From positions 1 to 64,000 of the forward strand of contig NZ_QKZV01000013.1 in NCBI RefSeq assembly GCF_003254115.1: DNA of 64,000 bases, written 5' to 3'. The notes beneath the pieces were generated by a model that saw only the letters and a list, made by a program, of their open reading frames with translations, searched no databases and had not been told where the DNA came from. Positions within the stretch are counted from its first letter, which is position 1; each line of letters opens with the position of its first letter. Origin of the DNA: Hydrotalea sandarakina (lineage in GTDB: Bacteria; Bacteroidota; Bacteroidia; Chitinophagales; Chitinophagaceae). A program made the translations under genes and the position numbers. Of the stretch, positions 1 to 64,000 are shown piece after piece.

Positions 1-42
1 AAGAAGCCGTCTCATTACTAAAATTTGAGACGGTTTTTTTAT
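1..42. repeat. left inverted repeat of the insertion sequence
   Basis: It contains GCCGTCTCA, a 12-base spacer and GAGACGGT followed by a T run. It mirrors the right end at 1704-1737. The T run after the stem could also terminate transcription entering from outside. Confidence 0.8.
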
Positions 43-98
43 TTTTCAATATCTTCGATAAAAGTTTATTTTTTTATATATAAATGAAAAATTTAGTT

Positions 99-1637
99 TT
101 AAGCGGCAATTTTCTTTCTTAAATTGTGTGCTAAAGCCATTAAACCGAACTCAAGTTCTGTTTTTTGGATTCCCTTTAAAGAAAATCGTCTAAAATTATG
201 GTTGTGTTTGAGTTGTGCAAATACAGGTTCAACATCGGCTGTGCGTTGTTTTCTTTTTTGTAAACCTTTTTCACTTGTAAGTAGTTCTCTTATTTTTTGT
301 TTGTGTCTTTCAAGATTGTGATTTCTTTCTATACTCCTATTTCCTTTTCCTTTAAAACACTGAACTCGCAGTGGACAACCTTCGCAGTTTTTGGCTTGGT
401 AATGTGATAAATGTTGTGTGTATCCAGCTTCGGTAGTTTTTTTACTTTCGTGAGTTTTGTGCATTTTTTGTCCCATCGGACATACATAATAATCTTCTTC
501 TTGGTTGTAATGAAGATTTTCTTTGCTAAAGGGTTTATGTTCCTTTTGATAATTTTTGTCTTGTTCTTTGTCAAAAGTATTGTACTTCACATAAGCCGTT
601 AATTGTTGTTTTTCAAGGTAATCATAGTTTTCTTCGCTTCCATAACCAGCGTCAGCGGTGATGTCTTCTAATTCTTTAAATACTTCTTCGCCGTAGGTTT
701 CTTTGAAGTTTTCTAAATGTGGTTGTAAGGTCTTAGTATCTGTTGGATTTTGGTGTAATGTGTAATTAACGATGATTTGATTTTCAGTAGATATTTGTGC
801 GTTGTAACCTGGTTTTAGTTGTCCGTTTTGCATGTGATCTTCTTTCATTCGCATAAAAGTAGCATCAGGATCAGTTTTACTGTAGGAGTTTCTTTCACCC
901 AAATTAGCTTCTTGCTCTTCGTATTTTTGAAGATTTTTTTCAAAATTTTGTTTGATGTAACGCAGTTTTGCTTTGGCTTTTGATGTAGCTTTTTCATTCC
1001 CTGAGAGCTTGGCATCGATTTGTTCTACCGTTTTTTGAATAACTTCTTTACTGATTTCTTTAAACTCAGGTGGTTCTGGATTTGGGTCATCATCATTGGA
1101 GATGCTTTGAGTATAATTCCATAATTCCTCTAACTGAGTAAGCATTTTAGCTTTGTTTGTTTTGATGCTATTACCCCAAACAAAGGTATATCTTCCTGCT
1201 TGTGCTTCTATCTTTGTGCCATCGATATAAATTTGTTTTAATGAAATCAATCCTTCAGAAGCCAACATTAATACTACTTGTTTGAAAATTTCTTTAAAAC
1301 TATCCTTTAACTTATTGCTTCTAAATCTATTAATAGTGTTGTGATCAACTATGGTCATTCCGGTTAACCACATAAAATTTATGTTTTCTCTAATGGCTAA
1401 TTCTATTTTCCTGGAAGAATACGTATTAGTCATGTAAGCATACAACATTACTTTGAGCAACATTTTTGGATGGTAAGCTGGATTACCCTCTTTACTGTAT
1501 GCTTTTAATAATGGTTGGATGTTGATAGATTCCACAACTTGGTCAACTACTCGAACAGGATGTTTCTTAGAAATAAGGTCGTCAAACGAATAGGGCAAAA
1601 GTGTGATTTGTCGTTGATTGTAATGTTTAAAATTCAT
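99..1637 (-). CDS. IS1182-family DDE transposase
   Basis: This 512-residue protein should catalyse cut-and-paste movement of the surrounding element. The N-terminal part (about 15-110) has the InsH/DUF772-type domain with the segment YHPKMLLKVMLYAYM and a helix-turn-helix-like stretch. A DDE catalytic core follows. The first acidic residue is probably D139 in IYIDGTKIEAQ, the second lies in DITADAGYGS near residue 337, and the glutamate is in ADVEPVFAQLKHNHNFRRF near the C-terminus. A cysteine group (CPMG, CEGCPLRVQC) lies before the last motif, as in many relatives. The frame is intact and full length for the family, so the element may still be active. Confidence 0.93.
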   Translation of the reverse strand: MNFKHYNQRQITLLPYSFDDLISKKHPVRVVDQVVESINIQPLLKAYSKEGNPAYHPKMLLKVMLYAYMTNTYSSRKIELAIRENINFMWLTGMTIVDHNTINRFRSNKLKDSFKEIFKQVVLMLASEGLISLKQIYIDGTKIEAQAGRYTFVWGNSIKTNKAKMLTQLEELWNYTQSISNDDDPNPEPPEFKEISKEVIQKTVEQIDAKLSGNEKATSKAKAKLRYIKQNFEKNLQKYEEQEANLGERNSYSKTDPDATFMRMKEDHMQNGQLKPGYNAQISTENQIIVNYTLHQNPTDTKTLQPHLENFKETYGEEVFKELEDITADAGYGSEENYDYLEKQQLTAYVKYNTFDKEQDKNYQKEHKPFSKENLHYNQEEDYYVCPMGQKMHKTHESKKTTEAGYTQHLSHYQAKNCEGCPLRVQCFKGKGNRSIERNHNLERHKQKIRELLTSEKGLQKRKQRTADVEPVFAQLKHNHNFRRFSLKGIQKTELEFGLMALAHNLRKKIAA

Positions 1638-1703
1638 ATATAATCGTCTGTAAATCAGATATAAATATACAAAAAATCACTCTTTTATACAAGAAAAAAA
1701 CAT

Positions 1704-1737
1704 AAAAAAACCGTCTCTAGTTGTGAGACGGCTTCTT
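1704..1737. repeat. right inverted repeat of the insertion sequence
   Basis: This end reads as an A run, CCGTCTC, a short spacer and GAGACGGCTTCTT. Its reverse complement matches the first bases of the window, apart from a shorter hairpin loop (6 against 12 bases). Confidence 0.8.
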
Positions 1738-1788
1738 TGTTATTTAGGGAATATGGATTATAAAATTGAATTGTAGTAATAGCAATAT

Positions 1789-3009
1789 TTAATCCCCAAA
1801 AATATCATGTAGCTGCTGTTTTAATGCAGGAATATAAGCGGTGGGCGAAGTATAGTAACCACCATATTTCGCTACAATACGACCTTGTTTGTCTAATAGC
1901 AGCATAGATGGAATTGTTACTATTTGATAGGCATCCCCAATTTTTTGTAATTGCCCTCCAACTTTTTTTATCACCGGCTGATCAAATATTTGAATCCAGG
2001 GCAGGTTGGCATGTTCTACCCAACGGTGCCAGTCTGCAGCACTTTCTTCAGTAGAAATACTAATAATGGTTACATGATTCCGATACAGTGAATCTACTTT
2101 TTTAAGATATGGTTCAATTTGCCGGCAGGGCAGGCAATAAGAGGCACCAAATTCTAATAAAACATATTGCTGTTGTTGATACGCTGCCAAATGTATGGTA
2201 TTACCTTTTACATCTGTTATAGTAAAATCGGGCACAGTATTTCCTACTGCAAATTTTTTTTCATTGGCAATATTTTGTGCAATAATCTTACCATTCTTAC
2301 TATTTTTTAATGCATCAGGATAAGCTGCATACATTTTTTCCAGTGTGGTTAGTGGTATCCAATCATTATTGGAAGATGCTAACCAACTTAATGTAAAATA
2401 AGAAAATGGATTTTGTAAAATAAACAATGAATCTGCACTTTTTTGCTTACTGTTATATAGATTCATTTTTTCCTGAATTGCTTGCTGCAATGACTTACAT
2501 GCAGCAACTTGTATAGTATTGTTTTCCTGAAAAGCCTTTTGAATGGTCTTCTGATAATAAAGCATACTGTCACGTAATGGTTTTTGCAATGCGCTATAAT
2601 AAGCATTCATTACCTTGAACGCAGAAAGAATACTATCTTCTGTAGAACCGGTTAAGTGGGCATGGTTATATATATTGTTAAGTGGAATTGTTAAGTGCAT
2701 GGAAGCAGGTGATAAGAAAATATCACAATATTCATTACTAGCTACAGCATTCATTACTGGTCCAATAGAACAAGTAGCCATAACCGGTTCTGCAATGCAG
2801 CCCTTAAAATAAAAACTATGATTAACCACTTTACAACTGTCTGTTACAAATTTTGTAAGAGTTGCCGCATATTGCAGGTAAATTATTGTACCATTTGGCC
2901 ATTCTGTAGTACCTTGTATGGTAAAAGGTTTACAGGCATTCTGTTGGGCGAATAGGCAAGGAAAAGAGAATAAAAGAAGGATGGAAAAGAAAAAAATTGA
3001 ATTTCGCAT
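1789..3009 (-). CDS. DUF4369/TlpA-like secreted thioredoxin (T1)
   Basis: The 406-residue protein begins with a signal peptide (about 1-21, ending LFAQQ) and should act in the periplasm. A DUF4369-type beta domain (about 25-125) and a helical linker precede a TlpA/AhpC-type thioredoxin domain with active site C292-L-P-C295 and a cis-proline segment (TIPSMLLLD). It probably reduces, oxidises or isomerises thiols. Upstream on the same strand is the cysteine-rich precursor P1, and a hairpin with a T run separates the two. By position the likely substrate is that peptide. Similar domain pairs also occur in cytochrome maturation, but no such genes are nearby. Confidence 0.85.
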   Translation of the reverse strand: MRNSIFFFSILLLFSFPCLFAQQNACKPFTIQGTTEWPNGTIIYLQYAATLTKFVTDSCKVVNHSFYFKGCIAEPVMATCSIGPVMNAVASNEYCDIFLSPASMHLTIPLNNIYNHAHLTGSTEDSILSAFKVMNAYYSALQKPLRDSMLYYQKTIQKAFQENNTIQVAACKSLQQAIQEKMNLYNSKQKSADSLFILQNPFSYFTLSWLASSNNDWIPLTTLEKMYAAYPDALKNSKNGKIIAQNIANEKKFAVGNTVPDFTITDVKGNTIHLAAYQQQQYVLLEFGASYCLPCRQIEPYLKKVDSLYRNHVTIISISTEESAADWHRWVEHANLPWIQIFDQPVIKKVGGQLQKIGDAYQIVTIPSMLLLDKQGRIVAKYGGYYTSPTAYIPALKQQLHDIFGD

Positions 3010-3038
3010 ATTTTTTTGAATAAAATAAAAATATAAAA

Positions 3039-3073
3039 AAATTTAAGCACCTATTTAATAGGTGCTTAAATTT
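3039..3073 (-). terminator. hairpin with T run between P1 and T1
   Basis: A near-perfect 17-base stem (AAATTTAAGCACCTATT and its complement) is followed on the minus strand by TTTTTTATATTTTT. It lies between the precursor and the thioredoxin gene. It probably works as a leaky terminator that keeps peptide mRNA more abundant than enzyme mRNA. Confidence 0.6.
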
Positions 3074-3257
3074 TAGGAACATGCATAATAATAATAAGGT
3101 AGCGATTGCGTATTACATAAAGTTCTTGTGCATGTACCTGAAGTGCCCGCAATAGTTGTGCAAGTTGTACCCGGCCACTTCCTGCAGGGCATTCCTGATT
3201 ACAACTATCACTACCCCCCTTAATTTGTTTCATTTCTTCTTTAGTTAGTTGCTTCAT
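3073..3257 (-). pseudogene. disulfide-rich peptide precursor P1, frameshifted
   Basis: The start gives the leader MKQLTKEEMKQIKGG, a canonical double-glycine leader for C39 exporters. The reading frame then gives an unrelated tail. Adding one base in the GGCCGGG run near 3173-3176 restores a core with six cysteines ending YYYYACS and a stop at 3073-3075. That core resembles those of P3 and P9, which end in GYSYYQC. The gene is therefore either a recent pseudogene or carries a single-base sequencing error in a short homopolymer. It follows a dyad promoter at 3346-3374 and precedes T1. Confidence 0.7.
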
Positions 3258-3345
3258 TTTTAAAAATTTAAAAAGTTAAAAAATAACTGTACACCTGCAC
3301 AGGCAACACTTGTACTTAGGCAACCCTAAAATATAAACAATTTTT

Positions 3346-3374
3346 GAATAGTATGTGTAGGGGAAGCCCCACAA
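3346..3374 (-). promoter_or_regulatory. promoter with GTAGGG-type operator, P1 unit
   Basis: On the minus strand TTG (3372-3374), an 18-base spacer and TACTATTC (3346-3353) resemble the Bacteroidota -33/-7 boxes. The spacer holds the dyad GTGGGGCTTCCCCTAC (3357-3372). The following bases (CAAAAATTGTTTATATTTT) are nearly identical downstream of the P9 promoter at 19861. An operator between the boxes would suit a repressor, though activation cannot be excluded. Confidence 0.5.
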
Positions 3375-3410
3375 TTTTTAAATTAACAGTAAGTTAAATC
3401 TATATTAGTT

Positions 3411-4085
3411 TTAAAGAGATGTATCCCCAATTCGAATGAACTTTCTACTAATACAATAAATCAACAATCCCATCCTACCTCCTTCTATGTTTAGCTTTTT
3501 ACATATGCGTTGTATATATACTTCTATAGTTTTTTCTTCTTTGTTTAAAATAAGGCCTATTTCTTTATAGCTTAACGTGCCGGGTAATAAGCTAATAATT
3601 GAACGTTCGGTGGCCGTTAAACGAAGGCTTTTCATATTCAATTGCTCTGCCCACCGTTCTTCTCTAAGCAACTTACGTACATCGGCAGTAATACCCGTTT
3701 GTTCAGAAAAATAAGGTTGATGATTCAATATAGCTGCTATGGCTTTCGGTAATTCTTGTGGTATACTATTTAACATTACCACACTGCTAACACCGAGGGC
3801 TACCGCATCTTTCACCTGTTTTACGCCCAGTTCAGGTACTAGTAGCAAAACGGTTAAGTCCGAATAATGTGTACAAATAAATTCTATTAATGTTAATAAT
3901 TCTATTTTTTTGGAAGGCAAACCCAACACAATGAAACGGGGCAACGGTTTGGCAAAATGAAGTTGCTGTAAAAAATGTACCGCGTCGTTAAACAAAACAA
4001 TTGATAAGGATGAGAAGCAACTTTGTATTTGATGACTTACCACATTTGCCATATCAGTTTGACTGAGGTAAATAAAAATTTTCAT
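3411..4085 (-). CDS. LuxR-type regulator with degenerate receiver domain
   Basis: The 224-residue protein resembles the NarL/FixJ class. Residues 1-125 look like a receiver fold, but the phosphoacceptor aspartate is replaced (segment RFIVLGLPSKK near residue 55) and the N-terminal acidic pair is missing. It is probably not controlled by phosphorylation. Residues about 150-210 form a LuxR-type helix-turn-helix (LTATERSIISLL, SYKEIGLIL, KTIEVYIQRICKKLNI). It is divergent from the VKOR-fusion gene, and two 16-base dyads lie in the shared 160 bp promoter. This suggests it binds GTAGGG/CCCTAC sites at the heads of the peptide operons and controls itself. Confidence 0.75.
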   Translation of the reverse strand: MKIFIYLSQTDMANVVSHQIQSCFSSLSIVLFNDAVHFLQQLHFAKPLPRFIVLGLPSKKIELLTLIEFICTHYSDLTVLLLVPELGVKQVKDAVALGVSSVVMLNSIPQELPKAIAAILNHQPYFSEQTGITADVRKLLREERWAEQLNMKSLRLTATERSIISLLPGTLSYKEIGLILNKEEKTIEVYIQRICKKLNIEGGRMGLLIYCISRKFIRIGDTSL

Positions 4086-4103
4086 TCAAAATATTTTTGT
4101 AAA

Positions 4104-4131
4104 TATAGTATATATATATATATATACTATA
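4104..4131. repeat. 28-bp perfect AT palindrome
   Basis: TATAGTA, an alternating TA stretch and TACTATA form a perfect palindrome in the divergent promoter region, 19 bp upstream of the regulator start. It may be a melting or cruciform element or a second operator. Simple TA expansion is the plain alternative. Confidence 0.5.
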
Positions 4132-4148
4132 TAAGTTTATTTTTTTAA

Positions 4149-4164
4149 GTAGGAAGTTCCCTAC
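4149..4164. promoter_or_regulatory. dyad operator, regulator side
   Basis: GTAGGAAGTTCCCTAC has perfect 5-base arms and the same 16-base length as the operon-head dyads. It lies 23 bp from the site at 4187-4202 and nearer the regulator gene, which fits autoregulation. Confidence 0.5.
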
Positions 4165-4184
4165 CAAATTCAATTTTTAGTAAA

Positions 4185-4214
4185 TTGTAGGGATTCCCCT
4201 ACATCGTACATATT
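4185..4214 (+). promoter_or_regulatory. promoter with perfect GTAGGG-N4-CCCTAC operator, VKOR unit
   Basis: TTG (4185-4187), a 19-base spacer and TACATATT (4207-4214) resemble -33/-7 boxes. The perfect 6+4+6 dyad GTAGGGATTCCCCTAC occupies 4187-4202. The same 16 bases recur at 12246-12261. It should drive the VKOR-fusion gene and the P2-P6 cassettes. Confidence 0.6.
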
Positions 4215-4245
4215 AATATAGTTATTAAATTTACAAAAAACTTAT

Positions 4246-5856
4246 ATGGTATATAGTTTTAACACATCCTTAGATGCGGTAGCTATAAAATACGCTAAAT
4301 TGAAAAGGATACCAATAACAGCATCGCAAATAAAACAATCACTTTTAGAACATCCATTTTATCCCAGCTTATTAAGCCTAAGCGATACCTTTTCAAAATT
4401 TAACCTAAACAACGCGGCTTTTAAATTAAAAGCAACACAAGTAGAAAGCTTAGAAACACCATTTATTGCCTTTCATCAGGTAGAAAATGTGGGTAAAGAT
4501 TTTATTTTAGTACAAGACATCAACAAAAATGACGTTACTTTTTATCATAACCGGGTTAATCAAAAAACCATATCGAAAGAACAGTTTTTACAATCATTTC
4601 AACAAATTGTTTGGGTAACAGAAAATGCTACTCAAAAAAATAATCAGCAATATAAGGAATATAAAAAAGAAGAAATGTACGCAAGGTTAAAGCAGTGGAT
4701 AGCCATTGTTGCAGGCATTGCAGCCATTGCAGGATTAATGGTACTTAACCTATCAATACCTTTCAATAGCTATATTCCATATATAGCCATTGTATGTATT
4801 AAGCTAATTGGAATTCTAGCAACCAGCCTACTGTTGGTATATGAAATTGACCAAAATAATCCATTTATAAAAAATTTATGCGGTATTGGTAAGAAAACAA
4901 ATTGTGGCGCTATTCTACATAGTAAAGCTTCAAAAATTGCCGGAATATCCTGGAGTGAATTAGGCTTTATTTATTTTTCAGCCACATGTATTTTTTTACT
5001 GCTACCCGGCTTAAATTTAGATAATAAATTTTCTATTATAGCCTTATTGAGTGTCTGTGTAAGTCCTTATATTATTTTTAGTATTTATTATCAATGGAAA
5101 GTGATGAAACAATGGTGCCCTTTGTGTTTAATAGTTCAATCAGCACTTTTACTGGAACTGCTTTGGTCGGTTATTTATGTTGGCATATTTACAAAAATAT
5201 CTGATTTAACAATTTTCAACTTAAATATACTGGCTTCATTTTTTATTGCAATCGTTTTACCAACAAATTACTTATTCTTTTTAAAACCAGTATTTCAAGA
5301 TGCCAAAAAATATCAGTTATATTATCAGGCTTATAGAAGAACTCATTTTAATCCCGACGTATTCAATGGTTTGTTAGTACTTCAGCCAACTGCACCTGAT
5401 GGTTGGCAAAATATTGGCATAACAATCGGCAATCCGGAAGGTAAAATCATCATCATCAAAGTTTGCAATCCTTATTGTAACCCCTGCTCAAAAGCACATC
5501 CCGTTTTGGAAGAACTCATCCATTCAAATAAGGATATTCAGGTTAAAATCGTTTTTTTATCCAGTTCTAAAGGAGAAATTGTTGTAAACCATTTAATGGG
5601 TATATATGCAGAAGGTGATGAGTTAAAGACAAAAAATGCATTAGATGCCTGGTACTTATCACCGGAAAAAGATTATGAACAATTTGCCTCCAAATTTCCT
5701 GTAAAAGTGTCTTTAAAAGACCAGCAGGAAAAAGTAAATGCGATGAATCAATGGGTTCGTGAGGCAGCCATTGCATTTACACCCACACTATTTATCAATG
5801 GTTACAGATTGCCGGAAGATTATTCCATTGAAGATTTAAAAAATATCATCAATTAA
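4246..5856 (+). CDS. C39-like/VKOR/thioredoxin fusion, peptide disulfide-forming enzyme
   Basis: The 536-residue protein has three parts. Residues 1-140 resemble a C39 peptidase fold, but the catalytic cysteine region is missing (LLEHPFYPSLLSLSD in its place), so it may bind double-glycine leaders without cutting. Residues about 150-345 form a multi-pass VKOR domain with the loop pair C212/C220 and the quinone-site pair C291-P-L-C294. Residues about 375-536 form a DsbA-like thioredoxin domain with C411-N-P-C414 and a TPT cis-proline. VKOR enzymes pass electrons from new disulfides to quinone. The periplasmic thioredoxin end would oxidise exported peptides. It heads the unit containing P2-P6. 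Confidence 0.85.
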   Translation: MVYSFNTSLDAVAIKYAKLKRIPITASQIKQSLLEHPFYPSLLSLSDTFSKFNLNNAAFKLKATQVESLETPFIAFHQVENVGKDFILVQDINKNDVTFYHNRVNQKTISKEQFLQSFQQIVWVTENATQKNNQQYKEYKKEEMYARLKQWIAIVAGIAAIAGLMVLNLSIPFNSYIPYIAIVCIKLIGILATSLLLVYEIDQNNPFIKNLCGIGKKTNCGAILHSKASKIAGISWSELGFIYFSATCIFLLLPGLNLDNKFSIIALLSVCVSPYIIFSIYYQWKVMKQWCPLCLIVQSALLLELLWSVIYVGIFTKISDLTIFNLNILASFFIAIVLPTNYLFFLKPVFQDAKKYQLYYQAYRRTHFNPDVFNGLLVLQPTAPDGWQNIGITIGNPEGKIIIIKVCNPYCNPCSKAHPVLEELIHSNKDIQVKIVFLSSSKGEIVVNHLMGIYAEGDELKTKNALDAWYLSPEKDYEQFASKFPVKVSLKDQQEKVNAMNQWVREAAIAFTPTLFINGYRLPEDYSIEDLKNIIN

Positions 5857-5864
5857 ATAAAGTT

Positions 5865-6008
5865 ATGAAAGCTTTTCTTTTGGTTACGTTCCCTAAAAGA
5901 AAATATCCGGTGGAACGCCTGCTGCGCAATACAAGCAGCATACCGGATAAGCCAATGCCGGGTGATGCTTTAAGCTCACGGCAAACATTCAATCACTTTA
6001 AAATTTAA
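5865..6008 (+). CDS. small ORF in cassette repeat, copy 1
   Basis: The ORF encodes 47 residues with the conserved segment LLVTFPKRKYPVERLLRN and a tail ending FNHFKI. It starts 8 bases after the VKOR-fusion stop, and its own stop is 4 bases before the P2 start. This geometry suits translational coupling. Versions in the same frame occur at 7088, 8977 and 13679, and a broken one at 23009. It is basic and lacks cysteines. It could be a real peptide, a coupling device, or an open frame inside a structured RNA. I recognise no family. Confidence 0.45.
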   Translation: MKAFLLVTFPKRKYPVERLLRNTSSIPDKPMPGDALSSRQTFNHFKI

Positions 6009-6012
6009 AAAA
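5874..6012 (+). repeat. structured cassette repeat R1
   Basis: This is one of four well-kept copies upstream of precursor genes (P2, P3, P4, P8). It forms a nested hairpin: TATCCGGT (5904-5911) pairs with ACCGGATA (5942-5949), and TGCTGC (5920-5925) pairs with GCAGCA (5935-5940) around a 9-base loop. CGTTCC and GGAACG could form a competing stem. It lies only at cassettes inside units, never at unit heads. Confidence 0.8.
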
Positions 6013-6222
6013 ATGCAAACAAAAAAAATGAGCCTAGCCGACTTACAACAGCAATTGAGCAGGGCAGAAATGAAAAAGATTAAAGCGGGTGGTAACTTAG
6101 ATCAGGGCTTATCTGGCACACAGGGATATATGTGTTGCTGGACCGGCACTTCCAACTGTAGTATTTGCCAACCTGCTGCACGTCCGGATTGTGTCTCTGG
6201 CGCAACTGCAGTTGAATGTTAA
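6013..6222 (+). CDS. disulfide-rich peptide precursor P2
   Basis: The 69-residue product has the leader MQTKKMSLADLQQQLSRAEM followed by KKIKAGG, which is conserved across the locus and has the double-glycine form cut by C39 exporters. The core has six cysteines in the order CC-x6-C-x2-C-x7-C-x8-C, and none lie in the leader. It is probably cut and exported by the ABC transporter at 16315, then oxidised. T2 follows after a hairpin. Target and activity are unknown; an antimicrobial or signalling peptide is a guess. Confidence 0.8.
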   Translation: MQTKKMSLADLQQQLSRAEMKKIKAGGNLDQGLSGTQGYMCCWTGTSNCSICQPAARPDCVSGATAVEC

Positions 6223-6253
6223 ATAATACTAACAGTTGAAGCTTTTATTTTTT

Positions 6254-6283
6254 ACCAGAGGGAAATATAGATTTCCTTCTGGT
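6254..6283 (+). promoter_or_regulatory. intercistronic hairpin between P2 and T2
   Basis: A 13-base stem (ACCAGAGGGAAAT with its complement, one G-U pair) surrounds the loop ATAG. No long T run follows, so RNA protection or attenuation is more likely than full termination. Confidence 0.5.
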
Positions 6284-6305
6284 TTATACACCTAAACTTA
6301 AGTTT

Positions 6306-7058
6306 ATGAAATATACATTCGTATGGTTACTTATTTATTTTTTTTATGGATGTACGTCACCCAATAAAAATGCTATTGCTATTGTGAATGCCCCAGAAAT
6401 TGAAAAAAATATCATGAGTTGGTTGTATTATGAACGTGATTACATGAATTGGTCAGCAGATTGTATAGCCTACAATGAGCAAGACATTCTAATTACTAAA
6501 AAAGATTTTTTAAAACAATTAACAACCGGAAAATATATACCTGTGAGATTACAAAGTAAAGACAGTATAATTCAATATCAATTATCCATAGCCCATAATG
6601 CGGAAGTGGGGAATCTGATTCGCAACAAAGCTATTGTTGAATCACATTACGATTCTATGCGCGGTATGCCACTACCTAACTTTAATTTCAAAACGATAAA
6701 CGGAGCCATCGTTGGTAACAATAGTACACCACGGAAAACCTATGTATTAAATTGCTGGTTTATTCATTGTAAATCCTGTGTTGCTGAATTTTCTCAATTG
6801 AATGAATTGGTAGATGCATACAAGAACAGACCTGATATTGGTTTTTTAGGTCTGGCATTTGATAGTACAGATAGCATCAAAGCATTTTTACCCAATCATA
6901 CGTTTAAATACACCATCATCCCCAATAAAGAAAAATATTTAATGGATACCTTACAAATTATTGGTTTTCCAACGCAGTTAATAGTAGATAGTACAGGCCA
7001 TATCATGAATGTATATTCTAATTTAAATGAAATGAAAGCGGCACTAAAACATTTGTAG
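6306..7058 (+). CDS. TlpA-like lipoprotein thioredoxin (T2)
   Basis: The 250-residue protein is the shortest of the set. It has a lipoprotein-type N-terminus (LLIYFFYGCTS, acylation at the cysteine) and lacks an obvious full DUF4369 domain. The thioredoxin domain has C155-K-S-C158 in CWFIHCKSCVAEF and the cis-proline segment GFPTQLIVD. It should be anchored to a membrane with the active site in the periplasm. It lies directly after P2, so P2 is the likely substrate. Confidence 0.8.
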   Translation: MKYTFVWLLIYFFYGCTSPNKNAIAIVNAPEIEKNIMSWLYYERDYMNWSADCIAYNEQDILITKKDFLKQLTTGKYIPVRLQSKDSIIQYQLSIAHNAEVGNLIRNKAIVESHYDSMRGMPLPNFNFKTINGAIVGNNSTPRKTYVLNCWFIHCKSCVAEFSQLNELVDAYKNRPDIGFLGLAFDSTDSIKAFLPNHTFKYTIIPNKEKYLMDTLQIIGFPTQLIVDSTGHIMNVYSNLNEMKAALKHL

Positions 7059-7087
7059 GCTATTAAAATGTATAAAATTGAAATTTT

Positions 7088-7243
7088 ATGAGTAGGCATA
7101 CATACTATCTTCGTTTGGTTACGTTCTCTAAAAGAAAATATCCGGTGGAACACCTGCTGCGCAATACAAGCAGCATACCGGATAAGCTAACGCCGGTTGA
7201 TGCGCTAAGCTCCCCGCAAACATTCAATCACTTTAAAATTTAA
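7088..7243 (+). CDS. small ORF in cassette repeat, copy 2
   Basis: The ORF gives 51 residues starting MSRHTYYLRL and continuing VTFSKRKYPVEHLLRN, in the same frame as copy 1. Its stop is 5 bases before the P3 start. It differs from copy 1 by substitutions only, with no indels after the first residues. Its status is uncertain because the DNA also folds into the repeat hairpin. Confidence 0.42.
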   Translation: MSRHTYYLRLVTFSKRKYPVEHLLRNTSSIPDKLTPVDALSSPQTFNHFKI

Positions 7244-7248
7244 AAAAA
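7114..7248 (+). repeat. structured cassette repeat R2
   Basis: The outer stem TATCCGGT/ACCGGATA lies at 7139-7184, with the inner TGCTGC/GCAGCA stem inside. It leads the P3 cassette and is the same element as at 5874, 8973 and 13690. Confidence 0.78.
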
Positions 7249-7491
7249 ATGCAAACAAAAAAATTAAGCCTTGCCGGCTTACAACAGCAATTGAGCAGGG
7301 CAGAAATGAAACAAATTAAAGCGGGTGACGGACAAACATTATTGAATGGAGATGGTTGCAATTGCGATAATAGTGACTGTGGCCCGGGAAAAGGTTCTAG
7401 CGATAGTTGCACAATATATGGCACACCTGGCAAATGTGTGTACGCTGCGTGTACCGGGTGTGGGTATTCTTACTATCAATGCACGAATTAA
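7249..7491 (+). CDS. disulfide-rich peptide precursor P3
   Basis: The 80-residue precursor has the leader MQTKKLSLAGLQQQLSRAEM then KQIKAG, and a core with eight cysteines (C-x-C-x4-C-x9-C-x8-C-x4-C-x2-C-x6-C) ending GYSYYQCTN. The core is almost the same as that of P9 at 19980, and the genes after them (T3 and T9) are also each other's closest relatives here. It should be an exported peptide with four disulfides. Confidence 0.82.
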   Translation: MQTKKLSLAGLQQQLSRAEMKQIKAGDGQTLLNGDGCNCDNSDCGPGKGSSDSCTIYGTPGKCVYAACTGCGYSYYQCTN

Positions 7492-7548
7492 GATTCCATT
7501 TATTTAAATGACGATGATTAAAATACTAACCCATTAATAACACTACCG

Positions 7549-8757
7549 ATGAAATGGCTACTCCTATTAGGGTTTATAGTATGTGTACATAACGCTGAAG
7601 GGCAACAAAACATCCACAATAATTTTTCTATATCGGGTTATATAAAAGGATTAGACAGTGGATGGTTGTATTTAAACTACATACCCATACCCAATGAAAA
7701 AGGGATTTTAGACAGTTGCAAAATTAAAAATGGACACTTTCAATTCAAGGGTAAAATACAAGAACCAATGTTATCAAACCTAACCACATTTAACTTTCAG
7801 GAAAAAGTTGACCCATTAAATATTGCACAGTTCTATCTGGAAGCCTCCAAAATGCAGATTCAAGTTGAATATAATCATTTTAAAAAAATTTTAGTTTCGG
7901 GTTCGTTTACAGATAAAGATTATAGAGATTACATAAGATTAAAAAGTGATAATTTTAAATTATTGAATTTAATAACAGATAGCATTATTTCCTATCGTGA
8001 AAAAATACGTTCAGCAGAAAAAAGTAAGATCAGTGAAAATATTTTTGATAGTATGCATAAAAAAATAAATCAATTAGAAGCAAAGAGAAATCTTGAATTT
8101 AATAATGGCATTAATATAGATAAGACATTTATAACCTTTCACAAAAATTCAATACTATCAGCTATTTTATTATATAATTTTAAAAATGAATGGATTTCAT
8201 TAACAGAAATCAGGCATTTATTCAACCAGCTTTCTAATAAAATTAAATTAACATCAGTTGGTAAAAAAATTGAAAAAAAAATCACAATGGCATTGAATGA
8301 CCAACTTATCCCTGCTAAATTATTTACGGCCATTCAGAGAAATGGAGATACTATACATTTATCAGATTTTAAATATAAATATATATTGTTAGACTTCAAT
8401 GCCTCATGGTGTATCCCCTGCAGGCAAATAATACCTAAACTCAAAAAATTGTATGAAAAATATAATGACAAACTGGTAATACTGAGCATATCAAATCAAA
8501 CAGATAAAAAAGATTGGATAAAAGCAATTCAAGAAGATAAGATAAGCTGGCCCTGCATATTGGAGAATGATGAAAATCCAATCCTATCTCCCATTGGCCA
8601 AAGCATCACAAAAATGTATGGAATACAAACGTTTCCATCGTTGATTTTAATTAATGATGATTTAAAGGTTGTTGGTTGGTATGGTAATTTTTATCAGTCA
8701 AAACAAGACTTTTTATTAGAGCTTAAAAATAAATTAAGGTACAGTTTTGGTTATTAG
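7549..8757 (+). CDS. DUF4369/TlpA-like secreted thioredoxin (T3)
   Basis: The 402-residue protein has a signal peptide (about 1-19, ending EGQQ), a DUF4369 domain (about 25-120), a lysine-rich helical middle and a thioredoxin domain with C288-I-P-C291 and the cis-proline segment TFPSLILI. It closely resembles T9: both share stretches such as YLNYIPIPN and GILDSCKI, while their precursors P3 and P9 are also a pair. This points to a dedicated enzyme for one peptide type. Confidence 0.86.
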   Translation: MKWLLLLGFIVCVHNAEGQQNIHNNFSISGYIKGLDSGWLYLNYIPIPNEKGILDSCKIKNGHFQFKGKIQEPMLSNLTTFNFQEKVDPLNIAQFYLEASKMQIQVEYNHFKKILVSGSFTDKDYRDYIRLKSDNFKLLNLITDSIISYREKIRSAEKSKISENIFDSMHKKINQLEAKRNLEFNNGINIDKTFITFHKNSILSAILLYNFKNEWISLTEIRHLFNQLSNKIKLTSVGKKIEKKITMALNDQLIPAKLFTAIQRNGDTIHLSDFKYKYILLDFNASWCIPCRQIIPKLKKLYEKYNDKLVILSISNQTDKKDWIKAIQEDKISWPCILENDENPILSPIGQSITKMYGIQTFPSLILINDDLKVVGWYGNFYQSKQDFLLELKNKLRYSFGY

Positions 8758-8974
8758 CATAACACTAATTATTGTATGTCATAATATTGAATAATTGAAG
8801 GTAACGATGGTGAAAAAAGATATAAGATAACTATTTGGGATCTAGTAAAAAATTTAAAAGCCAAAAAAAAATGTAGCATATAATGATAATATTAATAAAA
8901 TAAAAGTTGCATGTAAAAAAGTTATAAATAATTAAGATGGTATCAATACAAATTATCTTAATAATATTATTTTC
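8758..8974. other. AT-rich spacer before the P4 cassette
   Basis: This strongly AT-rich stretch of about 217 bases has no convincing ORF, dyad operator or terminator. It may be remnant sequence from cassette rearrangement. Confidence 0.4.
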
Positions 8975-9109
8975 TTTTGGTTACGTTCCCTAAAAGAAAA
9001 TATCCGGTGGAACGCCTGCTGCACAATACAAGCAGCATACCGGATAAGCCAACGCCGGGTGATGCTTTAAGCTCACGGCAAACATTCAATTACTTTAAAA
9101 TTTAAAAAA
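8973..9109 (+). repeat. structured cassette repeat R3
   Basis: The outer stem TATCCGGT/ACCGGATA spans 9001-9046 with the inner stem intact. One loop base differs from R1 (GCACAATACAA in place of GCGCAATACAA). It leads the P4-P5 cassette. Confidence 0.78.
8977..9105 (+). CDS. small ORF in cassette repeat, copy 3, without ATG
   Basis: The conserved frame is open for 42 codons, but no ATG is in frame; a stop lies just upstream. TTG at 8977 is the only plausible start, giving VTFPKRKYPVERLLHN after the initiator. The stop is 4 bases before the ATG at 9110. This copy may be untranslated. Confidence 0.3.
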   Translation: MVTFPKRKYPVERLLHNTSSIPDKPTPGDALSSRQTFNYFKI

Positions 9110-9123
9110 ATGCAAACAAAAAA

Positions 9124-9309
9124 ATGAGCCTTGCCGACTTACAACAGCAATTGAGCAGGGCAGAAATGAAACAAATTAAAGCAGGTAGCTATGCAGGGTT
9201 AAATACCTGTGCACCAGCCGGAGAAAAATGCCCTAATCATGATGGAACTCCAGATGGTTGCTGCGGAAGCTGTAAACCAAATTCTACGGGAATAAAATTA
9301 TGTTACTAA
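9124..9309 (+). CDS. knottin-like disulfide-rich peptide precursor P4
   Basis: The ATG used by the other precursors (here at 9110) runs into a stop after five codons, because the A run is one base shorter. The leader therefore starts at the internal methionine, MSLADLQQQLSRAEMKQIKAG, giving 61 residues. The core has six cysteines spaced C-x6-C-x9-CC-x2-C-x9-C. This order, with the adjacent middle pair, is the one seen in cystine-knot (knottin) peptides. P5 follows 17 bases later with the same pattern, and T4 comes after both. Confidence 0.78.
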   Translation: MSLADLQQQLSRAEMKQIKAGSYAGLNTCAPAGEKCPNHDGTPDGCCGSCKPNSTGIKLCY

Positions 9310-9326
9310 TAATTAAATTATTAAAT

Positions 9327-9512
9327 ATGATAACACAATTAGAAAAATTATCAAAACAGGAAATGAAATTGATAAAAGCAGGTTCAGGAGAAATGGGATT
9401 AGGTTGCGCTACTGCAGGACAACTCTGTCCTGCCCCAGGTGCAAAATATGATGGCTGTTGTGGCACTTGTGATATGACTTACAATCCCAGTGGTAAAAAC
9501 TACTGTTCCTAA
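9327..9512 (+). CDS. knottin-like disulfide-rich peptide precursor P5
   Basis: The start MITQLEKLSKQEMKLIKAG is chosen because it matches the leader family; an upstream ATG at 9300 overlaps P4 and adds a non-leader stretch. The core has six cysteines, C-x6-C-x9-CC-x2-C-x11-C, with the same framework as P4 and matching glycines before the CC pair. P4 and P5 look like an internal duplication sharing T4. A perfect hairpin follows the gene. Confidence 0.8.
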   Translation: MITQLEKLSKQEMKLIKAGSGEMGLGCATAGQLCPAPGAKYDGCCGTCDMTYNPSGKNYCS

Positions 9513-9518
9513 TTGTTA

Positions 9519-9558
9519 AACATTGTCGTGATATAATGAATTATATCACGACAATGTT
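9519..9558 (+). promoter_or_regulatory. perfect 18-bp hairpin between P5 and T4
   Basis: AACATTGTCGTGATATAA pairs perfectly with 9541-9558 around the loop TGAA. No T run follows, so it more likely protects the precursor mRNA or attenuates read-through than terminates fully. Confidence 0.6.
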
Positions 9559-9578
9559 GCTAATATAAAATCACAAAT

Positions 9579-10742
9579 ATGAAATTGAAAAAAATAATTC
9601 ATTCACCGATACTAATTTTTTGTTTACTGTTTTCTATAGAACTTACAGCACAAGAAAACAATTTTAAATTAACAGGTACATTAAATGGATTTCCAAATGA
9701 TACTAAAGTGATATTTACTTATCCGAATTTAGACGATTTCGTTTTAGATACAAATGTTTTAAATATTCATAATAATACTTTTCATTTTACGGGATTAATT
9801 AAAACACCTCAACTATTTCAATTAGAATTTTCAAATAGTGAATTTGATGTAATTACGAATTATATGTTTTTAGATACAGGTGAACAAAAAATTTCAATTG
9901 ACAAAAAAAATTTAAAATTTAATTCATATTTTATTAATGGTTCAGCTGTTAATCAGCATTATTTAAATGATTTCTTGCCATTGTTGAAAGAATATGACAG
10001 CCTACATTATAATTGGGAAAAACAAATGCAAAAATTATATGACCAGAATGAAGGTTTAACACTTGAAAAGAAAAGAGGAATATTAAGAACAGAATATATA
10101 AATAATATACGACCATTAAAAGACAGCGCATTATTACATTTTACCTTAAAAGAAACTGATCCATTTATCAGTCTTTGGTTGTTAAATGAATATATTAAAG
10201 CAAATGGATACAGTGAAATTTATAAAACCATCTTAAATCTCATTCCTGATAAATATCTACAATCAAATATTGGGAAACTCGTTAAAGAAAATTGTAAAGA
10301 TTTAAGCAAAACAGCCATCGGAGAAACACTACCTACGTTAAAGTTAATTGATATGAATCATCAACCACTTAAAATAAGTTACACAAAAAATAGTAGCAAA
10401 TATATATTAATTGATTTTTGGTTTGCACATTGCGGTGCATGTATAAGGCAATTCCCTTTCTTAAAAGACATTTATCAACAATTTAGCAGAAAATATTTTA
10501 CCATTTACAGTATTTCAATTGATAATGAAAAAAATATTCCTTTAGCTAAACAGATAGTTTCAAATCAAAAAATAAAGTGGCCAATTTTTTTCGATGTAAA
10601 TGGATTAAATATTTTAAAAATAATTGGAAATACATTCCCATCTAATGTACTAATAAATTCAAGCGGGAAAATAATTGCTAAAAATATTGAGCCAGTTATG
10701 TTATTAGATTTTTTAAAAAGAAAAAAGACTGAAGACTTATAG
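9579..10742 (+). CDS. DUF4369/TlpA-like secreted thioredoxin (T4)
   Basis: The 387-residue protein has a signal peptide (about 1-24, ending LTAQ), a DUF4369 domain, a helical region and a thioredoxin domain with C285-G-A-C288 in FWFAHCGACIRQF. The cis-proline segment is TFPSNVLIN. The FWFxHC type of active site groups it with T5, T6 and T10 rather than with T1, T3, T7 and T9. By position it would serve P4 and P5. The end of the gene abuts the headless precursor P6. Confidence 0.85.
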   Translation: MKLKKIIHSPILIFCLLFSIELTAQENNFKLTGTLNGFPNDTKVIFTYPNLDDFVLDTNVLNIHNNTFHFTGLIKTPQLFQLEFSNSEFDVITNYMFLDTGEQKISIDKKNLKFNSYFINGSAVNQHYLNDFLPLLKEYDSLHYNWEKQMQKLYDQNEGLTLEKKRGILRTEYINNIRPLKDSALLHFTLKETDPFISLWLLNEYIKANGYSEIYKTILNLIPDKYLQSNIGKLVKENCKDLSKTAIGETLPTLKLIDMNHQPLKISYTKNSSKYILIDFWFAHCGACIRQFPFLKDIYQQFSRKYFTIYSISIDNEKNIPLAKQIVSNQKIKWPIFFDVNGLNILKIIGNTFPSNVLINSSGKIIAKNIEPVMLLDFLKRKKTEDL

Positions 10743-10750
10743 TCATAGTA

Positions 10751-10927
10751 CAGCAATTGAGCAGGGTTGAAATGAAACAAATTAAAGCAGGAGAAGATTT
10801 TGGCTGTGGAACCGGTATTTCTTGTGCCGGAAAAGCGTCAGGTGATCCATGCGGCACCAAGTCTTGTATCTGCGAAAATCATTCTGGTGGTCTTTTTTGT
10901 ACATCACAAGCAGCAAATCTTACCTAA
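10751..10927 (+). pseudogene. headless disulfide-rich peptide precursor P6
   Basis: From 10751 the frame reads QQLSRVEMKQIKAG and then a core with six cysteines (C-x5-C-x8-C-x4-C-x-C-x8-C) and a stop at 10925-10927. The first ten or so leader codons and the usual upstream repeat are missing, and the leader begins 8 bases after the T4 stop. A deletion probably fused the two. Translation could still start at TTG 10757 or ATG 10772, giving a short leader with the cleavage site. The intact core, hairpin and partner T5 argue for recent damage or retained use. Confidence 0.65.
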
Positions 10928-10954
10928 AATAAACATTTGCTGAATTTACAGTTT

Positions 10955-10985
10955 GTCAGCATACAATAAGAAGTTGTATGCTGAC
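10955..10985 (+). promoter_or_regulatory. perfect 12-bp hairpin between P6 and T5
   Basis: GTCAGCATACAA pairs perfectly with TTGTATGCTGAC around a 7-base loop, followed by TTTT. It has the same position as the hairpins after the other precursors, which supports P6 as a true cassette member. Confidence 0.6.
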
Positions 10986-11003
10986 TTTTAAAACGATCTA
11001 TTT

Positions 11004-12149
11004 ATGATAAGATTAATTTTTCAGCTCCTATTGATTTGTTCTTTAAGCATAGCATCCGCTCAAACCAATTGCCACATTAGTGGAACCATCAATAAAATAG
11101 AAAAAGGATATTTAAAATTAGTGAAAAATATAGAAAATAATGAGTTGGCTACATCTGTACTATATCAGGGTAATCAGTTTCCCGATACCATACAAGTAAA
11201 CAAACATCATTTTACCATTAGCGGGTATATTCTGCAACCGGCTTTGTACAGATTAATCAATGTTGAAAATGATTTTATTACTGAACCGTTTTTTATTGAC
11301 ACAGGATACCAAAATATTACTTTTCAACAAGCCGCCAACCACAATCCTTTTGATGTAGGTTGGGGTGTTGAGATAAGTAATAATTCAATTCAAGATACTT
11401 TCATACATTATTTGAGTTTGTTTGATATTGTAAATAAAAAGATTTTAACACTTTACGATACCACCAATTGCAATGTCATAGAAAATAGAGCAGATAGAAA
11501 AGTATGTACTATGCATTTTGAATTACAAAGAAACACTTACAGAAACCAACGGGATAGTATTTTAGTAGATTATATAAAAGCGCATCCAAATGCTGCTATT
11601 AACCCATGGATATTGTATTGGAATATGAACAAAATAGGCTATCGAGTTGCTTATGCAAAATTATTACAACAACAAAATGGACTATTTCCAAAGCCAATTC
11701 AGCAGATATTAATCATCTTCTTAAAGCAATTGCGCACAAAAACCATTGGAGAACCATTTCCCTTATTGCATTTTATTCAGGCTAAAATGCCTGGATGGAA
11801 GCGCGACACACTTGCATACACATTAGTTGATTTTTGGTACAGCAGTTGCAGCCCGTGTATTGGGCAATTTGAATTATTGAAACCTATTTACAAACAATAC
11901 CATACCAAAGGATTTGAAATAATAGCGATTACAACCGATGGAGCTTCTACATTACAACAATATAAAGCAGTTTTAGCACAACAACAATATCCCTGGAGGC
12001 AATGTATTGATACTGCCGGCAAACAGGCACAATCCATTTATATTCAGAGTTATCCCAGTAACTTTTTAATTAACCAACAGGGAAAAATTGTAGCAATAAA
12101 TATTACACCTGAACGTTTAGCTACTTTTTTAAAAAACGAATTGTTGTAA
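11004..12149 (+). CDS. DUF4369/TlpA-like secreted thioredoxin (T5)
   Basis: The 381-residue protein has a signal peptide (about 1-19, ending IASAQ), a DUF4369 domain with FFIDTGYQNI near its end, a helical part and a thioredoxin domain with C282-S-P-C285 in FWYSSCSPCIGQF. The cis-proline segment is SYPSNFLIN. It follows the headless precursor P6 and ends the VKOR unit, since a dyad operator lies about 100 bases after it. Confidence 0.85.
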   Translation: MIRLIFQLLLICSLSIASAQTNCHISGTINKIEKGYLKLVKNIENNELATSVLYQGNQFPDTIQVNKHHFTISGYILQPALYRLINVENDFITEPFFIDTGYQNITFQQAANHNPFDVGWGVEISNNSIQDTFIHYLSLFDIVNKKILTLYDTTNCNVIENRADRKVCTMHFELQRNTYRNQRDSILVDYIKAHPNAAINPWILYWNMNKIGYRVAYAKLLQQQNGLFPKPIQQILIIFLKQLRTKTIGEPFPLLHFIQAKMPGWKRDTLAYTLVDFWYSSCSPCIGQFELLKPIYKQYHTKGFEIIAITTDGASTLQQYKAVLAQQQYPWRQCIDTAGKQAQSIYIQSYPSNFLINQQGKIVAINITPERLATFLKNELL

Positions 12150-12245
12150 AAAATTTAGGTAAAACCAGTATGCTAATTTCAATTCCATCAAAAAGGTAAA
12201 TACAGACATTGGATCCCATGTTAATTTTCACTAATTGAGAAAATT

Positions 12246-12261
12246 GTAGGGATTCCCCTAC
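12246..12261 (+). promoter_or_regulatory. perfect GTAGGG-N4-CCCTAC operator, P7 unit
   Basis: GTAGGGATTCCCCTAC is the same as the VKOR-unit site at 4187, preceded here too by AAATT. Clear -33/-7 boxes at the usual spacing were not found. The 12150-12415 gap also holds an imperfect hairpin around CCGG (about 12299-12325) that matches the position of the palindrome upstream of P10. Confidence 0.58.
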
Positions 12262-12415
12262 TACAGTTTTCAAAATAAAACATATATTTTTATGCTGCAT
12301 TTGCCGGTTATCATCCGGAAAATAAATATTGATGCTTTCAATGGCCATTGAATAGGTGTAATCTTCTCCTTACCAGAATAAATAGGAATAATTAATCACT
12401 TTTAAATCTAAAAAA

Positions 12416-12604
12416 ATGCAAACAAAAAAAATGAGCCTTGCCGACTTAAAACAGCAATTGAGCAGGGCTGAAATGAAACAAATTAAAGCTGGGAGTACAG
12501 TCGGATTAAATGACAAATGTCCGGCTACCTGCAACAGTAATTGCAATGCCCCCTATTGCAAATGTGACACCAATGGAAGTAATGTTTGCGATAAAAACTA
12601 TTGA
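12416..12604 (+). CDS. disulfide-rich peptide precursor P7
   Basis: The 62-residue precursor has the leader MQTKKMSLADLKQQLSRAEM then KQIKAG, and a core with six cysteines (C-x3-C-x3-C-x4-C-x-C-x7-C). The core's second half, NAPYCKCDTNGSNVCDKNY, is the same in P10. The C-x-C-x7-C end resembles that of EGF-like folds, but this is only a spacing match. T6 follows after a hairpin. Confidence 0.82.
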   Translation: MQTKKMSLADLKQQLSRAEMKQIKAGSTVGLNDKCPATCNSNCNAPYCKCDTNGSNVCDKNY

Positions 12605-12636
12605 TATCATTAATATTTCTTGAATGCATAGTATAT

Positions 12637-12665
12637 ATAGGTATTGAATAATATTCAATGCCTAT
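12637..12665 (+). promoter_or_regulatory. hairpin between P7 and T6
   Basis: ATAGGTATTGAAT pairs with ATTCAATGCCTAT (one G-U pair) around a 3-base loop. It ends 16 bases before the T6 start and could limit ribosome access or read-through. Confidence 0.5.
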
Positions 12666-12681
12666 ACTTAAACTGCGCAAT

Positions 12682-13713
12682 ATGAAAAAATTAATTTGTT
12701 TTTTAGGATTTATAACTGTTGGCCTTTTACATGCACAAAGCGTTGAAAACCCCTTCACATTAAATGGTTACATAAATAGTGATACCGGGACTGTTCGGTT
12801 AATATTGACCGGCGATAGTTCCAATTATCCTCCAATTCATTTTTTAACCATTGGTAAGGTAAAAAATGGCCAATTTTCATTCAATGGTGTCTTATCATAC
12901 CCATTATCATTCCGCCTTTTATTTTTGGGAAATAAGGAGTATGTTTCAGACCTGTTTTATATTGATGCCGGGGTACAAACCATAAGATGCCATGTTGATT
13001 CCATACGTGAAATTCCTGACATGAATAATGCAACGATGCAGGAATTGTACCAATTTAAGCAACATCATTATACACCCCAAACTATTCAAGCATATACTAA
13101 AAAGCATCCGGATTCTTACATGGCTATGTGGCAATTGGTAAGAATGCTTTCTTTCAATTACAATCCCAATTTAGATACAGCATACGCTTATTTGTCTGAT
13201 GCCGTTAAAATGAGTTATACAGGTGCCCGTTTAGTTGAAAAATTAAAAGCTGCCAGTGTTTTAAGCCTGCATCATGTTTTCCCAAATTTAACATTATTAG
13301 ACAGGTCTAATTATCCTACAAAACTTTTTACTGATGAAAAATCGAAACACTATACCCTCATTGATTTTTGGTTCAGTCATTGTAACCCCTGTATTGGACA
13401 GTTTCCACAATTCAAACAAATATATCAAAAATACAAAAATGTTAATTTTGATATGATTGGTATATCCATTGATGACAACGAAAATATAATAAACTGGCAA
13501 AAGGTGATTGATGAACATCAACTTCCATGGAAACAATTATTAGATAAAAACGGCGTGCAAGCTTATAAGTTAGCCATAGCTACTTATCCCAGAAATTTTC
13601 TCTTAGATAATAATCATGTTATTATTCAGAAAGATATAACACCGGAAGCTTTAAATAGTTTCTTAGCAGAAAAAATGCATGAACAAAAATCTTCTTTTAG
13701 TAACGTTCCCTAA
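12682..13713 (+). CDS. DUF4369/TlpA-like secreted thioredoxin (T6)
   Basis: The start is taken at MKKLICFLGFITVGLLHAQ because it gives a clean signal peptide; an upstream ATG at 12658 lies inside the hairpin. The 343-residue protein has a DUF4369 domain, a short helical part and a thioredoxin domain with C234-N-P-C237 (FWFSHCNPCIGQF) and the segment TYPRNFLLD. It is very similar to T10 over its whole length. Its last 11 residues are read from the start of repeat R4, which T10 lacks, so the stop seems to have been set by cassette joining. Confidence 0.85.
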   Translation: MKKLICFLGFITVGLLHAQSVENPFTLNGYINSDTGTVRLILTGDSSNYPPIHFLTIGKVKNGQFSFNGVLSYPLSFRLLFLGNKEYVSDLFYIDAGVQTIRCHVDSIREIPDMNNATMQELYQFKQHHYTPQTIQAYTKKHPDSYMAMWQLVRMLSFNYNPNLDTAYAYLSDAVKMSYTGARLVEKLKAASVLSLHHVFPNLTLLDRSNYPTKLFTDEKSKHYTLIDFWFSHCNPCIGQFPQFKQIYQKYKNVNFDMIGISIDDNENIINWQKVIDEHQLPWKQLLDKNGVQAYKLAIATYPRNFLLDNNHVIIQKDITPEALNSFLAEKMHEQKSSFSNVP

Positions 13714-13819
13714 AAGAAGATATCCGGTGGAACACCTGCTGCGCAATACAAGCAGCAAACCGGATAAACCAACGCCGGGTGATGCTTTAAGCTCCAGCCA
13801 AATATTTAATCGCTTTTAA
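13679..13819 (+). CDS. small ORF in cassette repeat, copy 4
   Basis: The ORF encodes 46 residues, starting MNKNLLLVTFPKRRYPVEHL and ending NRF. It overlaps the last 35 bases of T6 in another frame and stops 10 bases before P8. Its N-terminus resembles copy 1 (MKAFLLVTF) and the broken copy 5 (MNLLFIKF), which suggests the start itself is conserved. Confidence 0.42.
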   Translation: MNKNLLLVTFPKRRYPVEHLLRNTSSKPDKPTPGDALSSSQIFNRF

Positions 13820-13829
13820 ATGTAAAAAA
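13690..13829 (+). repeat. structured cassette repeat R4
   Basis: The outer stem TATCCGGT/ACCGGATA spans 13721-13766 with the inner TGCTGC/GCAGCA stem. It leads the P8 cassette and begins inside the T6 coding end. Confidence 0.78.
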
Positions 13830-14033
13830 ATGACAACAAAAAAATTTAGTCTTGCCGATTTGCAGCAGCAATTGAGCAGGGCAGAAATGAAACAAATTAA
13901 AGCGGGTTCAGGTTATGGCAACAAGTGTAATGTTTATTGTAAATCAAATAACGATTGTGACACCGCAGGTAAACCATGTCCTTATTGCAAAGATGGTGGG
14001 AATGCAGGTGGAAAAATATGTCAGGGCTTATAA
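13830..14033 (+). CDS. disulfide-rich peptide precursor P8
   Basis: The 67-residue precursor has the leader MTTKKFSLADLQQQLSRAEM then KQIKAG, and a core with six cysteines (C-x3-C-x5-C-x6-C-x2-C-x10-C) ending KICQGL. It is led by repeat R4 and followed by a hairpin and T7. Its framework differs from all other cores here. Confidence 0.8.
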   Translation: MTTKKFSLADLQQQLSRAEMKQIKAGSGYGNKCNVYCKSNNDCDTAGKPCPYCKDGGNAGGKICQGL

Positions 14034-14043
14034 TTTGTAAAAT

Positions 14044-14074
14044 AAACGTGCACTATTATGAATGGTGCACGTTT
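14044..14074 (+). promoter_or_regulatory. hairpin with short T run between P8 and T7
   Basis: AAACGTGCAC pairs perfectly with GTGCACGTTT around an 11-base loop, and TTTT includes the stem end. A weak terminator or attenuator is likely, 16 bases before T7. Confidence 0.55.
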
Positions 14075-14089
14075 TAAAAAAGAATAAAA

Positions 14090-15229
14090 ATGAAGGCATT
14101 TATTAGCTATTGTTTATTTTATTTTCCAATTATTGTTTTCGCACAAAAAACGAATACTAGTGCAGGTAAATTTACAATAGATGGAACCATAACAGACAGA
14201 GATACAGGATACATTTATTTGAATTATATGGATGCAAATGAAGGCTATAGAAAGAAAAGTTGTTCATTAAAAAAAGGACATTTTAATTTTCAAGGAATGG
14301 TCTCATCGCCTTGTATGGCAACATTGTATTTAGATAAGAACCATAAATCTATCGACGATAGTCTGGTAACTGAATTTTTCATTCAACCCGGTAACATCAA
14401 GGTAAAAGCAAGTTATCATGCATTAAAGAAAGTAATCGTTTGGGGTTCTTCCGCACAATCGGAATATGAAGAATATTTAAAAAAATCGTCCATACTCAGT
14501 CAGAAAGAGGATAAAATTTATAAAGAATTAAAAAAATTATATAAAGAAAATATACAAGACCCCATTGCAATACAAAAATTATTAAGCGAAAGAGAAAGTA
14601 TTCGGAATCAAAAAACACGGTTTGATTTGGATTATATTTCACATTTCCCAAATTCATTCATCAGTGCCTATTTATTAATGTATAAAATTAATTGGGTTCC
14701 TGTTGATACGATTCAAAAATATTTTATAAGACTAAGTCCAAGTACTCAGCGTTCTATAAATGGAAACATTATATACAACTACTTGTTGCGACAAAACGGT
14801 AATATGGCACCCTATTTTGAGGGTTATGATATAAATGGAAAAATAATCAACTTAAATCAATACAAAAATAAAAAAATTCTATTACTCGATTTCTGGGCCA
14901 GTTATTGTATTCCTTGCAGGACTTTAACCCCTTATTTAAAAAAATTGTACCAGCAATACCAACCATTTGGTTTAGAAATTATTGGCATTGCAGATGATGA
15001 CAAAAGAATTGATGCCTGGAAAAAAGTAATTTATGATGAACAGCTTTTCCAATGGCCGCAAGTATTACAACAAGCAGGTACAAAAAAAGATATTGGCAAA
15101 TTATTTGGCGTAAGCGCCATTCCCTGTGTATTTATTATTGATAAAAAAGGAGTTATTGTTTTAAGAATAGAAGGAACAGAAGAAAAAGAAAAAATTGACA
15201 CCGTTTTGAGGAAGATCATTTCTGAATAA
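14090..15229 (+). CDS. DUF4369/TlpA-like secreted thioredoxin (T7)
   Basis: The 379-residue protein has a signal peptide (about 1-18, ending VFAQ), a DUF4369 domain, a lysine/glutamate-rich helical part and a thioredoxin domain with C273-I-P-C276 in FWASYCIPCRTL, with the segment AIPCVFIID around the cis-proline. It follows P8 and is followed closely by the broken T8. Confidence 0.85.
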   Translation: MKAFISYCLFYFPIIVFAQKTNTSAGKFTIDGTITDRDTGYIYLNYMDANEGYRKKSCSLKKGHFNFQGMVSSPCMATLYLDKNHKSIDDSLVTEFFIQPGNIKVKASYHALKKVIVWGSSAQSEYEEYLKKSSILSQKEDKIYKELKKLYKENIQDPIAIQKLLSERESIRNQKTRFDLDYISHFPNSFISAYLLMYKINWVPVDTIQKYFIRLSPSTQRSINGNIIYNYLLRQNGNMAPYFEGYDINGKIINLNQYKNKKILLLDFWASYCIPCRTLTPYLKKLYQQYQPFGLEIIGIADDDKRIDAWKKVIYDEQLFQWPQVLQQAGTKKDIGKLFGVSAIPCVFIIDKKGVIVLRIEGTEEKEKIDTVLRKIISE

Positions 15230-15266
15230 AGTTTTAAAAATAGCTTCATTGTTTTAATAAATTAAA

Positions 15267-16308
15267 ATGAATAAGGCAATATTAATTTTACTATGTTATA
15301 ATTTTGTGAGTTATTGTGCAGTTGCACAAAAAGATGTAGAAATTGCACAAACATTTCACTTATATGGTAAAATAATTGGAAGAGATACCGGGAATATTGT
15401 ATTACTATATCCAACCACAAATAACCAATGGAAGCGTGATACCTGCCAAATAAGCAATGGCCAATTCCTGTTTACCGGAATGGTGAATCAACCCACCTTT
15501 TGTCATTTAATACGACCGAATATTGCTAATAACTATGCAGATATTTATATAGATAAAGGAACACAATCAATAGAATTAAATGACACCAATTTTAATAATT
15601 ACAGTTTAACCGGTAGCAACATTGCAAAAGAATTACAACAATGGAATCAAAAAAAAAGAAGCTATTCTATTAAAATATCCGGTTGTAAAAAAATATGAAA
15701 CAATGTTGAAATTATACAATACTGGAAAAAATGATTCATTAAAATTACAACTGAATCAACAACTACAAAATATGCGTGATAGTATTGAAAATTATAACCG
15801 TGCATTAAAGCTTGCAACCATTCAATGGATAGAAACAATGCCTCATTCCTATATCAGTGCAACAGAGTTATACAGTTTAATGATAAATCAACAATTAGGC
15901 ACAATAGAAGCCAACCGTTTATTTCATCATTTAACTGATCCGGTTCAACAAAGCAGGGTTGGCCAATTAATTGCAGCAACACTTCAAAAAAGTATGGTAA
16001 ACATACAGGCACAAGATTTTACGGAAAAGGATTTCGATCAGGAAAATATTAAACTTAAAAGTGGAAAGTTTTTAAACCTTGTGGTTCAAGAAATAGATAA
16101 TAATATCATTTCATTATATGATATAGATGAAATTGAATACAGGATTTATAAATTATTGAAAACAAAAAAATCAATTAATTATATTCTTTATAAATGTATG
16201 AAATACTTTAATGAACAAGTAGTAAATGAATATTATAAATTATACGAAGAACTAATTATAACAAACATCAAACAGCTGATTATAAAAAAGGCAATTAGGC
16301 CATTTTAA
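15267..16308 (+). pseudogene. frameshifted DUF4369 protein without thioredoxin domain (T8)
   Basis: The first frame (15267-15698) gives a signal peptide (ending AVAQ) and a DUF4369 domain. The second (to 16308) continues the helical part. They join cleanly if one A is removed from the nine-A run at 15649-15657, giving about 346 residues. The expected CxxC thioredoxin domain is absent. Instead the last ~80 residues read like a PqqD-type helical domain (ISLYDIDEIEYRIYKLL, then INYILYKCM), which in other peptide systems binds leaders. That match is by eye. The gene lies just before the exporter and has no precursor of its own. Confidence 0.6.
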
Positions 16309-16314
16309 CCGAAT

Positions 16315-18525
16315 ATGAAAAAAAGTTTTCCATTTTACAAACAATTAGATGCTATGGATTGTGGGCCTACCTGCCTTAGAATGATTGCAAAATATTACGG
16401 AAAAAACATCAGCTTAGATTACTTTAGAAAGAAAACACAATATGGCAAAGAGGGCGTTTCTTTATTGGGCTTAGCAGAGGCAGCAGAATCTATCGGATTC
16501 AGAGCCGTTGGTGCAAAATTAAGCTTTCAACAAATAATGGAAGAGATTACTTTACCGGCAATACTGTATTGGGAGCAGGTCCATTTTGTAGTGTTAATAC
16601 CAAAACCCAAAAAAAACAAAATATATATTGCCGACCCGGCTAAAGGTATTATTAGTTTAAAAAAACAAGAGTTTTTAAATGCCTGGTTGTCAACAAATGA
16701 AGCAGGAAATGAAAGAGGAATTGCACTCATTTTAACACCTACAGCGCAATGGGATAATATATCAGAAAATGAAAATGAAAAATCAAATGAGAAAATAATT
16801 AGTTGGTTTACACTTTTACAATATACAAAAAAACATCAAGCATCCTTAATTCAGTTATTCATTGGATTATTCATGGGAAGTCTGATACAACTGATATTCC
16901 CATACTTAACCCAAAGCATTGTAGATACTGGCATCAATACAAGAAATCTTAATTTTATTCAAATTGTTTTAGGTGCACAACTTATGTTGCTCTTTTCACA
17001 AACAATTGTTGAATTTATTAGAAATAAAATTTTATTACACATTAGTACAAATATAAATGTAATTTTACTTTCTGCCTATTGGGCTAAATTATTGAAATTA
17101 CCAATGTCATTTTTTGACAGCAAACATCCGGGCGATATTTTACAAAGAATTAATGACCATCATAGAATTGAAAGCTTTTTAACAGGAACTGCATTAAATA
17201 CGCTTTTTAGTATTATTAATTTATTTATATTTTCAATTGTTTTACTCACATACAATACAAGTGTATTTGTGGTGTTTGGTTTGAGTAGTGTATTGTATTT
17301 GCTATGGATCAAGCTTTTCTTAAAAATCAGAAGATCATTAGATTACAAAAGGTTTGCCATTGCAGCTAAAGAAAACAATGCAACTATGCAATTGGTATAT
17401 GGTATGCAGGAAATAAAACTTAACAATGCAGAACATAATTTTAGATGGGCATGGGAAGGTTTACAAGCCGGTTTATTTAAAATTAATTTTAAATCACTAT
17501 CGCTAAACCAAACACAGCAAATAGGTGCATTTTTAATTAATCAGGGTAAAAACATCATTATAACATTTTTAGTTGCAAAATTAGTTATTGAAGGCAATTT
17601 AACATTGGGTGCTATGTTGGCAATACAATATATTCTTGGCCAGCTAAACAGTCCTGTTGAACAATTAATAGGATTTACACAACAGGCTCAGGATGCCAAA
17701 ATTTCACTAGAAAGATTGAATGATATCCATCAATTGGAAGATGAAGAACCAATATACAAAGATTATAATTATTACTTACCTGAAAACCATGATATAATTA
17801 TAAAAAATCTATCTTTTACATATCCTGGTACCGGAAATGAACCTGTACTAAAAAATATTACATTAACCATTCCAAAAGGAAAAATTACAGCTATTGTGGG
17901 AATGAGTGGCAGCGGAAAAACCACCTTAATAAAATTATTACTTAAATTTTATGAGAATTATAATGGGGATATATATCTGGGGGATATGAATTTTAAAAAT
18001 ATTAGTGCTAAATTGTGGAGGAGGAATTGTGGTGCAGTAATGCAAGAAAATTTTTTATTTAATGATACTATCAGAAAAAACATAACTATCACCGATGAAA
18101 ATATACAATTCAATCAATTAACGCAAGCCTGTAAATCGGCCAATATTCTCTCTTTTATAGAATCTCTTCCATTAGGATTTTATACGAAATTAGGGGCAGA
18201 AGGTACTAATATTAGTGGAGGACAAAGACAAAGAATTGCTATAGCCCGGGTTATATATAAAGATCCAAAAATTATTTTTTTTGATGAAGCGACTAATGCC
18301 TTAGATGCCAATAACGAAAAAGAAATTTTAGAAAACCTGCAAAGATTTTTTAAAAACAAAACTGTAATCATTGTTGCACATAGGCTAAGCACAGTTAAAA
18401 ATGCAGATAAAATTATCGTATTAAATAAAGGTGAAATTGTTGAAGAAGGGAATCACGAAGCATTATCAGCTTTGAAAGGCTACTATTTTGAACTTGTAAA
18501 AAATCAGTTAGAACTTGGAAAATAA
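16315..18525 (+). CDS. C39-peptidase ABC exporter for double-glycine peptides
   Basis: The 736-residue protein cuts leaders and exports the peptides across the inner membrane. Residues 1-130 form a C39 cysteine peptidase with C16 in QLDAMDCGPTCLRMI, H90 in QVHFVVL and D107 in ADPAKG. Residues about 165-450 form the membrane domain with several segments. The ATPase has Walker A GMSGSGKTT (529-537), signature ISGGQRQR (633-640), Walker B IIFFDE (D657, E658) and an H-loop histidine in AHRLSTV. All catalytic residues are present, so it should be active. It is the only exporter here for at least eight precursors. The HlyD gene overlaps its end. Confidence 0.95.
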   Translation: MKKSFPFYKQLDAMDCGPTCLRMIAKYYGKNISLDYFRKKTQYGKEGVSLLGLAEAAESIGFRAVGAKLSFQQIMEEITLPAILYWEQVHFVVLIPKPKKNKIYIADPAKGIISLKKQEFLNAWLSTNEAGNERGIALILTPTAQWDNISENENEKSNEKIISWFTLLQYTKKHQASLIQLFIGLFMGSLIQLIFPYLTQSIVDTGINTRNLNFIQIVLGAQLMLLFSQTIVEFIRNKILLHISTNINVILLSAYWAKLLKLPMSFFDSKHPGDILQRINDHHRIESFLTGTALNTLFSIINLFIFSIVLLTYNTSVFVVFGLSSVLYLLWIKLFLKIRRSLDYKRFAIAAKENNATMQLVYGMQEIKLNNAEHNFRWAWEGLQAGLFKINFKSLSLNQTQQIGAFLINQGKNIIITFLVAKLVIEGNLTLGAMLAIQYILGQLNSPVEQLIGFTQQAQDAKISLERLNDIHQLEDEEPIYKDYNYYLPENHDIIIKNLSFTYPGTGNEPVLKNITLTIPKGKITAIVGMSGSGKTTLIKLLLKFYENYNGDIYLGDMNFKNISAKLWRRNCGAVMQENFLFNDTIRKNITITDENIQFNQLTQACKSANILSFIESLPLGFYTKLGAEGTNISGGQRQRIAIARVIYKDPKIIFFDEATNALDANNEKEILENLQRFFKNKTVIIVAHRLSTVKNADKIIVLNKGEIVEEGNHEALSALKGYYFELVKNQLELGK

Positions 18526-19858
18526 TCAATCAAATTCTTTCCAAAATAACGGAAACAAAATTGAAGCTTACAACAATAAGCTTTGGGCTATTGAAGAAAA
18601 TAATTCATTAATCGATGAAATTATATCAGAAAAACCATCATTTTTAGTTAGATGGGGAACACTTTTATTTCTTTTCATATTGATCATATTTTTTATTATT
18701 TGTTGGTTTATAAAATATCCAGATATTATAACAACATCTGCAAAGCTCACTTCAATCAATACACCTAAACCAATAGTTAGTGTAAGCAATGGGAAATTGA
18801 TTAAATTATTAAAAAAAGAGGGGGACTATTTTAAACAGGGAGATATGATTGCTTATATTGAAGCTATAGGGAATCATGAGGAAGTTTTGTATGTTAAAAA
18901 ACAAATTGACAATGCACTTTCAGCAATTTCTTCAAATCAATTTACTAAAGCAGTTCAATCATTTAAAAATAACATTGAAAATCTTGGTGAATTACAAAGC
19001 AGCTATCAAAATTTTATGCAAGCCAATTTGAGTTTTAAAGCATATTTACCTAATGGGTTTTATACAAAAAAATATGAAATGTTGGAAAAAGACCTGATTA
19101 ATATAAAACGTTTACATAATATCTTATTAGACCAAAAAAAATTAATGGAACAAGATTTACAGCTTTCTGAAAAAACATTTCATGCAAATGAATCCCTGAA
19201 AAAAGAAAAAGTAATTTCTGATTTTGATTATCGCACTGAAGCCAGTAAGTTGATTAATAAGCAGTTAACCATACCACAAATAAGTGCAGCAATTGTTTCA
19301 AATGAGTCTTTAAAAATTGATAAACAAAAAGAGTTAGCAGAATTAAGCAATACAATTCAGCAACAAAAAATTTTATACCTACAAACATTAAATACGCTTA
19401 AAAGCCAAGTTGATGATTGGATAAAGAAATATATTTTAGTTGCTTCTGAAAATGGTATCTTATCTTTTGCATCATTGACTGAAGAAAATCAACAAATTCA
19501 AGCCGGACAAGTTATTTGTTATATTAACCCAAATAATAGTAAGTATTATGTCATCATTAATGTTCCTCAAACAAATTTTGGGAAAGTAAAAACCCGGCAA
19601 AAAGTTTTATTGAAGTTAAATGCTTATCCCTATCAGGAATTTGGCTATATAGAGGGTAGAATCTCTTTTATTTCAGCCATTCCAACCGATAGTGGCTATA
19701 TGGCGAAAGTAAATTTAGTAAATGGCTTAAAAACGAATTTTAATAAAGCTTTACAATACAGAGAAGGTTTAACTGCACAAGCTTCTATCATAACAGCTGA
19801 AAAACGCTTATTACAACGTTTTTATGAAAATTTTTTAAAAATTATCAATAGAAATTAA
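18515..19858 (+). CDS. HlyD-family periplasmic adaptor
   Basis: The 447-residue protein links the ABC exporter to an outer-membrane channel. It has a short cytosolic start, one membrane segment (about 47-70, LLFLFILIIFFIICWFI), a lipoyl/barrel half (KLIKLLKKEGDYFKQGDMI), a long coiled coil (about 120-300) and a second barrel half (LVASENGILSFASL) with a beta domain. The start is TTG at 18515, overlapping the exporter by 11 bases; no ATG is available before residue 100, and the overlap implies coupling. No TolC-type gene is in the window. Confidence 0.88.
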   Translation: MENNQSNSFQNNGNKIEAYNNKLWAIEENNSLIDEIISEKPSFLVRWGTLLFLFILIIFFIICWFIKYPDIITTSAKLTSINTPKPIVSVSNGKLIKLLKKEGDYFKQGDMIAYIEAIGNHEEVLYVKKQIDNALSAISSNQFTKAVQSFKNNIENLGELQSSYQNFMQANLSFKAYLPNGFYTKKYEMLEKDLINIKRLHNILLDQKKLMEQDLQLSEKTFHANESLKKEKVISDFDYRTEASKLINKQLTIPQISAAIVSNESLKIDKQKELAELSNTIQQQKILYLQTLNTLKSQVDDWIKKYILVASENGILSFASLTEENQQIQAGQVICYINPNNSKYYVIINVPQTNFGKVKTRQKVLLKLNAYPYQEFGYIEGRISFISAIPTDSGYMAKVNLVNGLKTNFNKALQYREGLTAQASIITAEKRLLQRFYENFLKIINRN

Positions 19859-19860
19859 AA

Positions 19861-19889
19861 TTGTAGGGCTTACCCTATACATACTATTC
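19861..19889 (+). promoter_or_regulatory. promoter with GTAGGG-type operator, P9 unit
   Basis: TTG (19861-19863), an 18-base spacer and TACTATTC (19882-19889) enclose the imperfect dyad GTAGGGCTTACCCTAT (19863-19878). The region through 19910 is nearly the same as the P1 promoter on the other strand, so the two heads share ancestry. Confidence 0.55.
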
Positions 19890-19979
19890 AAAAATTGTTT
19901 ATATTTTTAAGTTACCTATTGCGCAAAAGTTGTCTGAAGAACTTACAGATATATTGTTAACTTCAAAAATTTTAAAATT

Positions 19980-20216
19980 ATGAAAAATTTGAGTCTCACA
20001 GATCTCAGAGGTAAACTCTCAAAAAATGAAATGAAACAAATTAAAGCGGGTGACGTACAAACTTTATTGAATGGAGATGGTTGCAATTGCGATAATAGCG
20101 ACTGTGGCCCAGGAAAAGGACCTGGAGAAAGTTGCACTTTATACGGAACGATAGGAAAATGTGTTTATAGTGCCTGTTCCGGATGTGGTTATTCTTATTA
20201 TCAATGCGTTGTGTAA
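19980..20216 (+). CDS. disulfide-rich peptide precursor P9
   Basis: The 78-residue precursor has the leader MKNLSLTDLRGKLSKNEM then KQIKAG, and a core with eight cysteines at the same spacing as P3, sharing stretches such as QTLLNGDGCNCDNSDCGPGK. The leader differs from P3 (no MQTKK start), while the core hardly differs. This suggests the core is under stronger constraint or was copied more recently. T9 follows. Confidence 0.83.
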   Translation: MKNLSLTDLRGKLSKNEMKQIKAGDVQTLLNGDGCNCDNSDCGPGKGPGESCTLYGTIGKCVYSACSGCGYSYYQCVV

Positions 20217-20267
20217 ATGATACATCATTTCCGCTATTTATGAATTAACCCATCTAATATAATAAAA

Positions 20268-21470
20268 ATGAAATGGTTTATAATATTAGTTATAATTACA
20301 ATTGCAAGTAGTAGCGTAGGCCAAAAGAAAAATAATTTTATTGTATCCGGGTACATACAAGGAAAAGATACCGGGTGGGTTTATCTAAATTATATACCAA
20401 TACCAAATGGTAAAGGTATTTTAGACAGTTGCAAGATTAGAGATGGAAATTTTCAATTCAAAGGATATGTAGAAGAACCTACTTTAGCCAACTTAACCAC
20501 TTTCGGTTTTCATGAAAAAATTGAGCCATTAAATGTTGGAAATTTTTATTTAGAAAACACTGAAATTCATGTTTCACTTATCAATCATCAATTTAACAAT
20601 ATTCAAGTAAGCGGCTCAAGAAATGACAGTCTTTATAGAAAATATATACAGTTAAAAAAGCCTATTAATGAAACATTAAATTCTATATCTGATAGTTTAT
20701 TTGCTTATAGAAAAAAAATGAAGGATGCTAATGAGAAAAAGGATGCTAATGAAGTATTAGATCATTTAAATAAACAAATTCATAACTTAACAACAATTGA
20801 AAACACAACAATTCAACATGGAATTAGCATCGATAAAACATTCATTAAAGAATATCCCAATGATCAGTTTTCTGCAGTAATATTAAATTATCTTAGAACC
20901 GAATGGGTCTCTATAAATGAAATAACTAATCTATATGATAACCTAAGCACTGCTATCAAAAATTCATATTTGGGCAAAAAAATTCATGAAAAAATAATGA
21001 TTGCTTCTAATACCAATATGACCAACGCTAAGCAATTTATAGCAAAAGATAATAAAGGGGATACTATCAATTTATATAATTTAATGGGGAAATATATTTT
21101 ATTAGAGTTTAGTGCATCTTGGTGCTTACCATGCAAACAATTACTACCTATAATAAAGCAAATACAGAAAAAATATTCAGATAAACTTTTAATAATTAGC
21201 ATATCTAATCAGGAAAACGAAAAGGAATGGACAAAGGATATACATGATAATGAAATAACTTGGCCATGTATTATAGAAAATGAAGGCAATCCAATAATAT
21301 CGCCTGTAGAAAAGCGAATTACTGACATGTATGGTGTGCAAAGTATTCCTTCATTGATTTTGATTAACAATCATTTACAAATTATTGGTTGGTATGGTGG
21401 ATTTTATCAATCAAAGCAGGATTTTGTCACCGATTTAAAACAAAAATTGGAAGCAATATTCGAGCAGTGA
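20268..21470 (+). CDS. DUF4369/TlpA-like secreted thioredoxin (T9)
   Basis: The 400-residue protein has a signal peptide (about 1-18, ending SVGQ), a DUF4369 domain (about 22-115), a helical middle with KDANEKKDANE, and a thioredoxin domain with C286-L-P-C289 in FSASWCLPCKQLLP. The cis-proline segment is SIPSLILIN. It is the closest relative of T3 here, matching the P3/P9 relation. Confidence 0.86.
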   Translation: MKWFIILVIITIASSSVGQKKNNFIVSGYIQGKDTGWVYLNYIPIPNGKGILDSCKIRDGNFQFKGYVEEPTLANLTTFGFHEKIEPLNVGNFYLENTEIHVSLINHQFNNIQVSGSRNDSLYRKYIQLKKPINETLNSISDSLFAYRKKMKDANEKKDANEVLDHLNKQIHNLTTIENTTIQHGISIDKTFIKEYPNDQFSAVILNYLRTEWVSINEITNLYDNLSTAIKNSYLGKKIHEKIMIASNTNMTNAKQFIAKDNKGDTINLYNLMGKYILLEFSASWCLPCKQLLPIIKQIQKKYSDKLLIISISNQENEKEWTKDIHDNEITWPCIIENEGNPIISPVEKRITDMYGVQSIPSLILINNHLQIIGWYGGFYQSKQDFVTDLKQKLEAIFEQ

Positions 21471-21603
21471 CTTTAACCAATCAACAATTTGAATTGATAT
21501 AATGAATAAAATTGAAACTTAATAAGCATCAATTTACATAAGATTGTAAATATGTTCACATAATAAACATCCAAATTATAGATTAATAACGAAACTTAAA
21601 ATT

Positions 21604-21619
21604 GTAGGGATTTCCCCAT
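21604..21619 (+). promoter_or_regulatory. degenerate GTAGGG-type operator, P10 unit
   Basis: GTAGGGATTTCCCCAT keeps the left arm and the preceding AAATT context, but the right arm is imperfect. It is 166 bases before the P10 start, a similar distance to that of the P7 site from its gene. No clear -7 box was found. Confidence 0.45.
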
Positions 21620-21657
21620 TTCCAATTCAAAAAAAATAATATATTATTGTATTGTAT

Positions 21658-21691
21658 TTTTTCAATTATTTTCCGGAAAATAATTGAAAAA
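21658..21691 (+). repeat. 34-bp perfect palindrome upstream of P10
   Basis: The arms read TTTTTCAATTATTTTCC and the exact complement, centred at 21674/21675. No T run follows. A weaker hairpin around CCGG lies in the matching place before P7, and both are followed by AATGGCCATT. It is probably a 5'-untranslated hairpin of the precursor mRNA. Confidence 0.6.
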
Positions 21692-21769
21692 TACATGAAT
21701 GGCCATTCAAACGGTGAAACTTTCCTACCGGTAAAAATGGGGAGTATTTAACTTTTAAAATTGAAACAA

Positions 21770-21928
21770 ATGAAACCTTTAACTAAAGATGAAATGAAAC
21801 AAATCAAAGCTGGCAGTAATGTTGAATTAGATAATAATAGCTGCCCTGCAACATGTAATACCAATTGTAATGCACCTTACTGTAAATGTGATACAAATGG
21901 AAGTAATGTTTGTGATAAAAATTACTAA
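21770..21928 (+). CDS. disulfide-rich peptide precursor P10
   Basis: This 52-residue gene has the short leader MKPLTKDEMKQIKAG, like that of P1, and a core with six cysteines spaced as in P7 (C-x3-C-x3-C-x4-C-x-C-x7-C). The final 19 residues are the same as in P7. The leader has been trimmed or replaced while the core stayed, as in the P3/P9 pair. T10, the near-copy of T6, follows after 76 bases. Confidence 0.8.
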   Translation: MKPLTKDEMKQIKAGSNVELDNNSCPATCNTNCNAPYCKCDTNGSNVCDKNY

Positions 21929-22004
21929 TTGAATCAACTATTCAAAGTTATTAATAAAACAATGAGATTAATAGATTCTATCATGTAATTATTTTAAATT
22001 CAAT

Positions 22005-23006
22005 GTGAAAAAAATAATTCTTTGTTTAGCATACATCAGTATTGGCTTTATACAAGCACAAACAATTGATAAACATTTTACCTTAAATGGCTACATTAAT
22101 TGTGATACTGGCACTATTCGATTGATATTAACCGGTGATAGTTCCAATTATCCCCCTATCCATTCTTCAACGATAGAAAAAATTCAAAATGGTCAGTTTT
22201 CATTTAGTGGCACTTTATCATACCCATTAGCATTTCGTCTTTTATTCATAGGAGCAAAAGAGTATATTTCAGACCAGTTTTATATTGATGCCGGGACACA
22301 AACCATCACATGCCATGTTGATTCCCTCCGTGAAATTCCTGACATAAATAATAAAACAATGCAGGAATTGCGCCAATTTAAGCAACATCATTATACAGTA
22401 GAGACCATACAACAATATACTAAAAAAAATCCCGATTCTTACATGGCATTGTGGCAATTGGCAAGAATGCTTTCTTTCAATTACAATCCCCATTTAGATA
22501 CAGCATTTGCTTATTTGTCTGATGCGGTTAAAATGAGCTATACGGGTACCAGTTTAGCTAAAAAATTAAAAGCTGCCTCTAGATTAAGCCTGCATCGTGT
22601 TTTTCCAAATTTAACATTATTAGACAGGTCTAATCATCCTACAAAACTTTTTACTCACCGACAATCGAACAAGTATATACTGATTGATTTTTGGTTCAGC
22701 CATTGTAACCCTTGTATTGGGCAGTTTTCACAATTCAAACAAATATATCAGCAATTCAAAAATGTTAATTTTGATATGATTGGGATATCTATTGATGACA
22801 ATCAAAATATAGTAAACTGGCAAAAGATAATTGATGAACAACAACTACCATGGAAACAATTATTAGATAAAAACGGCGAGCAGGCCTACAAGTTAGCCAT
22901 TGATACTTACCCTAGAAACTTTCTTTTAGATAGTAATTATGTTATTATCCGAAAAGATATAACACCTGAAGTTTTAAATAATTTTTTAGCTGAAAAAAAT
23001 AAATAA
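22005..23006 (+). CDS. DUF4369/TlpA-like secreted thioredoxin (T10)
   Basis: The 333-residue protein starts with GTG (22005), giving MKKIILCLAYISIGFIQAQ, a clean signal peptide aligned with T6. The DUF4369 domain, helical part and thioredoxin domain with C234-N-P-C237 match T6 residue for residue over long stretches. It ends AEKNK, without the extra tail of T6. It is most likely specific for the P10/P7 peptide type. Confidence 0.85.
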   Translation: MKKIILCLAYISIGFIQAQTIDKHFTLNGYINCDTGTIRLILTGDSSNYPPIHSSTIEKIQNGQFSFSGTLSYPLAFRLLFIGAKEYISDQFYIDAGTQTITCHVDSLREIPDINNKTMQELRQFKQHHYTVETIQQYTKKNPDSYMALWQLARMLSFNYNPHLDTAFAYLSDAVKMSYTGTSLAKKLKAASRLSLHRVFPNLTLLDRSNHPTKLFTHRQSNKYILIDFWFSHCNPCIGQFSQFKQIYQQFKNVNFDMIGISIDDNQNIVNWQKIIDEQQLPWKQLLDKNGEQAYKLAIDTYPRNFLLDSNYVIIRKDITPEVLNNFLAEKNK

Positions 23007-23008
23007 AC

Positions 23009-23160
23009 ATGAATCTTCTTTTCATAAAGTTCCTTAAAAGAAAATATTACTAAATCAAATTCTGGGCTATACAAGCAGCAAACCGTAAAAGTCAATGCAA
23101 ATGAACGCTCTAAGATCCTTTCAAAAAATCAATCACTTAAAACATTTTAATAATACAAAA
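23009..23160 (+). pseudogene. decayed cassette repeat R5 with broken small ORF
   Basis: The sequence still aligns with R1-R4 (MNLLFIKFLKRKYY then a stop at 23051; CAAGCAGCAAACCG remains), but the TATCCGGT arm is lost and the stem no longer forms. The small ORF is cut at 14 residues. It leads the dead precursor P11. Confidence 0.6.
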
Positions 23161-23162
23161 AA

Positions 23163-23396
23163 ATACTTAAACTTTCCAATTTACAGCAGTAATGAGCAAG
23201 AATGAAGTTAAAAAATTAAAGCAGGCACATAAATAAACGCCGGATGTACCTTTTCATTAACAGCGACAATGGGTGTGGTGGTTGAAGCAACTTTGTTCAT
23301 TGTAATGGTTCCACAAGTGATTGTCAAACAGTTGCAGATCAAATTTGCGCAGCATCTAATTGTTGTGATGATGTTGTATGCGGATCGACAAATTAG
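23163..23396 (+). pseudogene. decayed disulfide-rich peptide precursor P11
   Basis: The leader is still visible at the DNA level (TTACAGCAG, AATGAGCAAGAATGAAG, ATTAAAGCAGGC), but the start codon is lost and stops interrupt it. The core region has further stops and shifts, while the last 34 codons remain open with cysteines (ADQICAASNCCDDVVCGSTN, then stop at 23394). It is a relic of an eleventh cassette; the partner T11 is intact. Confidence 0.65.
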
Positions 23397-23463
23397 GTAT
23401 AATAAAACGGAAACACATCTATTATACATTAATTAACGACATTAATTAATCAAAACAAAACAA

Positions 23464-24933
23464 GTGAAAAAATTTTTTGTTACACTTATATTGATAATTT
23501 TAAAAATAAATGCTTTTTCGCAGGTGACTATCCATTTCATAGATTCAGAAAAAGTACATCCGGATAGTTTTTATTTTAAAATATATGCACCCATTAATAC
23601 ACAAGGAACGCTGTTTGCGAATCCATATTATTTAGACACAATAAAGGCGTATGATATAACAAATAATAGATCTAAAACAACAGTAGAATACCAAATAAAA
23701 GATACTTCTATAGGTTTTTTTGCTGATTTGTTCGGAAAAGAAACAATTCTTATACCGAATGATCAAGTCAATATTCAAATACATAGAAGAGGCGTAAGAG
23801 ATGATAGCATTAAAATAAATAATAAATTTTATGCATATTGGGCCTATGATTATATCTATCAGGGAAAAAACAAGTATTTATATACTATACTTGACACGCT
23901 TACCTATTACACAGGATATGTTTATAAATATTTTATAAAATTTGAACCTGACAAATATTCGTTAAATGATTATTACGATTCTGTAAGCAAAATTTATTCA
24001 TCAAGATTAAAGATAATTCATCAATATACCTCAAAATATAACATTCCGAAAAGTATAGCCGAACTTGTAAACGCAGAATGTTATGCAGCTTATATAATAA
24101 ATTTGTTAATACCATTACAGGGTAATGACATTTTACCTGAAAAGTATGCCCGTACACTAAAAAACATTGATTTTAATTATCGCTATTTATTTAAAACGCC
24201 CTTATACGCTGATGCTTATTTAGATTATGTTGAAAAGTATTTGGTTAAATATTTGCAACAAACTACCAATCCTGAAAATACTTTTCAAGCAACTTATTTG
24301 GCCATAAAAAATGCATTCCCCAATTCAAATACTGGTGCCATTTTATTGTCGAGATACATCATGAATAATGAAAAAAAACATTTCGCTTGTTTTGATAGTT
24401 TATGTAACAATTTTAAGTTCAACTATCCTACGGCCTCACAAATTCATATCCTTGATTCACTGGTGGAAAGGCATAGAGAAAAAAATAAAATAACTAAAAA
24501 CGATGCCTTTAGTGCTTTACTTTTATCGGCTACTATGCAATTTTTCAATATTCAAAAATGTTTAAATAAAAAACCAATCATCATTAATTGTTGGGCATCT
24601 TGGTGTAGCCCATGTATTAAGGAAATACCGATACTGGAAGCAAAAATGAAAGAATATAATGACAATATTGATATCATTTATATTTCATTTGATAACAATA
24701 AAAGTGATTGGTTAAAAAAACAAAATGAATTAGGTATTAATCAACAGCAATCTTATTTACTTATCAATAATTTTAAATCTGCCATGGCTAACTATTTTGA
24801 TATCACTGCTATTCCTCGCTTAATTTTAGTAGATGCAGATGGGAATATAGTTAATGAACATTTGCCATCGCCCAATAATGATGCATTTAAAAACAACATT
24901 GATGCATTATTAAAGAAAAGTAAATTATATTGA
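23464..24933 (+). CDS. large TlpA-like secreted thioredoxin (T11)
   Basis: The 489-residue protein starts with GTG (23464) and has a signal peptide (about 1-19, ending AFSQ). The first 350 residues do not look like the DUF4369 of its neighbours and are longer, rich in tyrosine. The C-terminal thioredoxin domain has C381-S-P-C384 in CWASWCSPCIKEIP and the segment AIPRLILVD. It follows the dead precursor P11, so it may lack a substrate or act more generally. A terminator follows, closing the locus. Confidence 0.8.
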   Translation: MKKFFVTLILIILKINAFSQVTIHFIDSEKVHPDSFYFKIYAPINTQGTLFANPYYLDTIKAYDITNNRSKTTVEYQIKDTSIGFFADLFGKETILIPNDQVNIQIHRRGVRDDSIKINNKFYAYWAYDYIYQGKNKYLYTILDTLTYYTGYVYKYFIKFEPDKYSLNDYYDSVSKIYSSRLKIIHQYTSKYNIPKSIAELVNAECYAAYIINLLIPLQGNDILPEKYARTLKNIDFNYRYLFKTPLYADAYLDYVEKYLVKYLQQTTNPENTFQATYLAIKNAFPNSNTGAILLSRYIMNNEKKHFACFDSLCNNFKFNYPTASQIHILDSLVERHREKNKITKNDAFSALLLSATMQFFNIQKCLNKKPIIINCWASWCSPCIKEIPILEAKMKEYNDNIDIIYISFDNNKSDWLKKQNELGINQQQSYLLINNFKSAMANYFDITAIPRLILVDADGNIVNEHLPSPNNDAFKNNIDALLKKSKLY

Positions 24934-24977
24934 AGATGATTAATAGCTTTATGTTAAATGATATATGTAATTTGGAA

Positions 24978-25010
24978 AAGTGCAAAAAGCTATAATAAAA
25001 AATTGCACTT
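24978..25010 (+). terminator. terminator-like hairpin after T11
   Basis: AAGTGCAA pairs with TTGCACTT around a 17-base loop, followed by ATTTCTTG. It marks the right end of the peptide locus. Confidence 0.4.
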
Positions 25011-25098
25011 ATTTCTTGAAGTTAATAGTTTAAACAGATACGAAAGCATACATTTTCTTGTTACATTTTATATAATATTCCAATTGCTTGGATATTAC

Positions 25099-25132
25099 AA
25101 AGGCCGGTAACTTTAAATAGTGCCCGGCCTTT
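25099..25132. terminator. GC-rich hairpin between convergent genes
   Basis: AAAGGCCGG pairs with CCGGCCTTT around a 16-base loop. It sits between T11 (plus) and the minus-strand gene ending at 25212. It ends in TTTG on the plus strand and TTTG on the minus strand, so it may work both ways. Confidence 0.45.
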
Positions 25133-25137
25133 GTTGA

Positions 25138-25171
25138 ATAGTATTGTTGCAGTACAAGTGTGCGACGCAAC
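25138..25171 (+). repeat. dispersed repeat, copy 1
   Basis: ATAGTATT, a short variable stretch and GTACAAGTGTGCGACGCAAC recur at 63467-63501, 38 kb away. Both copies lie in gaps between genes. It is probably a small dispersed intergenic element of this genome. Confidence 0.6.
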
Positions 25172-25211
25172 GAAAGTGTAATAGTAGCAATATTGCCGAC
25201 TACCTAAAAAA

Positions 25212-26186
25212 TTACCAGCCCAATATCCATGCAAACATTAATGGCGCTACAATGGTAGCATCACTTTCAACAATAAACTTGGGCGTATGTATATCTAATT
25301 TTCCCCATGTAATTTTTTCGTTGGGAACGGCTCCGGAATAAGATCCGTATGAAGTTGTTGAATCGCTGATTTGGCAGAAGTAACTCCAGAATGGAACATC
25401 GTGCCACTCTAAATCTTGGTACATCATGGGTACAACGCAAATGGGGAAATCGCCGGCTATACCACCGCCAATTTGGAAGAACCCTACCCCCTTGCCGCTA
25501 CTGTTTTCGCGGTACCATTGGCTTAATTCTACCATGTATTCAATTCCGGATTTCATGGTTGAAGCTTTTAGCTCGCCTTTAATCACATAGCTGGCAAAAA
25601 TGTTGCCCATGGTGCTATCTTCCCAACCGGGTACTACAATAGGAATATTTTTTTGTGCAGCAGCCAACATCCAACTGTTTTTGGGATCAATTTCATAGTA
25701 CTGCTCTAACACCCCGCTGAGCAACATTTTATACATATACTCGTGCGGGAAATAGCGCTCGCCTTTATTATCGGCATCTTTCCAAATTTTGAAAATATGT
25801 TGTTGCAAACGACGAAATGCTTCTTCTTCAGGAATGCAAGTGTCGGTAACACGGTTGTAATGGTTTTCAAGTAAATCCCACTCTTCTTGTGGACTTAAAT
25901 CGCGGTAATTTGGTACACGTTTGTAATGACTGTGTGCCACCAGGTTCATGATATCTTCCTCCAAATTAGCACCGGTGCAGCTAATAATTTGCACTTTATC
26001 CTGCCGAATCATTTCGGCCAATGAAATACCTAATTCAGCTGTACTCATGGCTCCGGCCAGTGTAATCATCATTTTGCCCCCTTCCAGCATGTGGGCTTCA
26101 TAAGCTTTTGCAGCATCCATTAAAGCGGCAGCATTAAAGTGACGGTAATGATGCTGTATAAATTGAGAAACAGGACCTTTTTGCAT
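25212..26186 (-). CDS. deoxyhypusine-synthase-family protein
   Basis: The 324-residue protein matches the deoxyhypusine/homospermidine synthase family, which moves the aminobutyl group of spermidine using NAD. Seen are a glycine-rich NAD-type stretch (MMITLAGAMSTAELG), CTGANLEED, the HEYMYKMLL segment, GWEDSTMGN, and the C-terminal AVPNEKITWGKLD region that carries the family's active-site lysine. Bacteria have no eIF5A, so the product is more likely homospermidine or another polyamine. It stands alone on the minus strand. Confidence 0.85.
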   Translation of the reverse strand: MQKGPVSQFIQHHYRHFNAAALMDAAKAYEAHMLEGGKMMITLAGAMSTAELGISLAEMIRQDKVQIISCTGANLEEDIMNLVAHSHYKRVPNYRDLSPQEEWDLLENHYNRVTDTCIPEEEAFRRLQQHIFKIWKDADNKGERYFPHEYMYKMLLSGVLEQYYEIDPKNSWMLAAAQKNIPIVVPGWEDSTMGNIFASYVIKGELKASTMKSGIEYMVELSQWYRENSSGKGVGFFQIGGGIAGDFPICVVPMMYQDLEWHDVPFWSYFCQISDSTTSYGSYSGAVPNEKITWGKLDIHTPKFIVESDATIVAPLMFAWILGW

Positions 26187-26301
26187 ACTTTGCTATTTTA
26201 AGGGGGCAAAAATAAATTTTTTGAACGGTTTTAACGGTTAATATTTAGCTTGTTTTGTAAGGTGTTATAAAAACTTATACATTTGGTTGCCTTTACCCTA
26301 C

Positions 26302-27231
26302 ATGAATATGCTGATAAGCGTTGTAATCCCTGTTTTTAATGAGGAATGGAATATTCCCATTATTAGCAATAGCATTGCTAGCCTTTTTAATGCCATACCC
26401 TATGACTATGAAATACTATTTGTAAACGATGGCAGTACCGATAATAGTTTACAAGCTTTAAAAACAGTAGCTTCCGAAAATAAACACATTAAATACATTT
26501 CATTTTCAAGAAACTTTGGGAAAGACAATGCCTTGTTGGCGGGATTTGATTTTGCCAAAGGCGATGCGGTAATAACAATGGATGCTGACATGCAACATCC
26601 GCCTGAATTAATTCCAAAGCTAATTGATTTATGGCAGCAAGGCAATGCCGTTGTGTACACGTACAGAGAAGACAAGAATGAGCATGCGGCAAAAATGAAT
26701 CAACTTTCCTCTACATTTTTTTATAGGCTCATCAATCATTTATCGGATGTTGAATTGGAAGATGGTATTGCCGATTACCGATTGCTTGATAAAAAAGTAG
26801 TGGCTATTTTAAATAATTTGCATGAAGACCGACCTTTTTTCAGAGGTTTAGTAAAATGGGTAGGCTTTCAACAAACCGGCATTCCTTATAAACCGCATGC
26901 CCGAGCTACCGGCGAAACAAAATACGACCATAAAGCATTAGTACGTTTAGCCTTACAAGGACTTACTTCATTTAGTGTAAAGCCGCTAAATATTGCCATT
27001 TATTTAGGTTTCAGTTTTTCGGCACTTTCCGTTTGTTACTTACCTTATGTATTATACAGCTTATTGTATGGTAAAGCTATTTCAGGTTGGGCATCAACCA
27101 TTGTTACCATTGTTTTTTTTGGAGGATTGCAATTAATGATTTTAGGTATTATGGGTATTTATTTGGGCAAATTATTTATGCAAAGTAAACAAAGGCCTAA
27201 ATATATTATTGATGAAACAAATATTCAGTAG
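26302..27231 (+). CDS. family 2 glycosyltransferase, DPM1/GtrB type
   Basis: The start MNMLISVVIPVFNEEWNIP is preferred over an upstream TTG. Residues 1-215 form a GT-A domain with ISVVIPVFNEE, VNDGSTDNS and the DAD-like MDADMQHPP. Two C-terminal membrane segments (about 230-255 and 265-295) follow. Relatives move a sugar from a nucleotide to polyprenyl phosphate. The next gene, a GT87-like membrane protein, starts 2 bases after the stop and may use that lipid-linked sugar. Confidence 0.88.
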   Translation: MNMLISVVIPVFNEEWNIPIISNSIASLFNAIPYDYEILFVNDGSTDNSLQALKTVASENKHIKYISFSRNFGKDNALLAGFDFAKGDAVITMDADMQHPPELIPKLIDLWQQGNAVVYTYREDKNEHAAKMNQLSSTFFYRLINHLSDVELEDGIADYRLLDKKVVAILNNLHEDRPFFRGLVKWVGFQQTGIPYKPHARATGETKYDHKALVRLALQGLTSFSVKPLNIAIYLGFSFSALSVCYLPYVLYSLLYGKAISGWASTIVTIVFFGGLQLMILGIMGIYLGKLFMQSKQRPKYIIDETNIQ

Positions 27232-27233
27232 CA

Positions 27234-28463
27234 ATGGAAAGCACCTTGCAAAAACCACAGCAACCATTCGTATATCAATTATATAACCAACTTAAAAGCA
27301 ACAGAGTAGCCATTATTATTTGGTTTGGATTATCATTAGCTACTATAATTATACAAATTATTGGTCACGACAGGTTTAATAACTTCCAAATTTTTCGATA
27401 TGTATTTTTCCATACACTTCAACAAGCCAATTTATATTTAGAATATCCGCAAACCTATGGTGATGTAAATTTATATGGACCATTTTTTAGTATTGTAATA
27501 GCGCCATTTGCAGTATTACCTAAAGACATAGGAGCCATTGCATGGGTATTATTTAATACAGCTATGTTGTATTGGGCTATAAGAAAATTACCCATACAAA
27601 AAGAGGGACAAAATTTTATTTTGGTATTTGCATCTGTTGAAATGATGAATGCTTCCTCATGGGTACAAAGCAATGCGTTTATTGCAGCTTGTATTATTTT
27701 AGGGTTTTGTTACATATGGGAAGGCAAAGATAAATGGGGTCTTTTTTTCATATTAGTAGCCACTTTTATTAAACTATATGGCGTTGTAGGGTTTGCCTTT
27801 TTCTTTTTTAGCAGGCGAAAAATTCATTTTATAAAATGGACGATAATTTGGTCAATTTTATTTTTTATTGCACCTGCTTTAATTGCGCCCTTTAAGTTTA
27901 TTGCTCAAAGCTATATGGATTGGTTTTACGCATTATCAGCTAAATCGGCTAAAAATATTCGTTTAGACATTCAAAATGATTATCAGGATATTTCTGCGAT
28001 GGGAATATTGAGAAGGATTTTTAAAATTAATTACTTAAAAGACGTATGGGTATTAATTCCGGCGGTATTATTATTCGTATCGCAATATTTGCAATTTAAA
28101 AATTTTAGCAACTTACGATTTGCATTGTATCTTTTATGTTCAGTACTATTATTTACGGTTATATTTAGTACCGGCTCCGAATCGCCCACTTACATTATTG
28201 CATTTCCGGCGGTTTGTTTATGGTACTGGCTACAACCTAAACAATTAAGTACTACTATTTTTTTTGTGTTTGCTTTTGTAATTACCAGTTTTTCTTATTC
28301 GGATTTATTAACACCTTGGTTTCGTGAAAGTATTGCAAGGCCTTATGCCATAAAAGCTTTGCCGAATGTTATTGTTTGGATAATACTGATTGTGCAAATT
28401 TGGCGACAACAATTTTTGAAGATTTCAGAACAAAAACTAAATACCCATTTATCTAAAGAATGA
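27234..28463 (+). CDS. GT87/DUF2029-type membrane glycosyltransferase
   Basis: The 409-residue polytopic protein has about ten membrane segments and an early extracytoplasmic loop of the GT-C type (LYLEYPQTYGDVNLYGPFF). This fits polyprenyl-phosphate-dependent mannosyltransferase-like enzymes. It is translationally linked to the GT2 upstream and overlaps the deacetylase downstream by 4 bases, so the three form an operon for a cell-surface glycan or glycolipid. Confidence 0.75.
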   Translation: MESTLQKPQQPFVYQLYNQLKSNRVAIIIWFGLSLATIIIQIIGHDRFNNFQIFRYVFFHTLQQANLYLEYPQTYGDVNLYGPFFSIVIAPFAVLPKDIGAIAWVLFNTAMLYWAIRKLPIQKEGQNFILVFASVEMMNASSWVQSNAFIAACIILGFCYIWEGKDKWGLFFILVATFIKLYGVVGFAFFFFSRRKIHFIKWTIIWSILFFIAPALIAPFKFIAQSYMDWFYALSAKSAKNIRLDIQNDYQDISAMGILRRIFKINYLKDVWVLIPAVLLFVSQYLQFKNFSNLRFALYLLCSVLLFTVIFSTGSESPTYIIAFPAVCLWYWLQPKQLSTTIFFVFAFVITSFSYSDLLTPWFRESIARPYAIKALPNVIVWIILIVQIWRQQFLKISEQKLNTHLSKE

Positions 28464-29248
28464 GAAAAGGGAATTACATATTACTCAGTTTTGATGTAGA
28501 AGAGTTTGATTTGCCATTAGAATATGGGCATAACATGAGTATGGAAGAACAAATGCAGGTGGGTAATAGTGGCACCACTATTATGCAAAATGTTTTACAA
28601 CAACACAATATAGCTTGCACGTTATTTACTACTGCCAACTATGCCATTCACCATAAAGCACAAATTAGCACATTGGCACAAAAGCACGAAATAGCATCGC
28701 ACACCTATTATCATAGCCAATTTGAAGAAGCCGATTTGCTCAATTCAAAAAACACCCTTGAAGCCATAAGTAAGCAACGAGTTACCGGTTTACGTATGCC
28801 CAGAATGCAACAAGTGAATATTCAAGCAGTAAAAGCAGCAGGATACGAATATGATGCATCCATCAACCCTACCTGGATACCCGGCAGATACAATAACCGA
28901 CATTTACCTCGTACGCTTTATGAGGAAGAATGTATTGTGCGAATACCTGCATCGGTAACACCACACTTTCGTATTCCTTTGTTTTGGTTGGCATTTAAAA
29001 ATATGCCACTATGGTTATTTACCCAATTTACTTTGCAAACACTACGCAAAGATGGGTACGTAAGTTTATACTTACATCCGTGGGAGTTTACAGATATTTC
29101 AAGCTATCCCATTCCTGCTTATACCAAAAGGCAAGCAGGTAAAAAATTAGAAGATAAATTGCATGCGCTTATCAGAACGCTTCAAAAACATGGCGATTTT
29201 ATAACCATGCAACAATTTAAAAATATTCAGTCAAGCAATATTTCATAA
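28460..29248 (+). CDS. polysaccharide deacetylase (NodB family)
   Basis: The 262-residue protein has the NodB signs FDVEEFDLP (metal aspartates), HEIASHTYYHSQF (metal histidines), GLRMPRM and a late LYLHPWEF. It should remove acetyl groups from an N-acetylated surface sugar. No signal peptide is seen, so it may act in the cytosol. It overlaps the preceding gene by ATGA. Confidence 0.85.
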   Translation: MRKGNYILLSFDVEEFDLPLEYGHNMSMEEQMQVGNSGTTIMQNVLQQHNIACTLFTTANYAIHHKAQISTLAQKHEIASHTYYHSQFEEADLLNSKNTLEAISKQRVTGLRMPRMQQVNIQAVKAAGYEYDASINPTWIPGRYNNRHLPRTLYEEECIVRIPASVTPHFRIPLFWLAFKNMPLWLFTQFTLQTLRKDGYVSLYLHPWEFTDISSYPIPAYTKRQAGKKLEDKLHALIRTLQKHGDFITMQQFKNIQSSNIS

Positions 29249-29267
29249 ATACTGTTGACTGAATATT
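29222..29267. terminator. hairpin at the deacetylase end
   Basis: AATATTCAGTCAA pairs perfectly with TTGACTGAATATT and ends in CTTTCG. It includes the deacetylase stop and faces the convergent gene at 29283, so it may act in both directions. Confidence 0.55.
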
Positions 29268-29282
29268 CTTTCGTTTTCTGTA

Positions 29283-29732
29283 TTAATTACTCATACGTTT
29301 AAATTCACTCACATTACCTGCAGGTGAAATTTGCAATACAATAGTTTCCTGCTCAGTTAATAAGGATACATAGTATGAAACTTCATTTTCAGCACTCCTG
29401 TACTCTATACAATCTATTAGTTGATAAGGAGGAAAAGGATACTTTAAACTAATAGCCTTAATAGCACGTTCTGGTAATTTGCTGTAATCCATTTTAGAAG
29501 TTACAGCAGTTAAATCACCATAACTGTCGTAGAAGGCATTCATTTCTTTTCCATTTAAAGTGAAACTGGCCCTAATGAATTGAGGCGTAACTTTCCAATC
29601 AACATTTTCAGCTTTTAAAAATTTTGCTGTAAAGTTGTTTAATACAGTAAAGCTTACATCAGAAGCAGGATCGGTGGCGGCAGTAGCTGCAATAGAAACT
29701 GTAATTAACGCCAGAAATAAAATTTTTTTCAT
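29283..29732 (-). CDS. secreted PepSY-like (DUF2874-type) protein
   Basis: The 149-residue protein has a signal peptide (about 1-18, ending TAATD). The rest resembles the PepSY-like fold common in Bacteroidota: an alpha/beta pattern with ALKAISLKYP-type text (here RAIKAISLKYPFPPYQLIDCIEY). The fold often sits in small periplasmic proteins of unknown role. It stands alone. Confidence 0.6.
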   Translation of the reverse strand: MKKILFLALITVSIAATAATDPASDVSFTVLNNFTAKFLKAENVDWKVTPQFIRASFTLNGKEMNAFYDSYGDLTAVTSKMDYSKLPERAIKAISLKYPFPPYQLIDCIEYRSAENEVSYYVSLLTEQETIVLQISPAGNVSEFKRMSN

Positions 29733-30091
29733 TGTAAATAAATTGAAGGTTTTAAAATGTTTTTCTCACAAGGCAAAACTATTTTACCTTTTAAATGAAA
29801 CGAAGTTGTTTGTGATTGGTTACAGAAATGTTTATTCGTTTTGTATGAACGGTAGAAAAACATTTTCTAATTTTTTTAAAAAGATTAGATGAAATGCAAT
29901 ACAGACAAGTATTATAGAAAATATTTTTTTGAATAACTAGCATCACGAATGTGTGATGAAAGTGTAAATAAAATGATAACAAGTTGGATGAATGGAAAAT
30001 AAAATTTTAAAAACCAGCAGTTATCATCCTTTATGAGTATACACTTATGAAAAAGTTAACATTGAAAAGAAATATCATGTAAAAACGCGTT
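29733..30091. other. 359-bp gap without a gene
   Basis: The sequence is AT-rich. It should hold the promoter of the minus-strand PepSY-like gene. No ORF, repeat or RNA gene could be supported. Confidence 0.4.
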
Positions 30092-31675
30092 TTATTTTTC
30101 ATGATAATCTTCTTCCGTATTAACTGCCCAAATATTTTCCTTAGAAGTAATGCCGTGTATAATATTATTAACAGCTGCAATGGCTGTTAACATAGAATGA
30201 TCTTGATTATTGTATTTATGCATACCATTGCGGCCAATTAAAAATAAATTGGCAAAGCTATCGGTGAACTGACGAATGACGTTAAATTGATGATAAGTGC
30301 CGAAATAAGCAGGATAAGTTTTGGGCATTCGAATAAGTGTACTATCAATTACATCCTGCTTATCAATAATACCAATACTATGAAGTTCATCAATAGCAAA
30401 TTGAATAAAAGTTTTATCATCCATTTGCCATAAAGCATCACCTTCATTACAAAAATACTCTAAGCCTATCCAAACCTTGCTTGGGTCGGCAACAAGATAA
30501 GGCGACCAGTTGTTGAATATTTGCAACCTTCCGATTTTCACATCACGCTCCTGAATATAAATCCAATTATCGGGAACGAGATTATTGTGTAATGTGCTGT
30601 TTGAAGTATTTGCGATTGATAATTTATTTAAGAGTAAGCCCACAGTTATAAAATCGCGATACTGCAACCCGTTACTAATATTTTGAATATTAATGGGAAC
30701 TATATTACCCATTGCTGCAATCAGTTCCTTTACCGGCATGGTTGAAAAAAAATAATTACCGGATACTGAATGGGTATTACCATTCAAGGTGTTGATGTAT
30801 GAAACCGATTGAATAGCATTATTTTGAACATTTACGGAATTTACTTTGGCATTTGTAATAATGATTCCACCTTTTTCGCGAATAATTGATGCAACAGTTT
30901 CCCACATTTGTCCCGGCCCCAACTTAGGGTACATAAATTGTTCAATTAAGGAAGTAACTACTTCTTTTTGTTGAATAGAATTTGACTTTTTAAATACTGA
31001 TTTAATGGCATGCATTATTGCTTTAGAAACGGATAATTCTTTTATGCGTTGCGCTCCCCAATCGGCAGCAATAGCATTGCAAGGCATACCCCAAACTTTT
31101 TCAGTATAATCTTTAAAAAAAGTTTTATACAATTCACGCCCAAAACGATTGATAAAAAATTCCTCTAACGTTGTTACTTTTTTTAGAGGGAACAATCGAA
31201 TAGCAACATAACTAATACCAATTTTAATTACCCGAACAACACCTAAATTTTGAAGCGTATGAAAGCTAAGAGAAATGGGATAATCGAAAAATTTTCTTAG
31301 ATAAAAAATTCTAGAAACCCTTTTTCTAATTAACATTACCCTGTCTGTGTGATCAGGGTTGGGACCGTTGGGCGAAAGAGCAACCGTTGTTTTTTTTCGG
31401 TGATAAGTAATTTCATTGGGAATAACTTCATTTGCCCCCACACCTTGAAGGGGTAAAATTTGCTGCCACCATTGCATTACAACATCTGACTTGGAAAAAA
31501 ACCGATGGCCACCAATATCTATTCTATTGCCTTTATATACAACTGTTTTTGAGATACCACCCATATCGGCCGATTGTTCTAAAATAATAGGCTGAATGTT
31601 GGTTTTGGTAACCAATTCATAGGCAGCAGTTAAACCTGCCGGACCGGCACCAATAATAACAGCTGTTTCAGGCAT
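30092..31675 (-). CDS. FAD/NAD-dependent oxidoreductase of the protoporphyrinogen oxidase/UGM type
   Basis: The 527-residue protein starts with a dinucleotide-binding motif, [17 protein letters not shown], then [22 protein letters not shown], which is typical of amine-oxidase-like enzymes in surface-polysaccharide regions. It has no membrane segment. The C-terminus keeps the [18 protein letters not shown] stretch that completes the FAD site. It may act on a sugar nucleotide or lipid-linked sugar, given the nearby glycosyltransferases. The exact reaction is unknown. Confidence 0.8.
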
Positions 31676-31837
31676 ATAAAATTGAAAATATTATTTAGAG
31701 CAATGCGAATATCCGATTTTGACAATTCCGCTGTATTAATTCAACATTAATTTATGCTTTTGATTTAAAATCACATTCAAACAATTATTTTTTTGAATAT
31801 CAAAATAAATATTATATTGAAAAAAAATCCTGCTTCT

Positions 31838-33205
31838 ATGCGTGTTCAAACAATATTTTTATTGATTCTTTTAAGTTTTTGCTCATCATTAGCCTATAAC
31901 CAACAAAGCAATACGTTTAAAACAATTTTAACAAAAGCCGGCAATGAAAATAAAAATATTTGGATGTATGTTCAATCCAACAACTGCCAATTATGTAATG
32001 CATTAGCAAAAACCGCTTTAAATAGCGATGAGAGCATTCAATATATTTTGAAAAACGAATACGTTTTTTATACAACGGCTACCATACCTTCCGAAATTCA
32101 GCCGGATACCAGTGTTTACTACTTCCCGGAAACATTTTTTGGAATGATTATAACAGATACAAAAGGGAATATTTTAGCAGTTGATGCCAATGCGAGAAAT
32201 TACCCTAACTATTACACCAACTTTAGTTATAGCATTAAGAATAAAGAGATGCATGGTGGCTCATTATTGCAACAACAACTACAAGCTTATAACTTAAACA
32301 ATAAAGATTTTTATAACGCATATAACTTATTAAAAACTTTATTAGATTATAATATAGAGCCGGGTAATTCCTTATTGAATAGGATTGCTGAAACTATTCC
32401 TGCTGATTCTATTCATTCTACCACATTCATACAAACCTTAGCCAAAGCGGCACCTACTGTATCATCAACATTATTTAAATACTTAAGAAAAGATACTCGA
32501 TTGTTTAGTGAAAGCTGGTACCAACTACCATTGTCATTAAGAATGACCATTAATAGCAGAATTTTAACAAAGTCGTTGAACAGGGCAATTGCCGATACCA
32601 ATTTTGTTTATGCCATAGAAGCAGCACAGTTTATTGCGAATACTTATAACAACAAGGATGAGGGGAATCAGCAATTTGATGCCGCTTTGCTTCAATATTA
32701 CTATGGCATTGGCGATACTACACAATTCATCCAAAAAGCATTGCGCTATTATGATAGATATTTCCCTACAACACTAATTGATTCCATTCATACAGCGGAT
32801 TCAATTTATGCAGCACATAATAATGATGCATTCATGAAACAATTAAAAAAAATGAATATCCAAAATCCAACTGAAAATGGAAATTATTTCATAAAACGAA
32901 CTACCATTATTTCACCCAACGGAACACGCATTGCCGGTGAATTACATAAAGGTGCTAAACAGTTGTATGAAATGACAAATGAGGTTACCTACCTTAACAA
33001 GGCATTAGAATGGAATTCAAAATCAATACGAGCGAATTTAAATGCCGACAATGCCAATACACAAGCCAGAATTTTATATAAATTAGGTAACTATAAAGAG
33101 GCCATTCAGTGGCAAAAAACAGCCATTAATGAAGTGAAAAAGAAAAATTTGGATACCGAGTGGTTTGAACAAAATCCGGAAAAACTACAATCATCCAAAT
33201 CATAA
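31838..33205 (+). CDS. secreted thioredoxin-fold protein with TPR-like tail
   Basis: The start MRVQTIFLLILLSFCSSLAY gives a signal peptide, so an upstream ATG at 31793 is not used. Residues about 30-130 form a thioredoxin-like domain with C50-Q-L-C53. The rest is helical, and the end (EVTYLNKALEWNSKSI, ILYKLGNYKEAIQWQKTAI) is TPR-like. It resembles thioredoxin_7/DUF255-type proteins. It is 7 kb from the peptide locus and not clearly part of it. Confidence 0.7.
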   Translation: MRVQTIFLLILLSFCSSLAYNQQSNTFKTILTKAGNENKNIWMYVQSNNCQLCNALAKTALNSDESIQYILKNEYVFYTTATIPSEIQPDTSVYYFPETFFGMIITDTKGNILAVDANARNYPNYYTNFSYSIKNKEMHGGSLLQQQLQAYNLNNKDFYNAYNLLKTLLDYNIEPGNSLLNRIAETIPADSIHSTTFIQTLAKAAPTVSSTLFKYLRKDTRLFSESWYQLPLSLRMTINSRILTKSLNRAIADTNFVYAIEAAQFIANTYNNKDEGNQQFDAALLQYYYGIGDTTQFIQKALRYYDRYFPTTLIDSIHTADSIYAAHNNDAFMKQLKKMNIQNPTENGNYFIKRTTIISPNGTRIAGELHKGAKQLYEMTNEVTYLNKALEWNSKSIRANLNADNANTQARILYKLGNYKEAIQWQKTAINEVKKKNLDTEWFEQNPEKLQSSKS

Positions 33206-33262
33206 CATCTAACATTTTCAATATATATATTTCGCAAAGCCAAATACTGTATCTTTATTAGA

Positions 33263-33862
33263 ATGAATTTTTTGGCACATGCATATTTATCATTTGGCCA
33301 TAACGACATATTGGCCGGCAATATGATGAGCGATTTTGTGAAGGGTAACAATAAAAATAAATTTCCACCCCTTATACAAAAAGGGATTGTATTGCATAGG
33401 CTGATAGATCAATATACCGATGAACATCCGGCCACTATTGCAGCCAAACAATTACTTAAGCCCAAAGTGGGATTATATGCCGGCGCATTTTTAGATGTGG
33501 TATATGATTACTTTTTAGCCAACGATAAACAAATCTTTCCTGCCGAAGAAGCATTACAGCAATTTAGTTTTTCGGTATATGATACCTTACAATTATATCA
33601 ACCTTATTTTCCGGAAAAATTTAACATAGCCTTTCAGCATATGCAAACCCAAAACTGGCTATTGCAATACCGCTATTCGCAGGGTATTGCCAGAACTTTT
33701 GAAGGAATGATTCATAGGGCTCAATATTTATCAGCAGATATTACACTATTACCGGTGGTTGAAGAAAATTATTATTTTTTCGAAGATGCTTATCGGCTCT
33801 TCTTTCCGGATGTTATTCAATTTGCTTCCAAACAAATGGCCATTCTTTTACAGGAAACTTAA
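33263..33862 (+). CDS. acyl carrier protein phosphodiesterase family protein
   Basis: The 199-residue protein matches the AcpH/DUF479 family, which removes the phosphopantetheine arm from acyl carrier protein. Seen are MNFLAHAYLSF, ILAGNMMSDFVKG, GIVLHRLIDQYTD and AGAFLDVVYDYFLA, where the histidines and aspartates of the HD-like metal site lie. Confidence 0.88.
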   Translation: MNFLAHAYLSFGHNDILAGNMMSDFVKGNNKNKFPPLIQKGIVLHRLIDQYTDEHPATIAAKQLLKPKVGLYAGAFLDVVYDYFLANDKQIFPAEEALQQFSFSVYDTLQLYQPYFPEKFNIAFQHMQTQNWLLQYRYSQGIARTFEGMIHRAQYLSADITLLPVVEENYYFFEDAYRLFFPDVIQFASKQMAILLQET

Positions 33863-33986
33863 TTCAATTTATATTTGTAAGGCTTTATTGGCAATATGCC
33901 ATAATTACTTCAAAATTAATTTGAACCAACCCTGCATATCTGCGTTAATAAGGCATTATTCAACCACATATCAAAAACAAATAAGT

Positions 33987-34556
33987 ATGAACAAGCTACT
34001 TGTTGTATGTACCTGTTTATTATTATCGCTGCCAATTATGGCACAACAAAAACCTACAGAATTAGATAAAAGTCCAATGGACATGAGCTATTGGCCCGAC
34101 AATTACCCGCTGCTTAAAATGAATGGTAAAGTAAAAGATTTACCGATTGCCAGAATTATCTATAGTCGTCCACAAAAAAATAATCGTACTATTTTTAATG
34201 GCATTGTAAAATATGGTGAAATGTGGCGCTTAGGTGCTAATGAGGCTACTGAGGTGGAGTTTTTTAAAAATGTAAAAATAGGCGGAAAGGTGGTACCAAA
34301 AGGAAGGTATACCCTGTATTGCATACCTGAAGCGGATAAATGGACCTTAATTTTAAATAAAGACAATTATACCTGGGGCAATTATACCTATGATATCAAA
34401 AAGGATGTTTTGCGCACCACTATACCGGTTGAAAAACTAACCAGCCCCATTGAAAACTTTACTATTTATTTTGAAGATGCCAAAGGAGGCAATGCTAATT
34501 TAATTGTAGAATGGGACGATGTAAAAGCCACGATGCCCATTAGTATTGTACCTTAA
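33987..34556 (+). CDS. secreted DUF2911 protein
   Basis: The start MNKLLVVCTCLLLSLPIMAQ gives a signal peptide; the longer frame from 33759 overlaps the previous gene. The 189-residue protein has the DUF2911 pattern (ARIIYSRPQKNNRTIF, LGANEATEVEFFKNVKIGGK, GRYTLYCIP). The function is unknown; it is common in Bacteroidota. Confidence 0.83.
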   Translation: MNKLLVVCTCLLLSLPIMAQQKPTELDKSPMDMSYWPDNYPLLKMNGKVKDLPIARIIYSRPQKNNRTIFNGIVKYGEMWRLGANEATEVEFFKNVKIGGKVVPKGRYTLYCIPEADKWTLILNKDNYTWGNYTYDIKKDVLRTTIPVEKLTSPIENFTIYFEDAKGGNANLIVEWDDVKATMPISIVP

Positions 34557-34706
34557 GCAATAATTTTAAAAAAATTTTGCTATTGCCTTAGCGACCTATC
34601 GTTAAGGCTTTTTTATTGATTTTTGGTAAGGCATTCCTTAAACTTTTGCATCTTTGTTGAATAGCTAATTATTTAGCATCTATTTTTCAACAACAAATGC
34701 ATTTTT

Positions 34707-35846
34707 ATGGAATTAGCAACTTTAATGATACATGCGGGAGCAGAACCCGATCCTTCAACCGGTGCAATAATGACACCGATTTATCAAACCTCTACCTTCG
34801 TTCAACAAGCACCCGGTGTACACAAAGGTTATGAATATGCACGTAGCCAAAACCCTACCCGTTTTGCATTAGAAAGTGCGTTAGCCGCCATTGAGCAAGG
34901 TAAATATGCATTGGCTTTCAGCAGTGGTGTAGCTGCTACCGATGCTGTATTAAAATTGTTACAACCCGGTGATGAAGTAATTGCAGCAAATGATATGTAT
35001 GGAGGCACTTATCGTTTATTTACTAAAGTGTATGAAAAATTTGGCATACACTTTAAATTCACGGACACAACACTTCCACAAAATGTGCAAAACGCCATTT
35101 CACCAAAAACGAAACTTATTTGGATTGAAACACCTACCAATCCATTAATGAATATTACAGATATTGCAGCCATTGCAGCCATTGCCAAAAAAGCAAATGT
35201 GTTGTTGTGTGTAGATAACACCTTCGCTTCGCCTTTTTTACAAAATCCATTGTTGTTAGGTGCAGATATTGTTATGCATTCTGCCACTAAATATTTAAGC
35301 GGTCATAGCGATGTTATACAAGGTTGTTTGGTAATGAATGATGATGCATTACGTGATCAATTGTATTTTATACAAAAGTCTTGTGGAGCAGTTCCCGGCC
35401 CCATGGATTGCTTTTTGGTATTACGTGGCATTAAAACGTTACATGTGCGCATGGAACGCCATTGTGAAAACGGCGCTACCGTTGCACATTTTTTACGTAA
35501 TCACCCCAAAGTTGCCCATGTATATTGGTGCGGATTTGAAGACCATCCCGGTTATGCAGTTGCTCAAAAGCAAATGCGCGGCTATGGTGGCATGATGAGT
35601 TTTACATTGAAAGATGATAGCGTAGAAAACGCCAAGAGGGTACTTTCTTCAACCCACTTATTTTCATTAGCCGAAAGTTTAGGTGGTGTTGAAAGTTTAA
35701 TCAATCATCCTGCTTCTATGACGCATGCTTCCATTCCAAGAGAAGAACGTTTGAAAAACGGATTAACCGATTCTTTAATTCGTTTAAGCGTGGGTATAGA
35801 AGATGAAAAAGATTTAATTGATGATCTTAACAAGGCAATAGGATAA
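34707..35846 (+). CDS. cystathionine gamma-synthase/lyase-type PLP enzyme
   Basis: The 379-residue protein is a trans-sulfuration enzyme of the Cys/Met PLP family. It carries YEYARSQNPTRFALE, AFSSGVAATDAVL, DNTFASPFLQNPL, and the PLP lysine in MHSATKYLSGHSDVI. The tail GLIRLSVGIEDEKDLIDDL is near-canonical (here DSLIRLSVGIED). It should make or cut cystathionine; text alone does not separate gamma-synthase from gamma-lyase or beta-lyase. Confidence 0.9.
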   Translation: MELATLMIHAGAEPDPSTGAIMTPIYQTSTFVQQAPGVHKGYEYARSQNPTRFALESALAAIEQGKYALAFSSGVAATDAVLKLLQPGDEVIAANDMYGGTYRLFTKVYEKFGIHFKFTDTTLPQNVQNAISPKTKLIWIETPTNPLMNITDIAAIAAIAKKANVLLCVDNTFASPFLQNPLLLGADIVMHSATKYLSGHSDVIQGCLVMNDDALRDQLYFIQKSCGAVPGPMDCFLVLRGIKTLHVRMERHCENGATVAHFLRNHPKVAHVYWCGFEDHPGYAVAQKQMRGYGGMMSFTLKDDSVENAKRVLSSTHLFSLAESLGGVESLINHPASMTHASIPREERLKNGLTDSLIRLSVGIEDEKDLIDDLNKAIG

Positions 35847-35870
35847 CCTTATTAAATCAAGAAAAATAAT

Positions 35871-36131
35871 ATGCAAATTTTAGTAGAAATAATTGGTTGG
35901 ATAGGTGCTTTACTATTACTGGGTTCCTATTATTTAAATATGAGTGGAAAGCTTTCAGCCAAAGCACCACTTTATATTTGGAGCAATTTAATTGGCGGCC
36001 TTTGCTTTATTATCAATTCATCTTACCACCATGCCTTTCCATCCGTAATGGTTAATATTATATGGATAGGTATTGCCATCGGTGCATTAATAAAATCGCA
36101 GCAACAAAAAAGGGGCACCGTTAGTAAATAG
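35871..36131 (+). CDS. small CBU_0592-type membrane protein
   Basis: The 86-residue protein has three membrane segments (about 5-23, 32-52, 57-75) with GWIGALLLLGSYYLNMSG. It resembles the CBU_0592 family of small membrane proteins of unknown role. It starts 25 bases after the PLP enzyme and may be cotranscribed. Confidence 0.75.
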   Translation: MQILVEIIGWIGALLLLGSYYLNMSGKLSAKAPLYIWSNLIGGLCFIINSSYHHAFPSVMVNIIWIGIAIGALIKSQQQKRGTVSK

Positions 36132-36138
36132 TGCCCCT
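36111..36138 (-). terminator. terminator of the beta-glucosidase gene
   Basis: AGGGGCAC pairs with GTGCCCCT, and on the minus strand TTTTTTGTTGC follows. It overlaps the last codons of the convergent gene at 35871. Confidence 0.65.
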
Positions 36139-36161
36139 TCTCAAAATATTATTGATTGTAA

Positions 36162-38405
36162 CTATTGAAGTGTAAAATCTTTTTCTAACACATCACGTGA
36201 GTTGCCCCCGACAAACACTTTAAAAGCACCGGGTTCAATATGCACATTACCTTCTCCGTCATAAAAAGCTAAATCATTATCGGTAATGGTAAAGCTCAAT
36301 ACTTTTTTCTCGCCAGGTTGTAAGTATACACGCTGAAAAGCTTTTAAGGCTTTTACCGGCTGAACGATAGATGCAGTCATTTGACGAATGTACAATTGTG
36401 CTACTTCATAACCTGCTTTACTGCCGGTATTGGTTAATTCAACTTTTACTTGTAAAGGTGAGCCTTTTTTCATACTGGCTGAACTAAGCTGCAAGTTGCC
36501 ATAATGAAAAGTGGTATAGCTTAAACCAAAACCAAATGGATATAATGGTTCATTGGGAATATCGCGGTAGCGGCTTTTCCAGTTTAAGTCGCCTGAATCG
36601 GGTAAAGGTCTGCCGGTATTAAAATGATCATAGTAAACAGGAATTTGGCCAACCGCATAAGGAAAACTCATAACTGTTTTTCCGGAAGGGTTGTAATCAC
36701 CACTCAAAACATCGGCAACTGCATGGCCGGTTTCTGTACCTAAAATCCAAGTATAAACAATGGCATTAACATAAGGCTGAATAGCAGTTAATACCAAAGG
36801 CCTTCCGGCTGAAACTAATGCAACAATAGGCTTTCCGGTTGCATGCAAAGCTTTTAGTAAAGCTACTTGACCTTCACTAATAGCAGGATTAGCCAATGAA
36901 CGATCTTCACCCGCTAACTTGCCGGTAAGGCCAACATTAACAATTACCACATTGGCATTTTTTGCAGTAGCCACAGCATTGTCAATTAATGCTTCATTCG
37001 AACTGCCATCCGGTAAATATCCATCGCTGTATGTTATGTTACTATTGGCAAATTTTTCTTTCATGCCCTCCAACACACTTACAGCATCTTCAGCTTTTCC
37101 ATTCGCAATCCAAAAGTCAAACATATCAGCTTTGCTTTTGGCATAATAACCTATTAAAGCAATAGCTGTATTACTTTTTGCGTCAATGGGTAATACGTTA
37201 TCTTCATTTTTTAACAATACGATGGAAGCGTCTGCAGCTTTTCGTGCTTCCATTCTATGTGCTGCGGTGAATTCTGTAGCTTTTTCACGAGCTACATCTG
37301 AAAATTTGTAGGGATCATCAAACAAACCCAGTTTAAATTTATAATAGAGTACCCTGCGCACATCATCATCAACCTGTTGCATGGTAATCTTCCCTTCTTT
37401 CAATAATTGCGGTAAATAATCCACAACCACTTTCGATTCCATGTCCATCATACTGCCTGCTGCTAATGCTTTATAAGCAGCATCTTTCCTATTGGCCGCA
37501 TAACCATGTGTAATCATTTCATCAAATGAATTCCAGTCGCTCACTACAAAACCTTTAAAGCCCCATTTTTTTTCTAAAATATCATGCACCAAATATTTAT
37601 TACCACTGGCGGGAACGCCATCTACAATATTAAACGCATTCATAACAGTGGCGGCACCGGCCTTTACACCGGCATAATAAGGCGGAAGATATTTATTCCA
37701 TAAAGCCACTCTTGAAACATCTACTGTATTATATTCTCTTCCCCCTTGCACTGCACCATAAGCTGCAAAATGTTTTACACAAGCCATTACATGCGCTGCA
37801 TCGTTTAAATTACCTTGCAAACCTTTTACTCTGGCTGCTGCAACCACACTACCATAATAAGGATCTTCGCCTGCACCTTCCATTACACGGCCCCAACGGG
37901 GGTCATTACTAATATCGCACATGGGTGAAAATACCCAATGTAAACCCGCTGCGGCAGCTTCTTTTGCAGCAATGGAAGCATCTTTTTCAATTTGAGCAAC
38001 ATCCCAACTACAGGCTTCTGCTAAAGGAATAGGAAAAATTGTTTTATAACCATGAATTACATCAAAAGCAAATAAAAGCGGAATACCTAAACGACTTTCT
38101 TCAACCGCAACTTTTTGCATTGCCCTGGTTTCTTCAGCACCGGTTACATTTAAAAATGAACCCACTTTCCCTTGGCGAGTCATGGCAATTTTGGCTTGCT
38201 GGCCGGGATCATTGGCTGCGGGACCGGTAAAAATACCACCATTCAATTGGTTTAACTGACCGGCTTTTTCTTCAGGGGTCATTCGCTTCAACAAATCGTT
38301 AATACGCGCCTCAATAGGGGCTTTCGCATTTTTATACAATGGCTGTTGTGCCCGAATAAATCCTGCAGTTGCAAGCAGGCCGAACAAAATAACTGTTTTT
38401 TTCAT
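36162..38405 (-). CDS. bglX: glycoside hydrolase family 3 beta-glucosidase
   Basis: The start MKKTVILFGLLATAGFIRAQ gives a signal peptide; the longer frame to 38483 adds an unlikely stretch. The 747-residue protein has the GH3 N-terminal barrel with the nucleophile aspartate in GFVVSDWNSFDEM, KHFAAYGAVQGGREYN, a C-terminal alpha/beta domain (GLTGKLAGEDRSL) and a fibronectin-III-like end (QVKVELTNTGSKAGYEVAQLY). It should cut beta-glucosides in the periplasm, feeding glucose or oligosaccharides. It has its own terminator. Confidence 0.92.
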   Translation of the reverse strand: MKKTVILFGLLATAGFIRAQQPLYKNAKAPIEARINDLLKRMTPEEKAGQLNQLNGGIFTGPAANDPGQQAKIAMTRQGKVGSFLNVTGAEETRAMQKVAVEESRLGIPLLFAFDVIHGYKTIFPIPLAEACSWDVAQIEKDASIAAKEAAAAGLHWVFSPMCDISNDPRWGRVMEGAGEDPYYGSVVAAARVKGLQGNLNDAAHVMACVKHFAAYGAVQGGREYNTVDVSRVALWNKYLPPYYAGVKAGAATVMNAFNIVDGVPASGNKYLVHDILEKKWGFKGFVVSDWNSFDEMITHGYAANRKDAAYKALAAGSMMDMESKVVVDYLPQLLKEGKITMQQVDDDVRRVLYYKFKLGLFDDPYKFSDVAREKATEFTAAHRMEARKAADASIVLLKNEDNVLPIDAKSNTAIALIGYYAKSKADMFDFWIANGKAEDAVSVLEGMKEKFANSNITYSDGYLPDGSSNEALIDNAVATAKNANVVIVNVGLTGKLAGEDRSLANPAISEGQVALLKALHATGKPIVALVSAGRPLVLTAIQPYVNAIVYTWILGTETGHAVADVLSGDYNPSGKTVMSFPYAVGQIPVYYDHFNTGRPLPDSGDLNWKSRYRDIPNEPLYPFGFGLSYTTFHYGNLQLSSASMKKGSPLQVKVELTNTGSKAGYEVAQLYIRQMTASIVQPVKALKAFQRVYLQPGEKKVLSFTITDNDLAFYDGEGNVHIEPGAFKVFVGGNSRDVLEKDFTLQ

Positions 38406-38563
38406 GTATCTATATTTTAGAATAAAAGCATATATGTACAATATTCGCGCAATAAACACTTGGTGAACTTTGGCGTTTAACATAGGTTTGTGCCATAAAG
38501 TTAAGCTGCATTGTAAGCATCTGTATTAAGAAGTTAGGAAATAGATAAAATAATACCAGAATT

Positions 38564-39334
38564 ATGTTGAAAAAGTCAAATTTAGCTTTAAAAGATTTTT
38601 TAGACAGCAAGGTATTATTATACAACACACCACATTTTATTTCGGGCGATCCTATTTCGGTGCCACATCGCTTCTCATTGCAACAAGACATAGAAATTGC
38701 AGGACTGTTTGCGGCATTATTTTCATGGGGTAATCGAACTGCAATCATCCAAAAATCAAACACCTTAATGCATTTGATGGATAATGCCCCTTATGATTTT
38801 ATTAAGCATCACCAAATTTCCGATTTAAAAAAATTAATGCAGTTTCAGTATCGTACATTTAATACAACCGACTTATTATACACTATTCATTTTTTGCAGC
38901 ACCATTATTTACAACACAACAGTTTAGAAACTGCCTTCTGCCAATGGGGTAACACCATAGAAGCTATGCTAAATGGCTTTCATCATTACTTTTTTTCATT
39001 GGAAGATGCCCCATTACGAACCCGAAAACACATTGCAGCACCGGAAAATAAATCAGCCTGTAAACGTTTAAATATGTATTTAAGATGGATGGTACGAAAT
39101 GATAAAACCGGCGTTGATTTTGGCATTTGGAAAAATATTAGCCCGGCACAACTTATTTGCCCATTAGACCTGCATGTTGCACGTGTTGCCAAACGTTTAG
39201 GTATGATAAAACGAAAACCTGCCGATTGGTTAGCAGCCATTGAATTAACGAATTTTTTACGCCTATTAGACAAGAATGATCCCGTAAAATACGATTTTGC
39301 TCTTTTTGGTTTAGGCATCATTGAAAAATATTAA
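38564..39334 (+). CDS. TIGR02757/DUF2400 family protein
   Basis: The 256-residue protein matches a family found in Bacteroidota: DPISVPHRFS, DIEIAGLFAALFSWGNR, FNTTDLLYTIHFLQ, KRLNMYLRWMVRNDKTGVDFGIWK and ICPLDLHVARVAKRLG. The function is unknown; the helical pattern recalls HhH-GPD base-excision proteins. Confidence 0.85.
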   Translation: MLKKSNLALKDFLDSKVLLYNTPHFISGDPISVPHRFSLQQDIEIAGLFAALFSWGNRTAIIQKSNTLMHLMDNAPYDFIKHHQISDLKKLMQFQYRTFNTTDLLYTIHFLQHHYLQHNSLETAFCQWGNTIEAMLNGFHHYFFSLEDAPLRTRKHIAAPENKSACKRLNMYLRWMVRNDKTGVDFGIWKNISPAQLICPLDLHVARVAKRLGMIKRKPADWLAAIELTNFLRLLDKNDPVKYDFALFGLGIIEKY

Positions 39335-39356
39335 TGTACTTTGCCTATATAATATT

Positions 39357-39674
39357 ATGCAGGAATTGCCTTTAGATATTATTCAAAACTTTTTACAAAA
39401 AACGGATGCAGCAATTGTGCCCCAAAGCCCGCAATACACACAACTGCGAAATGCCATTGAATATTTAATAGAAACCGATTTTCATGCACTGATTCAATTG
39501 TTGTATAGAATAGATGTAAACGAAGCACAATTAAAAAAAGCACTCAACGAGAATTTACCTGAGCATGCTGCTGATGTTATTACCCAATTTATTATTCGCC
39601 GGCAGGCAGAAAAAATAGCTTTCCGAAAAAACATGCAAAAGAATAATAACATTAATGAAGAAGATAAATGGTAG
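39357..39674 (+). CDS. hypothetical protein
   Basis: The start ATG (39357) gives 105 residues; a TTG 36 bases earlier overlaps the previous gene. The protein is helical and acidic at the start, with LIETDFHALIQLLYRIDVNEAQL in the middle and no cysteine, signal or membrane segment. Similar small proteins often follow TIGR02757 genes in Bacteroidota. The function is unknown. Confidence 0.7.
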   Translation: MQELPLDIIQNFLQKTDAAIVPQSPQYTQLRNAIEYLIETDFHALIQLLYRIDVNEAQLKKALNENLPEHAADVITQFIIRRQAEKIAFRKNMQKNNNINEEDKW

Positions 39675-39718
39675 ATGCCTGTAATTTTACACTATTAACG
39701 AATTTAAATTAGTAGCAC

Positions 39719-40741
39719 ATGAAACTTGTATCATATTTAAGAGAGGGTCAAGATCAATTAGCTTTTTTAGTCAATAATTTCTTGTACGATTGTGATGCTG
39801 TACATCCCGAATTAGCAGGAAATATGAATATGTTTTTAAACTATTGGGATGACATGTTTCCGATTGCCCAAAAAGTAAACGCGGCACTAGTAAACGGAAC
39901 GATGGGTGTTAACAAGGGACTTTCGCTAGATGGTATTCAATTATTAGCACCTGTTCCTTTTCCAACCAGTTGCCGCGATGGTTATGCATTTAGGCAACAT
40001 GTTGCAGCAGCAAGGCGTAACCGTGGTGTACCTATGATACCCGAGTTTGATGAATATCCCATTTTTTATTTCACCAATCACCATAGCATACAAGGTCCGG
40101 GACCTGTTTACTGCATGCCTGACCACTTTGAACAATTAGATTTTGAGTTAGAAGCTGCAATAGTTATTTGCAGAAACGGAAGAAACATTGCCGCCGAAAC
40201 TGCCGATGAATACATTGGTGGTTTAATGATTATGAATGATATGAGTGCCCGCAAATTGCAAATGGAAGAAATGTTATTGAATTTAGGTCCTGCCAAGGGA
40301 AAAGATTTTTCAACCGTTATTGGACCCTGTTTGGTAACATTAGATGAATTGGCCCCTTATGAAATTCCAGCAAAACCCGGCCATACCGGTAAAAGTTGGA
40401 ATTTAACCATGAAATGCCGCGTAAATGGCATTGAAGTTAGCCATGGCAACTTAGGTGACATGGATTGGACTTTTGCTGAAATTATTGAAAGAGCCAGTTA
40501 TGGTGCTACATTATATCCCGGCGATGTAATTGGTTCAGGCACTGTTGGTACCGGTTGTTTTTTAGAATTGAATGGAACCGGCAAAATGAATAACCCCAAC
40601 TATGTACCGCAATGGTTAAAAGAAGGTGATATTGTTGAAATGGAAATTGAACACATTGGCAGTATTAGCAATACAATAGTAAAAGAAGACAGTAGCTTTA
40701 GTATTTTGGCTCAAAAGAAAAAAGGCACAAGCATTGCTTAA
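39719..40741 (+). CDS. fumarylacetoacetate hydrolase family protein
   Basis: The 340-residue protein has the FAH-type fold: CRDGYAFRQHVAAAR, FYFTNHHSIQGPG, DFELEAAIVICRNGRNI with the metal acids, GLMIMNDMSAR, and IGSGTVGTGCFLELNG. Relatives cut C-C bonds in acyl-pyruvates or fumarylacetoacetate. A flavin reductase gene follows at 22 bases, so both may act in aromatic or amino acid breakdown. The substrate is not evident. Confidence 0.88.
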   Translation: MKLVSYLREGQDQLAFLVNNFLYDCDAVHPELAGNMNMFLNYWDDMFPIAQKVNAALVNGTMGVNKGLSLDGIQLLAPVPFPTSCRDGYAFRQHVAAARRNRGVPMIPEFDEYPIFYFTNHHSIQGPGPVYCMPDHFEQLDFELEAAIVICRNGRNIAAETADEYIGGLMIMNDMSARKLQMEEMLLNLGPAKGKDFSTVIGPCLVTLDELAPYEIPAKPGHTGKSWNLTMKCRVNGIEVSHGNLGDMDWTFAEIIERASYGATLYPGDVIGSGTVGTGCFLELNGTGKMNNPNYVPQWLKEGDIVEMEIEHIGSISNTIVKEDSSFSILAQKKKGTSIA

Positions 40742-40762
40742 TACAAAAATTACTTTAGTACC

Positions 40763-41656
40763 ATGCTTATTCATATTCAAGAATTAAAAGGAACAGAACG
40801 ACAAGGTTGGTTACAACATGCCATAGCCCCTAGGCCTATTGCTTTTGCAAGTACTATTGATAAGCAAGGCAATGTAAACCTTAGCCCTTTTAGTTTTTTC
40901 AATTTATTTTCAACTAATCCGGCCATTGTTATTTTTTCACCCACACGCAGTGTACGCGAAAATGCAGTAAAACATACTTTGCTTAATGTAATGGAGGTAC
41001 CCGAAGTGGGTATTCATATTTGCACTACTGAAATGGTGCAACAAGTAAGCTTAAGTAGTTGCAATTATCCCAAAGGGGTTGATGAATTTGTGAAAGCCGG
41101 ATTTACAAAACAGAAAGCAACTTACATTCAACCGCCTTTGGTAAAAGAATCGCCGGTTCAAATGGAATGTAAAGTATTAGAAATAAAAAGTTTGGGCGAC
41201 GGCCCGGGAGCCGGACAATTAGTAATTGCCGAAGTTATTTGTATGCATGTTGCAGAAAGTATTTTAAACGAAGCCCGCACAATGATTGACCAACGTAAAT
41301 TACACCACGTTAGTCGTTTAGGCGGCGATTGGTATGCATCCATCAATGAACAAAATTTATTTACGGTTGCTAAACCCAATGCACATTTGGGCATTGGTAT
41401 TGATGCCTTACCTATAAGCATCCGCAACAGTAAAATATTAACCGGTAATCATTTAGCACAGTTGGCCAACGTTAGTGCCTTGCCCGAAATTGACGCGAAT
41501 TTTAATGACGACAAGGTAAAAAATATTATACAATATTATGCCGGTAGCCCTACCGAAATGGAAGAAGAATTGCACCAGTATGCAAAACAATTTATTGACA
41601 AAAATGAAATTGACAAAGCTTGGCAAATATTGCTAACCGGCACAGATGTTCTTTAG
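40763..41656 (+). CDS. flavin reductase-like FMN-binding protein
   Basis: The 297-residue protein has the flavin-reductase-like split barrel: LQHAIAPRPIAFASTID, NLSPFSFFNLFSTNPAIV and SSCNYPKGVDEFVKAGF. It probably binds FMN. It is longer than the basic family (about 200) by a helical end. It lies in one operon with the FAH-type hydrolase. Confidence 0.85.
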   Translation: MLIHIQELKGTERQGWLQHAIAPRPIAFASTIDKQGNVNLSPFSFFNLFSTNPAIVIFSPTRSVRENAVKHTLLNVMEVPEVGIHICTTEMVQQVSLSSCNYPKGVDEFVKAGFTKQKATYIQPPLVKESPVQMECKVLEIKSLGDGPGAGQLVIAEVICMHVAESILNEARTMIDQRKLHHVSRLGGDWYASINEQNLFTVAKPNAHLGIGIDALPISIRNSKILTGNHLAQLANVSALPEIDANFNDDKVKNIIQYYAGSPTEMEEELHQYAKQFIDKNEIDKAWQILLTGTDVL

Positions 41657-41691
41657 TAAATTGCCAAAACCGATCAAATTAAAATAAGTCA

Positions 41692-42747
41692 TTAGCTCAA
41701 TGCCAGCATATCTTCCTCGGTAAGTAAATTATTAAAATTATTGGCCGGTTGCTGCTTTACTGTTTGTGCAGTTAATATGGCCTGGTGAACAATTGCATGC
41801 GTATCATGCGATAAATGCAAAGGTTTTTGAGGGGCAACATTTAACCAATTAGCAATATGATGATGCAAATGCTCATCAATTTTATCAATAATAGGCACAT
41901 TAAAATCAGCCAAAGCAGCGGCATTGCACAATTGTTCATATTGTCCGCGAATGGGTAAACACAACAGTCTTTTTTGCAAAAACAAAGCTTCAGCAGGTGT
42001 TTCAAAACCGGCACCGGTAATAATACCATGAGCATGAATCATGCTATGATTAAATGCTTCATTGCTAATAGGTATAAACGTGATATTGCCTTGTTTTACC
42101 CTTTGTTTTACTTTTTTTGAAAACACTTCAAATGGAACATCCGGCAATTTATTTAATGCTGCAGCCACTACTTCATCACTGTAATGCGATAAATAAACAG
42201 TAATATATCCTTTATTGCTTGGGTTTGCCTGCTTTATTTGTTGTTTAATAACAGGAGGAAAAATAAATGAATCGTATTGATTAAAATGCAAACCTACATA
42301 GGCAGTGGCAGGCGCATATTTTTTTAATACCAGTTCACCTACTATATTTTTTTTATCTGGACGAGGAGTTTTTGGAGAAATAAATGCTGCCTGATGACCG
42401 AAATTAACACTGGGTACGTTCTGCAGAAAGCAAGCTAATGCAGTAATACTTTCAAAATCATTCAATACAATGTCATAGTCTTGTAACGGTAATGCCTTTG
42501 CTTCTTTTAAAGCCCTTACAGGCGAACAATAACGCAGCATTTTAACGTAATCTAAACCACCTTTATTTCCGTAAAATAAGCTTAATCCTTTACTGGTGAA
42601 TTTTACCGGCAAATTAGGATTAAGATTACTGTTGCTTCCGCTTAAAAATACATCAACGGTGCCGTATTGCTGCAAGTAAGGCAACAATTCCATTGCTCTG
42701 CTAATGTGTCCATTTCCTGTAGCTTGTACTGCATAAAATATTTTCAT
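41692..42747 (-). CDS. GT-B-like glycosyltransferase family protein
   Basis: The 351-residue protein starts MKIFYAVQATGNGHISRAME, the start of a family of GT-B-like proteins, and has GIITGAGFETPAEALFLQK with the nucleotide-sugar loop near the end. The acceptor is unknown. It starts 11 bases after the phosphatase upstream, whose LpxH-like role suggests a lipid or lipid A setting. Confidence 0.78.
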   Translation of the reverse strand: MKIFYAVQATGNGHISRAMELLPYLQQYGTVDVFLSGSNSNLNPNLPVKFTSKGLSLFYGNKGGLDYVKMLRYCSPVRALKEAKALPLQDYDIVLNDFESITALACFLQNVPSVNFGHQAAFISPKTPRPDKKNIVGELVLKKYAPATAYVGLHFNQYDSFIFPPVIKQQIKQANPSNKGYITVYLSHYSDEVVAAALNKLPDVPFEVFSKKVKQRVKQGNITFIPISNEAFNHSMIHAHGIITGAGFETPAEALFLQKRLLCLPIRGQYEQLCNAAALADFNVPIIDKIDEHLHHHIANWLNVAPQKPLHLSHDTHAIVHQAILTAQTVKQQPANNFNNLLTEEDMLALS

Positions 42748-42758
42748 AATTGCTTCTT

Positions 42759-43673
42759 TTAAAAGGGTGGGGTAAAAGCAGCTTGCCCGGGAACTGCATG
42801 AAATGAGGGAGCAAAAGCATGCACAAATAATGCAATTTCATCTGTAACTACATCCGGACTTTGTACTTTCTTATTCATATCAACCACCTTCGCACTTTCA
42901 AATGCTTTATCATCGTATTGATACATATGCCAGGCGTTACCATAAAATTCCAATGCAGTTAAATGTTCCACCCAATCGCCACTGTTTAAATAGGTAACTT
43001 TTCCATTTTCATTTTCAACAACCCGCATTTGTGGTTCATGAATATGGCCACAAATCACATAATCGTAATGTTTTGAAATAGCAATTTCGGCAGCCGTTTG
43101 TTCAAAATTGTTAATTTTAATAACCGCTTTATTCACCCTATTCATTACTGATTTTGATAAACTCATTTTTTCACGCCCCAGCAATTGCAAAAAATAATTC
43201 AACAACCTATTAAAGCGAATTAATAAGTTATAACCATGACTTCCCCATTTGGCTAAAAGCTTGGCACTTCCTTTTGTTGTATTATCAAATACATCACCAT
43301 GAAAAATCCAACATAAATGCCCGTTTATTTCCATTACCATTTTGTCAACCAATTGAATATTGCCAACATCAAAATGCGTATAACGGCGCAAAGCTTCATC
43401 ATGATTTCCGGTAATATAAATAACCCGGGTACCTTTGGTAGCCAGGCTCAAAATTTCTTTAATTACCTGCATGTGGGTTAAGGGAAAGAAATGTTTACGG
43501 AATTGCCACACATCAATAATATCGCCATTCAGAATTAGGATTTTGGGCGATATACTTTTTAAATAATTTACCAGCTCACGGGCATGGCAGCCGGTAGTTC
43601 CTAAATGCAAATCACTCATCACAACAACGTCAACTGGCCTTCTGTTCATAACTAATGGTTTACCAAAATTCAA
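42759..43673 (-). CDS. LpxH-like UDP-2,3-diacylglucosamine diphosphatase
   Basis: The 304-residue protein is a calcineurin-type metallophosphatase with VVMSDLHLGTTGCHARELV, LNGDIIDVWQFRKHFF, YITGNHDEALRRY, IFHGDVFD and CGHIHEPQMR, giving the two-metal site. The FRKH and GH-I-H details match LpxH-like enzymes of lipid A synthesis. It is cotranscribed with the glycosyltransferase at 41692. Confidence 0.85.
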   Translation of the reverse strand: MNFGKPLVMNRRPVDVVVMSDLHLGTTGCHARELVNYLKSISPKILILNGDIIDVWQFRKHFFPLTHMQVIKEILSLATKGTRVIYITGNHDEALRRYTHFDVGNIQLVDKMVMEINGHLCWIFHGDVFDNTTKGSAKLLAKWGSHGYNLLIRFNRLLNYFLQLLGREKMSLSKSVMNRVNKAVIKINNFEQTAAEIAISKHYDYVICGHIHEPQMRVVENENGKVTYLNSGDWVEHLTALEFYGNAWHMYQYDDKAFESAKVVDMNKKVQSPDVVTDEIALFVHAFAPSFHAVPGQAAFTPPF

Positions 43674-43846
43674 ACCATAGTATTACCTGAATGTGAATTG
43701 AATATGAATTAATTGTTACATCTGCCTAAAACAGAAGAATCAACCCTTTAGAATTGTTAAAAGAATAGCCTTTTAAAGCCACTATTTGGGTAACAGGCCT
43801 TCCGTAAGTTGAATTTTAAACTATCTTTGCTAAACAATATACAGGT

Positions 43847-44104
43847 ATGAAAAAGTGGGTAAGTAAGTTAGCAATCACTGTATTTTTCGCTTTAGTTACA
43901 GTTGGCAGCCATGCACAATGCTCTATATGCACCAAAACAGCTTCACAACTGGGTGAAGGACCTGCAAAAGGCTTAAATGCCGGCATATTATATTTAGCCG
44001 CAACTCCTTTTTTAATTATCGGATATTTGGGTTATCGCTGGTTTCAGGCTGAAAAAGAAAAACAGCGTTTAGATGCACAGCCTAACGATCAGGATACTAT
44101 TTAA
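43847..44104 (+). CDS. small membrane protein with CSIC motif
   Basis: The 85-residue protein has a signal peptide (ending SHAQ), then CSICTKTASQLGEGPAKGLNAG, one membrane segment (about 48-68) and a charged tail. The CxxC after the signal would lie outside the membrane. Such proteins are widespread in Bacteroidota; no role is known to me. Confidence 0.72.
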   Translation: MKKWVSKLAITVFFALVTVGSHAQCSICTKTASQLGEGPAKGLNAGILYLAATPFLIIGYLGYRWFQAEKEKQRLDAQPNDQDTI

Positions 44105-44112
44105 GTAAGCAA

Positions 44113-44397
44113 TTACTTTCTGAATTGTTCATGTGTACCATCGCAAAATGGTGGTGTTTTGGTGTGTTTACAGTTGCACAGCCAAACTTCTTCACTTTTT
44201 TCGGCAGTAAATCGTAGGGGTTTAAATGGCATCCCTTCAATGGTTTTATGATGGCCATCGCAAAATGGATTTTTTTGACTTAACCCACAAGTACACCAGG
44301 CATAAGTTTTTCCTGCTTCTAACATTACAGCTGTAGGTTCAGCTTTAAAAACATGAGGTTCTTGCATAATCCAAAATTGAGGATGCAATTTAATCAA
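44113..44397 (-). CDS. CDGSH iron-sulfur protein with two motifs
   Basis: The 94-residue protein carries two CDGSH-type motifs, CTCGLSQKNPFCDGHHK and CNCKHTKTPPFCDGTH, each with the three cysteines and one histidine that hold a [2Fe-2S] cluster. The true start may be the methionine at MQEPHVFKAEP. It could pass electrons or clusters. Confidence 0.88.
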   Translation of the reverse strand: MIKLHPQFWIMQEPHVFKAEPTAVMLEAGKTYAWCTCGLSQKNPFCDGHHKTIEGMPFKPLRFTAEKSEEVWLCNCKHTKTPPFCDGTHEQFRK

Positions 44398-44499
44398 AAA
44401 TAAATGCTAACTGTTCCTGAAATGTGCATTTATTGAAAAAAACCTTATTTACCAATCATTTGGCTTTGTGCATTAGATTTGTGCAGTTTAACTTACCGT

Positions 44500-45393
44500 A
44501 TGAATCATTCAGCAGAAATACTTTTCTTACCCAAAAATACCCATCAAAAAAACAACACTTTTTCAATTGTTATACCCAGCTGGAATAATTTACCCTATTT
44601 AAAACTTTGTGTTGAAAGCATTAGAAAAAACTCAACATTATCACATCAGATTATTGTATTTGTAAATGATGGTAAAGATGGCACTTTTGAATGGGCACAA
44701 AGCCAAACAGATATTGATGTTGTTTATAGTTCGGTAAACGTTGGGGTTTGTTATGCACTTAACGCATGCAGAAAATTACTGCAAACTGATTATTTGTTGT
44801 ACATGAATGATGACATGTATGTTTGCCCGAAATGGGATACTTATTTATGGGAAGAAATTCAATTAATAGGTCATAAATATTTTTTTATATCTGCAACAGC
44901 TATTGAGCCTGTTGCTTCCAGTAACTGTGCTATTGAATATAATTTTGGTACCGACATAACAAATTTTAATGAAACTGCATTACTTGAACAATTTGCACAG
45001 CTTCCTATGAATGATTGGCAAGGTGCTACCTGGCCACCCAATATTGTACACATAGATGTTTGGGATTTGGTAGGCGGATATAGTATAGAATTTTCTCCTG
45101 GCATGTATTCAGATCCGGACTTTTCTATGAAACTATGGCAAATGGGTATCCGTTATTTTAAGGGGATTAGCAAAAGTAGAGTGTATCATTTTGGTTCAAG
45201 ATCGGTAAAGCGAGTAAAGAAAAACAGAGGTTATTATAAGTTTATACAAAAATGGGGAATCACATCCAGTACTGTTTCAAAGTTTTACTTAAGACGAGGA
45301 AAAGTTTTTAACGGTGAATTAAGCGAACCTTCAATACCTAAATTGATTCAAATTAAAAATAACTTCAAGCGCTTTGTGGCGACGTTTTACTAA
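44500..45393 (+). CDS. family 2 glycosyltransferase
   Basis: The start MNHSAEILFLPKNTHQ is chosen over an upstream TTG. The 297-residue protein has FSIVIPSWNNLPYLKLCVESI, NDGKDGTFEWA and LLYMNDDMYVCP, the GT-A signs for sugar transfer. It has no membrane segment. It is probably involved in a surface glycan. Confidence 0.82.
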   Translation: MNHSAEILFLPKNTHQKNNTFSIVIPSWNNLPYLKLCVESIRKNSTLSHQIIVFVNDGKDGTFEWAQSQTDIDVVYSSVNVGVCYALNACRKLLQTDYLLYMNDDMYVCPKWDTYLWEEIQLIGHKYFFISATAIEPVASSNCAIEYNFGTDITNFNETALLEQFAQLPMNDWQGATWPPNIVHIDVWDLVGGYSIEFSPGMYSDPDFSMKLWQMGIRYFKGISKSRVYHFGSRSVKRVKKNRGYYKFIQKWGITSSTVSKFYLRRGKVFNGELSEPSIPKLIQIKNNFKRFVATFY

Positions 45394-45430
45394 AAAAATG
45401 ATACTTGATTGTAACAACACCATTACATAT

Positions 45431-46345
45431 TTAAGACATATCCAGTTCATTTATCCACTTATACAAATTAAACTCCGGCTTCAACATCTCAGTTACCAGC
45501 ATGGCTTTCAATGCTGAATAATTAAACCTTTTCATGCATTTTTCTTGCAATAAACTGTAAGCTTTATTTGCAAGCATTACAACATTATACTCGGGTTTAA
45601 GTGTTAAAGCCGTATGCGTTTCAATTGCCTGCAGCATTGCTTCAATGCCCTTATTTTGAGTGGCTACAGTTGCAATAATAGGCACTTCCCAAACATTATT
45701 GTGCATTAGCTGCCGTAACATTTGTTGTAAATTATTAATACATTGTTCTGCCCCCGGCATATCACTTTTGTTGACCACAAAAACATGTGCTATTTCCATT
45801 AACCCCGCTTTCATGTACTGAATGGAATCACCTATTTCAGGAGCTAATACAACAATGGTTGTTGCAGCTATTGTTGCTATGTCAATTTCATTTTGCCCAA
45901 CACCAACGGTTTCAATAATAATATCCGTAAAACCTGCAGCTTTTAGCACATCGGTAATTTCATAAGTTTTGGGATGCAAACCACCCATATGCCCTCGTGT
46001 GGCTAAGGAACGAATAAAAACATTTTTGTGGGTGTACCATTGGCTCATCCGTATTCTATCGCCCAACAATGCCCCATTATGAAATGGCGATGAAGGATCA
46101 ACACATAAAACGGCTACTTTCCTTTCTGTGGCTAATAATGCGCCTATCAATGCATCTGTCAGTGTGCTTTTGCCTACGCCTGGTGGACCGGTAATACCTA
46201 TTATGCGGGCGCTTGTATCGTAAGCCATCATTTGCATGAACAACTCATAGCCTGAAATTTCATTTTCTATCAGTGTTATTGCACGGGCAAGTGACTTTGT
46301 ATTTCCGCTTTGTATATCTTTCAGCAAATTTTGCCACATAACCAT
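45431..46345 (-). CDS. meaB: methylmalonyl-CoA mutase-associated GTPase MeaB
   Basis: The 304-residue protein has the MeaB signs: ITGPPGVGKSTLTDAL (Walker A), VLCVDPSSPFHNGALLGDRIRM, FIRSLATRGHMGGL, DIIIETVGVGQNEIDIA and VVNKSDMPGA. It guards the B12-dependent methylmalonyl-CoA mutase, whose genes are not in the window. Confidence 0.95.
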   Translation of the reverse strand: MVMWQNLLKDIQSGNTKSLARAITLIENEISGYELFMQMMAYDTSARIIGITGPPGVGKSTLTDALIGALLATERKVAVLCVDPSSPFHNGALLGDRIRMSQWYTHKNVFIRSLATRGHMGGLHPKTYEITDVLKAAGFTDIIIETVGVGQNEIDIATIAATTIVVLAPEIGDSIQYMKAGLMEIAHVFVVNKSDMPGAEQCINNLQQMLRQLMHNNVWEVPIIATVATQNKGIEAMLQAIETHTALTLKPEYNVVMLANKAYSLLQEKCMKRFNYSALKAMLVTEMLKPEFNLYKWINELDMS

Positions 46346-46384
46346 TCATTATTCTACCTAAAATTAAACCATAAGGGTAATGAC

Positions 46385-47590
46385 ATGACCAAAAACAAAG
46401 AAAAATATCATTTACCACAAGTGTTCAGTTTTTCAGGCAACAAACTGATTGTTTTGTTGATGGTAATGCTTTTAGGCTTGCTATTCAGCAGGGCATTACT
46501 ATCTATTAGTACGCTTGTATGGCTTATAGTGATATTGATTTCATGGCGTAAATACAATTTTTTTAGAAATGACAATCATTTGTTGTATTGGTCAATTGTA
46601 CCGCTAATACTATTTCTAACAGGTGCCTGGCAATTACCCTTTCAAAAAGACACATATGATTTTTTGCTAACATTGTGCAGCTACCCTATTGCTTTTTTTT
46701 CAGTAACAATGCTCAAAAACCAAAAAAATATTTCTATAATAAATCAAATATGGGTTATTGTTGCAATAGCCGGCTGCATATATCCCATTAGTTGGTTTAT
46801 TACACATATACAAGCAAGCATTACCAGATATGGCAGCGGACAAACATTACCAGTGTTGATGGATAATGACCATATTCGTTACAGCATATTTTTATGCAGC
46901 GCTCTTGTAATGCTATTATTCCATAACCCATTTTCTTTAAGGTTTCGATGGATTTTGATTGGCTTATTACTTTTACTCATTCTATTTTTATCAGTTCGTA
47001 CTGCCTGGATTATACTTATTATTTGTTTGCTGTTTATTCCTTTTACAAAATCAATACCTCAGCGAAAATGGATTACCGTTGGTATAATACTTTTAGGTTT
47101 TTGCAGTTATATTTTTTTCCCTACCGTACAAAAAAAAATTGCTTATAGTTTTTATGAATGGCAGCAATTTAATCCGTTGGTTTTTAACAGTAATTATTCA
47201 GATGGTGCAAGACGCAATATGAATACCATTGCTTTAGAAGCTATTCAAGAAAAACAATACAATGTAGGTTGGGCGGGTGTTGCACCAACCATGCAACAAA
47301 TTGGCCGAACTTATTTTTCGCAACAAAATTTAAAGTTCGGGTGGCCATTCAACCAATGGTTATTTTGGTTAATAGGCAGTGGATGGATAGGCGTAATTGC
47401 TTGGAGTATTTGGTTATTGTATCCCATTTTTTGGGCTTGGCAACAAAAACAAACAGGTGTTGCTGTTTGGAGTATTGCCATTACCGCATCGTGCCTGGTT
47501 GAATGTAATTTAAATTACCAGTTTGGCGTTTTTTTACATGCGTGGCCATTGGCATTAATGTCGATTTTGCCTCAGCGCAGCAGTTTATAA
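46385..47590 (+). CDS. O-antigen ligase-like membrane protein
   Basis: The start MTKNKEKYHLPQVF is used because the longer frame from 46310 overlaps the divergent meaB start. The 401-residue protein has about eleven membrane segments and a large loop (PTVQKKIAYSFYEWQQFNP), as in Wzy_C ligases or polymerases. Its stop overlaps the convergent glycosyltransferase by 19 bases. Confidence 0.78.
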   Translation: MTKNKEKYHLPQVFSFSGNKLIVLLMVMLLGLLFSRALLSISTLVWLIVILISWRKYNFFRNDNHLLYWSIVPLILFLTGAWQLPFQKDTYDFLLTLCSYPIAFFSVTMLKNQKNISIINQIWVIVAIAGCIYPISWFITHIQASITRYGSGQTLPVLMDNDHIRYSIFLCSALVMLLFHNPFSLRFRWILIGLLLLLILFLSVRTAWIILIICLLFIPFTKSIPQRKWITVGIILLGFCSYIFFPTVQKKIAYSFYEWQQFNPLVFNSNYSDGARRNMNTIALEAIQEKQYNVGWAGVAPTMQQIGRTYFSQQNLKFGWPFNQWLFWLIGSGWIGVIAWSIWLLYPIFWAWQQKQTGVAVWSIAITASCLVECNLNYQFGVFLHAWPLALMSILPQRSSL

Positions 47591-48444
47591 TTTCTAAAAT
47601 CAAAAGGACGAATGCCGGTTAATTTTTCAAAATAATACAGCAATCGGTCTTTAAATGAAAATCTTTTTTTGTTTACATCTAACTCTATCTGCCAATTTTT
47701 TGCAGCAATGCGTTTTTGCATTACAGCAGGATGGGTTCCGGTAAATTTTTGAACAGAATCGTATTCATCAAAATTATACACCTGCTCCGGCGAATTGGCT
47801 ATGGCTTGAATAGCAGCATGGTTCCAATAAGCGGCCATATTTTTATTTTTACGCATCATTTGTTCCGGACTTTTCACCCATCCATAATGATATATAAAGG
47901 CATTTGCAGGCTTTACCCATAATTTTCTATTGCCTACTCTAAACCCTTGTGCATCTTTGTAAGCAGCAATTTTTTTATCATTTCGAATAATGCGCACTTC
48001 ATGGTCGTACCAAGTTCTACTATCACCCACATAATCATAAGTGGCATAAAAATGTAGGTATTGAAACAATAAACCTTCTACTTTAATATTGTATTGATGT
48101 TCTTTACAAGCTGCTAGTATAGCTGCATGGTATTTTTCATGAACGCATTCATCGGCTTGTATATAAAAAGCCCAAGTACTTTCCGGATCAATTAACTGAA
48201 ATGCTTTATTGGTTTCGTCGGCTAAAACTACCCCACCCGATTGCAAAGTTTTATCCCAAACGGAACGATGAATTTTTATTTTAGCATCACCAATTGATTC
48301 TACCAGTTCCAATGTTCCATCATCACAATCGCCCACCAATACAATCATTTCATCTACCACAGGCAATATAGAAGTAATTGCCTCTACAATGGGATAATCG
48401 TTAATCACTGCATTTTTGATAATCGTAAATCCGGAAATTTTCAT
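47572..48444 (-). CDS. glycosyltransferase family 2-like protein
   Basis: The 290-residue protein starts MKISGFTIIKNAV, with LPVVDEMIVLVGDCDDGTLELV and FYIQADECVHEKYH; the QADE is a DxD-like variant in the GT-A fold. It lacks membrane segments. It lies tail to tail with the ligase-like protein. Confidence 0.78.
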   Translation of the reverse strand: MKISGFTIIKNAVINDYPIVEAITSILPVVDEMIVLVGDCDDGTLELVESIGDAKIKIHRSVWDKTLQSGGVVLADETNKAFQLIDPESTWAFYIQADECVHEKYHAAILAACKEHQYNIKVEGLLFQYLHFYATYDYVGDSRTWYDHEVRIIRNDKKIAAYKDAQGFRVGNRKLWVKPANAFIYHYGWVKSPEQMMRKNKNMAAYWNHAAIQAIANSPEQVYNFDEYDSVQKFTGTHPAVMQKRIAAKNWQIELDVNKKRFSFKDRLLYYFEKLTGIRPFDFRNYKLLR

Positions 48445-48589
48445 GTATATAAGAATATAAATTTGTTTTATTCAAACAGGTGGCTGTTGATTGCACTTAA
48501 AATTATTAACACAAAGAAACTGAAAAAAAACCGTAAGCCTTACTTTTACATAGAATTGATAAAATACTGCACATTAGAATTACTTACAA

Positions 48590-49225
48590 ATGACCAATTT
48601 TATACCCATATTTCCATTAAGTTTAATTGTTTACCCCGATGAAGTGGTAAACCTGCATATTTTTGAGCCTCGCTATAAACAACTTATCACTACTTGTTAT
48701 GCAGAAAGCAAGCCATTTGGCATACCTGCTGTTTTACAAAACAAATTAACAGATTTTGGCACATTGGTAGAAATTAAAGAAATAGTGCGCATACATGACA
48801 ATGGCAATATGGATATAGTTGTGAAAGGAACTTCGGTATTTAAAATATTGGAAGTAATTAATGAACTACCTGATAAATTATATAGTGGCGCCATTGTGAA
48901 TTATCCTGCCAATGAAATGCAACCAATGTATGCATACTTAAAGCCAATATTACAACAAATTAGAGATTTGTTTCACCTTCTAAAAGTAGAAAAACAATTC
49001 AAAAAGCCGGACGAAACACTGTTAAGTTATGATGTTGCCCACCATGTAGGATTAAATCAGGAACAAGAATTAAGCTTACTGGGCTTTTATAAAGAACTAG
49101 AACGAATAGAATTTTTAAGAAGGCATTTAGCCCAGGTATTACCTTTATTACACAGCATGGATGAATTAAAAGAAAAAATAAAATTAAACGGTCATTTTAA
49201 ATCTTTGAAAGGCTTTAATTTATAA
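48590..49225 (+). CDS. LON substrate-binding domain protein
   Basis: The 211-residue protein matches the Lon N-terminal domain: FIPIFPLSLIVYPDEVVNLHIFEPRY is near the classical start, then KPFGIPAVL. There is no ATPase or protease part. It may bind substrates or act alone. It is followed at 16 bases by coaX, probably in one operon. Confidence 0.87.
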   Translation: MTNFIPIFPLSLIVYPDEVVNLHIFEPRYKQLITTCYAESKPFGIPAVLQNKLTDFGTLVEIKEIVRIHDNGNMDIVVKGTSVFKILEVINELPDKLYSGAIVNYPANEMQPMYAYLKPILQQIRDLFHLLKVEKQFKKPDETLLSYDVAHHVGLNQEQELSLLGFYKELERIEFLRRHLAQVLPLLHSMDELKEKIKLNGHFKSLKGFNL

Positions 49226-49241
49226 CTACAAAAAAATACAA

Positions 49242-49970
49242 ATGCCCACAACACTTTGTTTAGACTTTGGAAATACTCGTTTAAAAGGTGTCATTTTTAG
49301 TAATACAGACATTGTTGAGGTTTTTACCTTAACCAATGACAGCCCATCAACTATTGAACCCATTCTTAATCAATTTAAGCCTACACACTGCATTCTATCA
49401 TCAGTTATACACCACAATGAAGCGTTACCAGAATTTTTAAGCAAGCATACACGCTTTCATTTGCTTAGTCATGAAAGCAAATTACCTATTTCCACGCCTA
49501 TTGGTAAGCCTTCAACTATTGGCGCTGACAGATTGGCTATTTGCAGTGCTGCGGTAAGTTTATTCCCAACACAACACAATTTGGCCATAGGCCTGGGTTC
49601 ATGCATTACTTACAATTATGTTAATCCTTTTCACGAATTTTTAGGCGGCGCTATTTCGCCCGGCATGAATATGCGCTTTAGAGCCATGCATGAACATACT
49701 GCCAAACTTCCTTTAGTACAAGCCGATACAAACTTTCCCCTAATTGGCTATGATACCAAAACAAATTTGCAAAGTGGTGTATTAGTAGGTATGGCCAAAG
49801 AAATTGATGGCATTATAGAAGCGTATAAAGAAAAATTTTCAGATTTAAAAGTAAGTATAACCGGTGGCGATATGCATTTTTTTAAAACCTACCTAAAAAA
49901 TGAAATTTATACTGATGAACATTTATTATTTAAAGGTTTGTTATACATTAACCAATTAAACAACCCCTAG
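49242..49970 (+). CDS. coaX: type III pantothenate kinase
   Basis: The 242-residue protein phosphorylates pantothenate, the first step to CoA. Seen are LCLDFGNTRLKGVIF (phosphate loop), IGADRLAICSAAV, IGLGSCITYNYV, FLGGAISPGMNMR and VSITGGDMHFF. The order and length fit CoaX. It lies between the LON-like gene and lptC. Confidence 0.94.
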   Translation: MPTTLCLDFGNTRLKGVIFSNTDIVEVFTLTNDSPSTIEPILNQFKPTHCILSSVIHHNEALPEFLSKHTRFHLLSHESKLPISTPIGKPSTIGADRLAICSAAVSLFPTQHNLAIGLGSCITYNYVNPFHEFLGGAISPGMNMRFRAMHEHTAKLPLVQADTNFPLIGYDTKTNLQSGVLVGMAKEIDGIIEAYKEKFSDLKVSITGGDMHFFKTYLKNEIYTDEHLLFKGLLYINQLNNP

Positions 49971-50020
49971 TTGTCATTGCCAAATTGTAATTTTGCAATA
50001 GCAATAGACAGAAAAATAAC

Positions 50021-50599
50021 ATGCTATCAATAAGAAAAATATTATTCATTTTGTTAATGGGCTTAATTGCTGTTGGCTGTGAAAACGATATTCATGAAGT
50101 ACAAAATTTAGGGAAAAGAAAAATGGGAGTTGAAGAAGGTACGGGTATTGTTAGCCAATTCAGCCAAGGCGGGCACATCAAAGCCATATTAAGAGCACCT
50201 TATATGTTACGCTATCAATTAGACACGGTAAAAATTGAATTCCCTAAAACTTTACATGTTGACTTTTATGACAGCACCCCTAAAATTGACAGCCGCTTAT
50301 TTGCTCGTTATGGCTCTTATTTAGAAAATGAAAATAAAGTATTATTACGCGATAGTGTAATTGTTTTCAACATAAAGGGTGATACGTTATTTACGAACGA
50401 ATTGTATTGGGACCAAGCAAAAGGCACTTATTATACCGATAAGCCGGTTGTTATTAGCCAAACCAATCCTATTCGTCAAAAATTATATGGAACAGGGTTT
50501 TCCTCCAATCAGGATCTTACCAACATTAAAGTGTTTAAAGTAGGTTTCGGCAATGGGGGTCAGTCAAGTTTTTTAAATGTTCCTGATAGTTCATTATAA
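50021..50599 (+). CDS. lptC: LPS export periplasmic lipoprotein LptC
   Basis: The 192-residue protein has a lipoprotein signal (LLMGLIAVGCEND) and the LptC/YrbK beta pattern (LDTVKIEFPKTLHVDFYDS, YLENENKVLLRDSVIV). It would carry LPS from the inner-membrane ABC transporter to the outer membrane. Its location after coaX is common in Bacteroidota. Confidence 0.85.
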   Translation: MLSIRKILFILLMGLIAVGCENDIHEVQNLGKRKMGVEEGTGIVSQFSQGGHIKAILRAPYMLRYQLDTVKIEFPKTLHVDFYDSTPKIDSRLFARYGSYLENENKVLLRDSVIVFNIKGDTLFTNELYWDQAKGTYYTDKPVVISQTNPIRQKLYGTGFSSNQDLTNIKVFKVGFGNGGQSSFLNVPDSSL

Positions 50600-50629
50600 C
50601 ATTTTTGTTTAACCATAAAACCTTTTTGT

Positions 50630-51619
50630 ATGGAATACAGGAAAATGGGTCGTACCGGCTTACAACTCAGTGCTCTCAGCTTTGGAAGTTGGGTAACCTT
50701 CCATAAACAAATTAATGATGGCATTGCTGATGAATTAATGGGCATTGCTTATGATAATGGCATTAATTTTTTTGACAATGCTGAAGCTTACGCTTTAGGC
50801 GAAAGTGAAAAAATGATGGGACGTGTTTTGAAATCCAAAGGTTGGGACCGTACCTCTTATGTATTGTCATCTAAAGCCTATTTTGGATGGCGGGGTAAAA
50901 ACAATAAACCCAATCAAACCGGTTTAAGCAGAAAACATTTAACGGAAGCATGCCATGAAGCACTACAGCGATTACAAACAGATTATTTAGATCTTTATTT
51001 TTGCCATCGCCCTGACAAATCTACTCCCATTGAAGAAGTTGTTCTTACCATGAACACTTTAATCAATCAAGGCAAAATTTTATATTGGGGTACCAGTGAA
51101 TGGAGTGGTGTTGAAATAATGGAAGCTCATCGAATTGCCCGTGATTACAGAATAATTGGTCCTTCTGTTGAACAGCCACAATACAATCTTTTTGAAAGAA
51201 ACAAATTAGAAAACGAATACTTAGAAATATTTAAAAATGTTGGAATGGGTACCACAATATGGAGCCCGTTAGCTTCCGGTTTATTAACCGGAAAATACAA
51301 TAATGGCATACCCGAAGATAGCCGTTTAAGCATTGAAGGCTTTGAATGGTTAAAAGACAGAATACTGGTATCAGACAAAATTGAAAAAGCAAAACAGCTT
51401 ACCGCATTAGCGCAAACTTTAGGCATATCTGTTGCCGCTTTAAGTATTGCATGGGTGTTAAAAAATCCAAATGTTACAACCGCCATATTAGGGGCTACAA
51501 AAACTCAGCAACTAAATGATAATTTAAAAGCACTGGATGTTTTGCCCATGCTTAACCACGAAATAATGGATAAGATTGAAGGCATAGTAAACAATAAACC
51601 ACACTTAGCTGAATTTTAA
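50630..51619 (+). CDS. aldo/keto reductase
   Basis: The 329-residue protein is an NADPH-dependent aldo/keto reductase of the K+-channel-beta-like group: MEYRKMGRTGLQLSALSFGS, FFDNAEAYALGESEKMMGRVL (catalytic D and Y), DYLDLYFCHRPDKSTPIEE (catalytic H) and GATKTQQLNDN. The substrate is unknown. A strong terminator follows. Confidence 0.92.
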   Translation: MEYRKMGRTGLQLSALSFGSWVTFHKQINDGIADELMGIAYDNGINFFDNAEAYALGESEKMMGRVLKSKGWDRTSYVLSSKAYFGWRGKNNKPNQTGLSRKHLTEACHEALQRLQTDYLDLYFCHRPDKSTPIEEVVLTMNTLINQGKILYWGTSEWSGVEIMEAHRIARDYRIIGPSVEQPQYNLFERNKLENEYLEIFKNVGMGTTIWSPLASGLLTGKYNNGIPEDSRLSIEGFEWLKDRILVSDKIEKAKQLTALAQTLGISVAALSIAWVLKNPNVTTAILGATKTQQLNDNLKALDVLPMLNHEIMDKIEGIVNNKPHLAEF

Positions 51620-51647
51620 AATTCTATGAATATTTATTTAAATAGAC

Positions 51648-51684
51648 AGAGGCTGCGTCATATAGCGATGCAGCCTCTTTTTAT
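51648..51684 (+). terminator. rho-independent terminator of the aldo/keto reductase gene
   Basis: AGAGGCTGC pairs perfectly with GCAGCCTCT around a 13-base loop, and TTTTTATT follows directly. Confidence 0.88.
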
Positions 51685-51720
51685 TAACAGATTGTTCCTT
51701 CCATAAACAATCCAATATAC

Positions 51721-52026
51721 TTAACTCATATGCATATCTTCTGTCATTTTATGATACGACTTTTTGCTGGCTTCTACCAACTTTAAAATTCTTTCCCGAA
51801 CATCATCGCGCATACCACCGGTTTCATTTTCAATAATGGTTTTCAATTCATCTAATTCACTGTTAGCCTGGCCACGCATTGCTCGTATTTTTCGTTTAAT
51901 ATCTTCTGCCGTATCAGCAATTTTTTTTCTTGTTTCACTACCTTTTGCAGGAGCGGTTAATAAACCTATGACTACGCCTGCAGCTACTCCTGACAATATG
52001 CCGATTAATAATTTTTGTGTACTCAT
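51721..52026 (-). CDS. YtxH-domain protein
   Basis: The 101-residue protein starts with a short membrane segment (LIGILSGVAAGVVIGLLTAP), then KGSETRKKIADTAEDIKRKI and a long charged helix, as in YtxH stress proteins. It has no known enzyme role. Confidence 0.88.
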   Translation of the reverse strand: MSTQKLLIGILSGVAAGVVIGLLTAPAKGSETRKKIADTAEDIKRKIRAMRGQANSELDELKTIIENETGGMRDDVRERILKLVEASKKSYHKMTEDMHMS

Positions 52027-52253
52027 AGCTTTGTATTTTTAGTTGTGAATAATCATTTTTTAAAGCAAGTACAAGGTAAATACATATTGTTTTAAAGCAA
52101 TGTTAAGCCCATTAGAAACGATATTTTTTAACAATACAAACGGGTAGTATTTAACAGAATTTCATACCTGAGAATGATTTGCCATAATATTAAAAAATCA
52201 ACAGAAATTATATTTTGAAGCAAGAGTAAGTAATTGAACGTATTTTTGAAAAT

Positions 52254-52841
52254 ATGTTACCCATAACGCAAAAAAATAGTACAACTATCTCCCTTTTATC
52301 ATTTTCCGTTTGGAAGTATGCACTTATTTTTTTGGGATGGTTTATTGTTTTTTACTGGGGTACAAAAATTATATGGGGTTTAACCACACCCTATCACTTA
52401 TATGTTCCATTCATTGACCATTATTTCAATTACATAGCTTTTAACAGAGATATTGTACTTGCCGGAAGCAGAAAAATATTGGAATCATACGGCTATTACA
52501 TATACAGTCCGCAGCCTGATATACTAACCATTAGCGGCGAATATGGTATTATTTTAAATTATTCTTGTTTAGGATTTGCCGTAATGAGTTTTTGGTTGGC
52601 TTTTGTTATTACACACCATGGCAAATGGTGGTTTAAAGCAGTTTGGGCTGTTTTAGGCATAGCCATTATTATAGCTTGCAACATAGCACGTGTATGCCTT
52701 GTACTTATTTCAGGATTAGAAAAATGGCAACTGCCCTTTGGCCTTGATCACCATACCTGGTTTAACATTGTAACTTATTTAGCAATTTTACTTTTGGCGT
52801 TATTGTATAATAACATAGTTAATCGGAAATTTCAATCTTAA
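52254..52841 (+). CDS. exosortase/archaeosortase family protein
   Basis: The 195-residue membrane protein has about five segments and the exosortase triad: a cysteine in LNYSCLGFAVMSF, an arginine in ACNIARVCLVL, and a histidine in GLDHHTWFNIV. Relatives cut and attach sorting-signal proteins. No PEP-CTERM-like target was seen in the window. Confidence 0.88.
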   Translation: MLPITQKNSTTISLLSFSVWKYALIFLGWFIVFYWGTKIIWGLTTPYHLYVPFIDHYFNYIAFNRDIVLAGSRKILESYGYYIYSPQPDILTISGEYGIILNYSCLGFAVMSFWLAFVITHHGKWWFKAVWAVLGIAIIIACNIARVCLVLISGLEKWQLPFGLDHHTWFNIVTYLAILLLALLYNNIVNRKFQS

Positions 52842-52862
52842 TCTTAAATATTTACAAAAAAA

Positions 52863-52889
52863 AGCGGAGATGCTTGTAACACCTCCGCT
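52863..52889 (-). terminator. terminator of the isomerase operon
   Basis: AGCGGAG pairs with CTCCGCT, and a T run (TTTTTTT) follows on the minus strand. It ends the operon whose last gene is at 52911. Confidence 0.65.
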
Positions 52890-52910
52890 AAAAAAATATT
52901 CAATAATAAA

Positions 52911-53798
52911 TTAAGCAAATTTAAACGCTTTCATATATGCAGCATCTGCTTTAGCACTTTCCAAAGGAGTGGTTCCGGTAAATGCTTCTTGCTCTACAAT
53001 ATAATACTTCATGCCATTATCTTTTGCTGTTTTTAAAATGGCGGGATAATCAATAATACCTTTTCCTAATATGCATGATTCATGTCCGCCATTTGCCGTT
53101 TTAGTTAAATCTTTTACATGGCAAAGTTTAAATCTGTGACTATATTTTCTTAACCATTCTTGCGGGTTTTCACCGGCTGCTACTACCCAGTAAATATCCA
53201 TTTCAAAATCAACCAAATTAGGATCAGTATCATTCATCATCACAACCTGTGGAACTTGACCATCAATAGGTTTAAAAGAATAATCGTGATTGTGATACGC
53301 AAAGCGGATACCGTTCTTTTTACAAATTTCACCGCATTTATTAAACTGTTCTGCAAATTTCTTAAACGCATCAATATCTTTTTGAGGACCTTTGTAAGGA
53401 CATATTAAATAGTCCATCCCAATCTCGGCAGCCTGTGCAGCCTTTTGTTCAAAATTGGTATTAATGTCGCAATGCGATGAAATAATTTTAGTACCAATAC
53501 TATCACAATATTTTTTAAATTCCTTATTGGTCATTCCCCAAAACATACCCATCTTTCCTTCAAAGCTTTCTAACTGCTTATATCCGAAGGAAGCAACTGC
53601 CTTCAAGGTTTGCTTAGGGTCTTTGGCCATATCTTCCTTAACTGTCCATAATTGTAAGCCGAATTTTTGTAAATCGCCTGCAGCATTATTTTCAGCCATT
53701 TCATTTAAAATATTTGTGGCCATTTTTTTCACAGGTGCAGCCATTGCCAAGGCAGATAAGCCACCCATTTTTAAAAAAGTTCTACGATTAGTTGACAT
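52911..53798 (-). CDS. Tat-exported sugar phosphate isomerase/epimerase family protein
   Basis: The 295-residue protein starts with a twin-arginine signal (MSTNRRTFLKMGGLSALAMA), so it is exported folded. A TIM-barrel xylose-isomerase-like domain follows with FGLQLWTVKEDM, SSHCDINTNF, GIRFAYHNHDYSF, VDFEMDIYWV and CHVKDLTK, giving the metal acids and histidines. It lies beside the GMC enzymes and may process an oxidised sugar in the periplasm. Confidence 0.88.
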   Translation of the reverse strand: MSTNRRTFLKMGGLSALAMAAPVKKMATNILNEMAENNAAGDLQKFGLQLWTVKEDMAKDPKQTLKAVASFGYKQLESFEGKMGMFWGMTNKEFKKYCDSIGTKIISSHCDINTNFEQKAAQAAEIGMDYLICPYKGPQKDIDAFKKFAEQFNKCGEICKKNGIRFAYHNHDYSFKPIDGQVPQVVMMNDTDPNLVDFEMDIYWVVAAGENPQEWLRKYSHRFKLCHVKDLTKTANGGHESCILGKGIIDYPAILKTAKDNGMKYYIVEQEAFTGTTPLESAKADAAYMKAFKFA

Positions 53799-53862
53799 GA
53801 TGAGGTTGTATTTTAAAATGAATGAAGGTATTTATATACATTAACAACATAAAAACGGACTA

Positions 53863-54480
53863 TTAAGTAGCCCATGCTTTATCACCTTTTTTATAAGGCA
53901 TACAACCATCATAATGGCCGGGTACTGCCACATAACGCAATGCTTGTGTAGCACCGGGTTTAGAAGTAAAATAACCCAATAAGGTTAATTGTTTCATCAT
54001 GGTAAAATAATGGTTGGGCGATAATGCAATGGTTTTATTGCGTTCTTTTGCTGCTTCAGCTTGTAATTTGGCTTCTTTTTCGTTTTTTTCTTTCTGATAG
54101 GCTTTGGCCTCTGCATCAATTTTTTCTAACAGTTCAGTGCGCTGTTGAGGTGTTGCTTGCATAAAGCCTATACCGTAAGCTTTTTTACTGGCTTCATTCA
54201 ATTCTTTAATACCTTTCATAAAAGCCTGCTGATCGGGCTCGGTATAACAATCGGTAACCATTATTTTCATAAAGTTACCAATGCCGGCAGCTTTAGCACC
54301 CGGCGATGAAGTAGTAGGTATAATGGTTTCACCTACTTCGTCTAAAAATGCAATATCATCGGGTGTAAAAGCCACAGTACCCGATTTTTCATTTTTACAA
54401 CCGGTTAGTAAAAACTCGCCTCCAATAAGCACACCGCCGGTAGCCAGTGCAACCATTTTTAAAAGCTCTCTTCTATCCAT
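53863..54480 (-). CDS. gluconate 2-dehydrogenase subunit 3-like protein
   Basis: The 205-residue protein has a Tat/lipoprotein-type start (MDRRELLKMVALATGGVLIG, then LLTGCKNEKS) and the subunit-3 pattern (DIAFLDEVGETIIPTTSSPGAKAAG, HYFTMMKQLTLLGYFTSKPGATQ). In sugar dehydrogenases this gamma subunit carries the Tat signal and helps export the GMC subunit. A single copy serves three GMC genes here. Confidence 0.9.
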   Translation of the reverse strand: MDRRELLKMVALATGGVLIGGEFLLTGCKNEKSGTVAFTPDDIAFLDEVGETIIPTTSSPGAKAAGIGNFMKIMVTDCYTEPDQQAFMKGIKELNEASKKAYGIGFMQATPQQRTELLEKIDAEAKAYQKEKNEKEAKLQAEAAKERNKTIALSPNHYFTMMKQLTLLGYFTSKPGATQALRYVAVPGHYDGCMPYKKGDKAWAT

Positions 54481-54498
54481 AGTTTGTATTTTAAGTAT

Positions 54499-56220
54499 TT
54501 AAATGTTATTTTTTTTCAATTGTTCAACTGCATAGTTAGCTGCTCGGGCTGTAATAGCCATATAAGTTAACGATGGATTTTGTGTACTGGTACTAACCAT
54601 ACAAGCACCATCGGTAACAAACACGTTTTTGCAGTGATGCATTTGGTTCCACTCGTTCAACAATGCTTTCTTAGCATCTTTCCCCATTCTTACACCACCC
54701 ATTTCATGAATATCTAAACCGGGTGCTTGATGAGAATCATGTGTTTGAATGTTTGTACAACCGGCAGCTGCCAACATTTCACTGCCTTGTGTTAAAAAGT
54801 CTTTTAATAATTTTTCATCATTCTCATCGTAATCAACGGCAGTAATTAATTGCGGTATACCCCACTCATCTTTTTCTGTAGTACTCAAACGCACATGATT
54901 GGTTTCTTTGGGAATGGTTTCACCTTGCATCATCATACTTACATACCAATTTCCGGGTTCAGTCATGGCTTCTTTAAATTCAGCACCAATACCATTAGCA
55001 GCAGCCCTTCCTCTTCCGGCACTATAGTGTACCATATACCCCCTTAAAAAATCTGTTTCTTGTTTATAAACATTTCTAAAATTCGGCATCATAGCTTGTG
55101 TTGGTCTTCGGCCATAATAATATTTGTCAAGTGGTCCATCAAAAGCCGCCGAAACATGCCCGCGATAATTATGAAAAGCAATGTATTTTCCCAACAAGCC
55201 ACTATCGTTACCCAACCCATTGGGAAACCGATTAGAAACAGAATTCAATAAAATTAAATTGGTATTTAAAGTTGATGCATTCACAAAAATTATTTTGGCG
55301 TAGTACTCAACAGTTTCTTTTGTTATAGCATTAATTACCCTAACGCCGGTAGCTTTCTGTAGCTTATCATCATAAATAATTGAATGTACCACACTGTTGG
55401 GCATTAAGGTAAGGTTACCGGTTTTCTCTGCCCACGGTAAGGTACTTGCGTTTGAACTGAAGTAGCCGCCAAAAGGACATCCACGTTCACAAAGGCTACG
55501 AGCCTGACACTGATTTCTACCTTGTTCAATATGTATAGGATTTGGTTTGGTAAGATGCGCACATCGCCCTTGTACCACAAATCGGTCTTTATATTTTTGC
55601 ATTATGCGTTGCTGAATTGTTTTTTCAGCACAATTCAATTCCCATGGTGGTAAAAACTCACCATCGGGTAAAGTTTCCAAGCCATCTTTATTTCCACTAA
55701 TACCCACAAATTTTTCAACATGCGAATACCATGGCGCCAACTCATTGTAGGTGAATGGCCAAGGTATAGCAAATCCATCGCGCTCAGGGCCCTCAAAATC
55801 AAAACGGCTCCAACGCTGTGTTTGCCTTGCCCATAACAAACTTTTACCGCCTACCTGGTAACCTCTTATCCAATCAAAAGGTTTTTCCTGCACATAAGGG
55901 TGTTCAACATCTTTCACAAAAAAATGATTAGTGGCCTCACCAAATGCATAACAACGAGCCACTACAGGATTCTCGGTTACTACTTTCAAAGGCATTCTTC
56001 CACGATGTGGAAAATCCCATGGATTTAACGTTGCAGTTGGATAATCTTTAATGTGTACAACATCTCTACCGCGTTCCAACAAAAGCGTTTTTAATCCCTT
56101 TTCGGTTAATTCTTTCGCAGCCCATCCGCCACTAATACCCGAGCCAATTACAATAGCATCGTAAGTGTTTTGCACTTTGGCTTTAGTATTTAAATGTATG
56201 TTAGTATTATCCTGTGGCAT
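54499..56220 (-). CDS. GMC oxidoreductase, sugar dehydrogenase catalytic subunit 1
   Basis: The start MPQDNTNIHLN is preferred; a longer frame to 56271 looks spurious. The FAD-binding motif is YDAIVIGSGISGGWAAKEL. Three cysteines spaced C-x5-C-x3-C in the segment ending CPFGGYF match the pattern that holds a [3Fe-4S] cluster in bacterial FAD-glucose dehydrogenases. Catalytic histidine text is GLDIHEMGGVRMG, with the C-terminal SLTYMAITARAANYA. It has no signal, so export probably depends on the subunit-3 partner 18 bases downstream. Confidence 0.9.
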   Translation of the reverse strand: MPQDNTNIHLNTKAKVQNTYDAIVIGSGISGGWAAKELTEKGLKTLLLERGRDVVHIKDYPTATLNPWDFPHRGRMPLKVVTENPVVARCYAFGEATNHFFVKDVEHPYVQEKPFDWIRGYQVGGKSLLWARQTQRWSRFDFEGPERDGFAIPWPFTYNELAPWYSHVEKFVGISGNKDGLETLPDGEFLPPWELNCAEKTIQQRIMQKYKDRFVVQGRCAHLTKPNPIHIEQGRNQCQARSLCERGCPFGGYFSSNASTLPWAEKTGNLTLMPNSVVHSIIYDDKLQKATGVRVINAITKETVEYYAKIIFVNASTLNTNLILLNSVSNRFPNGLGNDSGLLGKYIAFHNYRGHVSAAFDGPLDKYYYGRRPTQAMMPNFRNVYKQETDFLRGYMVHYSAGRGRAAANGIGAEFKEAMTEPGNWYVSMMMQGETIPKETNHVRLSTTEKDEWGIPQLITAVDYDENDEKLLKDFLTQGSEMLAAAGCTNIQTHDSHQAPGLDIHEMGGVRMGKDAKKALLNEWNQMHHCKNVFVTDGACMVSTSTQNPSLTYMAITARAANYAVEQLKKNNI

Positions 56221-56310
56221 ATTTATTTTTTTACTAACGTACAGTACTTTGTGCAACTTCTGTTGTGTCACTCACTTGTACGTTCATATCATTATTCAAC
56301 AATAAGGTTA

Positions 56311-58029
56311 TTAAATATTATTCTTCTTCAATTCACTTACAGCATAATCTGCAGCCCTTGCAGTAAACGCCATATAGGTTAATGATGGGTTTACGCAGGA
56401 AGATGACACCATAAAGGAACCATCTGTAACAAATACATTTTTAGCATCCCAAACCTGATTGTATTTGTTTAATACAGAGGTTTTAGGATCATTACCCATG
56501 CGTGCAGTGCCCATTTCATGAATACCATGCCCCATTGCATGACCGCTATCCCAAGTGGTTACATTTGTAGCGCCAACAGCAGTTAACATGGCAGCCATTT
56601 CCTGAACCATATCTTTACGCATGGCTTTTTCATTTTCCTTAATTTCTGCATCCATTGCTAAAACAGGTAAACCCCATTTGTCTTTCACTTGCTTATCAAG
56701 CGTAATTTTATTTTCATGATAAGGCAATATTTCACCAAAACCGGTAGCGCCTATTGTCCATTGTCCGGGTTCAGTCAATGCTTCCTTAAAGGCTGCGCCA
56801 ATATGTAATTCTGCTATATTTCTACTCCAACCTTCTCTGCTTGCACTGCCCTGATAGCCAAATCCACGTAAGTAATTCCGCTTGTCATTGTACAAGTTAG
56901 CAAATCTGGGAATATAAAATCCGGTGGGGCGGCGACCGCCATCATAATAAATATCTTCAAAGCCCGGTATTACCCCTGATGCACCACAATTGTAATGATG
57001 ATCCATAATATTATGCCCCAATTCGCCACTGCTGCTTCCCAAGCCATCGGGCCAAATATCAGTAGCAGAATTCATTAGCACCCAAGCTGAGTTTAGGGCT
57101 GAGGCATTTAAAAAAATTATTTTTGCCTGATAAGTATAGGTTTGATTATTCTCTGCATCTAATACTTCTACACCGGTTGCTCTTTGTTTGTCTTTATCGT
57201 ATAAAATTTTAGTAACAATACTAAAAGGCCTAACCGTTAGTTTGCCGGTTGCCATTGCTGCAGGTAAAGTACTGGACTGGGTACTAAAATAACCGCCAAA
57301 TGGACAACCTTCCCAACACCTGTTTCTAAATTGGCAATTGGTACGGCTTTGAATAGGCTTTGTAATATTTGCTACCCTACCAATAAACAAATGACGTTGA
57401 TTGTTATACTGCTTTTTTATACGAGCAGCTACTTCTTTTTCAACACAATTTAAAGGGATAGGCGGTAAATACTGGCCATCGGGCAAATGGGGTAAGCCTT
57501 CCAACGATCCACTAATACCCGCAAACTTTTCAACATAATCATACCAGGGTGCAATTTCTTTGTATCGTACCGGCCAGTCAATGGCAATACCATCTTTGGC
57601 ATTGGCTTCAAAATCAAAATCGCTCCAACGATAGCTTTGACGTCCCCATAGCAATGAGCGCCCGCCTACTTGATAAGAACGCCACCAAGTAAAAGGCTTT
57701 ATTTCAACATAAGGACAATCTTGTTCATTTGTCCAATAATCCATTACGGCTTCATTAGCTGCCCATCCACGATGTATAACGGGATAGGCCTTACGTTGTG
57801 CTTCTGTTGTTTTGCCCCGATGCGGAAAATCCCAGGGATTCCATTGGGCTGTTTTATAATCCTTAATATGCTCAATATTTCGGCCACGTTCCAACATCAG
57901 TGTTTTTAACCCCTTTTCGGTTAATTCTTTTGCAGCCCATCCGCCACTAATACCCGAGCCAATTACAATTGCATCGTAAGTATTGGCAGCAGTAGCTTTG
58001 TTATTAATATTGGGTTCGTTGCCGGGCAT
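56311..58029 (-). CDS. GMC oxidoreductase, sugar dehydrogenase catalytic subunit 2
   Basis: The 572-residue protein has the same layout as its neighbours: YDAIVIGSGISGGWAAKEL, a C-x5-C-x3-C cysteine pattern ending CPFGGYF, and GHGIHEMGTARMG. It shares long stretches with the third copy, such as DGIAIDWPVRYKEIAPWYDY and ATDIWPDGLGSSSGELGHN, where even the DNA is nearly the same. It should oxidise a sugar or glycoside, probably at C3. Confidence 0.9.
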   Translation of the reverse strand: MPGNEPNINNKATAANTYDAIVIGSGISGGWAAKELTEKGLKTLMLERGRNIEHIKDYKTAQWNPWDFPHRGKTTEAQRKAYPVIHRGWAANEAVMDYWTNEQDCPYVEIKPFTWWRSYQVGGRSLLWGRQSYRWSDFDFEANAKDGIAIDWPVRYKEIAPWYDYVEKFAGISGSLEGLPHLPDGQYLPPIPLNCVEKEVAARIKKQYNNQRHLFIGRVANITKPIQSRTNCQFRNRCWEGCPFGGYFSTQSSTLPAAMATGKLTVRPFSIVTKILYDKDKQRATGVEVLDAENNQTYTYQAKIIFLNASALNSAWVLMNSATDIWPDGLGSSSGELGHNIMDHHYNCGASGVIPGFEDIYYDGGRRPTGFYIPRFANLYNDKRNYLRGFGYQGSASREGWSRNIAELHIGAAFKEALTEPGQWTIGATGFGEILPYHENKITLDKQVKDKWGLPVLAMDAEIKENEKAMRKDMVQEMAAMLTAVGATNVTTWDSGHAMGHGIHEMGTARMGNDPKTSVLNKYNQVWDAKNVFVTDGSFMVSSSCVNPSLTYMAFTARAADYAVSELKKNNI

Positions 58030-58053
58030 ATTAATTTTGCAATTAAAGCTGGT

Positions 58054-59733
58054 TTAAATATTTCCTTTTTTCAATTCATCTACCGCATAATTTGCAGCTC
58101 GTGCTGTAAAGGCCATATATGTTAATGAAGGATTTACACATGAAGCTGAAACCATGAATGAACCATCTGTTACAAATACATTTTTAGCATCCCAAACTTG
58201 GTTGTATTTATTTAAAACTGAAGTTTTGGGGTCGTTACCCATGCGTGCAGTACCCATTTCATGAATACCACGGCCGGGAGTGCCATCACCGTCCCATCCT
58301 TGCACATTTTTAACTCCGGCAGCTTCCAACATTTCAACAGCATCATTTAGCATATCTTTTCGCATCTTTAATTCATTTTCTTTCAATTCACAGTCGATAG
58401 CTAAAACAGGTAATCCCCACTTGTCTTTACGATTTTTATCAAGGGTAACTTTATTTTCATGGTAAGGCAAAATTTCGCCAAATCCACCTATACCCATAGT
58501 CCATGTTCCGGGTTCAGTTAAAGCTTCTTTAAATGCTGCACCAATACTTAATTCCGGAATATTGCGGCTCCAGCCTTCACGGCTTCCGCCACCTTGATAA
58601 CCAAAGCCACGAAGATAGTCGCGCTTATCGCCAAATAAATTTCGGTAACGCGGTATATAAATGCCATTGGCCCTTCTGCCATAAATGTATTTATCTTCAT
58701 AGCCATCTACAATACCTGAAGCACCTACCCCTAAGTGATGGTCCATTAAATTATGTCCCAATTCTCCGCTGCTACTGCCTAATCCATCGGGCCATATATC
58801 AGTAGCCGAGTTCATTAATACCCAGGCACTATTTAAAGTAGAAGCGTTTAAGAATATAATTTTGGATTTGTATTCATATGTTTGATTGTTTTGCGCATCA
58901 AGCACTTCAACACCTGTTGCCTTTTTAGTATCCTTATCGTACAAAATTTTAGTAACAATACTCCATGGCCTTAAAGTTAAATTACCTGTTTTTTGAGCGG
59001 CAGGTAATGTAGCAGATTGCGTACTGAAGTAAGCGCCAAATGGGCATCCCAACCAACATTTATTTCTGTATTGGCAATTGGTACGTCCTTCGTGCGGTAC
59101 GGTAATATTGGCTGTACGTCCAATAATCATGTTACGGGCACCTTTGTAATGGTCTTTAATTCGTGCTGCCACATCTTTTTCTACACAAGTCATTTCCATA
59201 GGTGGCATAAATTGGCCATCGGGTAGTTGCGGCAAGCCATCACGGTTACCACTAATGCCGGCAAACTTTTCTACATAATCATACCAAGGTGCAATTTCTT
59301 TGTATCGTACCGGCCAGTCAATGGCAATACCATCTTTAGCGTTCGCTTCAAAATCAAAATCGCTCCAACGATAACTTTGGCGACCCCATAACAAAGAGCG
59401 TCCACCAACGTGGTAGCCCCTAAACCAATCAAAACGTTTAATTTCAGTGTATGGCGATTCTTGTTCATTCACCCACCAATCAACATTAAATTCATTCAAT
59501 ACATAATCGCGCTTTAAAACAGGATGATCTTTGATCATTTGTTGGGTAGGTCTGCCTCTATGAGGAAATTCCCAAGGATCTTTATTGGCATTTACGTAAT
59601 CTTTAATGTGCTCAATGTTTTGGCCACGCTCTAACATTAACACTTTTAAACCTTTTTCGGTTAACTCTTTCGCAGCCCATCCGCCGCTAATTCCCGAACC
59701 AATTACAATTGCATCAAAATAATTATCTGCCAT
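58054..59733 (-). CDS. GMC oxidoreductase, sugar dehydrogenase catalytic subunit 3
   Basis: The 559-residue protein has YFDAIVIGSGISGGWAAKEL, a C-x5-C-x3-C pattern ending CPFGAYF, and GRGIHEMGTARMG. It is 24 bases upstream of copy 2, in one operon. The three copies presumably differ in substrate, with the middle region (GYEDKYIYGRRANGIYIPRY) the most varied. Confidence 0.9.
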   Translation of the reverse strand: MADNYFDAIVIGSGISGGWAAKELTEKGLKVLMLERGQNIEHIKDYVNANKDPWEFPHRGRPTQQMIKDHPVLKRDYVLNEFNVDWWVNEQESPYTEIKRFDWFRGYHVGGRSLLWGRQSYRWSDFDFEANAKDGIAIDWPVRYKEIAPWYDYVEKFAGISGNRDGLPQLPDGQFMPPMEMTCVEKDVAARIKDHYKGARNMIIGRTANITVPHEGRTNCQYRNKCWLGCPFGAYFSTQSATLPAAQKTGNLTLRPWSIVTKILYDKDTKKATGVEVLDAQNNQTYEYKSKIIFLNASTLNSAWVLMNSATDIWPDGLGSSSGELGHNLMDHHLGVGASGIVDGYEDKYIYGRRANGIYIPRYRNLFGDKRDYLRGFGYQGGGSREGWSRNIPELSIGAAFKEALTEPGTWTMGIGGFGEILPYHENKVTLDKNRKDKWGLPVLAIDCELKENELKMRKDMLNDAVEMLEAAGVKNVQGWDGDGTPGRGIHEMGTARMGNDPKTSVLNKYNQVWDAKNVFVTDGSFMVSASCVNPSLTYMAFTARAANYAVDELKKGNI

Positions 59734-59806
59734 AATCGCTGTTCAATTAAAATGTTATAAATTTATATTATTCGTTTTTTATTTTTTTCTTTTCCTACTC
59801 AAAAAA

Positions 59807-60694
59807 TTAAACATCACAAATAGCAATTGCTTTTTTAAGTGATTCAATTTTATTGTTACCGGTGGGTATAAATTCCTGAGCAACGAAATCATTAAATCCG
59901 GTGGCTACAATTGCTTTCATAATAGCCGGATAATACAGTTCCTGAGTTTCATCAATTTCATGACGCCCGGGAACACCACCGGTATGGTAATGACCAATGT
60001 AGGGATGGTATTGTTGTATGGTTCTTATAACATCACCTTCGTCAATTTGCATATGATAAATATCATATAATAATTTAAAATTAGGCGACCCCAGTCGTTT
60101 ACAAAGTTCAACACCCCAAGCCGTATGGTCACACATATAATCTTTATGATCCACTTTGCTATTCAGCAATTCCATTACCAGTGTAACATTATTTTTTTCA
60201 GCAAGCCCAATAATTTGTTGCAATCCTTTTACACAATTATTCCAGCCGGTTTCATTATCCATGCCTCTTCGGCTGCCACTAAAACAAATTAAATTTTTGT
60301 AACCGGCTTTGGCTACTAATTCAATATGTTCCTTATAACGTGGAATGAGTGCGGCATGAAAACGGGCATCAGCCCATCCATCGGTTAGGTTTAATTCAGC
60401 ACCATTACACATGGATGAAGTGAGGCCATATTTTTTTAATGTTGCCCAATCGGCAGGGCCTACCAAATCAATGCCTTTTATACCAATTTGTTGTGCAGTA
60501 TGGCACAACTCATCTAATGGTAAGTATTGATAAGTCCACCTGCAAACCGCATGATTAATATTGCCCTTTAAAGCAGAGGACATAATAACGTCCGGTTTTT
60601 CATATTTCAAATGAAGCAATAAGGGCGCCGCAGCAACTGTTGCTGTTCCGGTAAATAAAGTTTGAATGGCTTTTCGTCTGTTATACATCATCAT
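59807..60694 (-). CDS. hydroxypyruvate isomerase-like TIM-barrel protein
   Basis: The 295-residue protein has a Tat-like start (YNRRKAIQTLFTGTATVAAA) and then the hydroxypyruvate isomerase pattern: NHAVCRWTYQYLPLDELC, GIKGIDLVGPADW, NVTLVMELLNSKVDH, LLYDIYHMQIDEGDVI and IGHYHTGGVPGRHEID. Metal ligands are complete. It follows the MFS gene by 21 bases. Confidence 0.88.
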   Translation of the reverse strand: MMMYNRRKAIQTLFTGTATVAAAPLLLHLKYEKPDVIMSSALKGNINHAVCRWTYQYLPLDELCHTAQQIGIKGIDLVGPADWATLKKYGLTSSMCNGAELNLTDGWADARFHAALIPRYKEHIELVAKAGYKNLICFSGSRRGMDNETGWNNCVKGLQQIIGLAEKNNVTLVMELLNSKVDHKDYMCDHTAWGVELCKRLGSPNFKLLYDIYHMQIDEGDVIRTIQQYHPYIGHYHTGGVPGRHEIDETQELYYPAIMKAIVATGFNDFVAQEFIPTGNNKIESLKKAIAICDV

Positions 60695-60715
60695 TCATTA
60701 ATCAATACATCAACA

Positions 60716-62002
60716 TTATGCCATTGATACCATACGTTTTTTTTGGCTTCTTTTATAAAAGAATAAAGCTGCAAATGCTACAATTAAAATAACGGGAATG
60801 GTAAAAGTGGCATTGATAATTTCGGGGCCGGCTAATTTTTTGGCTTCATTTAATTGATTAGCCAAATCACTGCCGGGTGAGGCCTCCATGAAAGCCTTAA
60901 TATCAATTTTTGAAGGTAAATGTGTAGCCAATAAATTATCGTAATAGCTACCCATAAACATCATGTAAACAGAAACGGCAAACATACCTGCACCACCCAT
61001 TAAATTAAGGCCAACAGCACCGGTTTCTGGCAAATTTTCAGAAACAAAACCTAACATAGTAGGCCAGAAATAACATACACCTAATCCAAATATTAATGCC
61101 CCGAAAAACAATAAATTACCTGTTGTATGACCTAGTATATATAAACCGATTGCAGAAAAAACTGCAGAGAAAAACAACACACCGGCAGGTGATAAACGAT
61201 GCACCACCGGGCCCGCAAAACCTCGGCCCACAACCATTACACCGGTTTCAATAGTTAGTAAAAGAAGCGCATTATCACTTACGTTTTTCAACAACACATC
61301 AATCCATTGTCCGGTAAATAATTCTGTAATGGCAGTTCCGAACATTAAAATAATCATAATAATAAATAATGGATTGAGCAATGAACGATACATTTTGGCT
61401 GTGCTTACACCTTTGGCCACACGTTCAGTTACAGGAAAAGATAATTTGCTAAAAAGATAACCGTACAACAAGGTAGGTATAATCATTAAGCCCACCTGAA
61501 TTTGCCAACCTATGCCAATTTTATCTAACAAAAACACCAATAAAGTGCCTATTACAATACCGCCGGGAAACCACAAGTGGAAGTGATTAAGCTTGGTGGT
61601 TTTATTTTCGGGATATAATGAGGTAATAAGTGGATTACAGGCAGCTTCAACGGTACCATTGGCTAATCCGATTAATAAAGTTGAAATGAATAAAGCCAGG
61701 TATGGACTACTAAACTTACCGGCATATATGGTTAAAATAATTCCCGCCAAATGAAATACAAACGCAATAATTAAAAGCCGCTTCATGCCAATGATATCCA
61801 CTACAAACCCACCAAAAATAATAGCCAGGGGGAAACCCCAAAATGCAGTAGCAGCAATGGCTCCCAGCTCTGCCTTATTCAGCTGAAACTGCGTGCCCAA
61901 TGCATCTAAAATTCCGGCACGGATACCAAAAGAAAGTGAAGTAACCAATAAGGCCAAACAACTGGCAACAAATAATTTGTTTTTTTGAATGTTTGCTTGC
62001 AT
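60716..62002 (-). CDS. MFS sugar transporter (FucP/NHS-like)
   Basis: The start ATG (MQANIQKNKLF) is preferred over a TTG two codons earlier. The 428-residue protein has twelve membrane segments with LGAIAATAFWGFPLAIIFGG and GLANGTVEAACNPLI in the first half. It probably imports a sugar or sugar acid handled by the neighbouring enzymes, and heads the minus-strand operon. Confidence 0.87.
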   Translation of the reverse strand: MQANIQKNKLFVASCLALLVTSLSFGIRAGILDALGTQFQLNKAELGAIAATAFWGFPLAIIFGGFVVDIIGMKRLLIIAFVFHLAGIILTIYAGKFSSPYLALFISTLLIGLANGTVEAACNPLITSLYPENKTTKLNHFHLWFPGGIVIGTLLVFLLDKIGIGWQIQVGLMIIPTLLYGYLFSKLSFPVTERVAKGVSTAKMYRSLLNPLFIIMIILMFGTAITELFTGQWIDVLLKNVSDNALLLLTIETGVMVVGRGFAGPVVHRLSPAGVLFFSAVFSAIGLYILGHTTGNLLFFGALIFGLGVCYFWPTMLGFVSENLPETGAVGLNLMGGAGMFAVSVYMMFMGSYYDNLLATHLPSKIDIKAFMEASPGSDLANQLNEAKKLAGPEIINATFTIPVILIVAFAALFFYKRSQKKRMVSMA

Positions 62003-62290
62003 AATCAATCGTTAGAAAATAGGTTTGAAACTTAAATGTAGAAGTTATTTTCAAAACAGCCACAATTAGTAAGAATTTTGATAAAAATCAATTCCTTTTT
62101 TAACGCTTTGTAAACCTGCAGAATTATACTGCACAAAGCTTACATTTGATGACATGGTTTTATACAAACTCATTCAAATAATTTGTAAGCATGGCGAATG
62201 AAACAACTACACTTTGTTTAAAAAAACTATTTATTAGCCGCTTTCAAATTTTTTGAGGCTTTGGTTTGATTACTAAAAATTGTTTTAATT

Positions 62291-63457
62291 ATGAAAAGAA
62301 AACTACGCATGGGTATGATTGGCGGTGGGAAAGATGCTTTTATAGGAGCTATACATCGCATAGCCGCTAACATGGATGGTTTAATTGAATTAAGTTGCGG
62401 TGCATTAAGCATACACCCTGAAACAGCAAAAATTTCAGGTGAAATGTTATTTTTACCAAAAGACAGAACCTACTTTAGTTACGAAGAAATGCTGAAGGCT
62501 GAAAGCCAATTGCCTGCCGATAAACGAATTGATTTTGTTACCATAGTTACACCCAATTTTGCGCACTTTGCACCTGCTATGATGGCACTTGATTTGGGTT
62601 TTCATGTTGTTGTTGAAAAACCCATGACTTTTTCATTAGAAGAAGCGAAACTATTACGAGAAAAAGTAAAACTAACGGGTAAGCATTTGTGTTTAACACA
62701 TACTTATTCAGGCTATCCAATGGTTAAGCAAGCACGTGCATTAATTAAAGCACAGGCTTTGGGAAAAATCAGAAAAGTTTGGGTTGAATATCCTCAGGGT
62801 TGGTTAAGTAAATTATCGGAGCGTGAAGGGAATGCTCAGGCTGCATGGCGCACTGATCCTAAAAAAAGTGGCAAAAGCGGTGCCATGGGCGATATTGGTA
62901 CCCATGCTGCACACTTGGCTGAATATATTTCCGGGTTAAAAATAACCCATTTGTGTGCCGATTTAAATATTATGGTAGAAGGCAGAGCGTTGGATGATGA
63001 CGGCAATGTATTATTGAAATTCGACAATGGCGCTACCGGTGTTTTAATGGCATCGCAAGTGGCGGCCGGTGAAGAAAATGCATTAAAAATTAGAATTTAT
63101 GGTGAAAAGGGCGGTATTGAATGGGCACAGCAAGAACCGAATACGCTACTTTTAAAATGGTTAGATGCGCCCACACAAATTTTGAGAGCCGGAAGCAATT
63201 ATGGCCAGTTGCTTTCAACATTTGCTACCCATAATTGCCGTACACCCGGTGGCCATCCGGAAGGTTATTTGGAAGCCTTTGGCAACATTTACCGAAATTT
63301 TGCACAAACACTTATGGCCGAAATGAATGGCGAACAACCTACCGAAGAAATGCTCGATTTTCCATCGGTAGATGAAGGCGTGAGGGGAATGGCTTTTATT
63401 GACAGTGTTGTTGCTTCGGCACATACAACAGAAAAATGGACGCCATTTACGGCATAG
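62291..63457 (+). CDS. Gfo/Idh/MocA family oxidoreductase
   Basis: The 388-residue protein has the Rossmann start MGMIGGGKDAFIGAIHRIAA, VTIVTPNFAHFAPAMMAL, HVVVEKPMTFSLEEAKLL with the catalytic lysine, and GAMGDIGTHAAHLAEYISGL. It uses NAD(P) to oxidise or reduce sugars, including 3-keto-glycosides. It is divergent from the MFS operon and precedes another isomerase. Confidence 0.93.
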   Translation: MKRKLRMGMIGGGKDAFIGAIHRIAANMDGLIELSCGALSIHPETAKISGEMLFLPKDRTYFSYEEMLKAESQLPADKRIDFVTIVTPNFAHFAPAMMALDLGFHVVVEKPMTFSLEEAKLLREKVKLTGKHLCLTHTYSGYPMVKQARALIKAQALGKIRKVWVEYPQGWLSKLSEREGNAQAAWRTDPKKSGKSGAMGDIGTHAAHLAEYISGLKITHLCADLNIMVEGRALDDDGNVLLKFDNGATGVLMASQVAAGEENALKIRIYGEKGGIEWAQQEPNTLLLKWLDAPTQILRAGSNYGQLLSTFATHNCRTPGGHPEGYLEAFGNIYRNFAQTLMAEMNGEQPTEEMLDFPSVDEGVRGMAFIDSVVASAHTTEKWTPFTA

Positions 63458-63466
63458 CATTGACGA

Positions 63467-63501
63467 ATAGTATTACAGAACGTACAAGTGTGCGACGCAA
63501 C
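63467..63501 (+). repeat. dispersed repeat, copy 2
   Basis: ATAGTATT, a variable stretch and GTACAAGTGTGCGACGCAAC match the copy at 25138-25171. It lies between the oxidoreductase stop and the next gene. Confidence 0.6.
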
Positions 63502-63547
63502 CACAGCCTTATGCTTGTACTTTTGCTGATTTCATAAATTAATTACC

Positions 63548-64000
63548 ATGCAAACAATTAAAGGTCCCGGCATATTTTTAGCGCAATTCATGGGTAATGA
63601 AGCGCCATTTAACAGCCTTTCAAGCATATGTGAATGGGCTGCATCACTGGGTTATAAAGGCATTCAAATACCAACTTGGGATAGCCGATGTATTAATTTG
63701 CAACTGGCAGCAGAAAGTAAAACATATGCCGATGAAATAAAAGGGCTGGTGAATAGTTTTGGTTTGGCAATCACCGAATTATCAACCCATTTACAAGGGC
63801 AACTAATGGCGGTGCATCCGGCCTATGATGCGTTGTTTGATAGTTTTGCACCTAAAGAAGTGCATGGAAATGCAACAGCCCGCACAGCTTGGGCAGCACA
63901 GCAATTACGTTATGCAGCTAAAGCTTCACAAAACTTGGGTTTAAATGCGCATGCTACTTTTAGCGGCGCCTTGGCTTGGCCAATGATGTATCCTTGGCCG
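63548..64000 (+). CDS. sugar phosphate isomerase/epimerase, partial at window end
   Basis: The frame starts MQTIKGPGIFLAQFMGNEAP and stays open for 151 codons to the end of the window. It shows a TIM-barrel start (ICEWAASLGYKGIQIPTWDSR, GLAITELSTHLQGQLMAVHP, LGLNAHATFSGALAWPMMYP). It follows the Gfo/Idh/MocA gene in the same direction and is probably its operon partner. The C-terminal half lies outside. Confidence 0.82.
   Translation, partial: MQTIKGPGIFLAQFMGNEAPFNSLSSICEWAASLGYKGIQIPTWDSRCINLQLAAESKTYADEIKGLVNSFGLAITELSTHLQGQLMAVHPAYDALFDSFAPKEVHGNATARTAWAAQQLRYAAKASQNLGLNAHATFSGALAWPMMYPWP

What the first reader, a model, noticed from the sequence alone, without database searches (positions are those of the whole stretch)
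1738..24950. Locus for a family of diverse disulfide-rich exported peptides
Seen: ten recognisable double-glycine precursors plus one relic, eleven DUF4369/TlpA-like secreted proteins, a C39-like/VKOR/thioredoxin fusion, a C39 ABC exporter, an HlyD adaptor and a regulator, with no lanthionine, radical-SAM or azole enzymes. Known: C39 exporters cut such leaders, and VKOR and TlpA proteins handle disulfides. Inferred: the locus makes and oxidises a set of multi-disulfide peptides with one dedicated thioredoxin per peptide. I do not know a described system with this one-to-one layout.
Basis: partly seen in the sequence, partly recalled or inferred. Interest (0 to 1): 0.93.

Follow-up and report, generated by a model that had tools for sequence, protein, structure and literature searches.

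The report
Bacterial disulfide-rich peptide cassette system
This Bacteroidota locus encodes an array of small exported peptides that are probably held together by several disulfide bonds, most with its own thioredoxin-like helper, plus a shared oxidase and exporter; related systems are spread through the phylum, and some of their peptides look like the 'knottin' scaffolds known from animals and plants.

Summary
The window is a Hydrotalea species. The set recurs across Bacteroidota: of 80 loci around the C39-like/VKOR/DsbA fusion, 70 have a double-glycine precursor within 700 nt downstream by pattern, three more by eye. Cores differ widely, yet 125 of 129 have an even number of cysteines; 113 have 6 or 8. 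The fusion's C39-like domain has no conserved cysteine; the exporter's does. The fusion is this genome's only VKOR, and it has no DsbB; of 59 related genomes six have VKOR, five of them this fusion. Core type and TlpA type travel together even where the fusions are remote. Fifteen cores have knottin cysteine spacing; their profile hits solved knottins, models resemble knottins only weakly. Most likely: cognate disulfide-folding cassettes served by one leader-docking oxidase and one C39 exporter. Targets are unknown; immunity by the cognate reductase is not excluded. It works like the sublancin and pediocin disulfide modules, with a different oxidase, layout and scaffolds.

The parts
4246..5856 (+). 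fusion: C39-like domain without conserved Cys + VKOR + DsbA-like thioredoxin (CNPC)
   Evidence: Pfam; four VKOR Cys and CxxC in 82 of 82 relatives, no conserved Cys in residues 1-140; only VKOR in the genome
16315..18525 (+). C39 peptidase ABC exporter (catalytic Cys present: DAMDCGPTC)
   Evidence: Pfam Peptidase_C39 1e-32, ABC_tran, ABC_membrane; 48 of 49 related long exporters keep a Cys-Gly motif
18515..19858 (+). HlyD-type membrane-fusion adaptor
   Evidence: Pfam HlyD_3 9e-12
3411..4085 (-). LuxR-type (GerE) regulator without a recognised receiver domain
   Evidence: orthologue at the same place in H. flava L020:9161-9835; outside Hydrotalea only one hit, L064
6013..6222 (+). precursor p1, 6 Cys
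   Evidence: dN/dS 0.09 to H. flava
7249..7491 (+). precursor p2, 8 Cys
   Evidence: paralogue of p8
9124..9309 (+). precursor p3, 6 Cys, knottin-type spacing 6-9-0-2-9
   Evidence: AF2 model
9300..9512 (+). precursor p4, 6 Cys, knottin-type spacing 6-9-0-2-11
10757..10927 (+). precursor p5, 6 Cys, leader truncated (TTG start at best)
   Evidence: full-length orthologue in H. flava L099:10986-11219
12416..12604 (+). precursor p6, 6 Cys
13830..14033 (+). precursor p7, 6 Cys
19980..20216 (+). precursor p8, 8 Cys
21770..21928 (+). precursor p9, 6 Cys (leader start MKPLTKDEM)
3066..3257 (-). relic precursor p0 (frameshift in the core)
23130..23400 (+). relic precursor p10 (degenerate leader and core; approximate limits)
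   Evidence: decayed upstream repeat kept
1789..3009 (-). t0, DUF4369-TlpA-like, CLPC, behind relic p0
6306..7058 (+). t1, short TlpA-like, CKSC, lipoprotein-like start by eye, partner of p1
7549..8757 (+). t2, DUF4369-TlpA-like, CIPC, partner of p2
9579..10742 (+). t3, DUF4369-TlpA-like, CGAC, behind p3 and p4
   Evidence: same CGAC motif behind the matching cores in L080
11004..12149 (+). t5, TlpA-like, CSPC, partner of p5
12658..13713 (+). t6, TlpA-like, CNPC, partner of p6
14090..15229 (+). t7, DUF4369-TlpA-like, CIPC, now behind p7
15267..16308 (+). t8, relic DUF4369-TlpA (frameshift, thioredoxin part lost)
   Evidence: intact orthologue stands behind the p7-type precursor in H. flava
20268..21470 (+). 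t9, DUF4369-TlpA-like, CLPC, partner of p8
22005..23006 (+). t10, DUF4369-TlpA-like, CNPC, partner of p9
23464..24933 (+). t11, TlpA-like without recognised DUF4369, CSPC, behind relic p10
4187..4199 (+). box GTAGGGNTTNCCC, candidate operator (upstream of the fusion)
12246..12258 (+). box GTAGGGNTTNCCC upstream of p6
19863..19875 (+). box GTAGGGNTTNCCC upstream of p8
21604..21616 (+). box GTAGGGNTTNCCC upstream of p9
3357..3372 (-). variant box GTGGGGCTTCCCCTAC upstream of relic p0
5868..6012 (+). conserved noncoding element upstream of p1, predicted hairpins (copies at about 7103-7248, 8965-9108, 13685-13829; decayed copy about 23007-23162)

Best explanation
A secretion-coupled oxidative-folding system for a set of disulfide-rich peptides. 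Each precursor has a GG-type leader (shown) that the C39 peptidase of the ABC exporter removes on export through the ABC-HlyD channel (inferred from the families). The fusion docks leaders, or leader-exporter complexes, with its peptidase-dead C39-like domain on the cytosolic side, and oxidises the emerging core with its VKOR and DsbA-like parts (the missing cysteine is shown; docking and oxidation are inferred). Each core is then folded or proofread by a cognate periplasmic TlpA-like protein, probably an isomerase or reductase kept reduced by the genome's single DsbD-like protein. That core and TlpA type go together is shown; the reaction is inferred. The products are stable multi-disulfide peptides, some knottin-like, released as a mixed repertoire, most likely against competing microbes (inferred, weak).
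For: Even Cys in 125 of 129 cores, in 110 of 114 after removing near-duplicates. Precursor directly behind the fusion in 73 of 80 loci (70 by pattern, 3 by eye); of 66 loci with 9 kb or more downstream, TlpA in 52, ABC exporter in 53, HlyD in 48, precursor+TlpA+exporter in 43. In the fusion, the VKOR Cys and CxxC are invariant in 82 of 82, with no conserved Cys in the C39-like part; long exporters keep Cys-Gly in 48 of 49. One VKOR (the fusion), no DsbB and one DsbD in the genome. Of 59 related genomes (own included), 6 have VKOR above cut-off: 5 carry the whole fusion; the sixth is a plain VKOR-DsbA with no precursor pattern near it; DsbB 0 of 59. For 16 core matches between loci, the partner TlpA ranks first of about 90 in 13 (others 2nd-4th), the fusion first in only 5 (median rank 10.5 of 52); permuting cores within loci gives p 0.001 and 0.008. 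CxxC present in 119 of 121 TlpA-like ORFs of 250 aa or more.
Against: No disulfide, peptide or activity has been observed. Global rank correlation of core and TlpA distance is weak (0.09-0.14); the signal lies in close matches, and physical linkage alone could make neighbours travel together. Five loci with a long flank have precursor and exporter but no TlpA-like gene (L029, L032, L050, L075, L098). DUF4369 proteins also occur outside the locus (3 of 12 matches), so the family is not exclusive to peptides. In the window t7 appears to have replaced t8 behind p7, so a partner is exchangeable. 45 of 82 fusions have some cysteine in or before the C39-like part, though at no conserved position.
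Confidence: 0.68

Rival explanations
1. The TlpA-like partner is an immunity protein: it reduces or binds its cognate antibacterial disulfide-rich peptide in the periplasm, so the cassettes are bacteriocin-immunity pairs. The fusion does the folding.
For: Layout of one divergent secreted protein directly behind each peptide (next feature is TlpA for 92 of 145 precursor features); core-TlpA co-segregation; 113 of 121 have a CxPC motif as in TlpA/ResA-type reductases (motif meaning recalled); intact TlpA kept behind relic precursors p0 and p10 and at one place in L038 (14282).
Against: The reverse also seems to occur: a TlpA fragment follows an intact precursor in L033, and t8, a pair in L077 and perhaps the second L038 protein are broken, so relics show no clear asymmetry. 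Five loci have precursor and exporter with no TlpA found. Cores are under purifying selection between Hydrotalea species. CxxC is nearly always kept, so mere binding is unlikely.
Confidence: 0.17
2. The peptides are signals or surface/adhesion factors rather than antimicrobials, made by the same folding route.
For: Cores together hold more Asp/Glu than Lys/Arg and are rich in Gly/Ser/Thr, unlike typical cationic membrane-active peptides; in Hydrotalea a regulator gene lies in the locus and a box is found only there in the window's genome.
Against: Large sequence diversity and cassette turnover between two species at one chromosomal site fit conflict better than conserved signalling.
Confidence: 0.25
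3. The cysteines are modified by enzymes encoded elsewhere (e.g. radical-SAM thioethers; the leaders resemble TIGR04149, named as rSAM-modified) and the redox proteins are general housekeeping.
For: 36 of 112 precursors scanned (of 129) weakly match TIGR04149 (best 6.5e-6); in the window all matches are below its cut-off.
Against: Even cysteine parity; VKOR is present in related genomes almost only with this system; no modification enzyme in the window locus; the 25 commonest of 36 Pfam families among 70 (of 167) other ORFs of related loci include no radical SAM or lanthionine enzyme (11 families were not shown).
Confidence: 0.06

Closest known systems
Glycocin/sublancin 168 cluster (sunA, sunT, bdbA, bdbB; passages of PMC8620827)
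   Same: leader-bearing precursor, C39 ABC exporter and dedicated thiol-disulfide oxidoreductases that make the peptide's disulfides
   Different: Gram-positive, two disulfides plus sugar, separate BdbA/BdbB (BdbB of DsbB type: recalled) instead of a C39-like/VKOR/DsbA fusion; no array of precursor-TlpA cassettes
Pediocin PA-1 (class IIa) with accessory protein PedC (passages of PMC5465099)
   Same: leader-bearing precursor, ABC exporter, an accessory protein that improves correct disulfides
   Different: one peptide of four Cys, no VKOR in the four-gene operon, no cognate TlpA arrays; separate immunity gene pedB
NCBIfam 'leader_Chryseo' (NF047798) and 'CCPGW family putative bacteriocin' (NF047792)
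   Same: similar leader motif; 33 and 9 of 112 precursors scanned match at E <= 0.01
   Different: names only; matches of the window precursors are below the curated cut-offs and the names imply no disulfide system
Inhibitor cystine knot (knottin) peptides of animals and plants
   Same: cysteine spacing, short beta-hairpin, profile and weak model resemblance
   Different: eukaryotic secretory-pathway products (recalled); here GG leader and bacterial export; likely convergent; targets unknown
VKOR-thioredoxin fusions of bacteria (e.g. G007)
   Same: VKOR plus DsbA-like part
   Different: no C39-like domain apparent and no precursor pattern near it

Membership tests
GG-leader peptides exported by C39 ABC transporters | leader ending in a GG/AG-type site next to a C39 exporter with catalytic Cys | tested here: met
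   cleavage itself not observed
Class II bacteriocins (unmodified or disulfide only) | antimicrobial activity of the mature peptide | not testable with these tools
   no assay; Pfam Bacteriocin_IIc matches 5 of 112 precursors scanned, weakly
Class II bacteriocins (unmodified or disulfide only) | recognisable immunity gene | tested here: inconclusive
   only the TlpA-like partner stands in that position
Glycocins | peptide glycosyltransferase in the cluster | tested here: not met
   none between 1.7 and 25 kb; a GT2-like gene lies outside at 26287-27231, in a flank shared with H. flava; GT25-like genes occur in some related loci
TIGR04149 rSAM-modified RiPPs | score above curated cut-off and a radical-SAM partner | tested here: not met
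   window precursors that match are below 25 bits; no radical-SAM gene in the locus
Inhibitor cystine knot (knottin) scaffold, ICK-type cores only | C-x3-7-C-x3-12-CC-x2-7-C-xn-C framework | tested here: met
   15 of 129 cores; shuffled cores mean 1.6, at most 6 in 500
Inhibitor cystine knot (knottin) scaffold, ICK-type cores only | fold resembling solved knottins | tested here: inconclusive
   L021 core pLDDT 81.7, best Z 4.7, rmsd 1.0 over 30 residues; window p3 pLDDT 68.6, best Z 3.2, rmsd 1.8 over 33; Foldseek best E 0.22 and 1.9; Z this low may mean only a common arrangement
Inhibitor cystine knot (knottin) scaffold, ICK-type cores only | Cys1-4, 2-5, 3-6 connectivity with the third bond threading the ring | not testable with these tools
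   needs chemistry or NMR
Animal toxin families of Pfam (e.g. PF08099, PF05980, PF17557) | score above gathering cut-off | tested here: not met
   all matches of ten (of 15) ICK-type cores below the cut-offs
VKOR family | two loop Cys and CxxC of VKOR | tested here: met
   residues 212, 220, 291, 294 Cys in 82 of 82
Peptidase C39 | catalytic Cys in the fusion's C39-like domain | tested here: not met
   no column with 80% Cys among reference residues 1-140; Pfam match starts at profile position 46

The most novel reading that the evidence does not exclude
Bacteroidota run a modular repertoire of disulfide-rich, in part knottin-like, effector peptides, in which each cassette pairs a peptide with its own thioredoxin-fold protein that both folds it and, by reducing it, protects the producer: immunity by cognate disulfide reduction. 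Cassettes are exchanged between loci like cartridges around one VKOR-based folding and export machine.
Probability: 0.15. Interest if true: 0.95.

Novelty: new variant of a known kind. Interest (0 to 1): 0.82.

Why it matters
It would give bacteria a dedicated genetic system for folding many different multi-disulfide miniproteins, with partner proteins matched to peptide types. The 129 collected cores, from 67 public loci and the window, are a large set of natural scaffolds, some on the knottin plan used in peptide design. The system also offers a clean test of how a cell without a DsbB makes correct disulfides, and suggests what VKOR is for in these bacteria.

Tried and rejected
Rfam on 1-27000 gave nothing at E <= 1. 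The upstream element is predicted to fold into three hairpins, but only 1 of 33 pairs shows a change on both sides and the covariation term is unfavourable, so a functional RNA is only suggested. A search for asymmetry of relics (broken precursor with intact TlpA versus the reverse) was meant to separate immunity from folding and did not decide. A global correlation of core and TlpA distance was weak. Searching solved structures with a profile of 112 (of 129) whole precursors gave 6 rows, best a GG-leader bacteriocin at E 0.066, and no knottin; this serves as a control for the ICK profile. A second core group (p7-like) gave 4 rows, best a Dumpy fragment at E 0.0015. Single-core searches were weak (best E 0.075 for p3, 0.011 for an L021 core). 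In Pfam a few other precursors matched eukaryotic Cys-rich families (one Dickkopf_N at 2.5e-6, two WAP at best 3.8e-4), and two matched NCBIfam Myxo_Cys_RPT (best 2e-9); not followed. The fold searches of both models gave no Foldseek row at E <= 0.001; absence of other families there means little. Literature: ten searches of open papers; among the titles listed (for, 20 of 55) I saw no paper describing this system; most subscription papers are not held. Alignment A7 was discarded because three cores misaligned; A10 was made and not used. The distance limit 0.62 in the cassette test was my own choice, set in the script before its result was seen.

Full report
What is there. The window lies in a Hydrotalea genome (contig C13 of G000; nearest relative H. 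flava, fusion 81% identical). Between a DDE transposase (99-1637) and a deoxyhypusine-synthase-family gene (25212-26186) lies a locus whose ORFs of 100 aa or more are all TlpA-like proteins (one a relic), one C39-like/VKOR/DsbA fusion, one C39 ABC exporter, one HlyD adaptor and one LuxR-type regulator, with GG-leader precursors between them. Nine precursors have intact cores, two are relics; ten TlpA-like proteins are intact, one is a relic. Between the two Hydrotalea species the precursors give dN/dS 0.09 (p1), 0.15 (p6), 0.10 (p5) and 0.24 (p7), so they are real, constrained genes; for p9 against the p6 orthologue dS is saturated.

It is a widespread system. A scan of the genome collection with an alignment of seven fusions gave 297 confirmed relatives, of which the best 80 were kept as 79 loci. 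In sampled genomes, matches with E below 1e-55 (my count from the listings; G344 is split over two frames) occur in 24 of 395 of the class and 40 of 395 of the phylum; the samples overlap, at most three candidates per genome were scored, and most weaker hits are C39 exporters. Of 80 loci (79 plus the window), 70 have a precursor within 700 nt downstream of the fusion by pattern, and L022, L048 and L081 have one by eye. Of the other seven, L027 ends after 740 bases; L037, L041 and L053 have the exporter directly behind the fusion; L060, L071 and L079 have other genes there. Of 66 loci with at least 9 kb downstream, 52 have a TlpA-like gene, 53 an ABC exporter, 48 an HlyD and 43 precursor+TlpA+exporter anywhere in the fetched stretch; five have precursor and exporter but no TlpA-like gene. 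After 145 precursor features the next feature is a TlpA-like gene in 92, another precursor in 18, the edge in 15, nothing within 1.5 kb in 10, an exporter in 5 and other in 5.

The cores are disulfide peptides by every indirect sign I could test. A pattern that looks only at the leader found 133 unique cores in 79 loci and the window. I dropped four with two or fewer Cys before the parity count: two with none (chance hits in L076), one in L038 with one (a relic), and the p0 relic with two. The remaining 129 come from 67 public loci and the window. Of these 125 have an even number (7 with 4, 83 with 6, 30 with 8, 3 with 10, 2 with 12) and four an odd number. Random ORFs of similar size with four or more Cys are even in 1338 of 2050. 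With near-duplicates removed the count is 110 of 114.

The machinery looks dedicated. The fusion keeps all four VKOR cysteines and the CxxC of its thioredoxin part in 82 of 82 sequences, but has no conserved cysteine in its C39-like part (45 of 82 have some cysteine in or before it), whereas 48 of 49 exporters over 650 aa keep a Cys-Gly motif and 46 a His-Asp pattern. A C39-like domain without the cysteine is known from HlyB as a substrate-binding domain (recalled), hence the docking proposal. The genome has one VKOR (this one), no DsbB and one DsbD. Among 59 genomes of own and relatives, VKOR reaches the cut-off in six: five carry the whole fusion; the sixth (G007) has a plain VKOR-DsbA with no precursor pattern within the 16 kb read around it. 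Two further Hydrotalea genomes hold only fragments of the fusion (G001, G003). DsbB is in none of 59. In this sample a quinone-linked disulfide oxidase is nearly a mark of this peptide system.

Peptide and TlpA go together. From 94 adjacent precursor-TlpA pairs in 53 loci I took each core's best match in another locus, with a distance limit of 0.62: 16 distinct pairs. The partner TlpA was the closest of about 90 in 13, and 2nd, 3rd and 4th in the others; the fusion was the closest in 5, median rank 10.5 of 52. In the eight pairs where the fusions are remote (rank 16 or worse) the TlpA rank was 1,1,1,4,1,2,1,3; two of these share one TlpA pair. Example: the knottin-type cores of the window (p3, p4) and of L080 both stand before a TlpA with the unusual CGAC motif. 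Permuting cores among cassettes of the same locus gives p 0.001 (N-terminal part) and 0.008 (thioredoxin part), though the overall correlations are small (0.09 and 0.14). Linkage can produce part of this. The window also shows a probable replacement: the relic t8 is orthologous (62-65%) to the intact TlpA behind the p7-type precursor of H. flava, while in the window a different protein, t7, stands behind p7.

Some cores are knottin-like. Fifteen of 129 have the inhibitor-cystine-knot spacing; shuffling each core gives 1.6 on average and at most 6 in 500 trials. A profile of 12 such cores found 31 PDB sequences at E <= 10, five of them at E <= 0.001, headed by maurocalcin (7.7e-6) and psalmotoxin; nearly all rows are named as venom or plant knottin-type peptides. 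A profile of 112 whole precursors found none. AlphaFold models: window p3 core pLDDT 68.6, best Z 3.2, rmsd 1.8 over 33 residues, a plant trypsin inhibitor; L021 core (from another genome) pLDDT 81.7, best Z 4.7, rmsd 1.0 over 30 residues, nemertide alpha-1. Foldseek E-values were not significant (0.22 and 1.9), Z values this low may mean only a common arrangement, and the ten cores scanned fall below every Pfam toxin cut-off. I take this as a shared, probably convergent, scaffold; it says nothing on targets.

Regulation. The box GTAGGGNTTNCCC occurs four times in the whole genome, all four in this locus, upstream of the fusion, p6, p8 and p9; a variant lies upstream of relic p0. H. flava has seven exact matches, six of them in its two contigs that carry cassettes. 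The LuxR-type regulator gene stands beside the box (regulation inferred); outside Hydrotalea my search found it only in L064, so it is not a general part of the system. A separate conserved element of about 140 nt precedes p1, p2, p3 and p7 and is kept in decayed form before relic p10.

How it probably works, what rivals it and what is known are set out in the fields above. The closest described systems are the sublancin/glycocin and pediocin disulfide modules (passages read in PMC8620827 and PMC5465099). Of other papers I saw passages (PMC13352647; PMC13289728), an outline with abstract (PMC12648078) or search listings. The VKOR fusion, the cassette array, the matched TlpA partners and the knottin-type cores set this apart. 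Ten literature searches in the held library showed no description of it, which is not proof of absence.

Noticed in passing
L061, L080, L091 (DUF6625); L040, L050, L060 (GT25-like): Among 70 of 167 other ORFs scanned downstream of fusions, 11 are DUF6625, 4 match GT25 and 3 GT61; six examples were checked singly, the L050 and L060 ones below Pfam's cut-off. Possibly glycosylated disulfide-rich peptides, a Gram-negative parallel to glycocins.
   Followed up: partly
window 5868-6012, 7103-7248, 8965-9108, 13685-13829: A conserved intergenic element with three predicted hairpins precedes four precursors and three in H. flava; one pair has a G-C to A-U change on both sides between the species. No Rfam match.
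   Followed up: partly
window 99-1637 (-): DDE transposase gene (DDE_Tnp_1_6) directly beside the locus; could help move cassettes.
   Followed up: no
window 14090-16308; L020:14377-15889: Partner replacement: t7 stands behind p7 and the presumed original partner t8 is a relic, intact in H. flava behind the p7-type precursor.
   Followed up: yes
L046:12202-17355 and L048:11897-12763: Porph_ging proteins (two checked; a group of five) sit behind precursors where a TlpA-like gene would be expected: maybe an alternative partner.
   Followed up: partly
G000 contig C20, 3692-4021 (-); C5, 194-334 (+): The genome has a second C39-domain ORF of exporter size and a C39 fragment outside this locus; their peptides were not looked for.
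   Followed up: no
L099 (G002:C79) and L020 (G002:C105): The H. flava cassettes lie on two contigs, one with the same right-hand flank as the window, with a largely different cassette set: turnover at one chromosomal site.
   Followed up: partly
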